Source of the DNA: Daphnia pulex
Lineage: Eukaryota > Arthropoda > Branchiopoda > Diplostraca > Daphniidae
Length of the DNA stretch: 64,000 nt
Assembly (NCBI RefSeq): GCF_021134715.1
Contig: NC_060022.1
Location: 997,001 to 1,061,000 of the forward strand
Reading direction: 5' to 3'
Part shown: positions 1-64,000 of the stretch, in pieces
Position numbering within the stretch: position 1 is the first letter of the stretch
Layout of the letters: each line of letters begins with the position of its first letter
Translations under genes and position numbers: made by a program
The notes under the pieces: generated by a model
Seen by the model: the letters and a program-made list of their open reading frames with translations, nothing else
Database searches by the model: none
What the model was told of the DNA's origin: nothing

Positions 1-1820
1 TGTGGGCAAGAATTGATGGCCTTTCACGGATCTGCTGCTCATGCTGTAAGATGAGAAACTTGGAGAAAATAATCTTACGCAAGCAGTGCGGGGTGTATAC
101 AACAAAGACTAGGCTATATATGCCCAGCAAATATACGTAAAAAAGCCTTCGAGTTAGCAAGTGGGAGGATATAAGGCGATCGTGTAACGTGAAATGACCA
201 GCAGATGGGTTTTGGGGGGGTCCAGAAGGAAACCAATCATCGCAGTTCAGCGAACCACGTAATGAAGTTGCTGGCCGGTTTTATGGCGCAGGGCCTCCAC
301 CCTCTCCAACCGACTCTATTTAATGCGTTCTTATTTCACGAGTAACCGAGGCGATTTCCACAGTGCTGTCGACTTGCGAAAGATCAGCTGTTGATGGGAG
401 GAGGGGGGGGGGGCGTCGTAACAACATCATAATAACTCTTGAACTGCAAATCTAACGCGCAGCTAGTGCTGGTGATGCGTCAAATATTCAAATACATTCT
501 GTGCGCGGGAATGTCACCCAGCGTTTGAATAAGTGGCGCGTTTATGTTTCCCCTGCTGCACAGGGCACGCATGAATGGAATTCAATTAGAATTGATATAG
601 CCCATAGGCTACAGTATGAAGTATATGGCCCCCGTGAGCAGGAGCAGCGGACTTTTGGCTGCCGAAGTTGGTGTTGCTGGCGGAAAGATGCTGGCGGGTT
701 GACACATCGAAGGGGGGGGGGGGGGGCATTCATCATCGCTAGAGCTCTTTTCGATGGGTCATGTTTTTTTTTTCTCTCCAGAGTTTAGAGAAGGTTTGGC
801 TGCTACATGCTTGCATAGTAGTGTCTGTCTAAAAAAGAGTAGGCTTATCGTATCTGTTCATCAGAATCGACACGTCAGGATTCCACAGGGTTTTTTCTCT
901 TTTTCTTTCTCTGACAATGCACCTATGACCTCCTCCGCAGAGTTTCCGCTCCTCGTCATCCCTATTGCTCACCCTGATAGCCATCAAAAACCCCCTGTAT
1001 ATGGATATTACTAATCGATTTATCTAGTCATACCATCACGAGAATAAGAGTCACAGGCCGGACCGCTCGGCCGGCTCGGCTGAGAATTGTTTCGACGGTA
1101 ACAGTCGAAGCCTTGACAAATCCCAGCGCTGGAATAAGAATTTAGACAGATTTTGATGTTTACAAGGCTTTTACCGACGACGTGAAGGCGATCATTCAAC
1201 TTCCGTCACTTTTTTTATTGCGATGAAATCGAAGGAGATTAGATTTTTACGCGCTGACGCCGCTACCCCCCGAGAATATTTGAGACAAATGCTGTGAAAT
1301 AAGAACAACAGCAAACGCCATGTAGGCTACAGTAGTCTAGAATCATTTGTGATAAAAGCGTTTCCGGAGCCAATTGGCGTGAAATGGACCCGCTGTGTTG
1401 CGTGTCGTTTACTTATATTATAACAACACCATAATATGTATCGTCTGTATTCTCGTGAGCTTCGGCACACAGCACCCAAGAGGAGGAGGCTCGTAAAAGT
1501 CTCTGCTGATGGAACAAGAGGAGGGAGAAAGCAGCCAGAGAGTGGGGGTCGGATGAAACTAACTGAACAGATTTACCAAGTGAAATTACCCTCGGGGATA
1601 TATAGATCGTTTCGTTCACTCTGTTGCCTGTTGGGTCCCCTAACTCCCTGGGCTCTTGCGCGTTACTGGGCAGCACAGTAGATCGGAGCCATCTAGCTGT
1701 CGAGGGGATGTGTGCACGCGAATATCCTCGCAACGTGAAATCCCGAATAATCCAGCAAAAGTCGACAAGAGAATAAAAAAAGTAAATGGAACCATTTAGA
1801 TGGGCTATATGGAGAAACAC

Positions 1821-1837
1821 TGCTGCTGCTGCTGCTG
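1821..1837. repeat. GCT trinucleotide microsatellite
   Basis: About five and a half perfect units of a CTG/GCT triplet. It lies in sequence without a supported gene. Confidence 0.8.
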
Positions 1838-3244
1838 GCTGGTCGTGTTTTTCCGTCCCCAGTTTCCTCATCGTCGCTCAAGCAATTTGCATTTCAACTT
1901 ACCACCGTCAGTTTGATGTAGGCGGGTACGCGGCAGTCATGCTCAACACTTTATTAGCATATATATAGATCAGTGAAACTCTCGTTGATCCCCCCACTGC
2001 TCTGCTCTGCTCTTCTATAGTATATACGTAGCTACCGCCTTTGCTGATACTCGTCTCTCCAATGACTTTCTTGCGCATAATATACTGGAACGAGAAGATC
2101 CTCCGCTCCGGCTGACTACGTGACGCTTGGATTCAATCAAAACTCTCCACATAAATGCGAAACTGTTTTCAACCTCGCCTTACTACTTGTACTATCCTGA
2201 TTTGATTATTCGAGGAGATACTACATATGGCCACTTCCTTGGTCTTATTTCTTTTACCAGTTGGAGTTGGAAAAGTAAAATCTGCAATGTAATTCACATT
2301 TTCTTCTTCCTAAATCAAAGCGCTAGGACCTTTTATTGGACTACATTTTCGAACAACAATCTTGTTTTTAAATTAATAAGAAAAAATAGAAATCAGAAAA
2401 TTGTATTGTATTGTATAGGCCTATATGCTTTGTGATGTGTGTGTAGGAGAAAAACAGTTGGAACAAAACGAAATGATTATTTACTATTTAGGCCTCATTG
2501 TTTGATCGAAAATTAAGATAGCCCAGTTAATCAAGTCAATTTTTTTAAAAGAAAAACTGGAATAATAAATACATTTCTTTCGGTTCCTTCAGCTTGAACG
2601 GCAGGCAGACTGTTGGATTTGGTGGTTTTGAATGCATTGGATCTGAAAGCATAGCGAATTGTAGCGTTGGCAGTGGTGATCGTTATTTGCGGCCCCCAAC
2701 AACTGACAAAACGTGACCCATGCAATCGTGTTGACTTAGCTTTTGGAGCTAATGCAGCAAAGGGAAATGGGGACTGATTGCATGATATCCTCTCACAGTG
2801 CCTGGCTTTCCCCTTTTGTCTCCTGCCCGACTGTATAGGCCCCTATACCCTTCACGCTATAATTTGGTCGGTAGGCGTTGGCGCTTGGCGGTATAAGTAT
2901 AATACGGCGGAAATCCTATCAGGAGCCTATATTGACCACGAGAAAAACAGTCAACATAAATTTGACGCATTTACAAGTTGTAGTTTGTCCAGATATTGTT
3001 TTGTCGTTATCGTGAACAGTCCGCGTCAGTAACTAGCCAAGAAATGAACGGCAAAAATTGGTTTCATTCACATAACAGTCAATTAACGAACCAAAACTGT
3101 TTAATAACTTTGTTTCTAAACATTCCTATTTCTAAACTTACTGAAACTTTGATTTTGCTCGTAGTTATGTTTGTAACTTTATATGGGCCTAACTCCTAAG
3201 TATTGAACATAATAATGGCGTTAAGATGTCGAGATCCAAAATAG

Positions 3245-3272
3245 TTTTTTTTTTTTGGGGGGGGGGGGGGGG
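3245..3272. repeat. T12-G16 homopolymer junction
   Basis: Twelve T are followed directly by sixteen G. This is the longest G run in the window, and its exact length is the kind of thing sequencing gets wrong. Confidence 0.85.
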
Positions 3273-4990
3273 ACTGCTGTTGATTTGAATGGTTTGACTA
3301 GGTCATCTGGTAAATCCAGCTTGCCCATAGTCCATACTACTGAAAAACAAGTTTACAGTTGAGATGAATATCTGCCGGCGGCCTGGCGCATTGATGGCGT
3401 CAAATAAAATAACGCGCACGCACGTCCAAGTGAGCGTTCGAGAAATGAGAGATGGGAGTAAGAGCCACGTGCTGCACTTGAGAAGAAACTCTGCCGGAAT
3501 CGGATGCTGGGTTCTTTTGTCTTCTATTTCATTAGGATGATATTGAACAGACGGGAAATCTTGAAAAGATTGGACAGGGGGGTTAAAGAGTTGGGCGCTG
3601 AGTACGCCAACGTCCTCTTCTTATTCCATTTCATGAAAAACAGTTGCGCCCAGGCACACGCCGTCGGCTTTCGGTGGATAACAATGGCACCGCCGATGCT
3701 CGAAAGCGCACAACGCCGACGATAAGAAAATCGCTTCGTAAATATCAGGTCAAGTTTCATTCTTTTTCCTTTAGTTCATGGATGGAAGTTGCGAGAACTG
3801 TATATCTGGCATGTCTGCAGCCATAGACTCGTTATGTAGTGTGCAATTAAGAGGAACGCGATTTAATCGACTAGGTACTACTTTTTTCTGTTTTAAATAA
3901 TATGTGTTTTGTGTTAACATGTAATCAACCCACTCGATTTTTTGTCCGTTGTTGTTTTTGCAGGCAAAAGGAAATATTCGAAACTCTTGTTTGTCTGACA
4001 TTATGAGGTTTCACTTTCCTTCCAGAAATGCAATAGTAACAAAGCTGGGTAGCGACCGAGAACATGAAAACCAAAGTTTGGAAGTTACTGAAAGAGTTTA
4101 CTTTTTTTACGTGAATTTTACGAGGTAATAGTAAAAAAAAACCTTTCTTAAAGTGCTGAACGTAGAGTTCAACGAATGTAGTATAAGAAGCATCGACTAA
4201 TGTAGCGAATGCGATTTCATATTATGCCCAAAAGAAAGAATGATTAAGATTGGACCACGTGAATTACATGCAAGAAAAGTTAAGCAAGAGGTTTATTTTT
4301 TAGAATTACATACGCCTCCCTCAAAAAATAATCAGTAAGACATGTCTTAGATGATAGTCATTGTACACACACCCTACTCTCGTGAAACTCTGCGTCGAGT
4401 TGGTCGTTTTGCTGGGAAACTGGAATATCCGAAAGTATGTTTATAGGGCAAACTAATCTGATTCAAACTTGTTCTTTACGCTTGTCTTTCTCTCCCCGTC
4501 TGACAAACTTCCTAGCTATCCCATGTTATAGTGATCTCAATGGGTTTCACTACACACTTCCAGCTCAACTTGCAGAGAAGACAAGTTGAAGCGAGACCTA
4601 TAGCTCCATCCTCAACCGCCTCCCCCATTTTCGGGCCTGACGTTTGGCATTTCAACCGGAACAAATCATCTCTCCCTCTTCTCTGCTTCTTCTTCATCTT
4701 ATTCTTCGTCTACTCTTAACTCGACTTCCTAATCTTGCGCGTTGTCACGCGGGTCGTCGCCTCTTTGCGTTTTATGCGTAGTGTCGTTCGTCATACGACA
4801 AGCTTTTCAGCCATCCAATTTCAAGATTTCGATTAGCGAGCCTCTGTCACTGGTGGGTCACCAGATTTATATCACTGATTCTGGCTATAGTGTCTATAGC
4901 ACGTAGAAAAATTACACTGTTATAAAGTATATCGTATTTCATAAACATTTACCTCTTAAAATAATTTGTGTAGTGTTTATTGCTATATTT

Positions 4991-5700
<710 letters not shown>

Positions 5701-6235
5701 ATGGCAGCAGCATTACAGTGTTTTCTAATCGCAGTGAGTCTTCGAGCGTCGAGCCTGATGTGCATTGCAACATTATACCATAGTTTCATACATTAAAAAG
5801 CTTTATTGTTGTGAGCATTTATCAATCATGGCCGTTTCAATCATCTGCTGTATTGGCATGGTATTAGCTGTAGGTGTGACGTGATAGCGTAAATTTAGGT
5901 CACTAAACTAGACTTTTGCCGGTTAGGTATTTTCATCTCTTTCCAAATCCATAGGTAATGAAATTTTATTGAGATGTACAGCTATGATAACACAAAGATG
6001 AAGAATTTAGCCCTAACTGCTGGTGTGGAGTTGGCGCCAATTTGCTGCTAGCCCCTTTTGTGATGTGTTCAATGTCAAGTAATGCAGCTGGGCCCTGCCA
6101 AATTATTAATTTTGCAATTGACTGTTGTGGTGAGTATCAGTGAATATTTTTCCATCAATGTCTTAGAACAGGCTGGTGAATTCTGAGCTTCTGTTTGTCA
6201 GTCCAATGTGCTATGTGCCGATTGTTTTGTTGCAG

Positions 6236-6440
6236 CCATCATGCAGCTGGTGATAGGTGTTTGTCTTGCTATCTTTACCAGCTGTATGTTTCATATCATA
6301 CAGAAACACTTGACACTTTAACAGAATGAATGACACTTCAGAACAATGAAAGTAATTATGTTGATAAACTTTCTAACTTGAATGTAACAGATGTTGTCAA
6401 TTGATGACTAGTTCTTTGTTCATCTGTTGTAGAATTTTCC
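6236..6440 (+). repeat. Diverged ancestral copy of the 387-base repeat unit
   Basis: This block shares ordered words with the tandem array: GCAGCTG, ACCAGCT, CAGAAACACTT, ACACTTCAGAACAAT, AACTTTCTAACT and ACAGATG. It carries insertions and many substitutions. Its acceptor and donor positions correspond to those of the array exons, which suggests it is an older copy of the same exon. Confidence 0.55.
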
Positions 6441-7307
6441 AAAATGATGATCTTTGGTCATCTATAATTCTATTTCTCTAGTTTGGTGTAAATTTAAAGT
6501 AAATCATTATTGGCATTTTTTTTTCACATTTCAAAATGTTTTTGGTTTATTAATGTTTTTTTACTGTGTAGGTGATCATGGGGTTTTGCAGTCATTTTCC
6601 AGTTTAAAGATGTGCTGAAATCGATCTTAAGCATCATCTTATTGAAATAGATCTATGCATCACACAGGGTAATCAAGAGTTTGCAGTCAGCATACTCAGT
6701 ACTCCTGGAAGATGCATGAAATCCTGGAAGATGTCTTTACTTTTGTTATCACTTTGCCCAACAGCGTCCTGGAAGAACTGCTACTTTGCATCACCACAAT
6801 TTAAAACATTTCAGCCACAGAGTTCCAGCACAGCATATCCTTTACAGATGTAAGCTAACTACATGTGATATGAATTCACACTTCACAGATACAGGTTGTA
6901 GATTGGCTCTAGTACTGCTACTCATTCACCTTAGGGGCCTTAGGGATTAATAATTCAGTAATTTTTCCGCAATTATGTAAAATTATGTAAGATTTGCTAA
7001 ATTGATTTTAAAGTAGTTTTGAAAAAAAAAATTTTACTTCCATTCCGTCCAGTCTTCCGAGTGCCTAAGGAATATATTGGATATCACTAGGTGGCTAAAA
7101 TTATGTCTGCTAGATGGCGCGAGTGTCTTCGTTACTCAAGACGAAATTCCGCCAAAACACTGATTGGAAACCACATGTTGAAAACGTATCGTTGGATTGG
7201 ATACTTAATACGGCGTACTTTTCTTTCTTGACATTTTTCGTAATAATGGTAATTTCTCTTAAGATTCTTGGATGTGACTGTGATAATTAGTTTTGTGTGA
7301 ATTTAGG

Positions 7308-8854
7308 TATCTGGTAACAGCCTATAATTTCTACATGGCAATTTCATCTGATCATGTGGCCTGTGCAGCTGAACATTTTGCCAAAATGTCTCTTTTTCCT
7401 GTACCAGCTTCACGTTTGTCAGAAACACTTCAGAACAATTCAGGTAAATATAATGTTCAACTTTCTAACTGTGAGACTACAGATTTAGTTAGTGCCTATC
7501 TCTTCAACCTATTTCAGTTGTGGAAATTGAACCTTTGAAAAGCTTGCCAACTGTACATTCCTTTGCAACATTTATTCTGAAGGATTTCGTAGTTTAACTT
7601 AACTTCGATCAAAATGTTTTTTCATTTGAGAAGTTGTTGCTTGATAGTAATTGAGTTGGTTGTTTGTTTTTTTAAATAGGATTATTAACACCCTGGTATC
7701 TGGTAACAGCCTATAATTTCTACATGGCAATTTCATCTGATCATGTGGCCTGAGCAGCTGAACATTTTGCCAAAATGTCTCTTTCCTGTACCAGCTTCAT
7801 GTTTGTCAGAAACACTTCAGAACAATTCAAGTAAATATAATGTTCAACTTTCTGACTGTGAGACTACAGATTTAGTTAGTGCCTATCTCTTCAACCTATT
7901 TCAGTTGTGGAAATTGAACCTTTGAAAAGCTTGCCAACTGTACATTCCTTTGCAACATTTATTCTGAAGGATTTTGTAGTTTAACTTAACTTCGATCAAA
8001 ATGTTTTTTCATTTGAGAAGTTGTTGTTTGATAGTAATTGAGTTGGTTGTTTGTTTTTTTAAATAGGATTATTAACACCCTGGTATCTGGTAACAGCCTA
8101 TAATTTCTACATGGCAATTTCATCTGATCATGTGGCCTGAGCAGCTGAACATTTTGCCAAAATGTCTCTTTCCTGTACCAGCTTCATGTTTGTCAGAAAC
8201 ACTTCAGAACAATTCAGGTAAATATAATGTTCAACTTTCTGACTGTGAGACTACAGATTTAGTTAGTGCCTATCTCTTCAACCTATTTCAGTTGTGGAAA
8301 TTGAACCTTTGAAAAGCTTGCCAACTGTACATTCCTTTGCAACATTTATTCTGAAGGATTTTGTAGTTTAACTTAACTTCGATCAAAATGTTTTTTCATT
8401 TGAGAAGTTGTTGCTTGATAGTAATTGAGTTGGTTGTTTGTTTTTTTAAATAGGATTATTAACACCCTGGTATCTGGTAACAGCCTATAATTTCTACATG
8501 GCAATTTCATCTGATCATGTGGCCTGAGCAGCTGAACATTTTGCCAAAATGTCTCTTTCCTGTACCAGCTTCACGTTTGTCAGAAACACTTCAGAACAAT
8601 TCAGGTAAATATAATGTTCAACTTTCTGACTGTGAGACTACAGATTTAGTTAGTGCCTATCTCTTCAACCTATTTCAGTTGTGGAAATTGAACCTTTGAA
8701 AAGCTTGCCAACTGTACATTCCTTTGCAACATTTATTCTGAAGGATTTTGTAGTTCAACTTAACTTCGTTCAAATTGTTTTGTCATTTGAGAAATTGTTG
8801 CTTGATAGTAATTGAGTTGTTTGTTTTTTTTTTTTAATAGGATTAACACCCTGG
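7308..8854 (+). repeat. 387-base tandem array, four copies
   Basis: The word TATCTGGTAACAGCCTATAA begins at 7308, 7697, 8084 and 8471, giving periods of 389, 387 and 387 bases. The last unit ends in a diverged partial copy of the unit start at 8841-8854. Copies 2-4 are nearly identical. They share differences from copy 1: GGCCTGAGC for GGCCTGTGC, and two fewer T in the CTCTTT tract. They therefore arose from one changed copy by recent unequal exchange. Each unit holds one exon-like 151-base block bounded by AG and GT. Confidence 0.95.
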
Positions 8855-9593
8855 GGGAGTTTGAGCTTCTTTGTTGCTGCCCAACTTACACATGGATTTG
8901 ACGCAGCCAGCTGAGGGCTTTAATTCTTGTAAATAACATAAAGTGACATTTATTTGTCTTTTAATTGACAGCATTTCCATTGATGCTGAAGATTATTTAA
9001 TTCATTTCATTTCGGTTATAGGTTGATCATGTATGTTCGTGTAGTTGCTGTCCGATGTGGCACGTTGTTGCAGCCTATGATGGTGAAAGATCTTTCTACA
9101 TCAAGTTCAATTGGCCGTTCCTTGGTGCTGATGTTGTGTTACCGAAGTTGCATCATATTTTGTTAAATTGTCATCGCGACTATTGCAGTTTACCGTTTAT
9201 AAGTTCAGAAGCAACAAAAAAAATTTTGGATGTTTATGTCAACAAATAATAAACATGTTTCCGGGATTGGGAAAGGAAAGTGGAGGATGTTGGAGGGGGG
9301 AGGGAGGATATTTCAAGTTTGGATAAAAATTCAGTTAATCTATAACCCTACGAATTTTGCCCTACCAATTAATCTCCAAACCCCACAAACCTTCCAATGC
9401 TTCAAACCCCGAAAACATACACCTACTAACCCTTAAATTTATACCCTTAACCCTAAAAACCAATGTTAAACCTTAACCATGTAATATCTATAATAAATCA
9501 AAATAAATATATTGCATGAACCAATTTGTTTTATTTTCAAATGTTCAAAAAATTCAATAAACACAGCGTCCGGTTCAAGACGTTTTTCTTCTG
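8855..9593. other. 3' end of the putative transcript and spacer
   Basis: No supported coding region. A 64-codon frame at 9055-9249 has no recognisable features. C-rich words resembling degenerate telomere or minisatellite units (CCCTAA, CCCTTAA) occur between about 9345 and 9480. Confidence 0.4.
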
Positions 9594-10024
9594 TACGAGT
9601 TAAACGCAACCCGCCACCACCGCTGCGGCAATGAGACAAAAAGCGATGGTTTAGTTTTACGGAAATCTGGGTCAGTCAAGTTACAAATTTTTCAAACTCA
9701 ACAACTTCTGTCGAATTTTGCATCTAATTTACTGGTTCAAATAGCGATCCTATGTGATTGGTAGTTAAGAAGATGGTTGTTTAAAAAAACAAACAATGGT
9801 GAGTTTTTTTGGCACACAGAACACCCCCTTGTTTGTTTTTTAAACGACCATTTTCTTAACTACCAAACACATGGAATCGCGATTTGCACTAATAGACTAG
9901 ATGCAAAATTCTACGCGAGTTGTTGAATTAGAAAAATGTGTAACTTGACTGACGGAGATTTGCGCAAGTAATAAACCATGGCTTTTTGTTTCATTGGGTA
10001 GTGGGTTGCATTGTTTAACTCGCA
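9594..10024. mobile_element. Fold-back (long inverted repeat) element
   Basis: The two arms are reverse complements of each other. ACGAGTTAAACGCAACCC at 9595 pairs with the stretch ending near 10023. CAATGAGACAAAAAGCGATG at 9629 pairs with the arm near 9976-9996, and GATTGGTAGTTAAGAAGATGG near 9759 pairs with the arm near 9840-9872. Arms are about 190 bases with a spacer of a few tens of bases, and they have diverged by scattered substitutions and small indels. There is no open reading frame inside, so a non-autonomous fold-back or MITE-like element is the likely identity. No clear target-site duplication was found. Confidence 0.7.
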
Positions 10025-11451
10025 CATGCTGTTATAGGATATGTCTACGGCCCCCAGAGATATTTATCTGGACCGAGAAGAAGAGAGAAGTACGAGGCAA
10101 GTTTTACTGGGGAGATGTAGTCATACTAGGCTTCCGGGTTAGACTCATGACCCTCCAAAAGTTTTCATCGGATCATGCGCCTTCCAAGTCCCCGTTCGAC
10201 CAGAGCCCTCCCCTCCTCCTGGTTTCACAGCGGGCGAGTGACCACCGGCGGGCGTTGGTTAGTGGTTAGTTAGGGAAACGGGGCCACAGAAAAGAAGGGA
10301 GCCCAGATATGCACTTGTAATTGAATCTAACTACACAATTTATCAGTCTTCAATTACAGCATTCTCGCGTCGGTTTTCACCAATGGACGAAGTCCATGAT
10401 CAGTAGCGAAGGATTACTCTGTAAGCAGAATGAACATTTATTTGGATGGCAAAATAATATTCAAGCAAGATTGTAGCGACAGAAAGCAATACCTCAAATC
10501 AGGAGGGCCTGTGTAAAGAAGTCAATAAGGAGGATTCAAGGGTAGCAGCCAACGGGTCAGCAAACAACGGACCTTGTTGACTTTCTTGAAATGACAGGAC
10601 TTTTCATAAAGTCTGCCAGCATGCAAATTTAGAAACCTGGAGTTTAGAACCTGTAAATAAAAAAATAAAGACAAACAAGTTACCTTGTTTATAATTTGTG
10701 TCCTCAATGTGCTTGACGTCTATGATGTAATTAAGAATAATTAAACAGTTATCAGTATGCACTTGAAATTGTCTCTGAAACATTAGACGGAGTGGAGATC
10801 AAAACTTAAAATACATATCAGACTGTAAGGGAAAAAGTTCAGTGACATGAGAAGTGAACTTACACATGAACCCACTGATCAGTTATTCAGATGATAAGGT
10901 TCTCTAGATGAGAGATTGTTCCATGCTGGGGTTGGTGATCTAGCAAGTCCAATACACACAGCAGATAATTATGTTGAATCCTAATAAAAGATGAGAAGAA
11001 TATGTTCCAGCAATTCTGTAATAAAGCTAGTGTTGGTTATTACCTGTATCATTTTGATGGCACATTCAGTAAAATACAATGATTTTGAACAAAATAGTTG
11101 ACAGTAGGCTGCACGACTCTTTTACGTTTCCTCCTGTAATAAGTTGATGAGAAACGTTAAGGTTATCCAACATATACACGGAAAAGAACACATCACCGAC
11201 AAGTTACAAAAAAAATCACTCGAATTTACCTATGAATTCATTGGTATTTGTTTATTTTCGAAGAAAAACTAGCGTAACTTTTGACAACAAACCGATTAGC
11301 CCGTGACTGACACAATCAACACGCCATCTATTTGACACGTCCCAAACTCAGTATTTGAAGGAAGGACTGGTCTTAAGATACTCACAAAACTTGAAAAGGG
11401 CATTTTTGTTTGCTAAAACTTAGCACTCAATCCTTAGAACTATACATAGAA
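10025..11451. other. Gap without a supported gene
   Basis: Several minus-strand splice-donor-like words (GTAAC near 10683, GTAATAACC near 11041, GTAAATTCG near 11228) and a minus-strand AATAAA near 10440 hint at an unannotated minus-strand non-coding transcript. No coding frame supports it. Confidence 0.3.
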
Positions 11452-11832
11452 CAAAGCTCACTTGCTAGTTTCATGCAAATTTTCCGGAAGTAAACCGGAA
11501 GTGCGCGATAGCGCCTCAACCATTGAGCTGACGTCAAATTAAACCAAAATTCGTAATCTCCATAAAATTTGGGGTCGATTGACTATACTTTTAACAAAAT
11601 CCAAAATTTAGTCAAAATCGAGAATTTTCCTGAACTAGTCAGGAAAATTTACGATTTTGGACGATTTTCCGATATTTTGAACTGATACTTAAAATGGACC
11701 TCAAATTTGATGAGAATCACGAATATTTGGATCGTTTTGGCGTCACGCGAATATTTACACAACTATTAACGAATTTAGAAACCGGAAGTAGACACAAAAG
11801 CTGTTATCGAAAATTTAACAAGTGAGCTTTGT
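11452..11832. mobile_element. Small terminal-inverted-repeat element (MITE-like)
   Basis: ACAAAGCTCACTTGCTAG at 11452 is matched in inverse orientation by the sequence ending at 11832, giving imperfect terminal inverted repeats of about 24 bases. Both ends carry a subterminal CCGGAAGT word. The interior has a near-perfect small palindrome (TTTTCCTGA / TCAGGAAAA) around 11626-11650. There is no coding capacity. A target-site duplication was not evident, so the element boundaries are approximate. Confidence 0.5.
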
Positions 11833-13039
11833 TGGTGGAATAGTTATCGTCAGTTATCACTAAAAAATTACCACACAACCGTCAAACGTTTACAATGATG
11901 TGCAAAGTAACTGAAACTGACTAATTTGACAGCTGAAGATTGTCAAAGGCGTTGATAGAATAAAGAAACGTTTAAGTAATACTTCGCTTGCGACTCGCAA
12001 GAAGGGCCTGATTTTGGAATTATTACGCAGACACAAAGTTTGAAGATTATATAAGAAGATATTACATAAATATTACAAAGTAGTCACAGTTGGCAAACTT
12101 TTCGAATATTACAAAAATGTAGTTCTAACTTCCAACCAATGGAAAATTAACTAATTTAAACCACATTTCTAGTGTAGACTTAACTGAAAATTCTACAACA
12201 GAGAGGTCAAGTGTTTAATGCGTCAGAAGCAAGTTTTAGTCACAGGATTTCTTGCATATTTACTTCATCTACAACAGCATATTTCAATTTGTCACACCTG
12301 AAGAGTGAAGACAAATTATAAACAAAAGATGTGAACAAAGTAGTTGATTTGGATTCTTAGCTAGAAGTTTCCTGTCCTCACATGATCTTTATTACACAAT
12401 CAGTCTTGGAACACACACAAACAGCCAGTCCCGATTTGTAGGATGCCACTGGTTTCCTTTTCCAGCAGTGACTGGTTACATTAAAATTCTTTCTTTGGGT
12501 TCACAAGCTCTTATTACCTGTTTAAATGAGAAAAATCCAAATCTTGACGCGTGAAGTAACCAAAGTACAGCTCAGGTGGGCAACCGAGAAACAAGAGAAA
12601 ACTTAATGAGAACGGGCATTTTCGCAATTACCGATTTAGTTTCTTTCACTCTTTAGCACATGCAGAAATAACATCTATTAACCAACTTGTCTATAACTAT
12701 AACTAACGATGAAGGTGAACGAACGAAAATTCTGACGTTTTGGGGAACAAGCGAGCAGACGTACTTTCGGGGAAACTGTAAAGCAGCGTTGCCATTTTAT
12801 GAAAATCGGCAGCCAAATAAAATGTGTTTTCAAAACACCAAAACACGATTAACACGTTAACAGAACACGAATTCAAAGAGAAATAAATTCACAGTCTTTA
12901 TCTGTGATACGAATATAAATTATATAATCAATTAAAAATGCAAAGTAATACCCGAATATTTCCATATTTATTTAACAAACGGTAAAAACTATGAAAATAA
13001 AAAACGATGAAGAAATCAGGACAAGCAGCAAAACAGCTT
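11833..13039. other. Gap without a supported gene
   Basis: AT-rich sequence with no coherent reading frame. A minus-strand donor-like word occurs near 12516. Nothing else could be supported. Confidence 0.35.
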
Positions 13040-14850
13040 AGGGAATGCAGTTAGTCTTGGCGAGTGAATTTGTCGAACGACGTGTCATTATCGATCGATC
13101 CATGTAAGTGATGAGTGCGTTTCTGAATTCCTCATGTCCAACGAAATTGCGTAACATCAGGAATAAACCACTTCCTACGACAAGATTAGATTTTGAGTAT
13201 TTTTGTGTGTCAGAAAAAAAAACTAAATTAATTTCCTATTACTGTAGGAAAGTGGATCAAACATCTTTTCAGCTTCTTCGGCCGTCTCCACTTGTCGGAT
13301 GACCGTCAGCGGTTCTGTTCGCTCCTCTTCGAATTTCATGGCGGATCGAATGGATTTGTGGCGTTCGGCTTCACAACGATACGTGTCGTTTGGCATTGCC
13401 TAAACAGCAAATTGTAGTTGAAGTTCAAATTATTACGGTATTTGATTTTGAAAATTATTCAGACATAATCGGTTAATTACATCTCGAAGAGTGAACTCAT
13501 GCCTTCGTTAAACCAAATGTCACTCCACCAATTTGAAGTAACCTTTTAATTAAAAAAAAAATTAATTAATTTCTCATTGGAAAATTATAAATTTCAATCA
13601 ATTTGTCACCAAATTGCCGAAAAACTGATGCGCCAATTCCTGCGCCATTATTTGAATGAGAGTAAAACGGTCGTCCTCGCTGTCAGTTTCCTTGTTGTGA
13701 TAAAGTCGGTTTTCCCTATTTAAAGTTCAATTTAATTAGATTTATAATAAAATTTATATCAATCAATTGATTATACCGAAAGAGGATGAGACCTCAGTTC
13801 TCCATGGCCTCAAAATGGAGTTGAATTGGCGCGGTAATAAAATCAATTTTGGGTTAAGTGAACGGCTGACGGACCTATTTCACCAAATAGTTGAGCAGGT
13901 CGCCGGCGACCGCCATGGATTCCTTGAGATGGGGCAGCTGGTCCGGCCGTCTCCAGAAGCACAACTTGACGGACCGGTCGCCGTCCAACTGATAAATCGT
14001 CTCCAAACTCTCGTAGTCCGTAACGAACATGGCCAATAAATAGGTGGGCATGGGCGGCGACCGTGAAAATGTCATCCACATCCAATCGCGCGTGGTGGTC
14101 CTTTTGTAACATCAAAGTTAACACACACTTTAACGCGCAACTTTTCACCGTTATATAGGACCATCGATGTATAAGGAGAAAAGGTCAATTTTGGCATGAC
14201 AAATCGCCAGGGACTTACATGGCACGGCTGGAAATTTCGGGCATGTTGGACAGGGCCGTCATGGCGTTGCTGTGACCGACAACCACGTCAAAAGTCATTT
14301 TTAATCCCGGCTCGTCCAGGCAGGGAAGAACTCGACGGGCGTCGGTCGCTTGCATTTGCGTTCCACCGAACCAACTAAAAATCCAATCATTTAAAATTTT
14401 AAAATTCAAAAGTCAATTCAAGGAATTATTTTCTTACCCTTGGTGGCAGCAGGAAGTGACGTCATTCTTGTAACTGGCTCTGTAAAATCCTCTGGAATCC
14501 TCTCTAACCTTGCCCAGGTAATAAAAACCGATGCGGTACTTGTGACCCTTGAGCAAAACCTGTTTGAGAACGATGCTCATTTGCTCCCACTCCGGCACCT
14601 CCTGGATTGTCTGAAATTCCATGGAGGTTTGAACGAAAAGACCTGAGAAGCAGAGATCCTCCAGCTGGAGAAATCGGTCGTCGATGGCCGAATTGACAGC
14701 GGCCGTTTCGTTCCCGACACTCCGCACGCTGACGTCGATGATGGTGAGCTCGACTGCGTGGAACGTGATCAAATTGGTCGTCCTGGTTGGCTGGACGTCG
14801 ATGTAAACGTGGCCGCACAAGCGCGGGCTGCCGCCACTGATGACGGGCAA
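13040..14850 (-). pseudogene. Broken M1 zinc aminopeptidase (aminopeptidase N-like)
   Basis: Minus-strand exons, deduced by splice consensus: about 14850-14438 (N-terminal beta domain), 14374-14219 (GGTQMQATDARRVLPCLDEP), 14100-13777 (PPMPTYLLAMFV, then the exopeptidase motif), 13715-13610 (zinc motif), 13542-13481 (NWWSDIWFNEG), 13399-13243 and 13174 to about 13040. This order is that of the M1 family. The gene is damaged. TAG at 13877-13875, TAA at 13856-13854 and TGA at 13796-13794 interrupt one exon. The last replaces Trp of GAMENWGL, which also reads EAMEN. The zinc motif HELAH reads QELAH. The join between the last two catalytic exons has a one-base phase mismatch. No C-terminal ERAP1-like domain follows. 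The family assignment is firm. Pseudogene status follows from multiple independent lesions, unless the assembly is wrong. Confidence 0.85.
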
Positions 14851-14895
14851 CAGGTAAATACAGGGGTATGTCCGTATGTGTGTGACAAGACTACA

Positions 14896-15345
14896 GTTAC
14901 AGAATTGCTACCATACCAAAATTGAGGTTGAATGTAGTCCAAAAATAGTTAAAAATAACAAAAAAAAAAAACAAAAAAACTCGAACACAAAAGCAAACAT
15001 GTGATATGATTTTGTCCGATCCGAATTCGTCAGCATGGAGGATGTTATTATGGCATAGGCAACCAGCAGGCCATGGGTTGTTAAACAATGGATCTCTGCA
15101 AAAAAAAAATCCTTCTTGGTTGTTCTCCGTATTCAAACAAGGCTGTGGAAACATTAAGATCATCTGTTATAGTCCTTCCCGATAGTTTGCACTTAAATTG
15201 ACATTACCATCAAGGGGACACGAAGATATTCCTTCTCGCAAGCCAAAGAGGTGTGTTTACCAACGCCATCAACACTACTGAATTCCTCCGTGCATTCAGC
15301 ATGAGACGGAACTGGAGGACCTGGAATAGTGCTACAACTCAAACA
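14896..15345 (-). pseudogene. Scarface-type clip-domain fragment, copy A
   Basis: On the minus strand, about 15345-15210 reads a TIPGPPVPSHAECTEEF segment and then CEKEYLRVPL. About 15160-15020 continues with CLNTENNQEGFFFCRDP and FNNPWPAGC. The order C-(V)TEEF-VDG-EKEYLRVPL-C-NxxTxQ-G-CRDP-xPWP is what I recall for the clip-like domain of inactive arthropod serine protease homologs of the scarface group. No trypsin-like domain follows on this strand. Cysteines expected in the first half are partly replaced (EEFSSVDG), and one join would need an intron. I read it as a decayed exon set. A divergent short gene is possible. Confidence 0.5.
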
Positions 15346-15660
15346 AATTGTTAATTTTGTAATCTTTAATTTTCTCAGGTGATTTAGTTTTTAAAATTTT
15401 ACTTTGTCTCCTGGCTCTGAGATGCTTGTTATTGAGGTTGAAAAGCAGATAAAGCTTGTGAACAGCTAGGTATGCAGGGCGGGCAGGTTGCTGGGCCGGA
15501 GTCACTTGACGAGCCGTGGTAGGTTTTTGTGCAGGTGGTGGTAGATAGGATTGCGATGGTAATTGGTAAGCAGGAAAAGCGATCGGTTCATTTACAGCGG
15601 ATTGATGGGCGATCGGTCTGCGATCGAACGGATGTTGTGGCTGTAACAATTGGGCCATTG
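15346..15660 (-). pseudogene. Pro/Gln-rich linker between clip copies
   Basis: The minus-strand frame starting near 15658 encodes a Pro/Gln/Ala-rich segment (QPQHPFDRRPIAHQS, then PPPAQKPTTARQVTPAQQPA). This composition is typical of linkers in front of clip domains in scarface-like proteins. A related linker lies between copies B and C. Its position between the two clip fragments suggests it belongs to the same ancient gene. Confidence 0.4.
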
Positions 15661-15689
15661 TCGTTTGCTACAAAGTAGTTAAATGGCGA

Positions 15690-15855
15690 AACTGAACAAT
15701 CGATCAATGGAACGCGAAGGTATTCCTTCTCGTAAGGAGATAATCTCACAGGAGTGCTAACCACGACACCATCGACATTTCAGAATTCTTCCGTAACACA
15801 TTTTAGGGCGGCAGTGCAACCGGCAAATGGTGGAGGACCTTGAACAATGCTGCTC
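15690..15855 (-). pseudogene. Scarface-type clip-domain fragment, copy B
   Basis: The minus-strand reading gives SIVQGPPPFAGC, then ALKCVTEEF, a TGA stop where Cys is expected, NVDGVVVSTPVRL and YEKEYLRVPLIDC. The stop lies near 15780, in the middle of the otherwise best-preserved of the three copies. The downstream half (C-x-NT-x-CCRDP) is not found after it. This is direct evidence of decay. Confidence 0.55.
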
Positions 15856-15939
15856 ATTATAAAAATTCACGAATTAATAGGTATCGCCATAGAAAATTAT
15901 AAGTAATTATTCGTATGATATTTACTTAGTCTGTTTCTC

Positions 15940-16660
15940 AGTCTGAGAACCTTGTGACGCAGGAGGAGAAGGTGGTAGGTAGAACGGACGAGAAGGTTGC
16001 TGGACCAAAAGAGCCTGTTGAATAGGTCTCTGTGTTGGTGCTGGAGTTGGTTGATAGGCCGGAGCGGAAGGTTGATAAGCCGGAGTGGGAGGATGACAGA
16101 AGCCGGTTGCAGGTTAATGATTAATGACCGGTCGCTGTGTTTAAACCGTAGTAGACCTGTGGAAGGTAATTTTTATATGGTTGCTGGGCTTGTAATGTTT
16201 GGTGGAATGACGAAGCTCCGGCTACTACAGAAGACACTGATGGTCTTCCGTTGCTTCTTGAAGACACGGCAACTGTGGTTGTAACAGTTGGACGATTGCC
16301 ATTTGCTGCAATGTTGTTAAAGGTAGAAACCGCTGGTGGGCGGATGACCGCGAACGTATTTGGATGTCGACACGGTAGGGCGATTCAAATGAGCCGGACC
16401 TGAAGGTGCTGGAATTTCGTTATCATTCCTGGCATGGGCATACCAGAAGGCCATATGGGTCTTCGCAAAGGCAGCAGAATCCAAATTGATTTGTTTCCGG
16501 ATTGGTGCACTCCTTTTGAATCGAACAAAGAAATACATTTAAAAACAATTCTAATAATATTAAAAGCAAACCAATCGTACCATCAACGGAACGCGAAGGT
16601 ATTCCTTTTCATAGTCATAATAACATTAAGAGCTATTCAATAATTCAACAGTAAAAGCTA
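15940..16660 (-). pseudogene. Scarface-type clip fragment copy C with Pro/Gln-rich linker
   Basis: Near 16590-16620 the minus strand again reads YEKEYLRVPLM, the same words as copies A and B. Downstream on the minus strand, about 16130-15950 encodes a Pro/Gln-rich run (SAPAYQPTPAPTQRPIQQA, then QQPSRPFYLPPSPPASQ). Stops separate the pieces. Together with A and B this shows three serial copies of a clip-plus-linker unit, all broken. Confidence 0.45.
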
Positions 16661-18063
16661 GTGCATGAATCCAGACTTCATGACCAGGGACTTTCATTGT
16701 TCTTAAACAAAGCATTTCTCCATTTGATTATTGAAAGTTGAATAATTGAAAGGATCCACCATCTCCAGCACATGCAAGGAGAGGAACTTATAGCAGCCTG
16801 ACCATAAATGAATTACAAAGTGAAACACCAAGACATTTGATGAAACTTCTGCAAAACCCTCCATTCACCTGTGAGATGTTGAAAATGAGAAGCAATCTGA
16901 ATTAAATTGAGAATATTGAAAGATCTATACCATTGAAATAATGTGTATGACGACAACTCCTTCCACTTATACAATACAAGTGACAATCAGTAGCAATATT
17001 GTCTTTGTATTTCTAATAGAATACATCCACTTTATTAAAACTGGTTTCCAAGCCTAAACAAATGTCAGGAAAATTATGAATACTGCTTGAATAGACTGAA
17101 AAAAAGTTATCTTTACCCAATAACTCAGAGACTCATGAACGGTTAACTCCAGGAGTTTTGCTTCAAGCACCAACAATTCGTTGCTGGTGCTCACAGGGAG
17201 TGTACAAAACGGTACAAAACATGGTGGTACAAAATCTTTCCATGATTTTAAGCAAACTAGAAAAAAAAATGCAATCCAGAACGTGTCGTCAACGTAAAAA
17301 AAAACGCGTGTAGTAAATATTCAGTACAAGACACATAGCTTTGGATCATAGACAGCAAAGATATGATAGGAAGCAAAACAGGAAAATAAATCATTATTTC
17401 CCTAATAAAAATTAAAAAGCGTGTGAGGAGTTCAATTACAACCTACACTTATGCAGACGCGAAGACAACCACGTTGTTCAAGGAGGCAGCCATTTTAATG
17501 TTTACGTCCAGACGCCAGATTCCCATTTCGTTGTCATGACAATCCGAACGCAGCGAAGAAATTCTGAACCAAAGTGGCGCGATTTTTAAATCGCACTGAA
17601 TTAATCCAAAATAGGAAATTAAATATATAAAATAGCAACGCTATTATTCAAAAAGATAGTAAGATAAAGTACCAAAGCTATTATTCAAAAAATTTGTAAG
17701 ATGAAATATCTATCTCATTCTCATCTCATCTCGGCTTATTACCACCTGCGGTGATCCACCAATCTAAGATCATGCGCGTTTCTTTATCAGAAATTTCTTT
17801 ACGTTAACAAGTAGTGTATAAGTTACCCAACAAAAAGGTTTGAGAATCCGAAATAGACCGCTACTATTGATTCCCAAGAAACTTTAGTAAACTACATTTG
17901 CGCAAGGAAGAATTCCGGAATGGATTGAGATGTAATGTTTGTAATTACGAATACTTGGAGGAAAAGGCGTGACATCTTCACGGTAGACTTGATGGCCTAA
18001 TCTTGTTATTTCGTTTTATTATTTGACTGTTTACCGTTAGAGGAGCGACGTGAACGACTGACT
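16661..18063. other. Gap without a supported gene
   Basis: AT-rich sequence. The only local structure noted is an imperfect direct repeat of about 37 bases around GCTATTATTCAAAAA at 17639 and 17678. Confidence 0.35.
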
Positions 18064-18157
18064 ATGAAAATAAGTGAAGTGCTTGTGATTCTACTTTTAT
18101 CAACCGACATCCAGTCTTACGTCTTATTCGCGGGACATATGGATGTGCAAATTCGCG
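18064..18157 (+). CDS. Candidate orphan first coding exon encoding a signal peptide
   Basis: The ATG at 18064 opens a frame reading MKISEVLVILLLSTDIQS, a plausible secretory signal. It runs to a good donor (GCG|GTAGGT) at 18157/18158. The exon is 94 bases and ends in phase 1. Without splicing the frame stops soon after. Phase 1 is also the phase of the acceptor at 27768 in the first mucin-like gene and of every intron in the third. It could therefore be an alternative first exon of that gene, the start of another member, or a chance frame. No second exon can be assigned from sequence alone. Confidence 0.3.
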
Positions 18158-21100
18158 GTAGGTATTTGTTCCTTACCTGAAAACTTAAGAATTTTCTCAG
18201 CTTAAGTCATTTGTGGTAAAAATCAGCCGATTGGTCGGTACCGCGTGGTATTACCGGTATTACATTAAGTCTACAATTCATTTTTCTTTTCCGTTTTGTA
18301 TGTTTTAAAATCTTTCATTCATTTCGTTGTTTCTGTGGTGCCAGTCAGACCGCTGCCGTTCGCCAAATAAAAAGTCATCGTCATGCATAACGGTAGCAGT
18401 GTCCTTGTTGCATGCATTATCTATCCTTTTTTTGTGTTAAAATATTCGACAAAGAGAAAACAAACAAAAAACAAACAAAAAACAAGAAAAAAACATCCAA
18501 AAGACAATAGACAAACACTCGCAAAAAGTCAGCCCGTGCCCGGTTAAATAGCATTATTACTTCAACATTGGTAACTTTGTTTGTCGAAAATTCCAGAAAC
18601 GGTTTTCCAGCTGCTGTTTTTGTTTACTTTCCAGCAGGAAATGAGCATAGTAATATGAAATTTCTATTTACCGCAAACCTTATTTAACTGGCCTTAGTCA
18701 GAAAAAGAATTTCAAGATTTCTGAGACATTAGAACAAATAAGAAATTATTTTTAACATGCGGAATCGAACTGCACTCTGCTGCACTTACAAACTTATTCT
18801 TTAATAAGGGAATGAGGCTATAATATAAACACTAGTGCAAATAATGTGCTGTAGTGATTTTCCGGATCGATGTAATCAAAATTATGCTATAAATGATGAA
18901 TAACTTACAGCTATATATTACATGTATGATCGAGTTCAACAGAAAAACCACCAGCCCCCACCCGCATGTACTTATTTTCGTTCGTCAATCATACTAATAA
19001 CGGTAGGAGCCAACAGCTGTTCAATGAGACGTGAAAAATGTCGATGTATCGTGTGTCTGAAATATGAATCCCACGGGCTTTTTCGCTCTTCCTTAGCCCA
19101 CCCTCATCAATGATTATTAGTTTGACTACGTATACTGCAACACATGTGTTGTGTATACTTTCGTGCGTGCGCACAGCAGTCAAAACTGTGGTTATAGCAT
19201 TTTCCGTCGTGTTCGTTTCTCCAGTGCCTGACGAATGATAAGATGTACTTCATTTTACTTGGGAAAATAACAATAAAAAGAAAAACGCTTAACTCTCAAT
19301 GTAATTATGTTTTCCCCCAATTGAGTCACGACTCGTTTAAGCCGAGAACAGCAGCCGCACCAGAGCTTAGAATATCTCCGAGTGTTACTTCGTTTATGAG
19401 TTTTATAAAATTTATTAAAATTGTACGCTATAAAATTAAATCAAAATGCGATGGGGCGTCCCGTTGACCCACATATCTCCCAATTTAACTTCGTTCTAAA
19501 AATATCACAAATGATCAAAAGACGTGTGATGGGGAGTTTATTGTGTTCTGCGTCATATCCCTTCATCTCTGTCATCGCACAACGGTGAAGTGTGAAATTC
19601 AAAGAAGCGGATGAGGACAGAAGGATGGCACAGCTGCAATGCGGACGATTCGCCCAGTCGAGAGCAAAGCGATGACAAGCCCGTTATTATCATTATACTG
19701 TTCGGCGTGTTCATTTGAACAGCATTTAACGCCAATAACGAATGACGTCACAAAATGGTTAGAACCACCATTATAGGCATCGAACAGCAATTAATTTGCA
19801 GACAATCGTCTGCAATCGTCTGTTACATCTCGTATTACGCGCTTGTGCTGTAGGCAAACGTAGGTTAATACGCAGCGGGCTTCGTTATCACGAGACAACA
19901 CATAGGTGCGATAGTCCCGTTATATTGACTAGTGAAGTCCCACTACCCTATAGCTGTGAGGCTGCGTTAGTCATACCAGATAGGATTCGATAACTGCATC
20001 CAAGCTTCACATGTATACACATACAAGATGTTACCGAAGTTAGGAGTTCTTCTCGTCCTCCATCGTCTGTTCTGTTGATGCGGAACAATTAACGGAGATG
20101 CAACACCTTCGATCGGCAACTTGAAAATCGTCTCCAGCCTCAAGTAACATAGTATAGCCTAGGCCAATTTGGTTTTCTTGTTAAAACCATTCCTAAAAAT
20201 TCGGTGAGACCGAGACATTTGGACGACCTAACAGTACATATATGGTTTAATCTCTTACTGTGCAATTATGATGGTTTCACCTGATCACCATTAATACTTG
20301 AGGTCTCTACAGAGGTTTATTTGGCGTGGGATCCCAATTTTTTAAGACTCCGTCTAATGGAATGTTTGGCCTAGCTGCAGTGTAGATCTATATTTATCTT
20401 GTCACCAGTATAGAATGAGGACGGCAATTAATGAAGCGAATATTCCAAGAATCAATTTACCCCACCATCATTGATGCGTGCCAAAGTCACATTTTATTTG
20501 GTGAATACGTTTCCCGCACCTGGTCGTATTGTGACCATAAATGTAGTTAAATATGTACACATTTCTATTGGTGTATCGGTATTTTTGAAGTAACCGCCAC
20601 GCAATTATTATACAGCTACCAACAAATTCCCCCCCCCCCCTCTCTTCCAGGAACAAGACGAAAAGAGTCAGAATATGAACGTGCATCAGGGTAGAACGAA
20701 ACAACCGAGGATAAGGTGGAGGCCGGTTTTGGGTGTTTGGATCCGCGCTTATTGTTGTTGTTGTTCCGCAATGCGATGTCATTTTCATCAGCGGTCTGTC
20801 GTATATACCATCGACCTATACTGTTATATATTACTTTCACGTCATGTTTGGGTGACTGATGGGAAAAGCAGCAAAAGAACGATGACTTTCACCCGCACAC
20901 CTGTCCAGATAAGAGCGATTGAAACAAAACACGTACTGCTATTCCTCTTCCAAATGTTTAGTGAGTATCTTTCTGGAATATTCTTTAGAGTTGATAAAGG
21001 AAAACTGGAAAACTTGTCCTCGTACTCTGGCAAAGTGTAATATAGTCCATGACGCAGCACTGTCGCCTATACGTCAATTGCAACAGGTAAAAAAAAAGAC

Positions 21101-22056
21101 GTACATATATAAAAACAAATACTCGGGAAATCGATGTGACAGATGGCCTTGTAGCCTGTACGTATTACCGTCCGGGATAACGGTACAAGTGTATGCTACA
21201 ACCTCACTGATGCTATACAGCCGTGATATTATTATACGAAGCTTGGATGGAATGTTGCACAGCTTGCAGCTGCTGGACGCAGTCGAGTCTGTAAGCCAGC
21301 AGCCAACACCCCGAGTGCTGGCCGACTGACACTGTGTTACATCTATTATGGCACTTTGAACAGGATATAAAGAGTTGTAGCTGCTGGAACGAGAGAATTT
21401 TCCATAAATTTAATGGCAGTACATGAAATAATGGCATACTCAAAAGATTTTGGGGTCGTTACTCGGTGAAATTGATTCGCATTTAATGATGTTCCTATTA
21501 CAAGTGATGTTCTCGTTCAGCACGAACTCTGCGTCTGCATGGAACAGTATACCGTTCAAATTTCTGAACGCTCCATTTTTTATTCCCGCACCGATCCGCG
21601 TGGGGAGGGGGGGAGGCGTATTCTCACAGAAAGTCAGAGTGCATTCGCCGCCTTTAACCGATGAAAAATAGTCGGTAATAATGGCAATCGAAAAACAATT
21701 TCTTTCCTAGCAATTTCCCAAACGATTTTTTAAAAAATCAAAAGAGATTACAAAAAGCGGAGAATATAGTCAAGAATATAGTCAAAGTAAGTGCCTGACA
21801 TTTTAAGGGGAATGGTTTGGAGTCGAAATTCGTTGGTTAAATGGAATGTTTGCGCTAGAGAAACGGGTTTGAGCACCCTGAAGCGCATCGTCATCACAGC
21901 CGCATATAGGTAGTTCACGGCCACCTGATACTCTCCTCTCGGTATATGTTTACTGCCGTCTTTTTGCCTCGATAGCCTATATAGTAGTACAGTTTTGATT
22001 GTGTGTATACATAGTCTGGCTCCACCTACCACTGGAGGCATCGTCATCTTGCAAAC
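18158..22056. other. Long non-coding stretch upstream of the mucin-like cluster
   Basis: No supported gene. It contains a C12 tract (20629-20640) and several short Arg/Ser-rich chance frames. It may include regulatory or intronic sequence of the downstream gene. Confidence 0.35.
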
Positions 22057-22424
22057 TATATCTTTAGCTCTCGGCGTGAATCTCGTGTTCAGTAGTTGAA
22101 TTCAATTCCGACAGATCGGATCGCATACAAGTTCTTCTTTCATCTCGAGTGTGTCTCACATTTCAACAGCCGACCGCGCTTGCCGACGTATATACAGCAG
22201 GTGAACATATTATTATTCAACCAAAGGGAAAAGACAAAAAATCAAAAGACCGTGAAGTTTCTTTCGCTAGTGTCTTCCGACACGACAACGTCATTTATTT
22301 TTGTTTGTTTTGTTTGTTTTTTGGTTTTCTCGGGACCGTTAAAGAGCTCATCGCCAGATATACCTTAGACTTTTCTTTGAGCTGCTTTCAAGGCACAATC
22401 CTTGTTTGTCCCATTGTTTAAACG
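22057..22424 (+). promoter_or_regulatory. Candidate distal promoter and 5' untranslated exon
   Basis: A TATA-like word (CTATATCT, TATA at 22057) lies 34 bases before an arthropod initiator (TTCAGTAG, A at 22091). The following sequence runs without a coding signal to a consensus donor (ACG|GTAAGT) at 22424/22425. This is the expected layout of a first untranslated exon of about 334 bases. The natural target is the mucin-like gene with its first coding exon at 27175, whose exon has a good acceptor just before it. Inference from core-promoter spacing and splice signals only. Confidence 0.4.
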
Positions 22425-25400
22425 GTAAGTCACTTTCAATCACGCTTGTTGTTGTTTTTTCTTTTCTTTTTTGTCACGGCGTATAGACTATACTGCACAT
22501 GTAGGACATCTAACGCGCAAGGAGAAGCGGAAACCTGTCGCGCTTCCGTGAATTTTTGTAACTCTTAGTCGGATGACCGCTCGTTGGTTTTTAAGCGCTC
22601 TCTACGCGCGCTATCGTTTACGGCAGCGGTCTCTGCTATATTAACGAGGACTGTTATAGATTTTTAGCCTGCCTATAGCTGGCTGGTTTTGACAACAATA
22701 AAAAATTTTTGCGGTCGTTATTTGAAGTTGACAACCCACAAAAGCGGAGAGGGAAGCCGAGTGCACGGTTGAATTTGGAGTCAATGGAAACAGCTCGTCT
22801 ATTGAATTGTCTTTTCTTCTGTGTGAAAGACACTGCACCTGATTGAAACCGAAAAGACAATGCATTTGCCCGTAGCGCTCTCTCTCTACACCATCCATAA
22901 TTCTAACTGTATCTCTATATAGACTCGTTCACTTGCACGCCGACATTGTGGGAAAAAAATGGAAAACTTTTGGTGGCGGTTGTCGGAAATGATTTCTGAA
23001 CAGCGAACTTGTTCCCAAGTGACGGCTGATAGCAAACGTAAAAAAAGAAACGGACGGCCAAAGGAAAGGGAAATATAACGCAGTATACATGAAGGTAATG
23101 AGACAGGTACGGCATGAACAATAGTTGATATAGTGTAGCTATAATTTATGCCGAGTGTAGAATTGTTAGCCTAGCTTTGGTGTGCAATATAACGGTGCTC
23201 TATACAACACGAGTATTGTTCAAACTGTCAAGACACATTGCTTTCGCCATCGTTCATTGAAGCCGAGCCTTTTTTGTTCCTTGATTGGCAGGTCTGTCAC
23301 CGAACGACAATCCACTAAGGAAATGTTATCATCGTTATAACTCCTTTCCCTGTACTCTTATCACTTATAAGAGAACTGTACGCTAGTAAACGACCCAATT
23401 GTTTCTTATGTATCCAGCATTCTTGATAAAATAAGATAATAGCCTCAGACACTACAGAGCAAGGCACACTCAATTCGTAACGCATACACTTTTTAAACAT
23501 ATGAAACATGTCCAACATCTGTAACAATGTGTATAATACAGTCTTGCTGCACGTAGACGCAGCTCTGGACTCTGCTGTAGTACGGTTATAGTTGCAGGTG
23601 CAACAGGTGGTTGGAAAAAAAAAATCATGCGGCTTTCGGCTTTGTCTTTCGTGTGTCAGATGTCTGTCCCTCTTGTGTTGTGGGTTTCCTTTTCGTCTAA
23701 TTTTCCTTTCTTTCTTCTTTCCCTCTCTGTTAGTTGTCGGAAGCACGCGGCAGCACACCGGATGGAAGTGAATGAGACCGCGGAAAGTTAAGTCAAATAA
23801 ACTTAAGAATTAGAGAGTGAACTTGTTGGCTTATAGCTGGGAATCCTGATGGTCATTTCAAGTTCAAGTTTACTCGGGAAAAGAAAACGTCATTTTACGC
23901 TGAGACTCTTCTTCGTGTACGTTCCGCAAATGCCAAGAATATTTATTATGATATTACAGCGACTACATTAGTGTGTCGGTTGTCATGCGGTGGACTTTAA
24001 GGTCCCCCCCCCAATTTCCACCTTCTTCCGGAATGAATATCTGCTGCCATTGCTTCTTTAGTGATCATCATCAGCGGCATACTCGTACATAACGGAACCG
24101 GACTGTCTTCCTATACATCCTAATGGTTTTTGCGATTCCCTGGTCTATGACTGCATAATAAGTGGCGGTCGGACGCGCATCTCATTTTGGCATTTTTCTC
24201 GTCTTTGACTGCACGATACGAGTCCTGTTATTTGAAAAGAAAAAACTTCACTTTGCAGCATAATGGTCTTAAACACGTACTCATTTTTAGACTTTGTACG
24301 AGCGCTTGGAGACTAGATAAAGAGTGAAAATCCGCAGCTGGGCAATAAAGCGTGCACACTGCATGTTTAACTGTGAGTCTATATGGAGAGGTTGTAACGG
24401 TATTGAGCTAAATCATCGGTTGCACGATGACGAAGCCTCAACGAGAAACAGATTTAAGTCGCTGATCAATGGAGCGCTGCTTCCGTCTGGTATTTAGGCT
24501 GTTGAAAACAAGCGCTCGACAAAACGTACCCAAAATTTACAAACGTGGCAGTACAAAAGTGACATAATAACCTTTGAATAAACCAATAGCCTGGAGAAAG
24601 GCAATTAACCTCCAAGCAACTCAGCAAAGGTCGGTCGGTTATTATCACGGAAGATTTTTCTCGGGAATTCGAGAGCCAGCTTGGCGATATGTTCATAGAC
24701 AAAAGATATAGGTTTTATTTGGGTTGCACGTGTATAGCTGCACGCAGACGCGTATGAGTACGAAATCTAACGGATTTCTTTTCTGTTATTATTGTTCAAC
24801 TATAAAATACTGCTACCTGTTATTGTTGCTTCTTATTATTGCATCTTTCCAATGTGAGAACGAAAAATCGCGCCGTCCGTCAAACAAAAGTCAAATGCGA
24901 CGAAAAAAAAAATGAATATTTTGGAAGTGTGAGATTTTTTCCCCCCTCTGCCTTTTTTATTGACGGAGATATTTCGACTGGAACGATGAGCGATTAACAT
25001 CTATGTACTATCTACGCACGGCTGATGTTCAGCGTCGATGTAGTACTTACGTATAGTATTCCCACTCGGCAACAGGCGGTGGGCTTCATTGAAGATGGCC
25101 CAGGATATACTGTACCGTACGCGCAGAGATGCATAGGTATTTGTTCGAACATCCAGACTGACGATTGAAAATATTTTTCTCTGGGTTTATTGTGGACGAA
25201 TCGAACAGCGTCAGAAATTGCGGGAATAAAAATCAAGAAAGTACTATAGTGGCTGTTTAAGTGAACGGATTCATTCAGCTCCCAGTGTTCTCATTCTCAT
25301 GAGGAACATTGTGGGTAAAACGCATTGATTGTGGGTATGTTGCATTCTGTTTTCCCTTTCCCTTACAGCGTATAAATTCTGCCACCAAACAGACATCTTT

Positions 25401-25846
25401 TTTTAGCGGTTCATTGCGACATTGACACCTATTTCACATTAAATTCTACCCGGAAAACAGTAATTATGCTAACAATAATACACTGTTATAGCGTTTTCAA
25501 ACTGATTCTACTCTTGTTATTCAAATCTGTTGCTAATAAATTTCCACCTCATTTTCTTTTTGCTTTATTCCTGCTTTTTCTTACGCTTTGAATGACGTCA
25601 CTATATTTAAAATTTTACGTAGTCCATTTTCAAATTTTCAAATTCTTAAATTAGTGTATTTTCTTACATCTATTCGGTTTGGCGCATGAATAAACTGTGA
25701 GATGTCCAGCACGAAAGTGGGCGGATTTTTTCCAGAAGAGAAAAAAAACCCGCCCAGTTACTGCCACTGTGCATACGGGATATACCCCAACTATATGCGC
25801 TCACGCCTCACGGCGTGTAGCGTGAATATCGAGACAGAAGTATCTC
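22425..25846. other. Probable first intron or intergenic sequence
   Basis: No coding region could be supported. The longest frames (for example 147 codons on the minus strand at 23315-23758) are compositionally odd and lack family features. Confidence 0.35.
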
Positions 25847-25886
25847 TATATAAGTGTCTAGCTGCTCGCTGGCCTCTTCAGTCTCT
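25847..25886 (+). promoter_or_regulatory. TATA plus initiator core promoter
   Basis: TATATAAG at 25847-25854 is followed at 33 bases by TTCAGTC with the A at 25880. This matches canonical arthropod TATA-to-initiator spacing. The predicted start is near 25880, directly upstream of an untranslated exon with a consensus donor. Confidence 0.6.
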
Positions 25887-26220
25887 CATCTCTGAGCTTC
25901 CCTGGCTCATTGCTGTTGTTTTTCCTCCTGAAATTATACCCACTCTCGTTTCCTAGCCGACAAAGTGGCCAGTCAAAGTGCGAGTATATATTTAGCCATC
26001 CGAAAAAAAACAGTGTCGAAAACAATCTGAAAGTTGTTTCTGAAACTCTGCGTCTGAAACTTTACACCACCAACAGCAGAAGGGTGCCGGGTGTTGGTAA
26101 AAACACGACAAAATAGTCAAGAGAAAAGAAAACGAAAGGAGAAAGCAATCGGAAATTCGAGAAAGAGATTCAATCGGGATTTGGAATTCGTCAACAGGTG
26201 GTGGCGCATAGCGTTGGGGG
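25880..26220 (+). other. Predicted 5' untranslated exon of the first mucin-like gene
   Basis: The exon runs from the predicted start to a consensus donor (GGG|GTAAGT) at 26220/26221. The matching acceptor is CTTTTATAG ending at 27161, which leaves a 941-base intron and places the next exon start 13 bases before the ATG at 27175. The exon contains only short frames. Confidence 0.5.
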
Positions 26221-27174
26221 GTAAGTTTGAATCAAATAAACAGTTATGTCCTTAAGGGAAGAAATCATTCATTTAAAAAAGAAAAATGGCCACACACAAA
26301 AAAAAAAGAAGAATAGTGTTGCGTCACTGTCTGCCTGCCTGCTGTAGCACGTAAAGAAACTACGTAATTCTCTAACCCAGCCCGCTGGTTTTAGCACGAT
26401 AAAAGACTAAAAACCTTCTGGACATACCAGGAAACAGAAAATAAAAGGAAGAAAAATCAACTTTCGGCTAAAAAAAAACAAACAAACAAACAAAAAGAGA
26501 AACATCAGCTGTTTCGTGTACAGATGACAAGTAATAATTATTATCCGCCATTCTTTCACTCACCCGCAATTAAGAACTGAGCCGAATTAAGGGGTTTTGC
26601 GCGCCCGCTATACGCGTTTCCTTCTTTTTCTCTTTGCTCGTCTCGATGACCGGTTGCGCATTTACTCTCGCCCCGAGTTACTAGTCTACACACCCCATAG
26701 CCTGAGCGCCTGTTGTGAATATTAGTGTATGCATCATTGCGTCCGTTCGTACCTTGTTTCGTTCACCAGCGGTCGTTGATTTTTCTTTTCTTTCCCTGAG
26801 ATAGAGAGAGAAGATGCCCAGATTTTTATCGAGAAACCAGTGAAGCCGTTACAGCCCAAAGAGGCAAAGAACCTTCATCCTGTTCTTCTTCTTTTCTTCT
26901 CTTTTTTCCTGGTTAATTCACGCCGTAAGTGTAGGGTGACCAGTCGGAAGATTACTGATGCAGCATCTCTAATTACGGCAACTAACCATCTGGCAATCAA
27001 GACAATACCGTATACCTTATAAAGCCACAAATCCGTGGTTTTGAAAAGTCTGTGTAAATGAATACTAGTTTCGTTACGAGCGCCATCGATGCTGAATAAT
27101 TGTTTTTCTAATAACTTTCTTTTATTGTCTTTGGGGATTTTCCAACCATTTTCTTTTATAGTTTTACTGTTGGA

Positions 27175-30100
27175 ATGAATTCAAATGACGAAGCAGCGGT
27201 AAGAGGAACAAAATCTTCATCAACTGGTACAAGTCGAACAAGGATGCCGTACTCAAAGACGTTAGCTCTGATCCTCCTGGTGTCTAGCTTCTGGCAGATG
27301 GCCCACTCGGCCCCAACACCTCAACAAAAAGATGGTACAGTATTTAAACTTCAAAAGACTTATAGACCATCTTTTACATTTCAAAATGTAGGAAGGAAAT
27401 CAAATGTTTATTGTACTACTGGCCGTCAGCCAACAAAATGGAAATTCTTTATCGAAAAAAAAAAAAAAATATTCCTGAAGCTAAAGTGCTGCGAGGAATT
27501 AACCGCCAAATTGCCTACATCGCTCAAAGTCATTTACCGTTAAATTTCAGCAATGAGCGCCACCAACAGCCGCCAGCGCATTTATCGAAGCTTGTAAGAA
27601 ACGGAATGAATAAAAGACAAAAGATCTTCTTTCGTCACGCTATAGTGTTATTTTGGAGAAACATGCCGGTTGCTTTAGTATACCCGAACTAAAGCGTCTC
27701 GTATTTTAGAATGAAATATTTTGGTGTTGGTAGTTCTTACATTTTTACTTTGTTTTTTAATTAGCAGCTGCTGGACAGAGCGACGACGACGATTCGGTAT
27801 TAGGTGCTGAAAGTTCGATGGAGGCCGGAAGAGATTACGACGACGCAACAACTGAATTAAGGTACGGAGGAATGTGGGAAGAACCCGTGGAGCCGCCCGA
27901 TATCCGTAACCCAAACGGCCCCCAATCATCACCTGAAATTGATCCCGCTCTCTCCTCACACCAAGAAAACGCACAGCATGCCACCACCTCGATCAACACC
28001 AATCCTTCACTCCCATCGATGGTGATGGCGCAACGAATCCTGGAACAGGAAGACCAGCCCGATTGGGTATTCAACATCGTCATCCAGAAGGAGAAAGCTT
28101 TAAAGTCGGCCTTTATCGCGCCGGACGTCAACTGGCTAAGAGATTTGGTGCCCAAAGTGGTCGACGTTGCCGACAAACCTGACACGTTGATCAAGGAAAC
28201 CATATTCAACGCCATAGACAAGCAGGACGTCGTCGTCAAAGCCGATCACATCGAAGACAGTCAAATCTTCATCAACGTCGTCAAGTCACAGGTCGGCTCG
28301 CAGGACGAAGTGCCTGAAATCCTCGCCCGTCTTCGAAATCTGATGCAAACTGGCGGCCCAGCTGTCGATTCGCTGTTCCAAAGGCAAAACAACGGCAGTG
28401 AGCCATCGAGAAATCGAGCCGTCGTCATCAACGTGTTAATTGTCAACGTGTTAAACGTTAATATCCTCAACGTGATCCTGCCACATAGTAAAGCCGTTAT
28501 TCCCATTGTTGACGAAAAGACTGCAACAACCGACTCTGTTGTCGAAGAAGATTCCTACATCGTTGCTCTGAAAGAATCTCAAAAGAATCGGAATAAAGCA
28601 GCCGCTCCAAGAGACGTCGATCCTCATCACGAGAAAAAACTTGAACATGTTCCGCATTCAATTGCCGGCAGCCCTGCGGCCCAGCAACAAGTCAACGGAC
28701 GTTACTTGACTGAAGAAGAACATTCGTATGAACCTTCTTCGACGGCTAGACCTTTGATGGCCATGGAAAAAGACTATTTGAGAAGTCACGACATCCAGCC
28801 AACACTGCAACAGCTGGTGGATGATAAAAAGCCATTGAAAGAAAAATCTCCCCAGATCGATCCTAATGCTAGCCTCGAATTCGTTAATTTGCCAAGTGGA
28901 CCGTATTTTACCAGTTCAGTTGAAAAACCCTTAGAGCTCGAGGTCCTTATTGTAGAAAAGAGCAACAAAAGTCAAACTCCTGGAGTCAAAATCCCTGGAG
29001 TAAAAATCGAGAAAGTAAAAGTCCCCGAAATTAAAGTCCCTGGAGTAAAAGCCGCGGAAGTAAAAGTCCCTGGAGTAAAACTTCCGGAAGTAAAAGTCCC
29101 AGCAGCGTCTCCAAAACCGAACAACAATCCGAGTAAAGTGCAAAAGGTAGGAATGGTGAGTTCTATGACAAACAGGGCCACCAATGTCATCAGAAATCAA
29201 ATCAGAACGATTGGCTTCTTCGGCATTCCACTGTTGGCCGGTCTGGCCGGCACAGCGAACGCTTGGCTGCCGGCCATGAGTGCGCTCGGGCGTCGCAGAA
29301 AGAAGAGATCCACCCTGGGATACGAGGAATACGATGAATGGCAGCCCAACCGTAAAGTGGTTAATATTGATGACCGCAGACGGGCTATAGAAGACGCCCA
29401 AGTGCTAGCCCTATTGATGGGCAAGCGTTACATGAACGTCAGCAAAGAATCGCTGCAAGATTCCATAGACAACTGGAAGAATCGCGATCAGGAAGCCAAC
29501 GCTGCCGTTGCGCTTCATACAACCGAAGCCAACAAATTGGCCAGCACCAACAAACCGCTTTGGTTTCAATTCAACCGGCCCGGAAGCGCTCAAAGCAGGG
29601 AGACTACAACCTCAACTACCACCACAGCGCCATCTACCATCAAAAGAGCAAACTACAATGAAGATGAGAACTACGAGACCAACACAAATCAGTACTACAG
29701 TAAACCTTCGCCCTTGTTTTATTCGGCAGCCGGCTCGACAGGAGACTCCATGGAACACAGAGAAATTGTCGACTACGACGAAGCCGAGACTGCTGGACCT
29801 TCGACCTACTCGACGGGCAACGCGCTAACGGAATCCGGCGACTACGAAATGGAAGACAATAATAAACCAGTGACGCAATCAGAAGAAAATACGGCGACAA
29901 CTCATTCAGAATCGGTGACGCCGCACATTCACATCATTCCGTCAACTTCGCCGTCCGGCTATGATTTCGATATTGTAGCCAATTTCGTCCAAGCCATGAT
30001 GATGAACAGCAACAGCAAAATGAAAGAAAATCCCGTCGTCGATGGACCGGAGAATAGGGAAGACGTAGACGGTGGCCCGGAGAATAGAGAAGACATGATG

Positions 30101-32341
30101 GACGGTGGCCCGGAGCACAGGGAAGATGTGGACGGGCCGGAGCACAGGGAAGAGTATTATTTAGTCAAATCACCCTCAATCGTCAACAGCTCGTATCCGG
30201 GTGGACTTCGAGTCCCAACTACTGGTACGACTGTTAGTCTCTTCGCGGCCGATCCCATCATGCCCAACTGGGGTGTTAAAAGCGAGAACGTCACCAACAG
30301 TCCAGTCACTTACGTTTCGCTCAAAGCGCCACCTAACGTTATGACTAGACCGTTCAAGACGACGACCAGTACGCAGCCAGCCTCATCGTCTGCGGATTAC
30401 GACGACACTGATCTCATTGACGCTAGCGACTTACCCGACACCTACGATAATATCGGAGCGCCTCTTCAGTTTCACGAAGATGAAACGGGCATTACTTTTT
30501 TCGTCTCCAAAGAGGTTCCTGGGAAAACCACCACTCCTATTTCGTCGACTGCCGGATTGACGGAAAAATACGCGACCACCAACAAGCCCTTACCGCATTG
30601 GTTCAGCGACCCGTTCGAGGATGGACTTTTTGTCGGATCGAGTACTGCCAGCACGTCCAGACCTTCAGTTCCGCCAACTTCAAGCGTCTCAACTACAACT
30701 TCAAACACTCCACTTCCCAGCACTCAGTCTGGAACTAAACCAACTGTCCCGGCAACACGACCATCCGGTCTCAGACCCAACGTGCAATTCGGAAACCGAC
30801 CATCGTCTCCACTTCCAAACTTTCAGCCTGCAAACCAACCAGTGTTACAACCGTCCAATAGTAAACCCAATTCTCAACCTGGAAATCGGCCGTCAGCACC
30901 TTTTTTCAACACACAGTCCAATTTCCAGGCTGGAACTCGACCGCCTGCACCGGTAACCCCTCCTTTGCAGTTTAATCGGCCGCCTAAACCGATATCAACT
31001 CCACCAAAAGTTCAGTCCAGTCGACCATCTTCATTGCTGACTATGGCCAGCTTTGCGGCGCCCAATCGGCTGAAACCGACGGTTCCCCCACCTGTCGATG
31101 TCTCGTCCATCGGAGGATCTCAGAACGTCAAAGTCACCGTGACGAATCCGCCGACGTTGGATTTGAGCACATTAAGTGGAGACTCGTCGCTGGTGTCAGC
31201 CACTGTCGACAAGCACAACGTCTTGTCCAGCATAATCAAAGGAGCTGCAAGCAGCCCGTTACCGTCCAACGATCAATCAACTACCGGACCTAGTTTGGTG
31301 GATAGCAGTAGCGAGATGAACAACGCGTTTGGAATGTACAGCAGCGCTGCATCGCCCAGCACCAACCGCCCGATTACAACAACGACCAGCGTTGAAGAAG
31401 TGGTGGGCTCGACAGTGGATAATTTGGCGACCCAATTGGAGATGAATCGCACTAGCTATGTATCGACCAAACGGCCGATTGGAGGACTTCATTTTATCAA
31501 CACGTCAACGGACGTTGTCATCCTCAGTCAATTCGATGTCACGCCCAGTTCAATATTTTCTACGCCTGATGAAGAGTCCATGGAAGCTGAAGAAGACTAC
31601 TCCATCGAACCCTCTGACTCAATAGTCGTCGATGCAGCCGAAGGGAATCAACCGGACTCGGTGCCGGTCGTTTCTAATTTGGCAAACCTTTTCATCGCAT
31701 CGTCCGGGAGCAGCGACTCCAGCTCTTCTTCTTCTTCCGGCTCATCTTCATCCGGTGATGTTAGCAGCGGAGGTGTCACCACTTCAACAACTGCAGCGTC
31801 ATTCGACCCCTTCGCCATGTTCTACACTCTCGGCTTGGCTTCGGCCGGCATTTTCGCCCTGACTTTGCCCATTTGGGTTCCGATTGTAGTCGCCAAGAAG
31901 CGGAGACGTACGGGCAGTTACGGGCCAACGAAAAACAAGGTGGATAAGAAAAAGAAGAAGAAATATCCGGCCAAGAAAAAGAAGAATTATGCCTCAATTA
32001 AAGGGACATACGGAGAACCTCCACCGAATCATTACAAAGACCTCGACGAGGATTTAAATTACAACGATGAAGATTATTACCCTGCCGGTCCGGTGAATAA
32101 ACATCATCAGTATCAAAGCACCACCATTGACGATTTGTATCGAGGCAACAGCCACGACGATTACCAAGACACGGACGCTGAACGCTATTCTCCTTTATTC
32201 CGTGATCTGTTCTCGTCCAACTCGGACGACGTGCTCAGCGATCCTGGGCCGCTCAGTTCCGAAGACATTTACGGACCTTCTTCGCCAGCGACATATTACG
32301 ACGATCGGAAAGCAGCGCGGCGTCGACTCCCCAGCAAATAG
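27175..32341 (+). CDS. Mucin-like type I membrane precursor, first cluster member
   Basis: Two coding exons: 27175-27334 (phase 1, donor G|GTACAG) and 27768-32341 (acceptor TTAGCAG). The model gives about 1577 residues; starting at the second Met (27244) gives 1554. Residues 24-45 form a signal peptide (MPYSKTLALILLVSSFWQM). About 140-305 is a non-repetitive, probably folded region. About 458-498 has AHNAK-like PGVK/PEVK repeats. About 535-561 is hydrophobic and ends in the furin-like RRRKKR (562-567). Thr/Pro/Ser-rich mucin-like sequence follows, with short GPENRED repeats near 810-840. A Ser-rich run then precedes a membrane helix at about 1404-1428, followed by a Lys-rich and then acidic Tyr-rich tail. 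AATAAA lies at 32694. I do not recognise a named ortholog. A secreted or cell-surface matrix precursor cleaved by furin is inferred from layout. Confidence 0.85.
28979..29103 (+). repeat. AHNAK-like KVPxVK repeats within the first mucin-like gene
   Basis: Units of about 5-7 codons read PGVKIPGVKIEKVKVPEIK and then PGVKAAEVKVPGVKLPEVKVP. The pattern of alternating hydrophobic, basic and Pro residues resembles the AHNAK/desmoyokin repeat. Here it sits in a predicted secreted protein just before the hydrophobic-furin module. Confidence 0.8.
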
Positions 32342-32807
32342 TTCAAGCAACCACCAACTTCATTCAATTCCGAATTTCAATCACACCTTTGCCTGTAAAC
32401 CAGACGTCACCTTTTTTTTTTAAAGAAAGAGTTTGCCGGCCCTTTTAACCCAATAACATATCTTTAAAAGCACAAACCCTCGTTAAAAAAAAACTGTTGT
32501 GCCTATATCTTTATTGGAAATTCTCATTTATTTATTACTTGTAAATTATTAACCGTTAATCTCATTCACTTATACTCGAAATCATCCCACTTCATTCGTG
32601 ATATTTGTTCAGCATTTAGATTAACTACTACATTTTTTGGAGGCGATCGACTGCTATGAAATGTTGATGCATGTGTTATCATTTCCATTACCAAAATAAA
32701 CCCCATCATATTTCGAATTCATTTGATTTTTCATTCCAAAATTTTCCAACCCCATTTTTGGCGCAATAATATTTGAATGCTAATAATTTTTTTTCTCGAA
32801 TTATTAG
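32342..32807. other. 3' untranslated region and spacer
   Basis: The first mucin-like gene ends here. An AATAAA hexamer lies at about 32694-32699. The T-rich tract and ATTATTAG at 32794-32807 form an acceptor for the coding block that follows. Confidence 0.55.
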
Positions 32808-33822
32808 TGACACCAATCTCCTGTCCGATGTCGGAGCGACAGAAAAAGAATCCAATAGCTTGGAGGAAATTTCGATAACCCAACAATTGACCAATCTCTC
32901 ACTTATTCAATCAACTACTCCTTCCTTGCCTTCACCTCTCCCACAGGTTTTGACGGCCTCCTCCCCTTCCGTCACCTACACCCTGCTGAATCGCAACAAG
33001 CCGCCGATGCTGTTCTCTCCGGTATTGGCGTCGTCGCCATCGCTATCGACGCCTAGCAATTTATTATTACGTCAGCGCCCAGTGGCAGTTCCGGCAGCTG
33101 TCAATATCATCCGGACGTCTTCCACAACAACGACAACACCTCGACCGCCCAGACCCATCGCCAACAATAACACCGCTGTCATAACTAATAGCAACTCGTT
33201 GCCAAAACCGCCCAGCACCAATAACGGACTGAAATCGCCCAGCAACGTAACATGGGTAGCCACTACCACCGCACCGATATCACGACCAACAGTCAGTACT
33301 ACCACCACCACTTTTGATTATAATTATGATTATTACGAGGATGAAGAGACAACAGTATCACCAGTAAGAAATACCACCCAAACTACTAATGCAACTAACC
33401 CAGGGAAATCAGGATCGTCGACTCTTAGTAGTAGTACGTCTACTCCTAGTAGTAGTACTACTGCTGCTACTATTCCAACTTTGCTGAGCACAACGAAGCT
33501 GATTTTGGCAACAGAGGCTATCCAACGTCAAGTTACAACCACCACTACCACCACGACAACAACAACAACAACTCCGAGACCGAACCCGGTTTACATTCCG
33601 CCGCCGCAGAATGTTGGAATTTTGAACGGACTCACACGGGCCGGTGGAGCTGGCCTGAGTATTGGAGTCGCTTCGGCCGCCTATGCTGTAATCGCCCTTT
33701 TCGGGATTCCTTTCTTAGGAAGAAGGAAAAAGAGATCAACAAGCTTTCAAGATCGTTTAGTCGTTACATCCGAGTATGATTCCGATTACCCTCACCCATG
33801 GTTGACTACTGAAGATTATTGA
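32808..33822 (+). CDS. Orphan 3' coding block with hydrophobic-furin module
   Basis: An open frame preceded by a good acceptor (T-rich tract, ATTATTAG|TGAC at 32807/32808). It has no ATG of its own, so it must receive an upstream exon in phase 2. About 338 residues. The first part is Ser/Thr/Pro-rich with Thr runs and a YNYDYYEDEE segment. Near the end is a hydrophobic stretch (GLSIGVASAAYAVIALFGIP) followed by LGRRKKRSTSF and a short acidic tail ending TTEDY. This module closely resembles the internal one of the preceding gene. It could be an alternative terminal exon of that gene or the last exon of a separate gene with an unseen start. The phase-0 donors I noticed in the big exon, and the phase-1 exon ends at 18157 and 27334, do not fit. 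Confidence 0.65.
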
Positions 33823-36800
33823 ATTCATTGAAAAAGATCAATACGATTCGACAATCTCTCATTAAAAATTACTGTTATTGGATTTGTTTTAAAAGAAGTA
33901 AATGCATATATTGAAATTCTTCTTGTTATACTCATTGCGAAATTAAAGTAGTGAAAATTCTGAAAAATTATAATTTAAGCAAAACAACAGAAAAACTCGA
34001 TTTCAAGAGGCCTATTCCCAGACAATTGTGATGAAAAAAACGTTGGAGGCTTGGTAAAAAAAAAATTTCAAGCTGCACTTTGCTTGAAGTGTTTAAGTTA
34101 AACTGTGTTTCAATTTGATTGTTTACCCACAGACAAAATTGTGAGGTATACAATACTGGGCCTGTTCTGCAGTCGTTAGGTTATTAAACACCCTTACTGA
34201 GTAAAAACAAAACCGGCAAATTCCCAGTCAAGAGCCTAGCTGTGGAATAAATATACTATGTCGCGATTTTCAATTAACGGAAAAAAGAAGAATAGAGAAA
34301 CATTTGTCCTACCTTTCAGCCTGGGAAATACAGCCAGGCATCCGTTCAAGTGCTCATCCATACGTAGAAAAGTTGAATCCAGTACCAGGCAGGATAGGAA
34401 AAAGGGGGGTCCTCGTGAATACCCCCTCACTCGCATGGGTGTACACGTTACAGAAAGGGGAAGAAGTCGAGTCGACCGACATCAGTAGTTTCTCCAAACA
34501 AACGGGAATAAGCTGCTGTTTATCTAAATAAAAAATATAAATGGATTACGAAAAATATTTATAGAAACAACAACTCAACAAGTAAGGAAAAACTAAAAAT
34601 GAAACAGTGGGTAAATCCAAATTCTTAGTAAATGGGGAGAATTTAAGGTTCCATGTAATAGTAATACACTGAATGTATTCAAATCATGAATCATTCAAAT
34701 ATCTGGCAGGACGTAGGAATAAAAGTATCACAAATCATTATCCTAGTAGTGCTGATACTGAGATTGTTGATGACAATATCAGGACAAGTAAAACTTGCAT
34801 AATTATCTTTTTAAAATGGCTGGCTCAGCCCCAAGTCTACTACATTTGTGATTAGTGCAAACAGACTGAAACTGCCATGAATCAACAAGGGACTTGCATG
34901 ATAAAATGTGGTCAGAAATTTAAAAAAAAACACGTTTAATTCTTCTATTCAAGTCCCGATTATCATTCCATTTTTATTCTTAGTTATTTTTACCTGCCAA
35001 ACAGCATAGATTGGAGAGAATGAACAGCAGCGACACCAGATTTCACACGAGGTCCACATTTTTGTAATTTTATCAAACAGAGAGCAGACGACACTAATAT
35101 TCAAATTAGTCAGCCATGTTTGTTTAAGATATCGATAGAGGGAATATGATCAATCAATAGATTAGTATTAGTCATTGAATAAAATTTGTTTAAGTTTAAG
35201 AATCAATTTAACTCTAAGTAGCGAAAATTTTCTCTGCCTCCAACTATTTACAGCTATATTTATTTGTTGTTTTATTGATTCTCGTAAAAACGAAAACAAG
35301 TAAATAAAAACACTGTTTTGTGACCAATAAATTGACGAGACGGTGAGAGAAAACGGTCTATCTGGCTGCTACGTAGCTGATTATATTTATAGTCTACATT
35401 CTTATTCCACGCCCCGATGATCTTACCTACCGCGTCACTCGTCACTTATGGCCAATAATAACTATGCGGAGCGTGGAAATATTAACCCTTGGAACATTCA
35501 AAGAAATGATTACCTCAAATTATTATTCTGCGAATTCAGAAACTCACTTTACTGTTACATAACGTACTACACAAAACAGGACTTTTACCTTTGTCCTCGT
35601 GAGATATTTGCAAATTACTGCGCCACCTGCACGATATTTTTTTTTACATATTTATAGATATAAAAACGAGAGGAAAATATTCTTTCGGCGTGAGTGAAGC
35701 TAATTTAATCGTGATTCACGTTAGAGTCATCAAGAACACGAGAAAGAGGAGATGCAAGATCTGAAATCAGCGGGAGCAACAGCAGGTATTAATATAGCGC
35801 ACCGGTAATTTGGGCAACACCACAGCTTCGGATGGTCACGGACGATTGATCTCAGTGATCAAGAGGAAAAAGAAACATCTATATATCAACAGTTTATTGG
35901 ATAAAGTCCGCTTATCCTATACATCCCGCTGAATATGTACTGTACAGTGTGCACATTTATGCATATCCTTCTCCTGGTTTATCAAGTCTACACATATACA
36001 ACCCGTCTCCGGCATATTACCGTCAAATAACAACAGGTGGTTCACTGTTAGAATCAAACACATCTCTTAGCTGTGTATTGTAGTCCGGAAATGAATCCTT
36101 TTTTTTTATCCATTAACCCGTTATTATTATTAAACTATACACACAAGAAATCACGAGCGGGAAAGAGCATAGCAGCAGCCATATACACACACACACACAT
36201 GTCTAGCGGTTTTGATTGCTTTCTCTCTCACTGGCTATATTATACATGCTGGTTATATGGATTCTAGCATATTATCGCCACAGCCGCCACTATCCCCACA
36301 ACATTAATTCGCGCATCGTCGCCGGTATTTCATCGACTAAGAAGTAAGAAAAAAAAAACCCAAGCGCGTGAATTCAGGCGTGTCTTTTACCATATCACGG
36401 GGACAAACCGTTCGTTTTGTTGGGAGCTGCTGTGGGGCTTGTACATATCCTCTTATCGCTAATAATATTACCGAGAAAGAGCGGTGGGGTGCGCGCGCGC
36501 AGTCACCGAGCGTGGCAGTTGTCGCCGCGTCATTGAAACATTGAGAAAATGAACGGATGCGGCTCTCTCTCACCCTCTTATTCTGTGAGAGATTTTCTTG
36601 TAACTTTCAGTTTTTTTTTTTTCAATGTTGGTCCCATCGTCCGTTAGGTTCTTATGTATACCTGGGCAGGTGAATTCAGGCGCGTGGCGTTCCCTAACCG
36701 CGTCGACGACACAATCTTAATTCATTTTTGTCTTTCTTCTTTTGTATCTTCCTTCTTTGTTTTTTTTTGGTTTTTGTTGTTTCCCCCTTTCGCTGCTGTT

Positions 36801-37124
36801 GCCGATTATAACCACCACCACCACCAACCCGGAGGAGGCAAACTGATAAAAAGCGAAGTGATTCTCTGATCGCCCGTTTAGTCGTGCCGATGATCAAGCC
36901 GGTTGTCCGTGTATGTTATTGTTGAGTTTAGCCGGTGGTGCTCGTCTACAATCAAATTTGAAGGAAAAAACTAGTGACCCTGTACAAAAGTGCGGATGAT
37001 TGCGAGTTGTGGCGTGGCGAGTGAATCAATCGATGAACGAGAATTGATAATCCACCTGCTCAAAGTGTCGTATTAAAACGCGCAACTAGTTTGATCTTTC
37101 GATAGCTATACAGACAGCAGTGCG
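33823..37124. other. Intergenic and 5' region of the second mucin-like gene
   Basis: ATTAAA hexamers after 33822 may end the previous transcript. A short AC repeat lies at 36184-36198 and a CCA-rich run near 36813-36830. No coding region could be supported. The 5' untranslated region of the second mucin-like gene probably starts between about 36.6 and 36.9 kb, but no convincing TATA-initiator pair was found. Confidence 0.4.
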
Positions 37125-40100
37125 ATGATGCTGGCACGGCCATTCGTTGTGTTTCTGACGATGGTCGCCATCGTTTTCTTGTGCGCGATTTTAGATCCGA
37201 CATCCGCGGCGGCTTTGGCAAAGATCGCATCGCTAAATGACAAGCCCATCAGCCCAGCAGCTAAAGAGAAAATGAATAACCCGAGTAGTACAAAGGCACC
37301 CGCAACTTGGGCGACACGTCCTAATAACGCCACGACTACTCGTCATTACTTGCCGACGCTCAATTTGTTTTTAAGCGACGGCTCGTCGTCGGAATCGCGG
37401 GATTTTTCGACTCGGCGGACGTCCTTCCGTCCGACCGGCTCACCGGCATCCAGCAAGTCGCCACTCAAAGGCTTCAACTTGATCATGGACGAAATATCTT
37501 CCCAAATCTTGTCCAACACGAGGCCGCCGGCGACTAGGACGACCGAGCCATTGAAAGGCGACGCTTATTACGAAAACAAAGAACGCACCACAAATCTAGC
37601 CGATCCAACGCGAGATGGCGTCCAAATGACCAAAGGTCCATTTTTCACCAGCAATCCCAAAATCGAGCACCATCACTTTCAGAACGTCGATCACCTGCCG
37701 GAGAACACGCCTCCAATCAAAGATTTGCCAATTCCGACGACGATCCGCCCAAATGGCCCGACGTTGAATTTGGTGTTGGACGGGCCAACAACAACAACAA
37801 CAACAACCACCACCACTCGAAGGCCACCTCTTCGGCCGATCGATTCCCTATTGATGCAATACCAACAACGAGAGGACGACCAGCAATCAAACAAAAAGAA
37901 GAGACCGCAAGATAATCTGCTGGAATGGCTGGTGATGATGCAACAGCCAATAACGGGACCAGTTGAGCCGGTCAAGAGTTTCCCCATTGAAGAAGTGAAG
38001 AAATCCGTTCAGCCGGTAAAGCCTTTATCGGTTGAAACGATACTAACGCCGCCAGTCCAGCCCGTCAAGAGCGTTCCTCTTCACGAACTAATGCCACCGG
38101 TTATTGAAAATTTGCATCAGGAGAAATCGAATCAACCGAGCGAGGAATATGAATACGAAGAAGAATATGAGCTAACTGGATCGGGCGAAAGAATGAGTCT
38201 GGGACAGCCGCAAGTGCCCGTCAATCTGCCCAACAGACTTAGTAACGAGGTGGAACAGTCCAGCAACGATTGGAAACGTCCTCATTTAACGCCAGGGAAA
38301 ATGGACCAAGAGGATTTCATTGGACCTATTGTGACACATCTCTTCAAGCCCAACCCATTTTCTTCGTCATCTTTGAACAAGAAATCAGGAACCGCTCCAC
38401 CGGCGACGACTTCGTTCGGAACTAAGCGGCCCATCAGCAGCAGGCCGACTATCACGGTTGGTATGAGAGATTGGCCCGTCCAGGTAGGACTGCAAAAACC
38501 TTCTCCACCTGTACAAGTTGGGCTGAAAGAGTGGCCCGTTCAAGGGCTTCAGTCACGGCCCAAACCGACCAAACCGACTGTCAAGCCGGGCGAATATCAA
38601 ATGGGCAACGTTCACGTGAATTCCGTGACAACTCCGGGCGGTCAACTGCCAAAAAGGAAACCGATCATGGGGAACGAATTTCAAATGAACAGCGGGACCG
38701 ACACTATCATGGAACGTTTCAATTTCACCCCAGTCGCTACTCGACGGCCATTCGTCAGTTCTCCGGCTCCTGCTCGCCTTCCTCCCAGTCCTTACAAAAA
38801 TCAACTAATCAATCCGCCATCAGCTCCGTTATTACTCACCGTGTCGGACAACGACAATCAGAGAGAAAGAAACGACAATAATCAAAGGAAAACGGCCAAT
38901 TCCTATCAAACTCAATCTCGAGCTCCATCATACGGCCAGTCGTCGTATTACATGAATAACAATTCTCCGTACGAGCAAATCAACATGTACGCACAGCAAA
39001 AACCGCCGGCAATCGACATGAGCAGCTATTACGGGTACCCAAGTAGCAACAGTGGTGGTTATCCGAGTAGCGGTGGAGGCTATCCGAGTAGTGGTGGAGG
39101 CTATAAACCTATGAAGCCGGTGATTGATCCAGAAGATTATAATTACCAGAGCGGCGAAACAGACCAGGATCTCGACTACGATTATCCTACAAATGAAGAA
39201 GTCAAACCGCCACCAAATCCGTTTATTCCCGGACTAGGATTATTTGGTAATGAGGCGAATATCATATTAATCCCCAAACCCATCACCAGTAGCACCGCCA
39301 GGCCGCCGTTTTTCAGTTCTAGTAGTACGACGTTACGACCGAGCGGCCAATTTAGTACGAGCGAGCCTATTACGAATGAAGTAACGACGTCTCGTCCGTT
39401 TAGTCCGGGGCAACAAATGGGAATCATTGAAGTTGTCACTCCTGGGCCCTTGTGGCCTCCATTCGCTAGTAGTAGCACTACAACTCCTTCGATTCCACAA
39501 TTCAGCACTAATAAACCCACTTTCAGGCCTACGAGACCTACGAGGCCAACTAAACGACCCACTAGACCAAGGCCAACCATAACATCCACAACACAGACAC
39601 CAATAACAACAGGTACGAGTACACAAATGGGAATCATTGGAGGTGTCACTCCTGGTCCACTGTGGCCACCATTCGGCAGTAGTAGCACTACAACTCCTTC
39701 GACTCCAGTCGAACAGTTTAGCAGCAACAGACCAACTTTGAGGCCTACGAGACCTACGAGACCTACAAGACCCACTAAACGTCCCACTAGACCAAGGCCA
39801 ATGAGCCCAACGACAACACCAACGACAACAACACCATCAACAACCACACCCACAACGACACCCACAACGACAACACCAACGACACCAACGACAACACCAA
39901 CAACGACACCAACAACTACAACTACTACTACGGAAGGGCCCTTCGACCCGACCGATGACTACTATGATGAGGTAACAGATTTCAGTACCGGGAATCCAAC
40001 AACTCAACAGGAAATGGTGAATATTCCCGGACTCGTTCCCAATCCTATCGGCATCACTAACATGAGCAATATAATTGTGGTACCGAAGCCAACAACAGTA

Positions 40101-42974
40101 GCGCCAACTATTGAGACGACGACGACGGTTCTCATTCCACAGATGATGAATTCGAATATGGACACGACAAATAGGCCGCTGGATGGAATCATCGACATTA
40201 CACTGGGCATCACGACACCACCCAGCATCACAACAACGGCGCTACCGACAGAGTCGCCGATCACATCAGTTATTATTCCGATCACACAAGCACCTAGCGC
40301 GGGGTCCACTACAATTACTCCTACAACGCAACCGACAGTTACTGACGCCACTTTAGATCCGTCCGATTACATCTTTGTGGATCCATTCCCGGATTTCGGG
40401 ATCGATTACCCGGAAGAAATGGCCGTAGATATTCCCGGAGTCATGATGCAGATTCCGATTGGAATCAGCAATGGGACAAACGTCATTTTGATCCCGAAAC
40501 CAAATATTACATCAACCACATCCACCACATCCACCACATCGACTACACCGAGTCCTTTCCAGCCACTCGATAATTCCACCAATAACGAAATGGACATGTT
40601 CATGAATGCAGTCGGAATGCTGGAAGAGCAACTGGACATTGGTTTGCAGAATGTCGATTTCATGGAGAATTTTAACTTTGTTGGCACGCGCCCAACCATC
40701 CGTCCATCCAGTAGTACTACGCCTAGTTCAAATTTTCCAACCGTCCGTCCATCCAGTAGTACTACGCCTAGTTCAAATTTTCCAACCGTCCGTCCTTCCA
40801 GCAGTACGACTAGTTCAAATTTTCCAACCGTTCGTCCTTCCAGTACTACATCAACTAGTCCAAACTTTCCATCCAATCCAACAGCAGGCTTTCCAAGCGC
40901 TATGCATATGGATCCAAATCACCAACAGTCGACGACCCCCATTCCATTCCGTCCGCCAAGCTCGTTCGTAACATCCGGACCGTTGAATAATAACATGTTC
41001 CCTAATAGACCTCCTCTGCGACCTATTAGACCTACAGCTGGGCCCATAGTATATCCCAGTAATCAATTCGTTGATCCCAGTAATCAATTCGTTAATCCCA
41101 GTAACCAATTCGTTAATCCCAGTAATCAATTCGTTAATCCCAGTAACCAATTCGTTAATCCCAGTAATCAATTCGTTTATCCTAGTAATCAATTCGTTTA
41201 TCCCAGTAATCAATTCGTTTATCCCAGTAATCAATTCGGATATCCCAGCCAACCTGTTTATTATCCAGAAGAATTTACAAAGCCCAAACCTGATTACGGG
41301 TCAATTAAACCCAGTTACGGCGCTCCGCCTCTCCGACCAACGTACGGAGTCCCTCCCCCGTCGTATTACGGCAGCGTTCCGCCAGTGGGTCCAACCTGGC
41401 CGACAAAACCGACCGACGGAATGTTCCAGCAGGGGACATCGACTATGGGACCGTCGATTGGAATCTTCCAGCCTCCAATCCAAGATCCGATAGGCATCAG
41501 CAATCCAGGAAACGTCGTCAAACCTTCGGGTGGCCGGCCACCGTTTTTCGTGTCAAGCAGCAGCACTACAACTGCGCCGGTGAGTTTCCAGCCAATCAAT
41601 TTGGCCCAGCCCACACAGCAGCCGAGCGGCATCTTTGAGAGTCAAATGGGCAACTTTAACGGAAGTTCAGTTCCAAGTGGTGGAGGCGGTGATCCATTTG
41701 TGGTCGTTCAACCGCCGTTCGTCAGTCCGTTTTTCCCCGATCAGTTCATCACAAACAGACCTGCAACAACTCCTTCAACCACGACAACAACGACAACACC
41801 GACGACAACAACAACTCCGACGACAACGACAACACCGACGACAACTACAACTCCGACGACAACAACAACACCCACTACAACGACAGTCAGAACAACAACA
41901 ACGACAGCAACTGAACGGCCGATAACAATTAAACCCCCGACAACAAGTGACACAACATCTTCAACAACAACAGCAGTTTCGACTTTGCTTCCTACCAGCA
42001 CCGAAGCCCCCTTCGACTTGTTCCAGCAACAAATCAAACCCATTATCCCGTCCCAAATGGGAAACGGTTTCATCCCGCATCGTCCCCCATTTAACCAGTC
42101 GACACCTTCCACTGCTTTTAACCTAACAGCATTCCTCGATTCTTTCGCGACCTACTACGGAATCCCTTCGTTCTTATTCCCCGGCTATTACCAAATGGGC
42201 AACTTTTATCAGCTCTCAACCACCACCACCACCACCACGACGGTGGCGTCGACGGGCGATGCGATTGCGGGCGTCGTTGCGTCATCAACCGCTTCCCCTT
42301 CGTCAACCGACAATCAGCCGTGCAACCAGTTGTCAGCGGCAGAACTGACAACACCAAGCTCTTACACCGGTCCACCACCAACGACCACCAACGAGTTTGA
42401 TGACATTTTGGTGACAGATTCGCCATCAATCCAACCATCTAATAAACCGTCTAATAATAAACCAACGCCTCCAATAGGGCTTCCACTGCCACCCAACCCA
42501 ATATCTACCATCTTCTTCCCTAGTGTGTCTTCCGGTTCATCATCATCATCTTCTTCTTCTTCATCCGACGGATCCGTTTCCTCGGGTGGAATCACTGGTG
42601 GCAGTGTGACTTCATCCGGCAGCACAATCAGCGTCACGGGCTTCTTGTTGTTCTTTTTCTTTATCGCTTTGCCCATCATCTTTGGCTGTTTGACTCTTTT
42701 GGAAATCCCGTTCATCGTCAGCGGTGTCTTGGTGCTGGCCGTCGTTCCGCTGACCCTCATCCTTTTCCTCAAAGTCTCGGGCGCCTTCCACGGACGGAAG
42801 CACCGGAACTGGAACATCGACTGGAAGCGCATCCTGTCGGAACCCGACGACGAAATGCGGCGGCTCGAACAAGACGTCTGGGCCCTGCTGGACAGTTTTC
42901 CTTATCGGGAGATGGAAGTGACAACAACGGAGGTTACCTGGAATCATCTCGACGATGATTATTACAGCCGTTAA
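37125..42974 (+). CDS. Giant Thr/Pro-rich mucin-like membrane protein, second cluster member
   Basis: One uninterrupted exon of 1949 codons. The start is supported by an in-frame TGA at 37092-37094 and a signal peptide (LARPFVVFLTMVAIVFLCAI) in the first 30 residues. The body is low-complexity Thr/Pro/Ser sequence typical of O-glycosylated mucins. It contains a 70-residue tandem duplication (about 764-905), three copies of an IPG-x-NIILIPKP motif (from 701, 967 and 1103), VRPSSST repeats (about 1190-1245), nine PSNQFV units (about 1310-1372) and a pure PTTTT region (about 1545-1605). A Ser-rich stretch (about 1803-1830) precedes two adjacent hydrophobic segments (about 1838-1887) and a conserved-looking acidic tail ending DDDYYSR. 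A KKKR site lies near residue 256. AATAAA is at about 43491. No named family is recognised. A surface mucin or matrix protein is inferred. Confidence 0.85.
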   Translation: MMLARPFVVFLTMVAIVFLCAILDPTSAAALAKIASLNDKPISPAAKEKMNNPSSTKAPATWATRPNNATTTRHYLPTLNLFLSDGSSSESRDFSTRRTSFRPTGSPASSKSPLKGFNLIMDEISSQILSNTRPPATRTTEPLKGDAYYENKERTTNLADPTRDGVQMTKGPFFTSNPKIEHHHFQNVDHLPENTPPIKDLPIPTTIRPNGPTLNLVLDGPTTTTTTTTTTRRPPLRPIDSLLMQYQQREDDQQSNKKKRPQDNLLEWLVMMQQPITGPVEPVKSFPIEEVKKSVQPVKPLSVETILTPPVQPVKSVPLHELMPPVIENLHQEKSNQPSEEYEYEEEYELTGSGERMSLGQPQVPVNLPNRLSNEVEQSSNDWKRPHLTPGKMDQEDFIGPIVTHLFKPNPFSSSSLNKKSGTAPPATTSFGTKRPISSRPTITVGMRDWPVQVGLQKPSPPVQVGLKEWPVQGLQSRPKPTKPTVKPGEYQMGNVHVNSVTTPGGQLPKRKPIMGNEFQMNSGTDTIMERFNFTPVATRRPFVSSPAPARLPPSPYKNQLINPPSAPLLLTVSDNDNQRERNDNNQRKTANSYQTQSRAPSYGQSSYYMNNNSPYEQINMYAQQKPPAIDMSSYYGYPSSNSGGYPSSGGGYPSSGGGYKPMKPVIDPEDYNYQSGETDQDLDYDYPTNEEVKPPPNPFIPGLGLFGNEANIILIPKPITSSTARPPFFSSSSTTLRPSGQFSTSEPITNEVTTSRPFSPGQQMGIIEVVTPGPLWPPFASSSTTTPSIPQFSTNKPTFRPTRPTRPTKRPTRPRPTITSTTQTPITTGTSTQMGIIGGVTPGPLWPPFGSSSTTTPSTPVEQFSSNRPTLRPTRPTRPTRPTKRPTRPRPMSPTTTPTTTTPSTTTPTTTPTTTTPTTPTTTPTTTPTTTTTTTEGPFDPTDDYYDEVTDFSTGNPTTQQEMVNIPGLVPNPIGITNMSNIIVVPKPTTVAPTIETTTTVLIPQMMNSNMDTTNRPLDGIIDITLGITTPPSITTTALPTESPITSVIIPITQAPSAGSTTITPTTQPTVTDATLDPSDYIFVDPFPDFGIDYPEEMAVDIPGVMMQIPIGISNGTNVILIPKPNITSTTSTTSTTSTTPSPFQPLDNSTNNEMDMFMNAVGMLEEQLDIGLQNVDFMENFNFVGTRPTIRPSSSTTPSSNFPTVRPSSSTTPSSNFPTVRPSSSTTSSNFPTVRPSSTTSTSPNFPSNPTAGFPSAMHMDPNHQQSTTPIPFRPPSSFVTSGPLNNNMFPNRPPLRPIRPTAGPIVYPSNQFVDPSNQFVNPSNQFVNPSNQFVNPSNQFVNPSNQFVYPSNQFVYPSNQFVYPSNQFGYPSQPVYYPEEFTKPKPDYGSIKPSYGAPPLRPTYGVPPPSYYGSVPPVGPTWPTKPTDGMFQQGTSTMGPSIGIFQPPIQDPIGISNPGNVVKPSGGRPPFFVSSSSTTTAPVSFQPINLAQPTQQPSGIFESQMGNFNGSSVPSGGGGDPFVVVQPPFVSPFFPDQFITNRPATTPSTTTTTTTPTTTTTPTTTTTPTTTTTPTTTTTPTTTTVRTTTTTATERPITIKPPTTSDTTSSTTTAVSTLLPTSTEAPFDLFQQQIKPIIPSQMGNGFIPHRPPFNQSTPSTAFNLTAFLDSFATYYGIPSFLFPGYYQMGNFYQLSTTTTTTTTVASTGDAIAGVVASSTASPSSTDNQPCNQLSAAELTTPSSYTGPPPTTTNEFDDILVTDSPSIQPSNKPSNNKPTPPIGLPLPPNPISTIFFPSVSSGSSSSSSSSSSDGSVSSGGITGGSVTSSGSTISVTGFLLFFFFIALPIIFGCLTLLEIPFIVSGVLVLAVVPLTLILFLKVSGAFHGRKHRNWNIDWKRILSEPDDEMRRLEQDVWALLDSFPYREMEVTTTEVTWNHLDDDYYSR
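39414..39833 (+). repeat. 210-base tandem duplication inside the second mucin-like gene
   Basis: QMGIIEVVTPGPLWPPF begins at 39414 and QMGIIGGVTPGPLWPPF at 39624, exactly 210 bases apart. Each is followed by SSSTTTPS and a run of RPTRPT units ending RPTRPRP. This is an in-frame duplication of 70 residues, with the RPT run differing in length between copies. Confidence 0.9.
40690..40865 (+). repeat. VRPSSST repeats inside the second mucin-like gene
   Basis: Four units read FPTVRPSSSTTPSSN or shortened variants, in frame, each about 36-48 bases long. Neighbouring units are nearly identical, so the expansion is recent. Confidence 0.85.
41052..41240 (+). repeat. 21-base minisatellite encoding PSNQFV units
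   Basis: Nine in-frame units of 21 bases (core CCCAGTAATCAATTCGTT) encode YPSNQFV, DPSNQFV or NPSNQFV. The first residue of each unit varies between Y, D and N while the rest is constant. Confidence 0.95.
41764..41910 (+). repeat. ACN-triplet run encoding PTTTT repeats
   Basis: An almost pure run of Thr codons (ACA, ACG, ACT) punctuated by CCG/CCC. It gives regular TPTTTT units, a dense potential O-glycosylation region. Similar shorter runs occur at 39800-39930 here and at 33535-33570 in the preceding coding block. Confidence 0.85.
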
Positions 42975-45900
42975 ATAAATAAGAACGGGGAAAAAAAAAA
43001 AGGAAAACTATTGAGAACACACACTCATTGTGCTGGGAACTAGTCAGCTTTGAAGTGAAAACAACACACACACACACAGAAAACAACATAGATTACATAA
43101 ATGGGTGGATGCATTTTCAGGTGGTTGCATTTTGGGGGTATTTAAAAAACTTTTTTGCTTGACTATAACATTTTCGCTTTTGGGGTATGCACGCACGATT
43201 TCCTATTAGTTTTGTTGTAGAATCTGGGGAGAATTGCACATCAAGTCACATTTTGTATTATAATCATCACTCATCGCACAAAGTTTTTTTGGGTTTTTTT
43301 TCTTCTTCTTCTCCAAACAAGTAAAAGTTTAGATAATGTATTAGGATATTGTATACACACAGCATTTTTAAAAATATAGACCAACAGATATTATACTACT
43401 GTTCCGGATCCACACCTAAATTATATAACCTCTCTTATAATACCACGCGAGCTAATGAGAACATTTATGATACGCACGACAATGATACGAAATAAAAACA
43501 TTTGAAGTAGGTTACCCAAGGTTTTCATTCCAGATCTACATATAAAATAATACAATGTAATGGTCAATTCTCTATTGTATGCTAGCTGCACTCTCTCTCG
43601 TTTGTTGTGTTCGTTAAAACATATATAGATATATGCTGCTATATTACATCCCTGTTGTTTTCTATACGTTATTACATGCAGCGGGAGACTTTGCTGGTAT
43701 ATATCTATCGACTCCGCTTTCCCCCCCCTAAGTATCCCATTTCACTATATCTATCCGCGTGTGTGTGTATTGACTGTCCACTGTGTAATTGCGTCTGGCG
43801 GCCATTTACCTCGACACGACTCACCAATCACACAACGGAACAAACCACCACCAACATGTAATGGCTACAAAATGCGACACAATGTGAACATATTGAACAA
43901 TGACTATACCGTGGCAATAAATGAAATATAATATTTAAAAAAGAAAAATCCGATATGTTTTTTTTGTTTGTTTTTGTGAAAAAGTGCAACTCTCTCTCAT
44001 TGGTGAAAAGACACGGAAAGTATTAAATGCGATTAAATGACATTCGCCATTTCCGCGATATCTGTGTTGTGCGAAAATGATTATCGCGAACGGAGAAACA
44101 ATAGGAAAAGAGAAAACGAAAGATTTCCCCACGGTAGCGTGAAGCGCGGAGAAACATTACGTACGAATGGCAGATTAAATAGCTTTTTAATGATGCAGAG
44201 TATAACGTGTTGTTTTATGGCAGCCTATACACATTTGATGCCGGTTATTAGGTTCGCGATTCAATTAACCTGATAACAAAACGGATCTCATCTCCTTTTT
44301 TGAAATCAATTTTTTCTCTTGTGGCCTTCTTTCATAACTCAACAATGGATATCGTGATATGGTAAAGTAGACTGTGAACGGTCTCTCTCAGTTCTCGAAA
44401 AGTCGTTTCTCTTTCTGATTCGGTATAATTACCATTTTAAAGTGTATAATTTTATTTCTGAACGCATCTGATTCAATCCTGTTTCATTTAGACCTGTATT
44501 TCTTGAAATGAGTCCACCGTTTATGCATTCAAATAAAGACGATTCAAATGGTCATTTAGAATATAAGCCAACAGGCTGCTCATTGTATAAGTTTGATGGC
44601 TTACGACTTGCTTTATTATATCCCAACTGCATTAACCGCAAGAATTTTTTTTCCCGCTCATAACTCATCACTTTGCGTCATCGCCACACCACTGCTGTGA
44701 TTGTTAGACTATACGTGTTATTACTGTGGTGTCCCAACGCCCGTTGTGGAATAATTTATTTCGTTCGGTTTCTATAGTGTGAATCGACATCGTAGGGGCC
44801 TATGTATAGAGTTACAATCAGTTGGATCATTGACGTTTAAAAAGATATTGACGGTTTAGCAGTTAGACTTGTTATAGGCCCAAAAGCAACTTGTATAAGT
44901 GTTTTTCAAGTGTTATTTTCGACATTATTATTCGGTCGACTGACTTTATATACACGCGCGGTAGAAGTACTTTTTTTAAGCTGTTACTGCTGCCCTAATC
45001 TCCAGTCTGTGCATCACATCTCACATTGACCATTGTTATTGCTCGTTAACGCGGAACATGTTGGAGAAAAAAAATGCCAATTGCGCAATTCCGGAGCAAC
45101 AACCAACCGGAAGGTAAAATTCATATCGCCAGGCGTTCATTCATCCATCCTTCTTCTTCTATCGTCCCTTTAGTGGTATGCATCCAACCGCAGCAGCCAT
45201 AGCTCTCCTCTAGAGCTCTTTGACGTCTATTTATTATTACAGCATTGCGGTCTATATAACGTATTACGTACAGCCAGCAGCCCAAGAAGCGTCAAACACT
45301 TCTTGTCCGGCACGCTCAAATATATTTTCAAACGGATTCGGTGGTTGCCCTTTTTCTGCTGGGTCTCCTCCCCTTATCTCTATAGTCCATATACCTTTAA
45401 TATCTTTTCTCTCCTCTCTAGCTGCTGCTGCTGCTGTGTTATTATTCACGCTATTCAGTCGTTTTACTCTTTATATTGCTGTCGCGGTATTAGTCGACGT
45501 CGTGATGCGGCAGATCCCATTTGTTGTATTTTCTTCTCCTCAACTTCGTTCAACATCGTTACGTTGTGGTCGTCACGCTCGGTCTCCTCCTCCTTTTTTT
45601 TCTGACAAGCAAACAAATCACTTTGCATTTTTCCAGCTGCAAAGGAGGGGGGGGGGGAGCGGAGGAAAGAATATAATGACGGTCAAATGTTGCAACACCT
45701 TATTCGATGACGCTGCTGATATGTACCGGAATTTCAATGACATTTTTGTTTTTTTAAATGTTGTCAGGGGATTTATATTCAGATCACCCGTTTATTAGTC
45801 GAACAAATAGGAGGAAGATTTCGGTATTTTTCCTGTCGAAATTTCTCGTGTGTTCTCGTTCCATTTAGACTTTCCCTTCGTTTATTTTGTGTCAGTGAAC

Positions 45901-46121
45901 AAAAATTCCGCAGAGGAGTCGCCTACGACAACACTATCAGTGGAACATGGAAAAACGACCAAAAGGAAATAATAAGACAACTGATACACACGGTCCCTCC
46001 CTCAGCTTTTGTACTCTGTGCTGGACGTATTAAAAAAACACGCATGTGGTTTCCCCGAAGGAAAACGGCCGGATGGGATAGGGTCAAACACCGACCGGAA
46101 TGGTGTCGTCGTCGTCTTCAG

Positions 46122-46148
46122 CATTATTATTATTATTATTATTATCCC
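46122..46148. repeat. ATT trinucleotide microsatellite
   Basis: About nine near-perfect ATT units, about 1.4 kb upstream of the third mucin-like gene. Confidence 0.85.
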
Positions 46149-46952
46149 GAGCTTGGGGAATGTGTGAATTAGGCCGTCGTATTAGAATGCTGACCAAAAA
46201 ACTGACCGCGCGCCATTTCCGATCACTTGGCTGCACGAGCTTCACCACCACCCAACAAGTTATTTGGCCGCGCTAGCTGTGCTGGCCGAGCTTTTTTGAG
46301 TCGCAAAGTTAACAACTCGACTTTGAGCTCAAATGCTCAACGAGGTCTTTTGTCTCTCATAGCCACACGCGTTTTCTTTTTTATTTATATATTAACAAAT
46401 ATAACTAAAAAAAAAAAACCCTTTTCTTTCGTAACTTTTTCCCGCGGGTCCTCCGAGAGCCGAGTTCCTCTCTCGTGTACAGTGGAATTATTATTTATTT
46501 TTTTCCGCTCGCGGGAATTATTATTTGCCGATACTAAAAAGAACTGCGACTCTAAGCGTGCGGTGGTAAAACGAGGAAAAACGATAAAAGAAGAAGAATA
46601 TTAACGACCTGAGCTCTTGGACTCTCTCGCGGGCATGTATATCGAGTTGTTGGGCTAATGCTATAGTTATATGCGCTATACGGCTTATTTAACTATAGAC
46701 TATATGGAATACGGAGAAATAGCCATATAATAGTATCTATCTCGTTCGGGACGGGGTTTAGCTGCTTGAGGTCCTTTACGCTAGTGGATATGATATAGCC
46801 AGCACAGAGACGCATCGCGGGCGCAAAGTCTCGGCAGAGTCGTCACAGTGCGCTTTCCCGTCACGGTCCACTATTTTTTTGGCTGCTTCTCTTAACTATA
46901 TTTCTCCCGTCATCCCGCCGAGCGCGGCGCGTTTAAATGTCCATACAGATCT

Positions 46953-46972
46953 AGAGAGAGAGAGAGAGAGAG
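46953..46972. repeat. GA dinucleotide run upstream of the third mucin-like gene
   Basis: About ten GA units in the probable promoter or 5' untranslated region. GA runs at arthropod promoters can bind GAGA-type factors, but that role here is inference. Confidence 0.7.
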
Positions 46973-47528
46973 CAACAACAGAAACTAGCCGTCAGTTTAT
47001 TCCTCAGAGAAGCGGAGCAATAGGCAAATAACAGCGGGGAGTCTGCGCACAAGTGCATTTTTTTCTGTGTGTGGAGAGCTTGAGGGCCGTCCAGTCCTAG
47101 TGAGCGCCGCCCGCCACCATCGCCGCCGCTGCTGCGTTCAAGAAATTGTTTTTTAATATTATTTCGTGACTGTGTGAAAGAGAGATCGAGAAATCGAGAT
47201 CACAAAAGCAGAGAAAGCTGGATAGACCCCTCGGTAGAAGTAGAGGGCAGACTTCAGTCACGATGGATCTGCACTGGTGAGAAGACACTCGAACGTCTCC
47301 TGGCCGTCCACCTCCAGAAAAGCCCTTGTAGCTTGTCTAACTGTCTAACTGTACACCCCCCAACCGCCGCTACTAGTGATAATCGTGAAAAAAACATTCG
47401 TAACTGTTTTCGCTTGGTTTTTTGTTGTACGTTGTTTTTGTTGTTGTTGTTGTTATCATTTCCATCCACCCCATTTTACTTAATCCACACCTGTCGGGAG
47501 TTTAATCTAACCACACTCTTAAGCAACC

Positions 47529-50500
47529 ATGAAAGACAAGAGATTGATGCTCGTGTTCTTCTTCTTGGCCGTCGTCGCTGGCCGCTTCGTCTCGGCTAAT
47601 ACCGAATCCGCACTGGTGGAGAATTCCACCGACGACGACTACCATGTCGTCCTGGTCGAAGACGAAAATTCAACCGAAGGACGGGAGGATCCAGGAGACG
47701 AAACGCTGGAAGATCCGATGACGGTCATCGACAACGACAAGTTTCTGAGGCGATTGATTCGAGTCCAGACCTTCTCCCGGCCCATTCGCACCAAAACCCG
47801 CCCGGTTTGGTACAACGGCCAGTCGCCGGTCTCTTTCAAATCTTCGACGACGACCCAATCGCCGTCGACCAAAAAGGCGACGCCGATTAGTCTGGAGACG
47901 ACGCCGGAAAAGATGATGGACGTCACCACAGTCCCGCCGACCATCGAAACGGAAGATGTCGTCAAGACGGACGTGACGACTCCGGTTGGCGAAACGACCA
48001 GCGACGGCGAGAGGACTACGTCGCAGGAAGAAAGGTGGTTGCTGGACACACTGGAAGAAGTGGCCCAAACCGTCCAGGATTCCGATTTGCCGTCCATCGA
48101 CGCCATTGAGCAAATGCTGGAGACGGAAGCGCCCAAGGTTCACGATGACAACCGGAATAGTCTCTCGTCATTCCCGACCAACGCGGCCGAGATTGTCGTT
48201 CACGACAGCAGCGTTTCCAGCACGCCGAGTCCGGCCAGCATCTCGTCGGCCCCCGTTTGGATCTACCGTCCGACCTCGTCGGCAGCAGTGAGCAACGAAG
48301 CGGCCCAGCAGCCCAGCAACGCGGTCAAGCGCGGAGGAACGCCGTCCAACAGCAACGGATTGAGCCGATGGGGCGTAACGGTGAAGCCCGGCACCATCTC
48401 GACGACGGTGCGCAGTTTCAAAATGCCCAACGGCTTAGTCACGGCATCGAAACCCACGGCCGACATTGAACGACTGACGACCACCGCCCATCACAAAGTG
48501 GCCAGGTCGACGCTGGCCAGCCAAATGCTAGGTAAAACGTCCATTCCTTCCACTCAACAAACCACTGAATGGTGGATCACTAAACCCAATTATCAATTTG
48601 ACAACCTGGACGATGAAGCTGAGGCCGATTACGTCAGCAGCGACGGCAGCAGCAGCAACCAGGCAACGGCGACGTCGGCCGAATCCCCCGATGCTGCTGG
48701 ACTAGCGCCACCCAAATCTCCTCCGCATTTCAACATTTTTTACGACGACGGCCAGGAAGCTCCGACCGGTTTAAAGAATCGACCGGCCAGTTTTTACCAA
48801 TCGACACCTCGACTTCCGCTTTCGGCTAACCCGCTGATTATCAAAGGGCCTCTGGTCACCCGGCCGTCCACTGCTAGGCCCAAAACGACGGAGAAATCAG
48901 CGACCACAACTCGACGGCCATCAACGACGAAAAGAGCTGCAACCACAACTACGACCACCACCACAACAACGCCGAAACCCAGGACGTCACGGCCGAAAAC
49001 AACCACGACAACAACAACGACCAGAAAACCTAAAACCAATCCCAGCACCACCACCGCTTCCACTCGAAAACCACCGGCCACCATTCCCATTAAACAAACC
49101 AACAAAAGGCCGGACAGTGTCCAATTTGTCCGCGTCCCACTGCCCAACCTTCGCCCACCTTTTCCAGTCGATTCGGGAGTGACGGACGAACCTGGAAATT
49201 TCCAGGAATTTGTTCGCACTACAACCGAATTCCCGGACTCTGATGCCACAGACGACTTGGAAATTGATCTGGGAGGCACCGAAATTCGCCCGGTATTCCC
49301 GGCAGAATTTGAAGCAGCCGAAGAATTGTTCGCTAATGGCGAATTCACCGACAGCCCCGATAGTTCATCCAACTCGTCGACCGACAGCACCGGAAGCGGC
49401 GGCGGAACGAGCGGCACTGGCAGCAACGGATTGATTGACGAACAGCAAATTCCCATCAATTTCGTCGTTGTCAATATCTGGAATTATGTCGGAGGTCAAT
49501 TGACTTTGGTTGGCCAGCAAGTGGTACCCGCTCAAGTCCTGGCCGGCATCAACATCACCAACGGAGCCACCATCCAGTCATCCAGTTTGCCCGAGACGAT
49601 TTTGAATCAGCTGACCAGTCTCCTGGGATCTACGACGTTAAGTACAACATCGACCACGACAACAACAACAACTCCTAAACCCACTTTGCCACCACGTCCT
49701 TACGGCGGAGTAGGTAATCCAGCGCTAGTCGGAGTCGGCCCTTCGGTTGTCAAAGGGCAAGACTACGGGAAACCTTCCCAGACGTACGGCCCACCCAAAG
49801 CTCCTTCAACATCTTACGGCCCACCCAAAGCTCCTTCGACATCTTACGGGCCACCTAAAGCTCCATCTACTTCTTATGGGCCTCCTCCAGCTTCTTCTTA
49901 TGGACCTCCACCAGCTGATTCATATGGCCCACCGCCAGCTTCTTCCTACGGACCTCCACCAGTTGACTCGTATGGCCCACCGCCAGCATCTTCTTATGGT
50001 CCACCTCCTACATCTTACGGTCCACCTCCTACATCTTACGGACCCCCACCGCCTACATCCTATGGGCCTCCACCACAGCCAGCTATATCCCTTCCTGCTC
50101 CTCAGTATTATGCGCCGACTACGTCAGTCCCGTCTTATGCAGTTTCCGACTCTTACGGATTACCGACTCCGACACCTTTAGACTTGGAAGCCATCCAGTA
50201 TCCTTCCACGTCATACGGCCCTCCGCCAACCACACAGGCCCCGACTTATGTCGCTCCCAGCATTTCACTTCCAACATCCTACCTGCCTCCTAAAGCTCCT
50301 TCCACTTCATATGGACCCCCTCCCAAAGCTCCTTCCACTTCTTACGGGCCTCCTCCCAAGGCTCCTTCCACATCCTACGGCCAGCCGATCCAATCGTACG
50401 GCCCTCCACCCACACCGAAGCCCATCGATTTAGAGTCTTACGCTGAGAAACATCACCACCACCACCACGATTACAATCAATCTCCGAATGCATCCAACAT

Positions 50501-52615
50501 GGACTACCATCCGGATCACCGCACGACGACGACGACAACCACGACGACGCCAGCCCCACCGTCCGTTTCCGCTCATCACGCCGTTCACCATCACAACCAC
50601 AACCACAACAGCAACAACAAATTTTCGTCCTTTTCCCAGTTGCAGGTGAAAGCGCCACTGAGTCCTCCGAGCCCACCTGAAATCAATCACAACTTGGTCG
50701 TCAAAGGAGTGGTTAACGCCAATCAAATCAACACCAACACCAATAAAAACGTCGCCAAAGGTCCCGCTCGAAGGCCGTCCAATAAGAAGAGGCCGCAAAA
50801 TGGCGGGGTCAAGTCTGTCAGCACGACTCTGCGGACTCCGCAAGGCAATTTGAACTTTGTCGACATCAACAACGGGCAAAGCCCAGGGCCGTTCGTCAAG
50901 GGAGGCAACCCGTTGGGAGCTCTTTTGCCCGATTTCATTCTAGAGAGTCTCGGACATCCGATGTCGTTCTTGCCGCACGAATTCTCTCAGAGATCCGGAC
51001 AATTCGATCCGCGTTTCGACGATGCTCCATCACAACGTAAGTTTAACTACTTTTCCTGTTTGATAACTTTCCCCCTCAGTGGTTTTCCCACTTGAACTAG
51101 AATACTAGTACACGTCGTATTGGCGTTTTTCGGAAATTATATGGTGGCCAGTCAATAATTTATCGATTATTACTATTTTCTTCCTACGTATAGCGGTCCA
51201 AAAGTTGCACCAGTCCAATTCCCGCACTAACGTCGCATCAAGCCGCACCGGAGATGACGGAGAGTCGACTGGCGACCGCAATAGAGCAGCTCATCCGGCT
51301 CCTACCACTCAAGGTTAGACCAGTCCCATATATTTGAGTCTTACGCGCTATTGATTCAATAACAACCTAAAAAAAATGAAAAAAGAAATAACGATCATAA
51401 GGAAAAAAAGGAAGACACAGAAAAATAAGCGGGAAAAGAAAAGAAAAAGAAAACTTTCATGATAAATATCTTTGTACACATTTACTGTATAATCGCCTTG
51501 CAGGTACCAGAAGCGATAACAAGAGTCCCGTTAGCGACAGCGTCATCATCAACAGCCCGGCCAACAAACAACCCAAACATCCGCTCGACCCGCGACCATC
51601 GTTTACTCGACCATCACCGTCTGCCATGGGTATATAAGGATAATTTCATTTCACCCGTGTATGGGAAACATATTGGATAAATGTAGAGCGAAAAACCCTC
51701 CGCCAGCAGGCAGTCACGAATTATTCAATTATTTAGATCACTGAGCTGTGTCAAATTATTTACAGTTAGCTAACTACATTTGCACCTCCACAATCAAAAG
51801 TCGTTGATTGGACAATCACAGAAATATTTAAGTCGCTATAGAAAAATATAAAACCGGTTGTTGTGTTTAGGTTTAATTCTACGGACTGGAAAAATGTTCT
51901 AGTATTTTTAAAAGTTGATTATAACAACATTCATCTTGGAACTATGTAACAGAAATCGCTTTCGGTGATGCTGTCGGGAAGAGGTTAACTCCAGTCGCTT
52001 ACTATCCGTCTCTTGGACATCCGTTAGAAGTGGCCCATGGCAATCAACAAAGTACGTTTGACGTTTTACCAAATCGAAAAATGATGAATGAGCGTTTTTT
52101 CATTGCTATTTTTATTTCTTTATTTGATTCATTTCATTTAAAATTTAGGATCTGACGATGGCTCGGAGGTAGTTGACTTATCGTCGACTTCAACGACTAC
52201 GGCAACGACACCCAAATCGGACCGCGGACGATTCCACATGCAGGGAGTCAAGTTCAACCTCCCGGCGGCCGCGATTTCTGCCGCCGCCTTTTCCCTGCCC
52301 ATTCTGGTCGGACGCAAGAAGCGTGAGGCCAGAAGAGGTCCTTATTGGCAGTTGAAGGAGAAGCAAGAAGAAGTTGAACACAATCACGAAGCGGAGGAAG
52401 CATTTGTCAGACACTTCACGGCGGAAAACGAGCGAGAGATGCGCCAAAAGAACATTGCTTCGTACAATTGCCGACAGCTATCGGTGAACGACGAAAGTGC
52501 CGAGGAAGTTGGCCGCAGCAGTGCCGTCACCACTCTCCACCATCTGCTCGTCTGCCCGGGTCGCCAATCCCGAACGCTCAACATGATTTTGCTGGACGGC
52601 TTAGCCGTCCGCTGA
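47529..52615 (+). CDS. Secreted Thr/Pro- and YGPP-rich matrix-like precursor, third cluster member
   Basis: Five exons, all joined in phase 1: 47529-51036, 51194-51313, 51504-51629, 51953-52051 and 52149-52615. Together they encode 1439 residues. A signal peptide ([18 protein letters not shown]) opens the protein. Thr/Pro-rich sequence follows, then a non-repetitive island at about 633-696 ([20 protein letters not shown]). Two blocks of SYGPPP and [10 protein letters not shown] repeats lie at about 750-855 and 891-961, then a His-rich run. The last exon has a hydrophobic stretch ([20 protein letters not shown]) ending in the furin-like RKKR at about 1340-1343, then a charged C-terminal peptide with two Cys. 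YGPP repeats are common in arthropod cuticle and matrix proteins. The hydrophobic-furin module links it to the neighbouring genes. AATAAA is near 53119. No named ortholog is recognised. Confidence 0.9.
49776..50090 (+). repeat. YGPP repeat block in the third mucin-like gene
   Basis: About a dozen in-frame units of [10 protein letters not shown] type giving way to [16 protein letters not shown] and SYGPPPT. A second shorter block follows at about 50200-50410. Tyr in such repeats can be oxidatively cross-linked in cuticle and matrix proteins; that use here is inference. Confidence 0.9.
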
Positions 52616-55156
52616 GCGCGCACGCGTTATACGAGGTTATAAAAATGCGCTTCAACAATTTTTCCGTTAAACTATAGACTGTATCTCTGGCCATAAGCTT
52701 CTTTTTTATCTTTGAAAATCTCTTTGAGCCGGCCCTCGAGAGAGAGAGAAAGAGCGAAAAGAAGAAGAAGAAGTTGAAGAAGAGATTTACTCCTTATTAC
52801 ATAGAACATCCTCCAGCATTTCCCTACCATTTTCATACGTTATTTTTAAAAGATTTTTTTTTCTAAAAAAAACTACTCAAACCAACCAAGGAGAAAAAAA
52901 AAAATAATTCGTTACTTTTTTATATCATTATTTTCTTTTCACGCTATTATTTGTTAATTTTATTTTTTTTAAGCCCTAGGGCCTCATGTTTTATATATTA
53001 TTTAAATATATATACATATATATTTTATTATCTAAATTGCCCTCCTTGATTTCGTTACACATATGAGGTCCAGCAATTGATTTGCGGTCCCAACAAAGTT
53101 ATTATAATTTAGTACACCAAATAAAAACCGAATTCATCCATTTTGTTATACTTAACGTGACGTTACATCAATTTTAAATATGATTGCTCTCCGCGGTTGC
53201 TTATGCATCATGCTGTTTCATGTTGTTGCTTTCATTCTTCTTCTTCTTCTTGGAAAGAGTAAAAATAAACACGACATAACAACAAACGAGCCTTATATAC
53301 TGTTATTGCTACAACTGCTAGAAAGGTTCCATCTCTAGCTGTGGTATATTACACTTTTCTTTTATCTTGTCGCTTCGTCGCCTCGTCGCTTAGCTTAGGC
53401 GATAGACCGTGTGAAATTTTTTTTTTTAAAGGACCCCGGCACAAAGTTCCAAGTATTTTTATTATTTATTCTCAGACCATTGAAGATGATGACGGAGGTT
53501 TCGCTGCGTTGCACGGGAAGAATTGCGAAGACCAACGAGATGATATCGGACTCTAACGGGACTCGGCGAAGAAAAAGAGTGGAATTTCTTTTGACTAAGA
53601 TGCAAGACTAAAAGATGAGGACGTTCACATCAATTTATCGGCAATTTTCAAAAAGGCAGATGCACATGAAGGAACAGTCCCAGAGATCACCGGCACTTTC
53701 CCTGCTTAATTTACAAAAGTAACAGGCAAAGCAATCATTAAACACCCTCTGAGTTAATACCACCGAATTGCATTTTGCTTTATACCCACGTAACATATTC
53801 GTATACTCTCTTTTATCGCGAGTTTCAATTTTTTGCGGAAATTTGAAATTTCTTACACGATTCGCCGCGAATTGTTTTCTTCCAAATGTCCAGTCGAAGA
53901 CTTTTTATTTAACGGTGAGAAAAAATGTGATTAAAAGATAACCTAGTTGTTGCTTATAGTTTCACATTCTGCCGGACGACGACACGAACGTTACGTCTGT
54001 CGTGCCATTTCCTTTAAAAATTTGTCTCTTTTGAGCCGGGTGATGATATTATTCCTTTTTAGTTTTCTGTTAAGAAGTTATCCCACGGCTTATTCGGCTC
54101 GATTCGGCCCAGTGCACCCGAGACAGAAGCAGGTGACACACGGGCTTAAAAAGGGACACAGGATAACTAGGCATTTGTATCCAAATATGTGTGTATATCT
54201 TTCGCACCGGGCCTACACAGCACGTTATCTGCGGTCAACACCGTTGAAATGACTCGGATGGCGGCAATATCAGGCAATTATTGCGGTGACGAACAAATGC
54301 TACATACCTCCGGAATGCTACCAATGTATGTATAGCATTAAAAGTACCATATAGCCCCCCTAAGGTATATACACCCGCAAGACAATGGAAGACCTTGTCA
54401 TTAGCTGTTTGGTAATTCTCGTGTGTGGTAGTAGAGTGTTTTTTTTAATATCGAGATTATGACGTGGTGTGAAATACCGTTTATCGCCCGCAGTTCGCCT
54501 ATTCTGATTTTGTCAACCGTTTCGTGTTTACTGTTTCCTAATTACTATACGAAAAATTAACGCTTCCGATCGAATAAAATCTTTTTTTCTTCTGCCGGGA
54601 ACTTCCTTATCTGTTTCTATAATTACATACGAATCGGATTACGTGATAACGGGAAATAATAGTGGTACATTTCCCGATTACAAAGGTTGTTCAACATACG
54701 TATGCATGCGCTTTTGCGTCATTGCACTTTGGCGTTCCAGCGGGAAAATGGAATCTATTCTTTATTAGATTATTATGACTATTTTAAGGTTTCCACAACA
54801 TTCTTACCAATACCATAGGGACTGGATATTTGGAATTCAATTATCTCCATCACAACATTTTTTAAGGATCATATCGTTAAAACAATAACATGATTTCCAG
54901 TGGAGAAAGAGAAAATCTGCTGCAACTTTATTATTTTAACAATAACAAAAACCCCATTGGAATACAGAGAACAACAAACTTATATGGCAAAACAAAAGAT
55001 ATTCCATTTTTTTAGAGCCCATAATTTCCACTTGGAGGTTTTGGATGAACTGATACAAAGCTCACAAACAATCACCGAGATTATTGTAACTCTCCTTATT
55101 TTTGTAACAATCATTTTCGCCAACGCGGCCTGAGGGTAACTACATGTTGTAGGTAT
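52616..55156. other. Intergenic stretch, 3' regions of two convergent genes
   Basis: The 3' untranslated region of the third mucin-like gene (AATAAA near 53119 and 53264) occupies the left part. A minus-strand AATAAA at about 54925-54930 fits the 3' end of the dehydrogenase gene. No coding region was supported between them. Confidence 0.5.
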
Positions 55157-57612
55157 CTATTGCATTGTTGGCATTGCGACCGCTGCCTGTGTGTGGGTGA
55201 CATCTTGCTCGCGCCACATCTGCGTCACTGTTTTCAATTGAGTGTAGAAGTTGATTCCCTACAAAAATTGGTGAGAAGAATAAAACAAAAGATGTGTGTG
55301 AAACAACTGGATCAACGTTCGATTAAACCTTTAAACTAAATCTTACTTGTTTGCCGTAAAAATTGGTATCACCACGGAAAGATCCACGTGAGCCGGTGAA
55401 GGAAAACATCGGAAGGGGAACAGGAATCGGCACGTTAACTCCAACCTGTTACGGAAAAAGATCAAACTTTATAAAATCTTTCCTTGTTTAGTTAGGAAGA
55501 AGGCAGAATGGGTTCAGCGGTTGTACCACAACTGATGTGAACATTTACCTGACCAACGTCAATTTCCTGAGTAAATTTCCTGGCCGTGGCTCCGTTGGTG
55601 GTAAAAATGGCCGTGCCGTTGCCATACATGTTAGAGTTGATTGTATTAATGGCATCATCCAAAGTGTTCACCTTAAGGATAACCAAAACGGGGCCAAAGA
55701 TTTCTTCGCGATAACACTCCATAGAAGGCTAAAAACAATTTAATAGTGTAAGTTAGAATTCTTTGGAAACAATAAGTTATGTAATATTTACCGTGACGTC
55801 AGTCAAAATGGTTGGGCCAACAAAATTGCCCTTTTCGAATCCAGGAACGACAATCTTACGACCATCCAAAATACAATGGGCTCCTTCATCGATGCCTGAT
55901 TGAACCAACTTATGGATACGGTTTTTGGCTTCGGGAGAAATGACGGGACCGAGATCGGCATCAGCAATGTGACCTTGAGAAAGGAAAACAAAAGAATTAT
56001 AAGTACTTGATACAGAATTAAGGGATTTCAGTTATGAATAATTCATCTAGGTAGAAGGTACACACAATCCCTTGTCTAGTGTTTCACTTCGTTTCCCAAA
56101 TATTCTAGAACATACCTGCGTTCACTTTGAGTTTCTTGGCCCTCTCAACCAGATCAGGAATCCAGTTGGCAGCCTCGCCAACAAAGAGAGCAGTGCTCAG
56201 AGCCATGCAACGTTGACCAGCAGCGCCAAAAGCGGCACCAACCTACAATGATCATCAACAATCTGTTGAATATTTGCTTATGTAAGGACTATTAGCCAAT
56301 TAAATTACCAGTTGATTGAGGGTATTTTCTTTATTAGCATCGGGCATGATGACTCCGTGATTTTTGGCTCCCATATTGGCTTGAACACGCTTGCCGTGAC
56401 GTGATCCTCGCTCGTAAATGTATTGGCCCTGACCAATGAAAGCGATTAGTTAGTTGTAAGATTTTACTCAGAATTGCTGATTTACGGCTTGATCGGATCC
56501 CACAAAGGAAATGGCTTTAATGTCAGGGTGATCGCAAATGAAGTTCACGGAATCGTGAGCTCCGTGGATTACGTTTACTACACCGTCAGGTGCACCAGCT
56601 TCACGGAGCATATCAACGAGCATCATGCAAGCGCCAGGATCTCTCTCCGAAGGTTTGACGATGTATGTATTACCGCAAACGAGGGCCACCGGAAACATCT
56701 ATTAAACACGACACTTTAGAAAATTATTTTCATAGTATATTTAGGAAATTTTTACCCAAAGTGGAATCATGGCTGGGAAGTTGAAGGGCGTGATTCCCGC
56801 ACAAACACCCAAGGGAGTTCGGAACGATAACGTATCCATATCCTTGGCAATGTTTGGCATAGTCTCTCCCAACTGAAGACTTGTCACACTGCAGCAATGT
56901 TCAACAACCTGGAGACCTCTAAGTACATCACCCTCAGCATCCACCAAGGTCTTACCTTGTTCAGAAGTGATGCTTTTAGCCAGCTCTTTCTGAAACATCC
57001 AAGAAACAATAGGAAATTAGATTTCAAATTTGAGATAGCAATCAACTTCATATACCATGTTGTTTCTAATAATGTGTTGATATCTCAACATGACTTGCTG
57101 CCTTGTAAGAATGGATGTTTTGGACCATGTTTTGTAAGCTGCTTTGGCTGATTCAACAGCATTTTCCATCTCTTCCCGAGTTGATTTGGGAACTTTTGTA
57201 ATTACCTTGAAATCATAGGGAAAACATGTTGGGAAAGGAAACATATTTGAAAAATGGGCAATTTAATACTTCATTGGTAGCTGGGTCACAAAGATCAATC
57301 CATTCATTTGTCTTTGATTCAACCATTTTGTTGTTGATGAAAAGCTTTGTTGTGGGGATGGCACAGTGGTTTCCACGCAGACTGGCATGTTGGAAAGACT
57401 TTGGGATCTAAAGTAAAACATGAAAACAATTTTTAGACACACCATATAAAAAAAAACATCCCGATATCAGCCGATATGATCCAGCAAGCAACTTTCGCAC
57501 ATAGGATATTACATAACACGATTTTATGATTTAAGATAAGAATAACTTTTTAAATAATTAAAGCTTTGAAATAACTTACAAGAGACACGGTGCGCAGCAT
57601 GATAGCAGCCAT
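55157..57612 (-). CDS. ALDH6A1: Methylmalonate-semialdehyde dehydrogenase, mitochondrial
   Basis: Eleven exons: 57612-57580, 57407-57270, 57205-57056, 56989-56756, 56698-56486, 56428-56309, 56242-56116, 55973-55792, 55728-55549, 55445-55347 and 55258-55157. They encode 525 residues, close to the usual 530-535. The enzyme oxidises methylmalonate and malonate semialdehydes to propionyl- and acetyl-CoA in valine and pyrimidine breakdown, using NAD and CoA in the mitochondrial matrix. The N-terminus ([11 protein letters not shown], basic, no acids) suits mitochondrial import. Visible motifs are [22 protein letters not shown] and the catalytic Cys308 in [18 protein letters not shown] near 274 stands where most aldehyde dehydrogenases have the E-L-G-G general base, as expected for this CoA-dependent family. 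All phases join cleanly, so the gene is intact. Confidence 0.97.
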
Positions 57613-58072
57613 GTTTAGAATACAAAATTCGTACGATCACGTTCCCGAACTGCTACTCGAAAAAGGATAAACGAATTATAGGAAAAAAATCTAATGCGAT
57701 TAAAACAACACAAACGGATTCACGACATCTAGTATTGAAAGAAAATGAAGGATTAGTATTGAAGTTCTACTATAGATGGCTAGTGAAATTGCGCCTTTTT
57801 CAAAAGTGAAACTAAAGTAATTTAAATTTCCCTGATTAGTGATTTCCAAACCAAATATGTTATACTTTTTATTTTTACACTATACTTTTATGAGATTGGG
57901 TGCAGAATAAATACTTGATATTAACAGGCAATTAGGAAAATGTCGAAATTTCTGCGCTGATAATTTGCTATCGAACTGGCAACGCAACTCCATAAATTAA
58001 ACATTTTTCAGTCGTCATTCTCAGATTTAGTAGGGGTTAAGTTTAAAACTTGTTTACTCACACTATTATGCA
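57613..58072. promoter_or_regulatory. Divergent promoter region between ALDH6A1 and FBXO21
   Basis: The two start codons face away from each other 460 bases apart, with no gene between. No TATA box at standard spacing was identified on either side, as is common for housekeeping genes. A shared bidirectional promoter is inferred from geometry. Confidence 0.45.
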
Positions 58073-60245
58073 GTGCACTGTGAAATGGCGAATTTACTGA
58101 CCATTTCACCTTTTTCGTGCTTCTCTGATGAAGTTTTATGTCTGATTTTTGAGTTCATTACCTCCACATACGATTTGAAAAATATTATGTTAGCATGCCG
58201 AAGGTTCCATAACTTAATAAGAAAACGCAACAAGTTGTGGAAGTTAAGGCTCAATGTCGAAAAAGAAGTTCTAGATACTTTGGTAAGTATCTCCTCATTA
58301 AGTTTCCCAAATGGCAAACCACCTCTAAAAGTGATGGACAACTTCATTGTTGGTAAACATCCCCTTGAATTATTTGAAGATGAGATTTCAAAGCATTTAT
58401 TTCACCCCCAATCGTGAGCACTCAAGTTTTTCATAAATTTTCTGTGTAGATGACCTAATATTCTGTTTATTCAGAAAGGAAAATTTGACTTTCAAATTTT
58501 ATGCAGAGAAACTACTGGAACATACACGAATACACATTGCAAAGAGAATGTGGAAACAAGTAGATTCTCTGTTGCATGGAGCCGTACTTATCTCTCAGTG
58601 GGGTTTAATGGAAGAGCAATATCTAATTAGTTATGATGATGTTGTTCAAGTCCTAGAAAACATCACTGATCGAGTCAGACAGATTATTGCTGAAGAGAGC
58701 CTAAACCCTGATACAAGTACTGACAAGAACAAAACAGCAATGGAGATGTTGAATGTCATAAACCAAGTGTTATACAAAGAGCTGGGTTTACAGAAGTATG
58801 TCCTCCATAAAAATTCTGTAAATTTTGCAACTGTTATGTTTTGCATTGAAAAGGTAAAATGTATTCTTGATATCCTTTGTTTTTAAGCAATTTGTTATAT
58901 CTTTAAATTTGAAGGTTCTTGAGATGAGAGTGGGAGTACCACTCATCCTGGCCATCATCTACTATGAGGTGGCAAAGAGAATGGGAATTCTGTGCGAACT
59001 TGTTTACTCCCCTAAAATATTCCGCTCGTTTAAGGAATTTTCGTCCACTCCTCATTCATTTCTTCTCAGATGGAATGAGTTTTCTGAGTAATTAAAATGG
59101 CTTACCTATTGTAAACCTTTTATTAAAATTTGTCGTTATTCTTCAAGAGATGACGATCTAAATTGCACTTACTACTACAACGATCCTTGTAATGGGGGTG
59201 CTTCACATCGACCGCCTGGAAATTACTCGACCGTTCCAGTGAAAAACGTTTGCATGGGTTTGGTGGAGAATTTGCTATCAGTTAATGTTCTGGATTGGCA
59301 AAATCAACTCCATTTTTATCGATTGGCTTGCATAATTGATCCCAATCAGGCTAGCTTAGTCCAAAAATACGCCAAATTAAGCAAACTTCACGGTGAACAA
59401 CTGGAAGAGGCAATTCAGCTTCTCAAGAAAGTAATTAAATTTTATAATATGTGTTGATGATTTTTATTTCTGGTGGTTTGTTTTGCATAGGTTGACGGGT
59501 TTATGAATAATCAAGCTATTCAGTCATTAATAAGAGATTGCAGCGCAAAGTTAAACAAGGCTCAAGCCCAGAACGCCAAGGAAAAGGTATTCTTTATTTG
59601 ATATTTATGACTAAGACTTTGAATTGTTTTATTTTCGTTTATTATTTTCAGGAAAATATCAAACGGAGATTTCCGCTAGTTAAATATGCTGTCGGACTAA
59701 TCATGATGCACAAAAAAATAAACGTGAATGGGCTACAAATGGATCGGTTGGTCGTTATTCACGCGTGGTACTACCGTCCTCGTCAACCAGTCATCTACAA
59801 TGTCTTGTTTAACAATGGAAACATTTGCGATGTTAAAGAAGGTAATTTTTTCTATAGTGAGAGATTAGCTTTAATGAGTTTTCTTCTCAAGTAAATGTAT
59901 AAGATCTCGTTCTCTTTGTTTAATAACATTTGTGTCTTACGTCTGCGCAAACATTAAGGCGAATTGGAACTTCATCCTGCTCCTGCTGCCATCAAACATC
60001 CGGAAATTGGCAAATACTTTGAACGTTTCGACGGCCGAAGGTACATCCCGAACGCCGAAATGAAAGTACAATATCCAGAGGACGATTCTGTTGCTCTATC
60101 TTTGCTTCAGAAAGGGGACGAAAGTACCAATCAAGTAACTGTTTGCTCTTCTACTAATTTTCCTAGTGAAGACAATGCTAAGTTAGACAAAACGGAAGGA
60201 AGAAAAATTAAGAAATCCGTATCATTTAATTTACCCTTACATTAA
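58073..60245 (+). CDS. F-box only protein 21 homolog
   Basis: Seven exons: 58073-58413, 58475-58853, 58915-59087, 59148-59430, 59491-59586, 59652-59841 and 59959-60245. They encode 582 residues (578 from the second Met at 58085). An F-box lies in the first 60 residues (FSCFSDEVLCLIFEFITS). A SirB1/transglutaminase-like region is centred on exons 3-4 (GVPLILAIIYYEVAKRMGI, then FLLRW). A YccV/HspQ-like domain covers about 430-545 (KYAVGLIMMHKKINV, RQPVIYNVLF, GKYFERFDGRRYIPN). This trio is specific to FBXO21, the substrate receptor of an SCF ubiquitin ligase. The tail is Ser/Lys-rich. AATAAA is at 60565. Introns are 60-120 bases, all GT-AG and in phase. Confidence 0.93.
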
Positions 60246-62372
60246 ATTGCAAGTAAGCATTGAAATTAAGATATTAACCCTGAGAGTATCGATCTCCTAT
60301 CATTATGGGTTAGCAATATTAGTTTTTACTACAACAGTCTTGTTTGACTTTTTTTGAATCACAAATAGAAGGGAAAGTGATCGTTAACGGGGTAGATGAA
60401 TGACTTGTGTTAAAACAAAATACGCTTAACCAAGAAACTATATAACCTGGAAACCAAGAACTATATGTGAAATACTATGCCTCCCGTCTTGACTAGCCAC
60501 TCCATGATATCTATGTCACTATGTAAGTAAACATTCCTGCCTGAATTCGATGACAAAAAACAACAATAAAGAAAGAAAGTGAGCAGAAATGGTGAATTTA
60601 AAAAAAACTTCTTCCCTATTTTAAGAAGTTGTTCATATTATGGGACTGATTACTAAGCGTTAAAAGAGGACAGGAAAAAATGCGGTGCATCTATGCATTT
60701 AACTTCGTGTTGTCTAAATTGAGAGATACCTTTGCATCCTGAACGAAAATTTTTAGGTCGAAGCTGCAGTCCATTATCTCATATGGTTGTCATATGTCAT
60801 GTCATACTGTATGTTGTCGTCAAGGTAAATAATTATTCTTGACCAGTCGTCTCAATTCAAATGCAATATATTTTTCTTTTTTATTACGTAGGCAGTATGC
60901 AGTATTATCCAAACGAAAAACCGACTTCTTCATATGCAAGTTAAAATTAGGTAAGTCATTCCTTCAATCACCTTTCTTTAGTGTGGGTTGAATTATTGGA
61001 CTTGAGGCTAGACAGCTGCTAGACGGGCAAAGGGTACGTCAATTGCATTTAACGCGGATGCGCACGACTTTTTTTTAGACAAAGCTATCGGGTAAAGGAA
61101 GCCATACTATTCTGTACAGTACCTTTGAAATTTTAAGTAATAGGTTTTTCAACAGAAACCACCAAGTAAAAATTATTGAAATAGGAAACAACATGGTTTC
61201 GCAACTTTAGCGCGCCAATAACTGAAGTAATGATAGGCGTCACTCTCGTTAGTGTACAGGCGTAAGACAAGTGTACATGTTACCATGTCTGCATAACTAA
61301 TTTACCTTGCTTTGCTAAATTCCCAGTTCACTGATTGCGTAAAGCCAAGAATCAATATTAACCAGCTGACGGGATTTACGACTAGCTTTTCTTTTGAGTT
61401 CCCTTTCGTAATTTAAGATTTTCGATTTTTGAGGCCATATCTACAGGAAAATTTGAGAAACGACACCTATCCAAATCTAAGTCCTCTGTTTTTAATATTC
61501 CCCGTGTGTTGATGTAAAGCGAAACAAAGTTATGAAAGGAAAAACAAATGATGTCGTGGATGTGCATCCAACTGTGAGGAATGGCTGATTGAAAGACAGT
61601 TATCGGGATGCATAAGAAAGTACTTATTCACAGAACCTTATATTTATTAACTTAAAAACAGTTGGAGTGGACCGCTGACACATAGACGTGTCTCGTTCCA
61701 AGTTAGATGGATAGCGCGTCTTAGTTTATATTTCGTCGCACGTTGCAGATTGCATTCCGGTGCTATGATCAATATGCGCAGTGGATGGAATGGAGAACTA
61801 TATCACCGAGGACTGATAAGTGTTATATCATTAACAAGTAAGCTACGGTACATCATATTATATTTTACGAGTTATTTGTGTCAATTTCGTTTTGACATTT
61901 ATTAATATTGGTTATGTCATCCAACATGTCATCCAACATGGGAACGGGTTGGGCTATATTGGGTTCTGAAGGCAGTATTATTACTCCTTGTCCGTGCGTC
62001 AGTAAAAGGTGTGCCTCGTCACTCTGTTGGGTTCTCGGCAGCAACGATAGTTGACCGAATGACTGCTGATACATAAGCCAATTACGTTCGTTCCCTCTGC
62101 ATCGCCCCTGCATTTCCAGTGTGATTATTCAGTTTGCACTTGTACGACGACGTGCAGCTAGTCTGCTTGGTCAAGAAAACCAGCCTGTGCAGCGCCGACA
62201 GAATTTTCGGCAAAAATTCATCAGTTGAGCTTGGACCGGTTGGACAGCGCATTGACAAATCGAGACCTCTATTTTATCTTCGATAAAGTATTGTACTTAC
62301 ACTAAACTGAAATGGTGTTTTTTTTTCCTCTCTAATTTCTCACTTCCTAATAATAAGTTATTTCTTTCACAG
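60246..62372. other. Intergenic stretch with no supported gene
   Basis: The FBXO21 3' untranslated region ends near the AATAAA at 60565. An 82-codon minus-strand frame (62113-61865) looks protein-like but has no start context, splice partner or recognised family. The acceptor CTTTCACAG ending at 62372 suggests a 5' untranslated intron of the next gene. Confidence 0.4.
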
Positions 62373-62399
62373 CGCATCAAATTTTGATTTCAAACAAAA

Positions 62400-62865
62400 A
62401 TGGTGAAACGTCAACCAAGTACCGGAAATTTATTGCCTAATCGGTCAAAACCCTTCGATCATGGAATCACAGCCATCCTCATCATCATTTTCAGTTCTTT
62501 TGGCGTGTTTCTTGGAGGAACTATGACAGGATTGGCTTTCGGATACGAAAAAAGAGAAGGATTTACGTCAGTGGTATGTATTCATCTTCAATGTTTAATA
62601 CTTCCCCATCCAATTTATTCAACTACCCTTTTTGGCGTAGGCCGAAGGATACAATTTACGATGTGACATTGCCGGGATTATCTTATTGGCTACCGGTGGA
62701 ATCGGCCTGCTTGTGGCTCTTGTTCTCGTCTCTGTTTTTGGTGTCTGTTCTGAACCGGAATGGTCTACTTGTGAAATTTCTCCGATAGTACCCAGCGTAT
62801 CGCACGGCGTCGAAGTCGTCGTTGATGGAAATAATAGCACATCTGGCGGACGCCGAAACTACTGA
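62400..62865 (+). CDS. Small two-helix membrane protein, family not recognised
   Basis: Two exons: 62400-62573 (58 codons, phase 0, donor GTG|GTATGT) and 62641-62865 (acceptor GGCGTAG). They encode 132 residues. The basic N-terminus (MVKRQPSTGNLLPNRSK) is followed by a membrane segment (HGITAILIIIFSSFGVFLGG, about 21-40) and a short charged loop (YEKREGF). A second membrane segment (AGIILLATGGIGLLVALVLV, about 69-88) comes next. The acidic tail has two Cys and one NNST glycosylation site. The clean 67-base intron and hydrophobic pattern support a real gene. The topology could be a small transmembrane protein with both ends on the same side. I cannot name the family. Confidence 0.75.
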
Positions 62866-63448
62866 AAAATGTGTTCTTGTTACCGTTCAATCGTGACCGT
62901 TATCGCAAAAATGCTTGCCTATGTTTAAAAAAAAACATCCCAATAATTTAATTAATTTAATTATACCATCTTATTTCTTACTGCCACCAAATGTAGCGCA
63001 AGAAATGTTAAATTTCGAAATTTAAATAAAATAAATGTGAATGAATATTGGTGGGATGAAAGCGAGCGAATGATTGTCCATTAAACGACAGAAATAAAGT
63101 GAGAACTGGTGTATTGATGACAAATGTACTTCAACAATAACAGTATAGCTATGTATAGTGGGAATGAGCTGCAACTGGGAGGGAGGTGTATGATATTTTA
63201 TAACATCGGTTATTATGATCCTCTTTCAATCGAAATATTGGTAGAAAAAGACTGTTGAGCTAACAACTAAGTACATATGATAAGAATTTGCAGAAAGGTC
63301 CTGTTGGTGAGATTATTAGTTAATATATAAGTACACACACCGCACTGGACAAAATATCTAAACAAAACCGCCGAAACTAGTATTTTCTGTTCGATTGACT
63401 TGGAGAATAAACAAGTACAAAACTTCGTTGCTACTCGTTTTCAATGAG
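62866..63448. other. Spacer between convergent genes
   Basis: An AATAAA-containing run near 63023-63035 fits the 3' end of the small membrane protein gene. Nothing else was supported. Confidence 0.45.
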
Positions 63449-64000
63449 TTAAACTAAACCGAATCCTTCGCTGCCTTCATTTATAGCTATCAACAAGGCC
63501 TTTTCAAATTGTTCGTAGTTTTCGTAGTCAGGCAGACATAACTGATTGAAACTGAATGATTCAAACAAGAAAACGTTAAGACTCAACGTCAGTTTTAAAC
63601 TAATAAAATATTACCAAGTATGTGCGGTGGGAAGGGTGCCAAAGCACGGAGAAGCCGCGATTTGAAGTTTGGGTTGAAGTTCACTCAATCCCCCGGGTGG
63701 TAGCTGCGACGATCCAGTGGTGAACTGGAGTAGGCGAGACATTTCTTCTGATCCGAAATTTGTGACGGCTGTCCAAAACCAAGATAATACTTTCTGGAAT
63801 TCCGGAGAAGAACCAATGGCAGCATGGTGCGCCTTCATCTCGGCAACGCTATAATCGCTTGTGCCGCAAACGAGCAGCTGATATGAAGCAATCATCAGCA
63901 ACTAATTTAATTTTGTAAGACTATCTGACATTACCTCGAGTTCGTTTTCGTCAAAGATGCTAAGAAGATTATCGGGGACCAATTCACCTAATCCACGGAT
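63449..64000 (-). CDS. AREL1: HECT E3 ubiquitin ligase, C-terminal exons (AREL1-like), partial
   Basis: The window holds the last three exons: 64000-63935 (continuing beyond the edge), 63877-63615 and 63551-63449. The translation gives LGELVPDNLLSIFDENELE, LLVCGTSDYSVAEMKAHH, LLQFTTGSSQLPPGGLSEL, LPTAHTCFNQLCLPDY and a C-terminus ending EGSEGFGLV. This is the C-lobe of a HECT domain, where the Cys of HTCFNQL takes ubiquitin from E2 before transfer to substrate. The wording (QFTTGSSQLPPGG, LPTAHTCFNQLCLP) is closest to what I recall of AREL1, a HECT ligase linked to apoptosis control. Other small HECT groups differ more. The catalytic Cys codon is split by the last intron (TG in one exon, T in the next). 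N-terminal domains lie outside the window. Confidence 0.8.

Follow-up and report, generated by a model that had tools for sequence, protein, structure and literature searches.

A paralogous family of putative type I membrane proteins in Daphnia pulex, united by its C-terminal membrane end and with a probably luminal furin-type site in two members

In a 64,000-nucleotide window of the Daphnia pulex genome, hydrophobic stretches directly followed by a furin-type basic site are found in gene A (A1, whole span 27175-32341), in an open reading frame (ORF) near 33 kb of the window and in gene C, and a Ser-run with SSGG occurs in genes A1 and B, all as described in an earlier note (Table 1). The question raised by this locus is whether the hydrophobic-plus-site arrangement is one specific, repeated module that holds a gene family together by processing, as that note had proposed, or whether the family is held together otherwise. 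The reading that we favour, and consider reasonably probable, is that the A family comprises type I membrane proteins united by their C-terminal end, that the furin-type site of A1 and A2 is probably luminal, and that the hydrophobic-basic stretches at the ends of gene C and the 33-kb exon show no sequence relationship to it.

Table 1. Features of the A-C cluster, in window coordinates
Feature	Position	Strand	Remarks
Gene A1, exon 1	27175..27334	+	start and signal peptide; phase-1 end after QQKD; splice sites assigned by inspection
Gene A1, exon 2	27765..32341	+	remainder of the 1578-residue precursor; paralogs A2, A3, A4
A1 N-terminal conserved region (VNWLRDLVPKVVD...)	28061..28477	+	includes Asn-spaced hydrophobic strand 28418-28477
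A1 hydrophobic stretch and furin-type site GRRRKKR/S	29216..29311	+	retained by A2, weaker in A3, missing from A4
A1 Ser-run and SSGG juxtamembrane linker	31703..31774	+	common to A2-A4; less surely gene B
A1 membrane helix and KKRRR stop-transfer cluster	31814..31915	+	KD19 2.09; GIF.L.LP.W.P.V invariant in A1-A4
A1 cytoplasmic tail motifs STTIDDLYR and SDPGPLSSEDIYGP	32117..32278	+	paralog conservation
Polyadenylation signal AATAAA, 3' of A1 stop	32695..32700	+	
33-kb 3' exon, 337 codons, Thr/Pro-rich	32808..33822	+	may serve gene A as an alternative last exon (join 27861/32808)
33-kb exon, hydrophobic stretch and GRRKKRS	33640-33717; 33718-33738	+	short tail after
Gene B, single exon, 1949 residues	37125..42974	+	signal peptide, PTS-rich
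Gene B Ser-run and SSGGITGG; hydrophobic segment	42528-42602; 42642-42776	+	
Gene C, 1439 residues, five exons	47529..52615	+	47529-51036, 51194-51313, 51504-51629, 51953-52051, 52149-52615
Gene C hydrophobic stretch and GRKKRE	52253-52309; 52310-52327	+	

Three alignable paralogs of A1 (A2, A3 and A4) lie on the same contig at a distance of 0.8 Mb. A1 and A2 can be aligned over most of their length with 588 of 1251 aligned columns identical, which contradicts the description of these proteins as otherwise unalignable, and the end of A1 exon 1 resembles those of A2 (SSAPTPQHNDG) and A4 (SSASLPQQNDG). A genome search initiated with 106 residues of the A1 N-terminal region (28061-28378) matched A2 (69%, E 5.8e-38) and nothing beyond A2 up to E 10. 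The C-terminus is common to all four proteins, and each of the features by which we define the family is found in four of four members: SNLAN, the Ser-run, SSGG, a helix with GIF.L.LP.W.P.V, a basic cluster (net charge +5 to +7 per 12 residues) and a PGP[LM].S..[IL]YG tail; TTI[DE]D is present in A1, A2 and A4. The C-terminal helices have mean hydrophobicities over 19 residues (KD19) of 2.09-2.27 in A1-A3 and 2.79 in A4. With best-candidate scoring, the A2 C-terminus retrieved from the genome itself, A1 (63%, E 1.9e-24), A3 (55%), A4 (55%) and gene B (44%, E 4.3e-6).

The module is less evenly kept. Between A1 and A2 its block is identical at 25 of 40 positions (22 of 40 for the helix block) and only two blocks are better kept, which makes a function in these two proteins probable; since a single animal genome was compared, this conservation is one among paralogs. 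In A3 the site reads GRKERS, with the P2 base lost, and the hydrophobic stretch has gained charges, a change that is small on the Kyte-Doolittle scale (1.31 vs 1.41 in A1 and 1.45 in A2) and larger on the GES scale (-0.07 vs 1.61 and 1.64). A4 is devoid of the N-terminal half that holds the module. Scanning the window for a hydrophobic-then-basic pattern returned the 33-kb exon, gene C, A1's own C-terminal helix and a chance ORF of 84 residues. A six-frame pattern scan beside the paralogs (C6 195000-202119, 206526-209500, 211951-216300 and 217562-222000) found no module-bearing exon, an absence that is weak because the strict pattern also misses A1's own module. Thus, the proposed gene family stands, but not the idea that processing holds it together: judged by their sequences, A1-A4 are united by ordinary homology, extended to gene B by a common Ser-SSGG-membrane part.

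Gene B would carry this related end on a mucin-like body. None of 1000 segment-wise shuffles reached the score of B against A1, A2 or A4, and 15 of 1000 did so against A3. When only the membrane part of B was shuffled, 34, 47, 314 and 186 of 1000 were as good against A1, A2, A3 and A4, respectively, so it is chiefly the linker and the Ser-run that speak for the kinship of B. The reverse search from B recovered A4 (9.9e-5), A2 (2.0e-4) and A1 (0.02, the level of a chance microsatellite match) and missed A3; a match to B on C9 is a GAA microsatellite and was rejected. As B has just the Ser-run, SSGGITGG and a hydrophobic segment, we do not count it as a member of A1-A4.

The three units bearing the hydrophobic-basic arrangement had been taken as separate coding units. 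The ORF near 33 kb lacks both a signal peptide and a start codon close to its 5' end; its first Met is far inside the frame, and it is hence most likely a spliced 3' exon rather than a gene in its own right, one that gene A may use as an alternative end. A phase-2 donor at 27862, with 27861 joined to 32808, gives an open frame of 423 residues. On this arrangement, which is put forward tentatively and as doubtful, gene A would have alternative last exons, with one signal-peptide exon leading either to the 1578-residue furin-cut, Tyr-tailed, receptor-like protein or to a 423-residue mucin with a hydrophobic-GRRKKRS end. Somewhat unlikely, yet to be taken seriously, is that the exon belongs to a separate gene with unrecognised first exons: the splice sites are weak, several other joins are open too, and phase-0 donors at 29147 and 29156 outscore the preferred 27862 on a donor-site matrix. 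However, the exon starts 467 bases after the A1 stop, donors of either A exon give open frames, and codon use is coding-like, the exon exceeding most noncoding controls from 32809 on, with a codon table derived from A, B and C, all of them Thr/Pro-biased like the exon, and a noncoding set that may include unrecognised exons.

Whether any of the basic sites is cut depends on which side of the membrane it lies. The furin substrate motif R-X-[KR]-R is present at the module in A1, A2, the 33-kb exon and C. In A3 the module retains R-X-X-R only, its strict matches lying beyond the helix and at the C-terminus, and the A4 frame has none. PMC3545927 gives R-X-R/K/X-R as the furin/proprotein-convertase motif and admits sites in the ectodomain, not those in the membrane or the cytoplasmic tail. 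The cytosolic TRMKRRR of A3 fits R-X-K-R, i.e., a stop-transfer cluster can mimic a furin site. It is conceivable, though improbable, that all three hydrophobic stretches, including that of A1, span the membrane as helices, with stop-transfer charges, and that no cutting occurs. Basic clusters do follow the C-terminal helix in every A member, and the stretches of the exon and C have KD19 values of 2.08 and 1.72, above the threshold of 1.6 for 19 residues. The A1 and A2 stretches, on the other hand, are less hydrophobic (1.41 and 1.45), carry basic flanks on either side (+3/+6 and +4/+4) and are followed by a second helix. Four sequons (of 8 and 11) occupy identical columns in A1 and A2, all between the site and the helix and in A1 at positions 809, 843, 1229 and 1247 of the exon-2 product; this raw count suggests that the stretch is luminal. 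A helix at the first A1 stretch would moreover leave the KKRRR that follows the second one on the outer side, which also points to a luminal site. Sequons and predicted topology together make the A1/A2 site probably luminal, the precursor probably being cut in two pieces, with furin a plausible protease. The end of the 33-kb exon is most likely a membrane-anchoring helix whose basic residues are cytosolic stop-transfer charges; the basic run of gene C may be either a luminal site or a stop-transfer cluster.

It follows to ask whether the modules of A1, the 33-kb exon and C are one thing. The strict R-X-[KR]-R occurs once each in A1 (1578 residues), the exon (337 residues) and C (1439 residues), always directly after the hydrophobic stretch, and not in B. 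Only 18, 7 and 9 of 2000 composition shuffles of A1, the exon and C had a hydrophobic stretch with such a site, so the arrangement is not compositional chance. Plain shuffles, in which segments are not kept, reached the observed similarity in 2 of 1000 cases for A1 and the exon, 2 of 1000 for A2 and the exon, none of 1000 for the exon and C, and 91 of 1000 for A1 and C. With shuffles that leave the hydrophobic and basic segments in place and the basic run untouched, permuting the internal order, the similarity is not significant: 750 and 441 of 2000 were as good for A1 and the exon (by side shuffled), 1376 and 1296 for A1 and C, and 184 and 150 for the exon and C, the pair nearest to significance. 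The same procedure gave 0 of 2000 for the A2 and A1 modules. Homology of the three modules was therefore rejected. Genome searches with the 33.7-kb and 52.3-kb modules, the last 133 residues of C and its middle region found only self-matches, at the sensitivity of a search that scores best candidates only. That one processing module is common to A, the exon and C, a furin cut leaving an anchoring or assembling hydrophobic C-terminal end, is distinctly improbable in spite of the plain shuffles and of the A1-A2 conservation, given the segment-preserving shuffles, the self-only matches, and the module's absence in A4 and alteration in A3.

The further traits thought to be shared are also unevenly distributed. 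The Tyr-rich tail is found in A1 (15 Tyr in 148 residues) and the 33-kb exon (3 in 34), weakly in B (3 in 65) and not in C (2 in 101). The term mucin-like suits B, C and the exon (Ser+Thr of 25.8%, 22.9% and 32.0%, with PTS-rich stretches in all three, and tandem repeats at the DNA level in B and C), but not A1 and the A2-A4 frames, which at 17.3-20.2% fall below the 25% of a mucin survey and have no 100-residue window with 40% Ser+Thr and 5% Pro. B lies above that 25%, its repeats being those seen at the DNA level. Five stretches gave no Pfam match above cut-off, to SEA or any other domain, the only one below it being to Mucin-like in C (E 0.0087; 16.8 bits vs a cut-off of 28.7). The one NCBIfam match, to B, scored 18.8 bits vs a cut-off of 413; among solved structures, the A1 N-terminal stretch and the exon end reached best E-values of 0.3 and 0.91; and Rfam at gathering thresholds and a tRNA scan returned nothing informative.

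Taken together, A1-A4 would share a plan of signal peptide, long outer part nearly without cysteine, Ser-run/SSGG stalk, one helix, basic stop-transfer cluster and a tail in the cytosol that bears conserved Tyr motifs. In A1 and A2, cutting at the probably luminal site after the moderately hydrophobic stretch would separate about 0.5k N-terminal residues from about 1k residues held by the membrane. Vertebrate transmembrane mucins and dystroglycan are glycosylated, cleaved, two-chain membrane proteins with a cytosolic tail, and vertebrate-type transmembrane mucins have a SEA or EGF domain near the membrane. The form proposed here, read from sequence, is similar, but unlike those mucins it is devoid of recognizable SEA or other Pfam domains in the stretches searched. 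Another likeness is to the nematode furrow collagens DPY-7 and DPY-8, cuticle proteins with a furin site R-X-X-R directly after a membrane helix, as the modules here have one after a hydrophobic stretch (PMC13225626). These are type II collagens with an N-terminal helix, the released part being C-terminal to the site, whereas the proteins described here have a signal peptide first and the mucin-like part before the site. Literature searches on Daphnia mucins and furin, mucin gene families and arthropod or Drosophila transmembrane mucin cleavage found, among the titles listed, none on the A1-A4 family, and in PMC12102780, which deals with Daphnia gene families, the main text contains no word starting with mucin or furin.

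A hydrophobic stretch followed by RRKKR is thus a poor family marker, being kept, altered or missing among paralogs whose membrane end persists, and the furin pattern is also fitted by a stop-transfer cluster such as that of A3. The family would likely serve in an epithelial surface coat. If the alternative last exons of gene A are real, one locus would supply two coat proteins, one cleavable and the other short and anchored.

At the level of sequence, searches and alignments establish gene A of the window (A1) and three genes on the same contig (A2, A3 and A4) as paralogs with a common C-terminus, whose module, a hydrophobic stretch followed by a furin-type basic site, is altered in A3 and absent in A4. 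Every comparison was made inside this one genome (133.19 Mb, 13 contigs). With the A1 module region as query, the protein search matched C6:203622 (C6 being the contig that carries the window, at 997001-1061000; 55% identity, E 2.6e-26) and C6:210215 (39%, E 4.2e-9) and found nothing further up to E 10; the DNA search likewise recovered the relative at C6:203622. The 50 kb at this locus hold A2, A3 and A4 in tandem, and the exon-1 ends of A2 and A4 resemble that of A1. The proteins had been described in the earlier note as otherwise unalignable, but A1 and A2 align with 588 identities over 1251 columns. When conservation was scored per 40-residue block of A1 (mean 15.1 identities), the two top blocks, with 27 identities each, lay in the N-terminal VNWLRDLVPKVVD region and in the tail; the module block (25) is level with three others, and the blocks of the Ser-run (the Ser-rich run before the C-terminal membrane helix) and of the helix have 23 and 22. 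The module is thus well conserved in the A1-A2 pair without being its conservation peak, and it varies over the family of four. The Pfam scan covered five stretches and gave no family above cut-off.

Features of the window (window positions) and of the paralog locus on the same contig
Feature	Position	Strand	Description
A1	27175-27334, 27765-32341		signal-peptide exon and large exon, 1578 aa together, without cysteine; splice sites assigned in this analysis
A1 strand	28418-28477		most hydrophobic 19-residue window of A1 (Kyte-Doolittle 2.17), the Asn-spaced AVVINVLIVNVLNVNILNVI, not the module; A2 counterpart 1.81
A1 tail end	32237-32341		PGP, a Tyr-Gly motif and an Arg-rich end close the tail in all four A proteins
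33-kb unit	32770-33822		ORF, most likely a 3' exon
Gene B	37125-42974		single exon, 1949 aa
Repeat in gene B	41052-41248		21-bp tandem repeat, 9.4 copies, 93% matches; encodes PSNQFV-type units
Gene C	ends 52615		five exons, unbroken frame, 1439 aa; splice sites assigned in this analysis
A2	C6 tandem locus		1468-aa ORF; no cysteine in 1468 residues
A3	C6 tandem locus		841-aa ORF with its own start; no cysteine in 829 residues
A4	C6 tandem locus		signal-peptide exon and 396-aa ORF; one cysteine in 396 residues
DUF4604 protein	4994-5338	minus	
M1 peptidase	14437-14907	minus	N-terminal domain
Aldehyde dehydrogenase	55495-57016	minus	Pfam Aldedh in two of the exons tested; probably methylmalonate-semialdehyde dehydrogenase
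F-box ORF	58034-58414	plus	may be where an FBXO21-like gene begins
HECT ubiquitin ligase	63614-63901	minus	exon

The module is strong in A1 (GRRRKKRS) and A2 (GRRRRRRS), while A3 has GRKERS and charges within the stretch. On the GES hydrophobicity scale the A3 stretch scores -0.07 against 1.61 and 1.64 in A1 and A2; by Kyte-Doolittle with a shifted window it still reaches 1.31, against 1.41 and 1.45. As genome queries, the modules of the 33-kb exon and of gene C each matched itself alone. Plain shuffles reached the A1-exon and A2-exon scores in 2 of 1000 each, the exon-C score in 0 of 1000 and the A1-C score in 91 of 1000, i.e. no apparent kinship for the last pair. Under a stricter null, in which 2000 shuffles preserved the hydrophobic and basic segments, the scores were reached 750 and 441 times (A1-exon), 184 and 150 times (exon-C) and 1376 and 1296 times (A1-C); for A2-exon the count was 1027, whereas none of the 2000 reached the A2-A1 score. 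Homology of the A1, exon and C modules was rejected because the plain-shuffle signal vanishes once these segments are kept; with this result, and given its state in A3 and A4, the unifying role that the earlier note had proposed for the module is not supported, although the motif letters had been read accurately. That grouping is replaced by a plainer family with a common membrane end. Chance composition does not account for the hydrophobic-then-basic arrangement itself, which composition shuffles of A1, the exon and C produced in 18, 7 and 9 of 2000 cases. It would be expected from either a membrane helix carrying stop-transfer charges or a cleavage site in the lumen that follows a hydrophobic stretch. 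A scan of the window for the simple pattern missed the A1 module; its hits were the exon, C, the helix at the A1 C-terminus and a single chance ORF of 84 aa.

With the A2 C-terminus as query, the genome search found five places: A2, A1 (63%), A3 (55%), A4 (55%) and gene B (44%, E 4.3e-6). The reverse search from B recovered A4 (9.9e-5), A2 (2.0e-4) and A1 (0.02), plus a microsatellite at 0.02, and did not recover A3. Gene B is likely kin to the A family, a relationship resting mainly on SSGGITGG and the Ser-run. Per 1000 shuffles of B, the scores against A1, A2, A3 and A4 were reached 6, 0, 3 and 0 times when everything from SSGG onward was plainly shuffled, 0, 0, 15 and 0 times when segments were shuffled separately, 3, 3, 48 and 1 times for the linker alone, and 34, 47, 314 and 186 times for the membrane part alone. 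In PMC2515642 the Ser+Thr share serves as a defining criterion for Drosophila mucins; gene B reaches this share, whereas family A lies below it.

The 33-kb unit had been counted as a separate coding unit; because its ORF lacks a start near the 5' end and its codon scores are coding-like from 32809, a 3' exon beginning about 32808 is the likeliest reading. From 32809 onward the scores exceed 95% of 500 stop-free noncoding segments, and 32809-32946 scores 0.27 against a noncoding 95% mark of 0.01 and maximum of 0.34. An acceptor at 32808 requires a phase-2 donor, the sole one scoring >3 in A1 exon 2 being 27862 (4.3), and joining 27861 to 32808 gives an open 423-aa product. Donor scores do not decide between the joins: the phase-0 donors of that exon reach 4.6 (29147) and 6.0 (29156), and the range for the five donors assigned in A1 and C is -1.2 to 4.5. 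Further open joins lead from exon 1 to 32837, 33083 or 33098, and from 29147, 29156 or 30233 to 32947. Poly(A) signals lie 3' of both ends, at 32695 and from 33861 onward.

A1 begins with a signal peptide, and its helix is followed by KKRRR and a Lys-rich run. The simplest topology for A1 and A2 would place everything N-terminal of the helix outside, so that the site would be luminal and open to furin. Four sequons (of 8 and 11; a count without null comparison) occupy the same alignment columns in A1 and A2, at A1 exon-2 positions 809, 843, 1229 and 1247, all between the site (509) and the helix (1350). The stretch of the 33-kb exon is the exon's most hydrophobic part (Kyte-Doolittle 2.08, 19-residue window) and ends 34 residues before the stop; its GRRKKRS would be cytosolic. 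That of gene C is of intermediate hydrophobicity (1.72, same window), and both of the gene's 2 cysteines lie in the tail behind it. According to PMC13225626, C. elegans furrow collagens must be cleaved at the furin site that immediately follows their helix in order to be secreted; the hydrophobic-plus-furin logic has a precedent there in cuticle biology, though the orientation is opposite here. A1-A4 would be anchored as type I membrane proteins, A1 and A2 being presumably cut into two chains, and the proteins may play a surface-coat role, with a possible signalling role for the tail.
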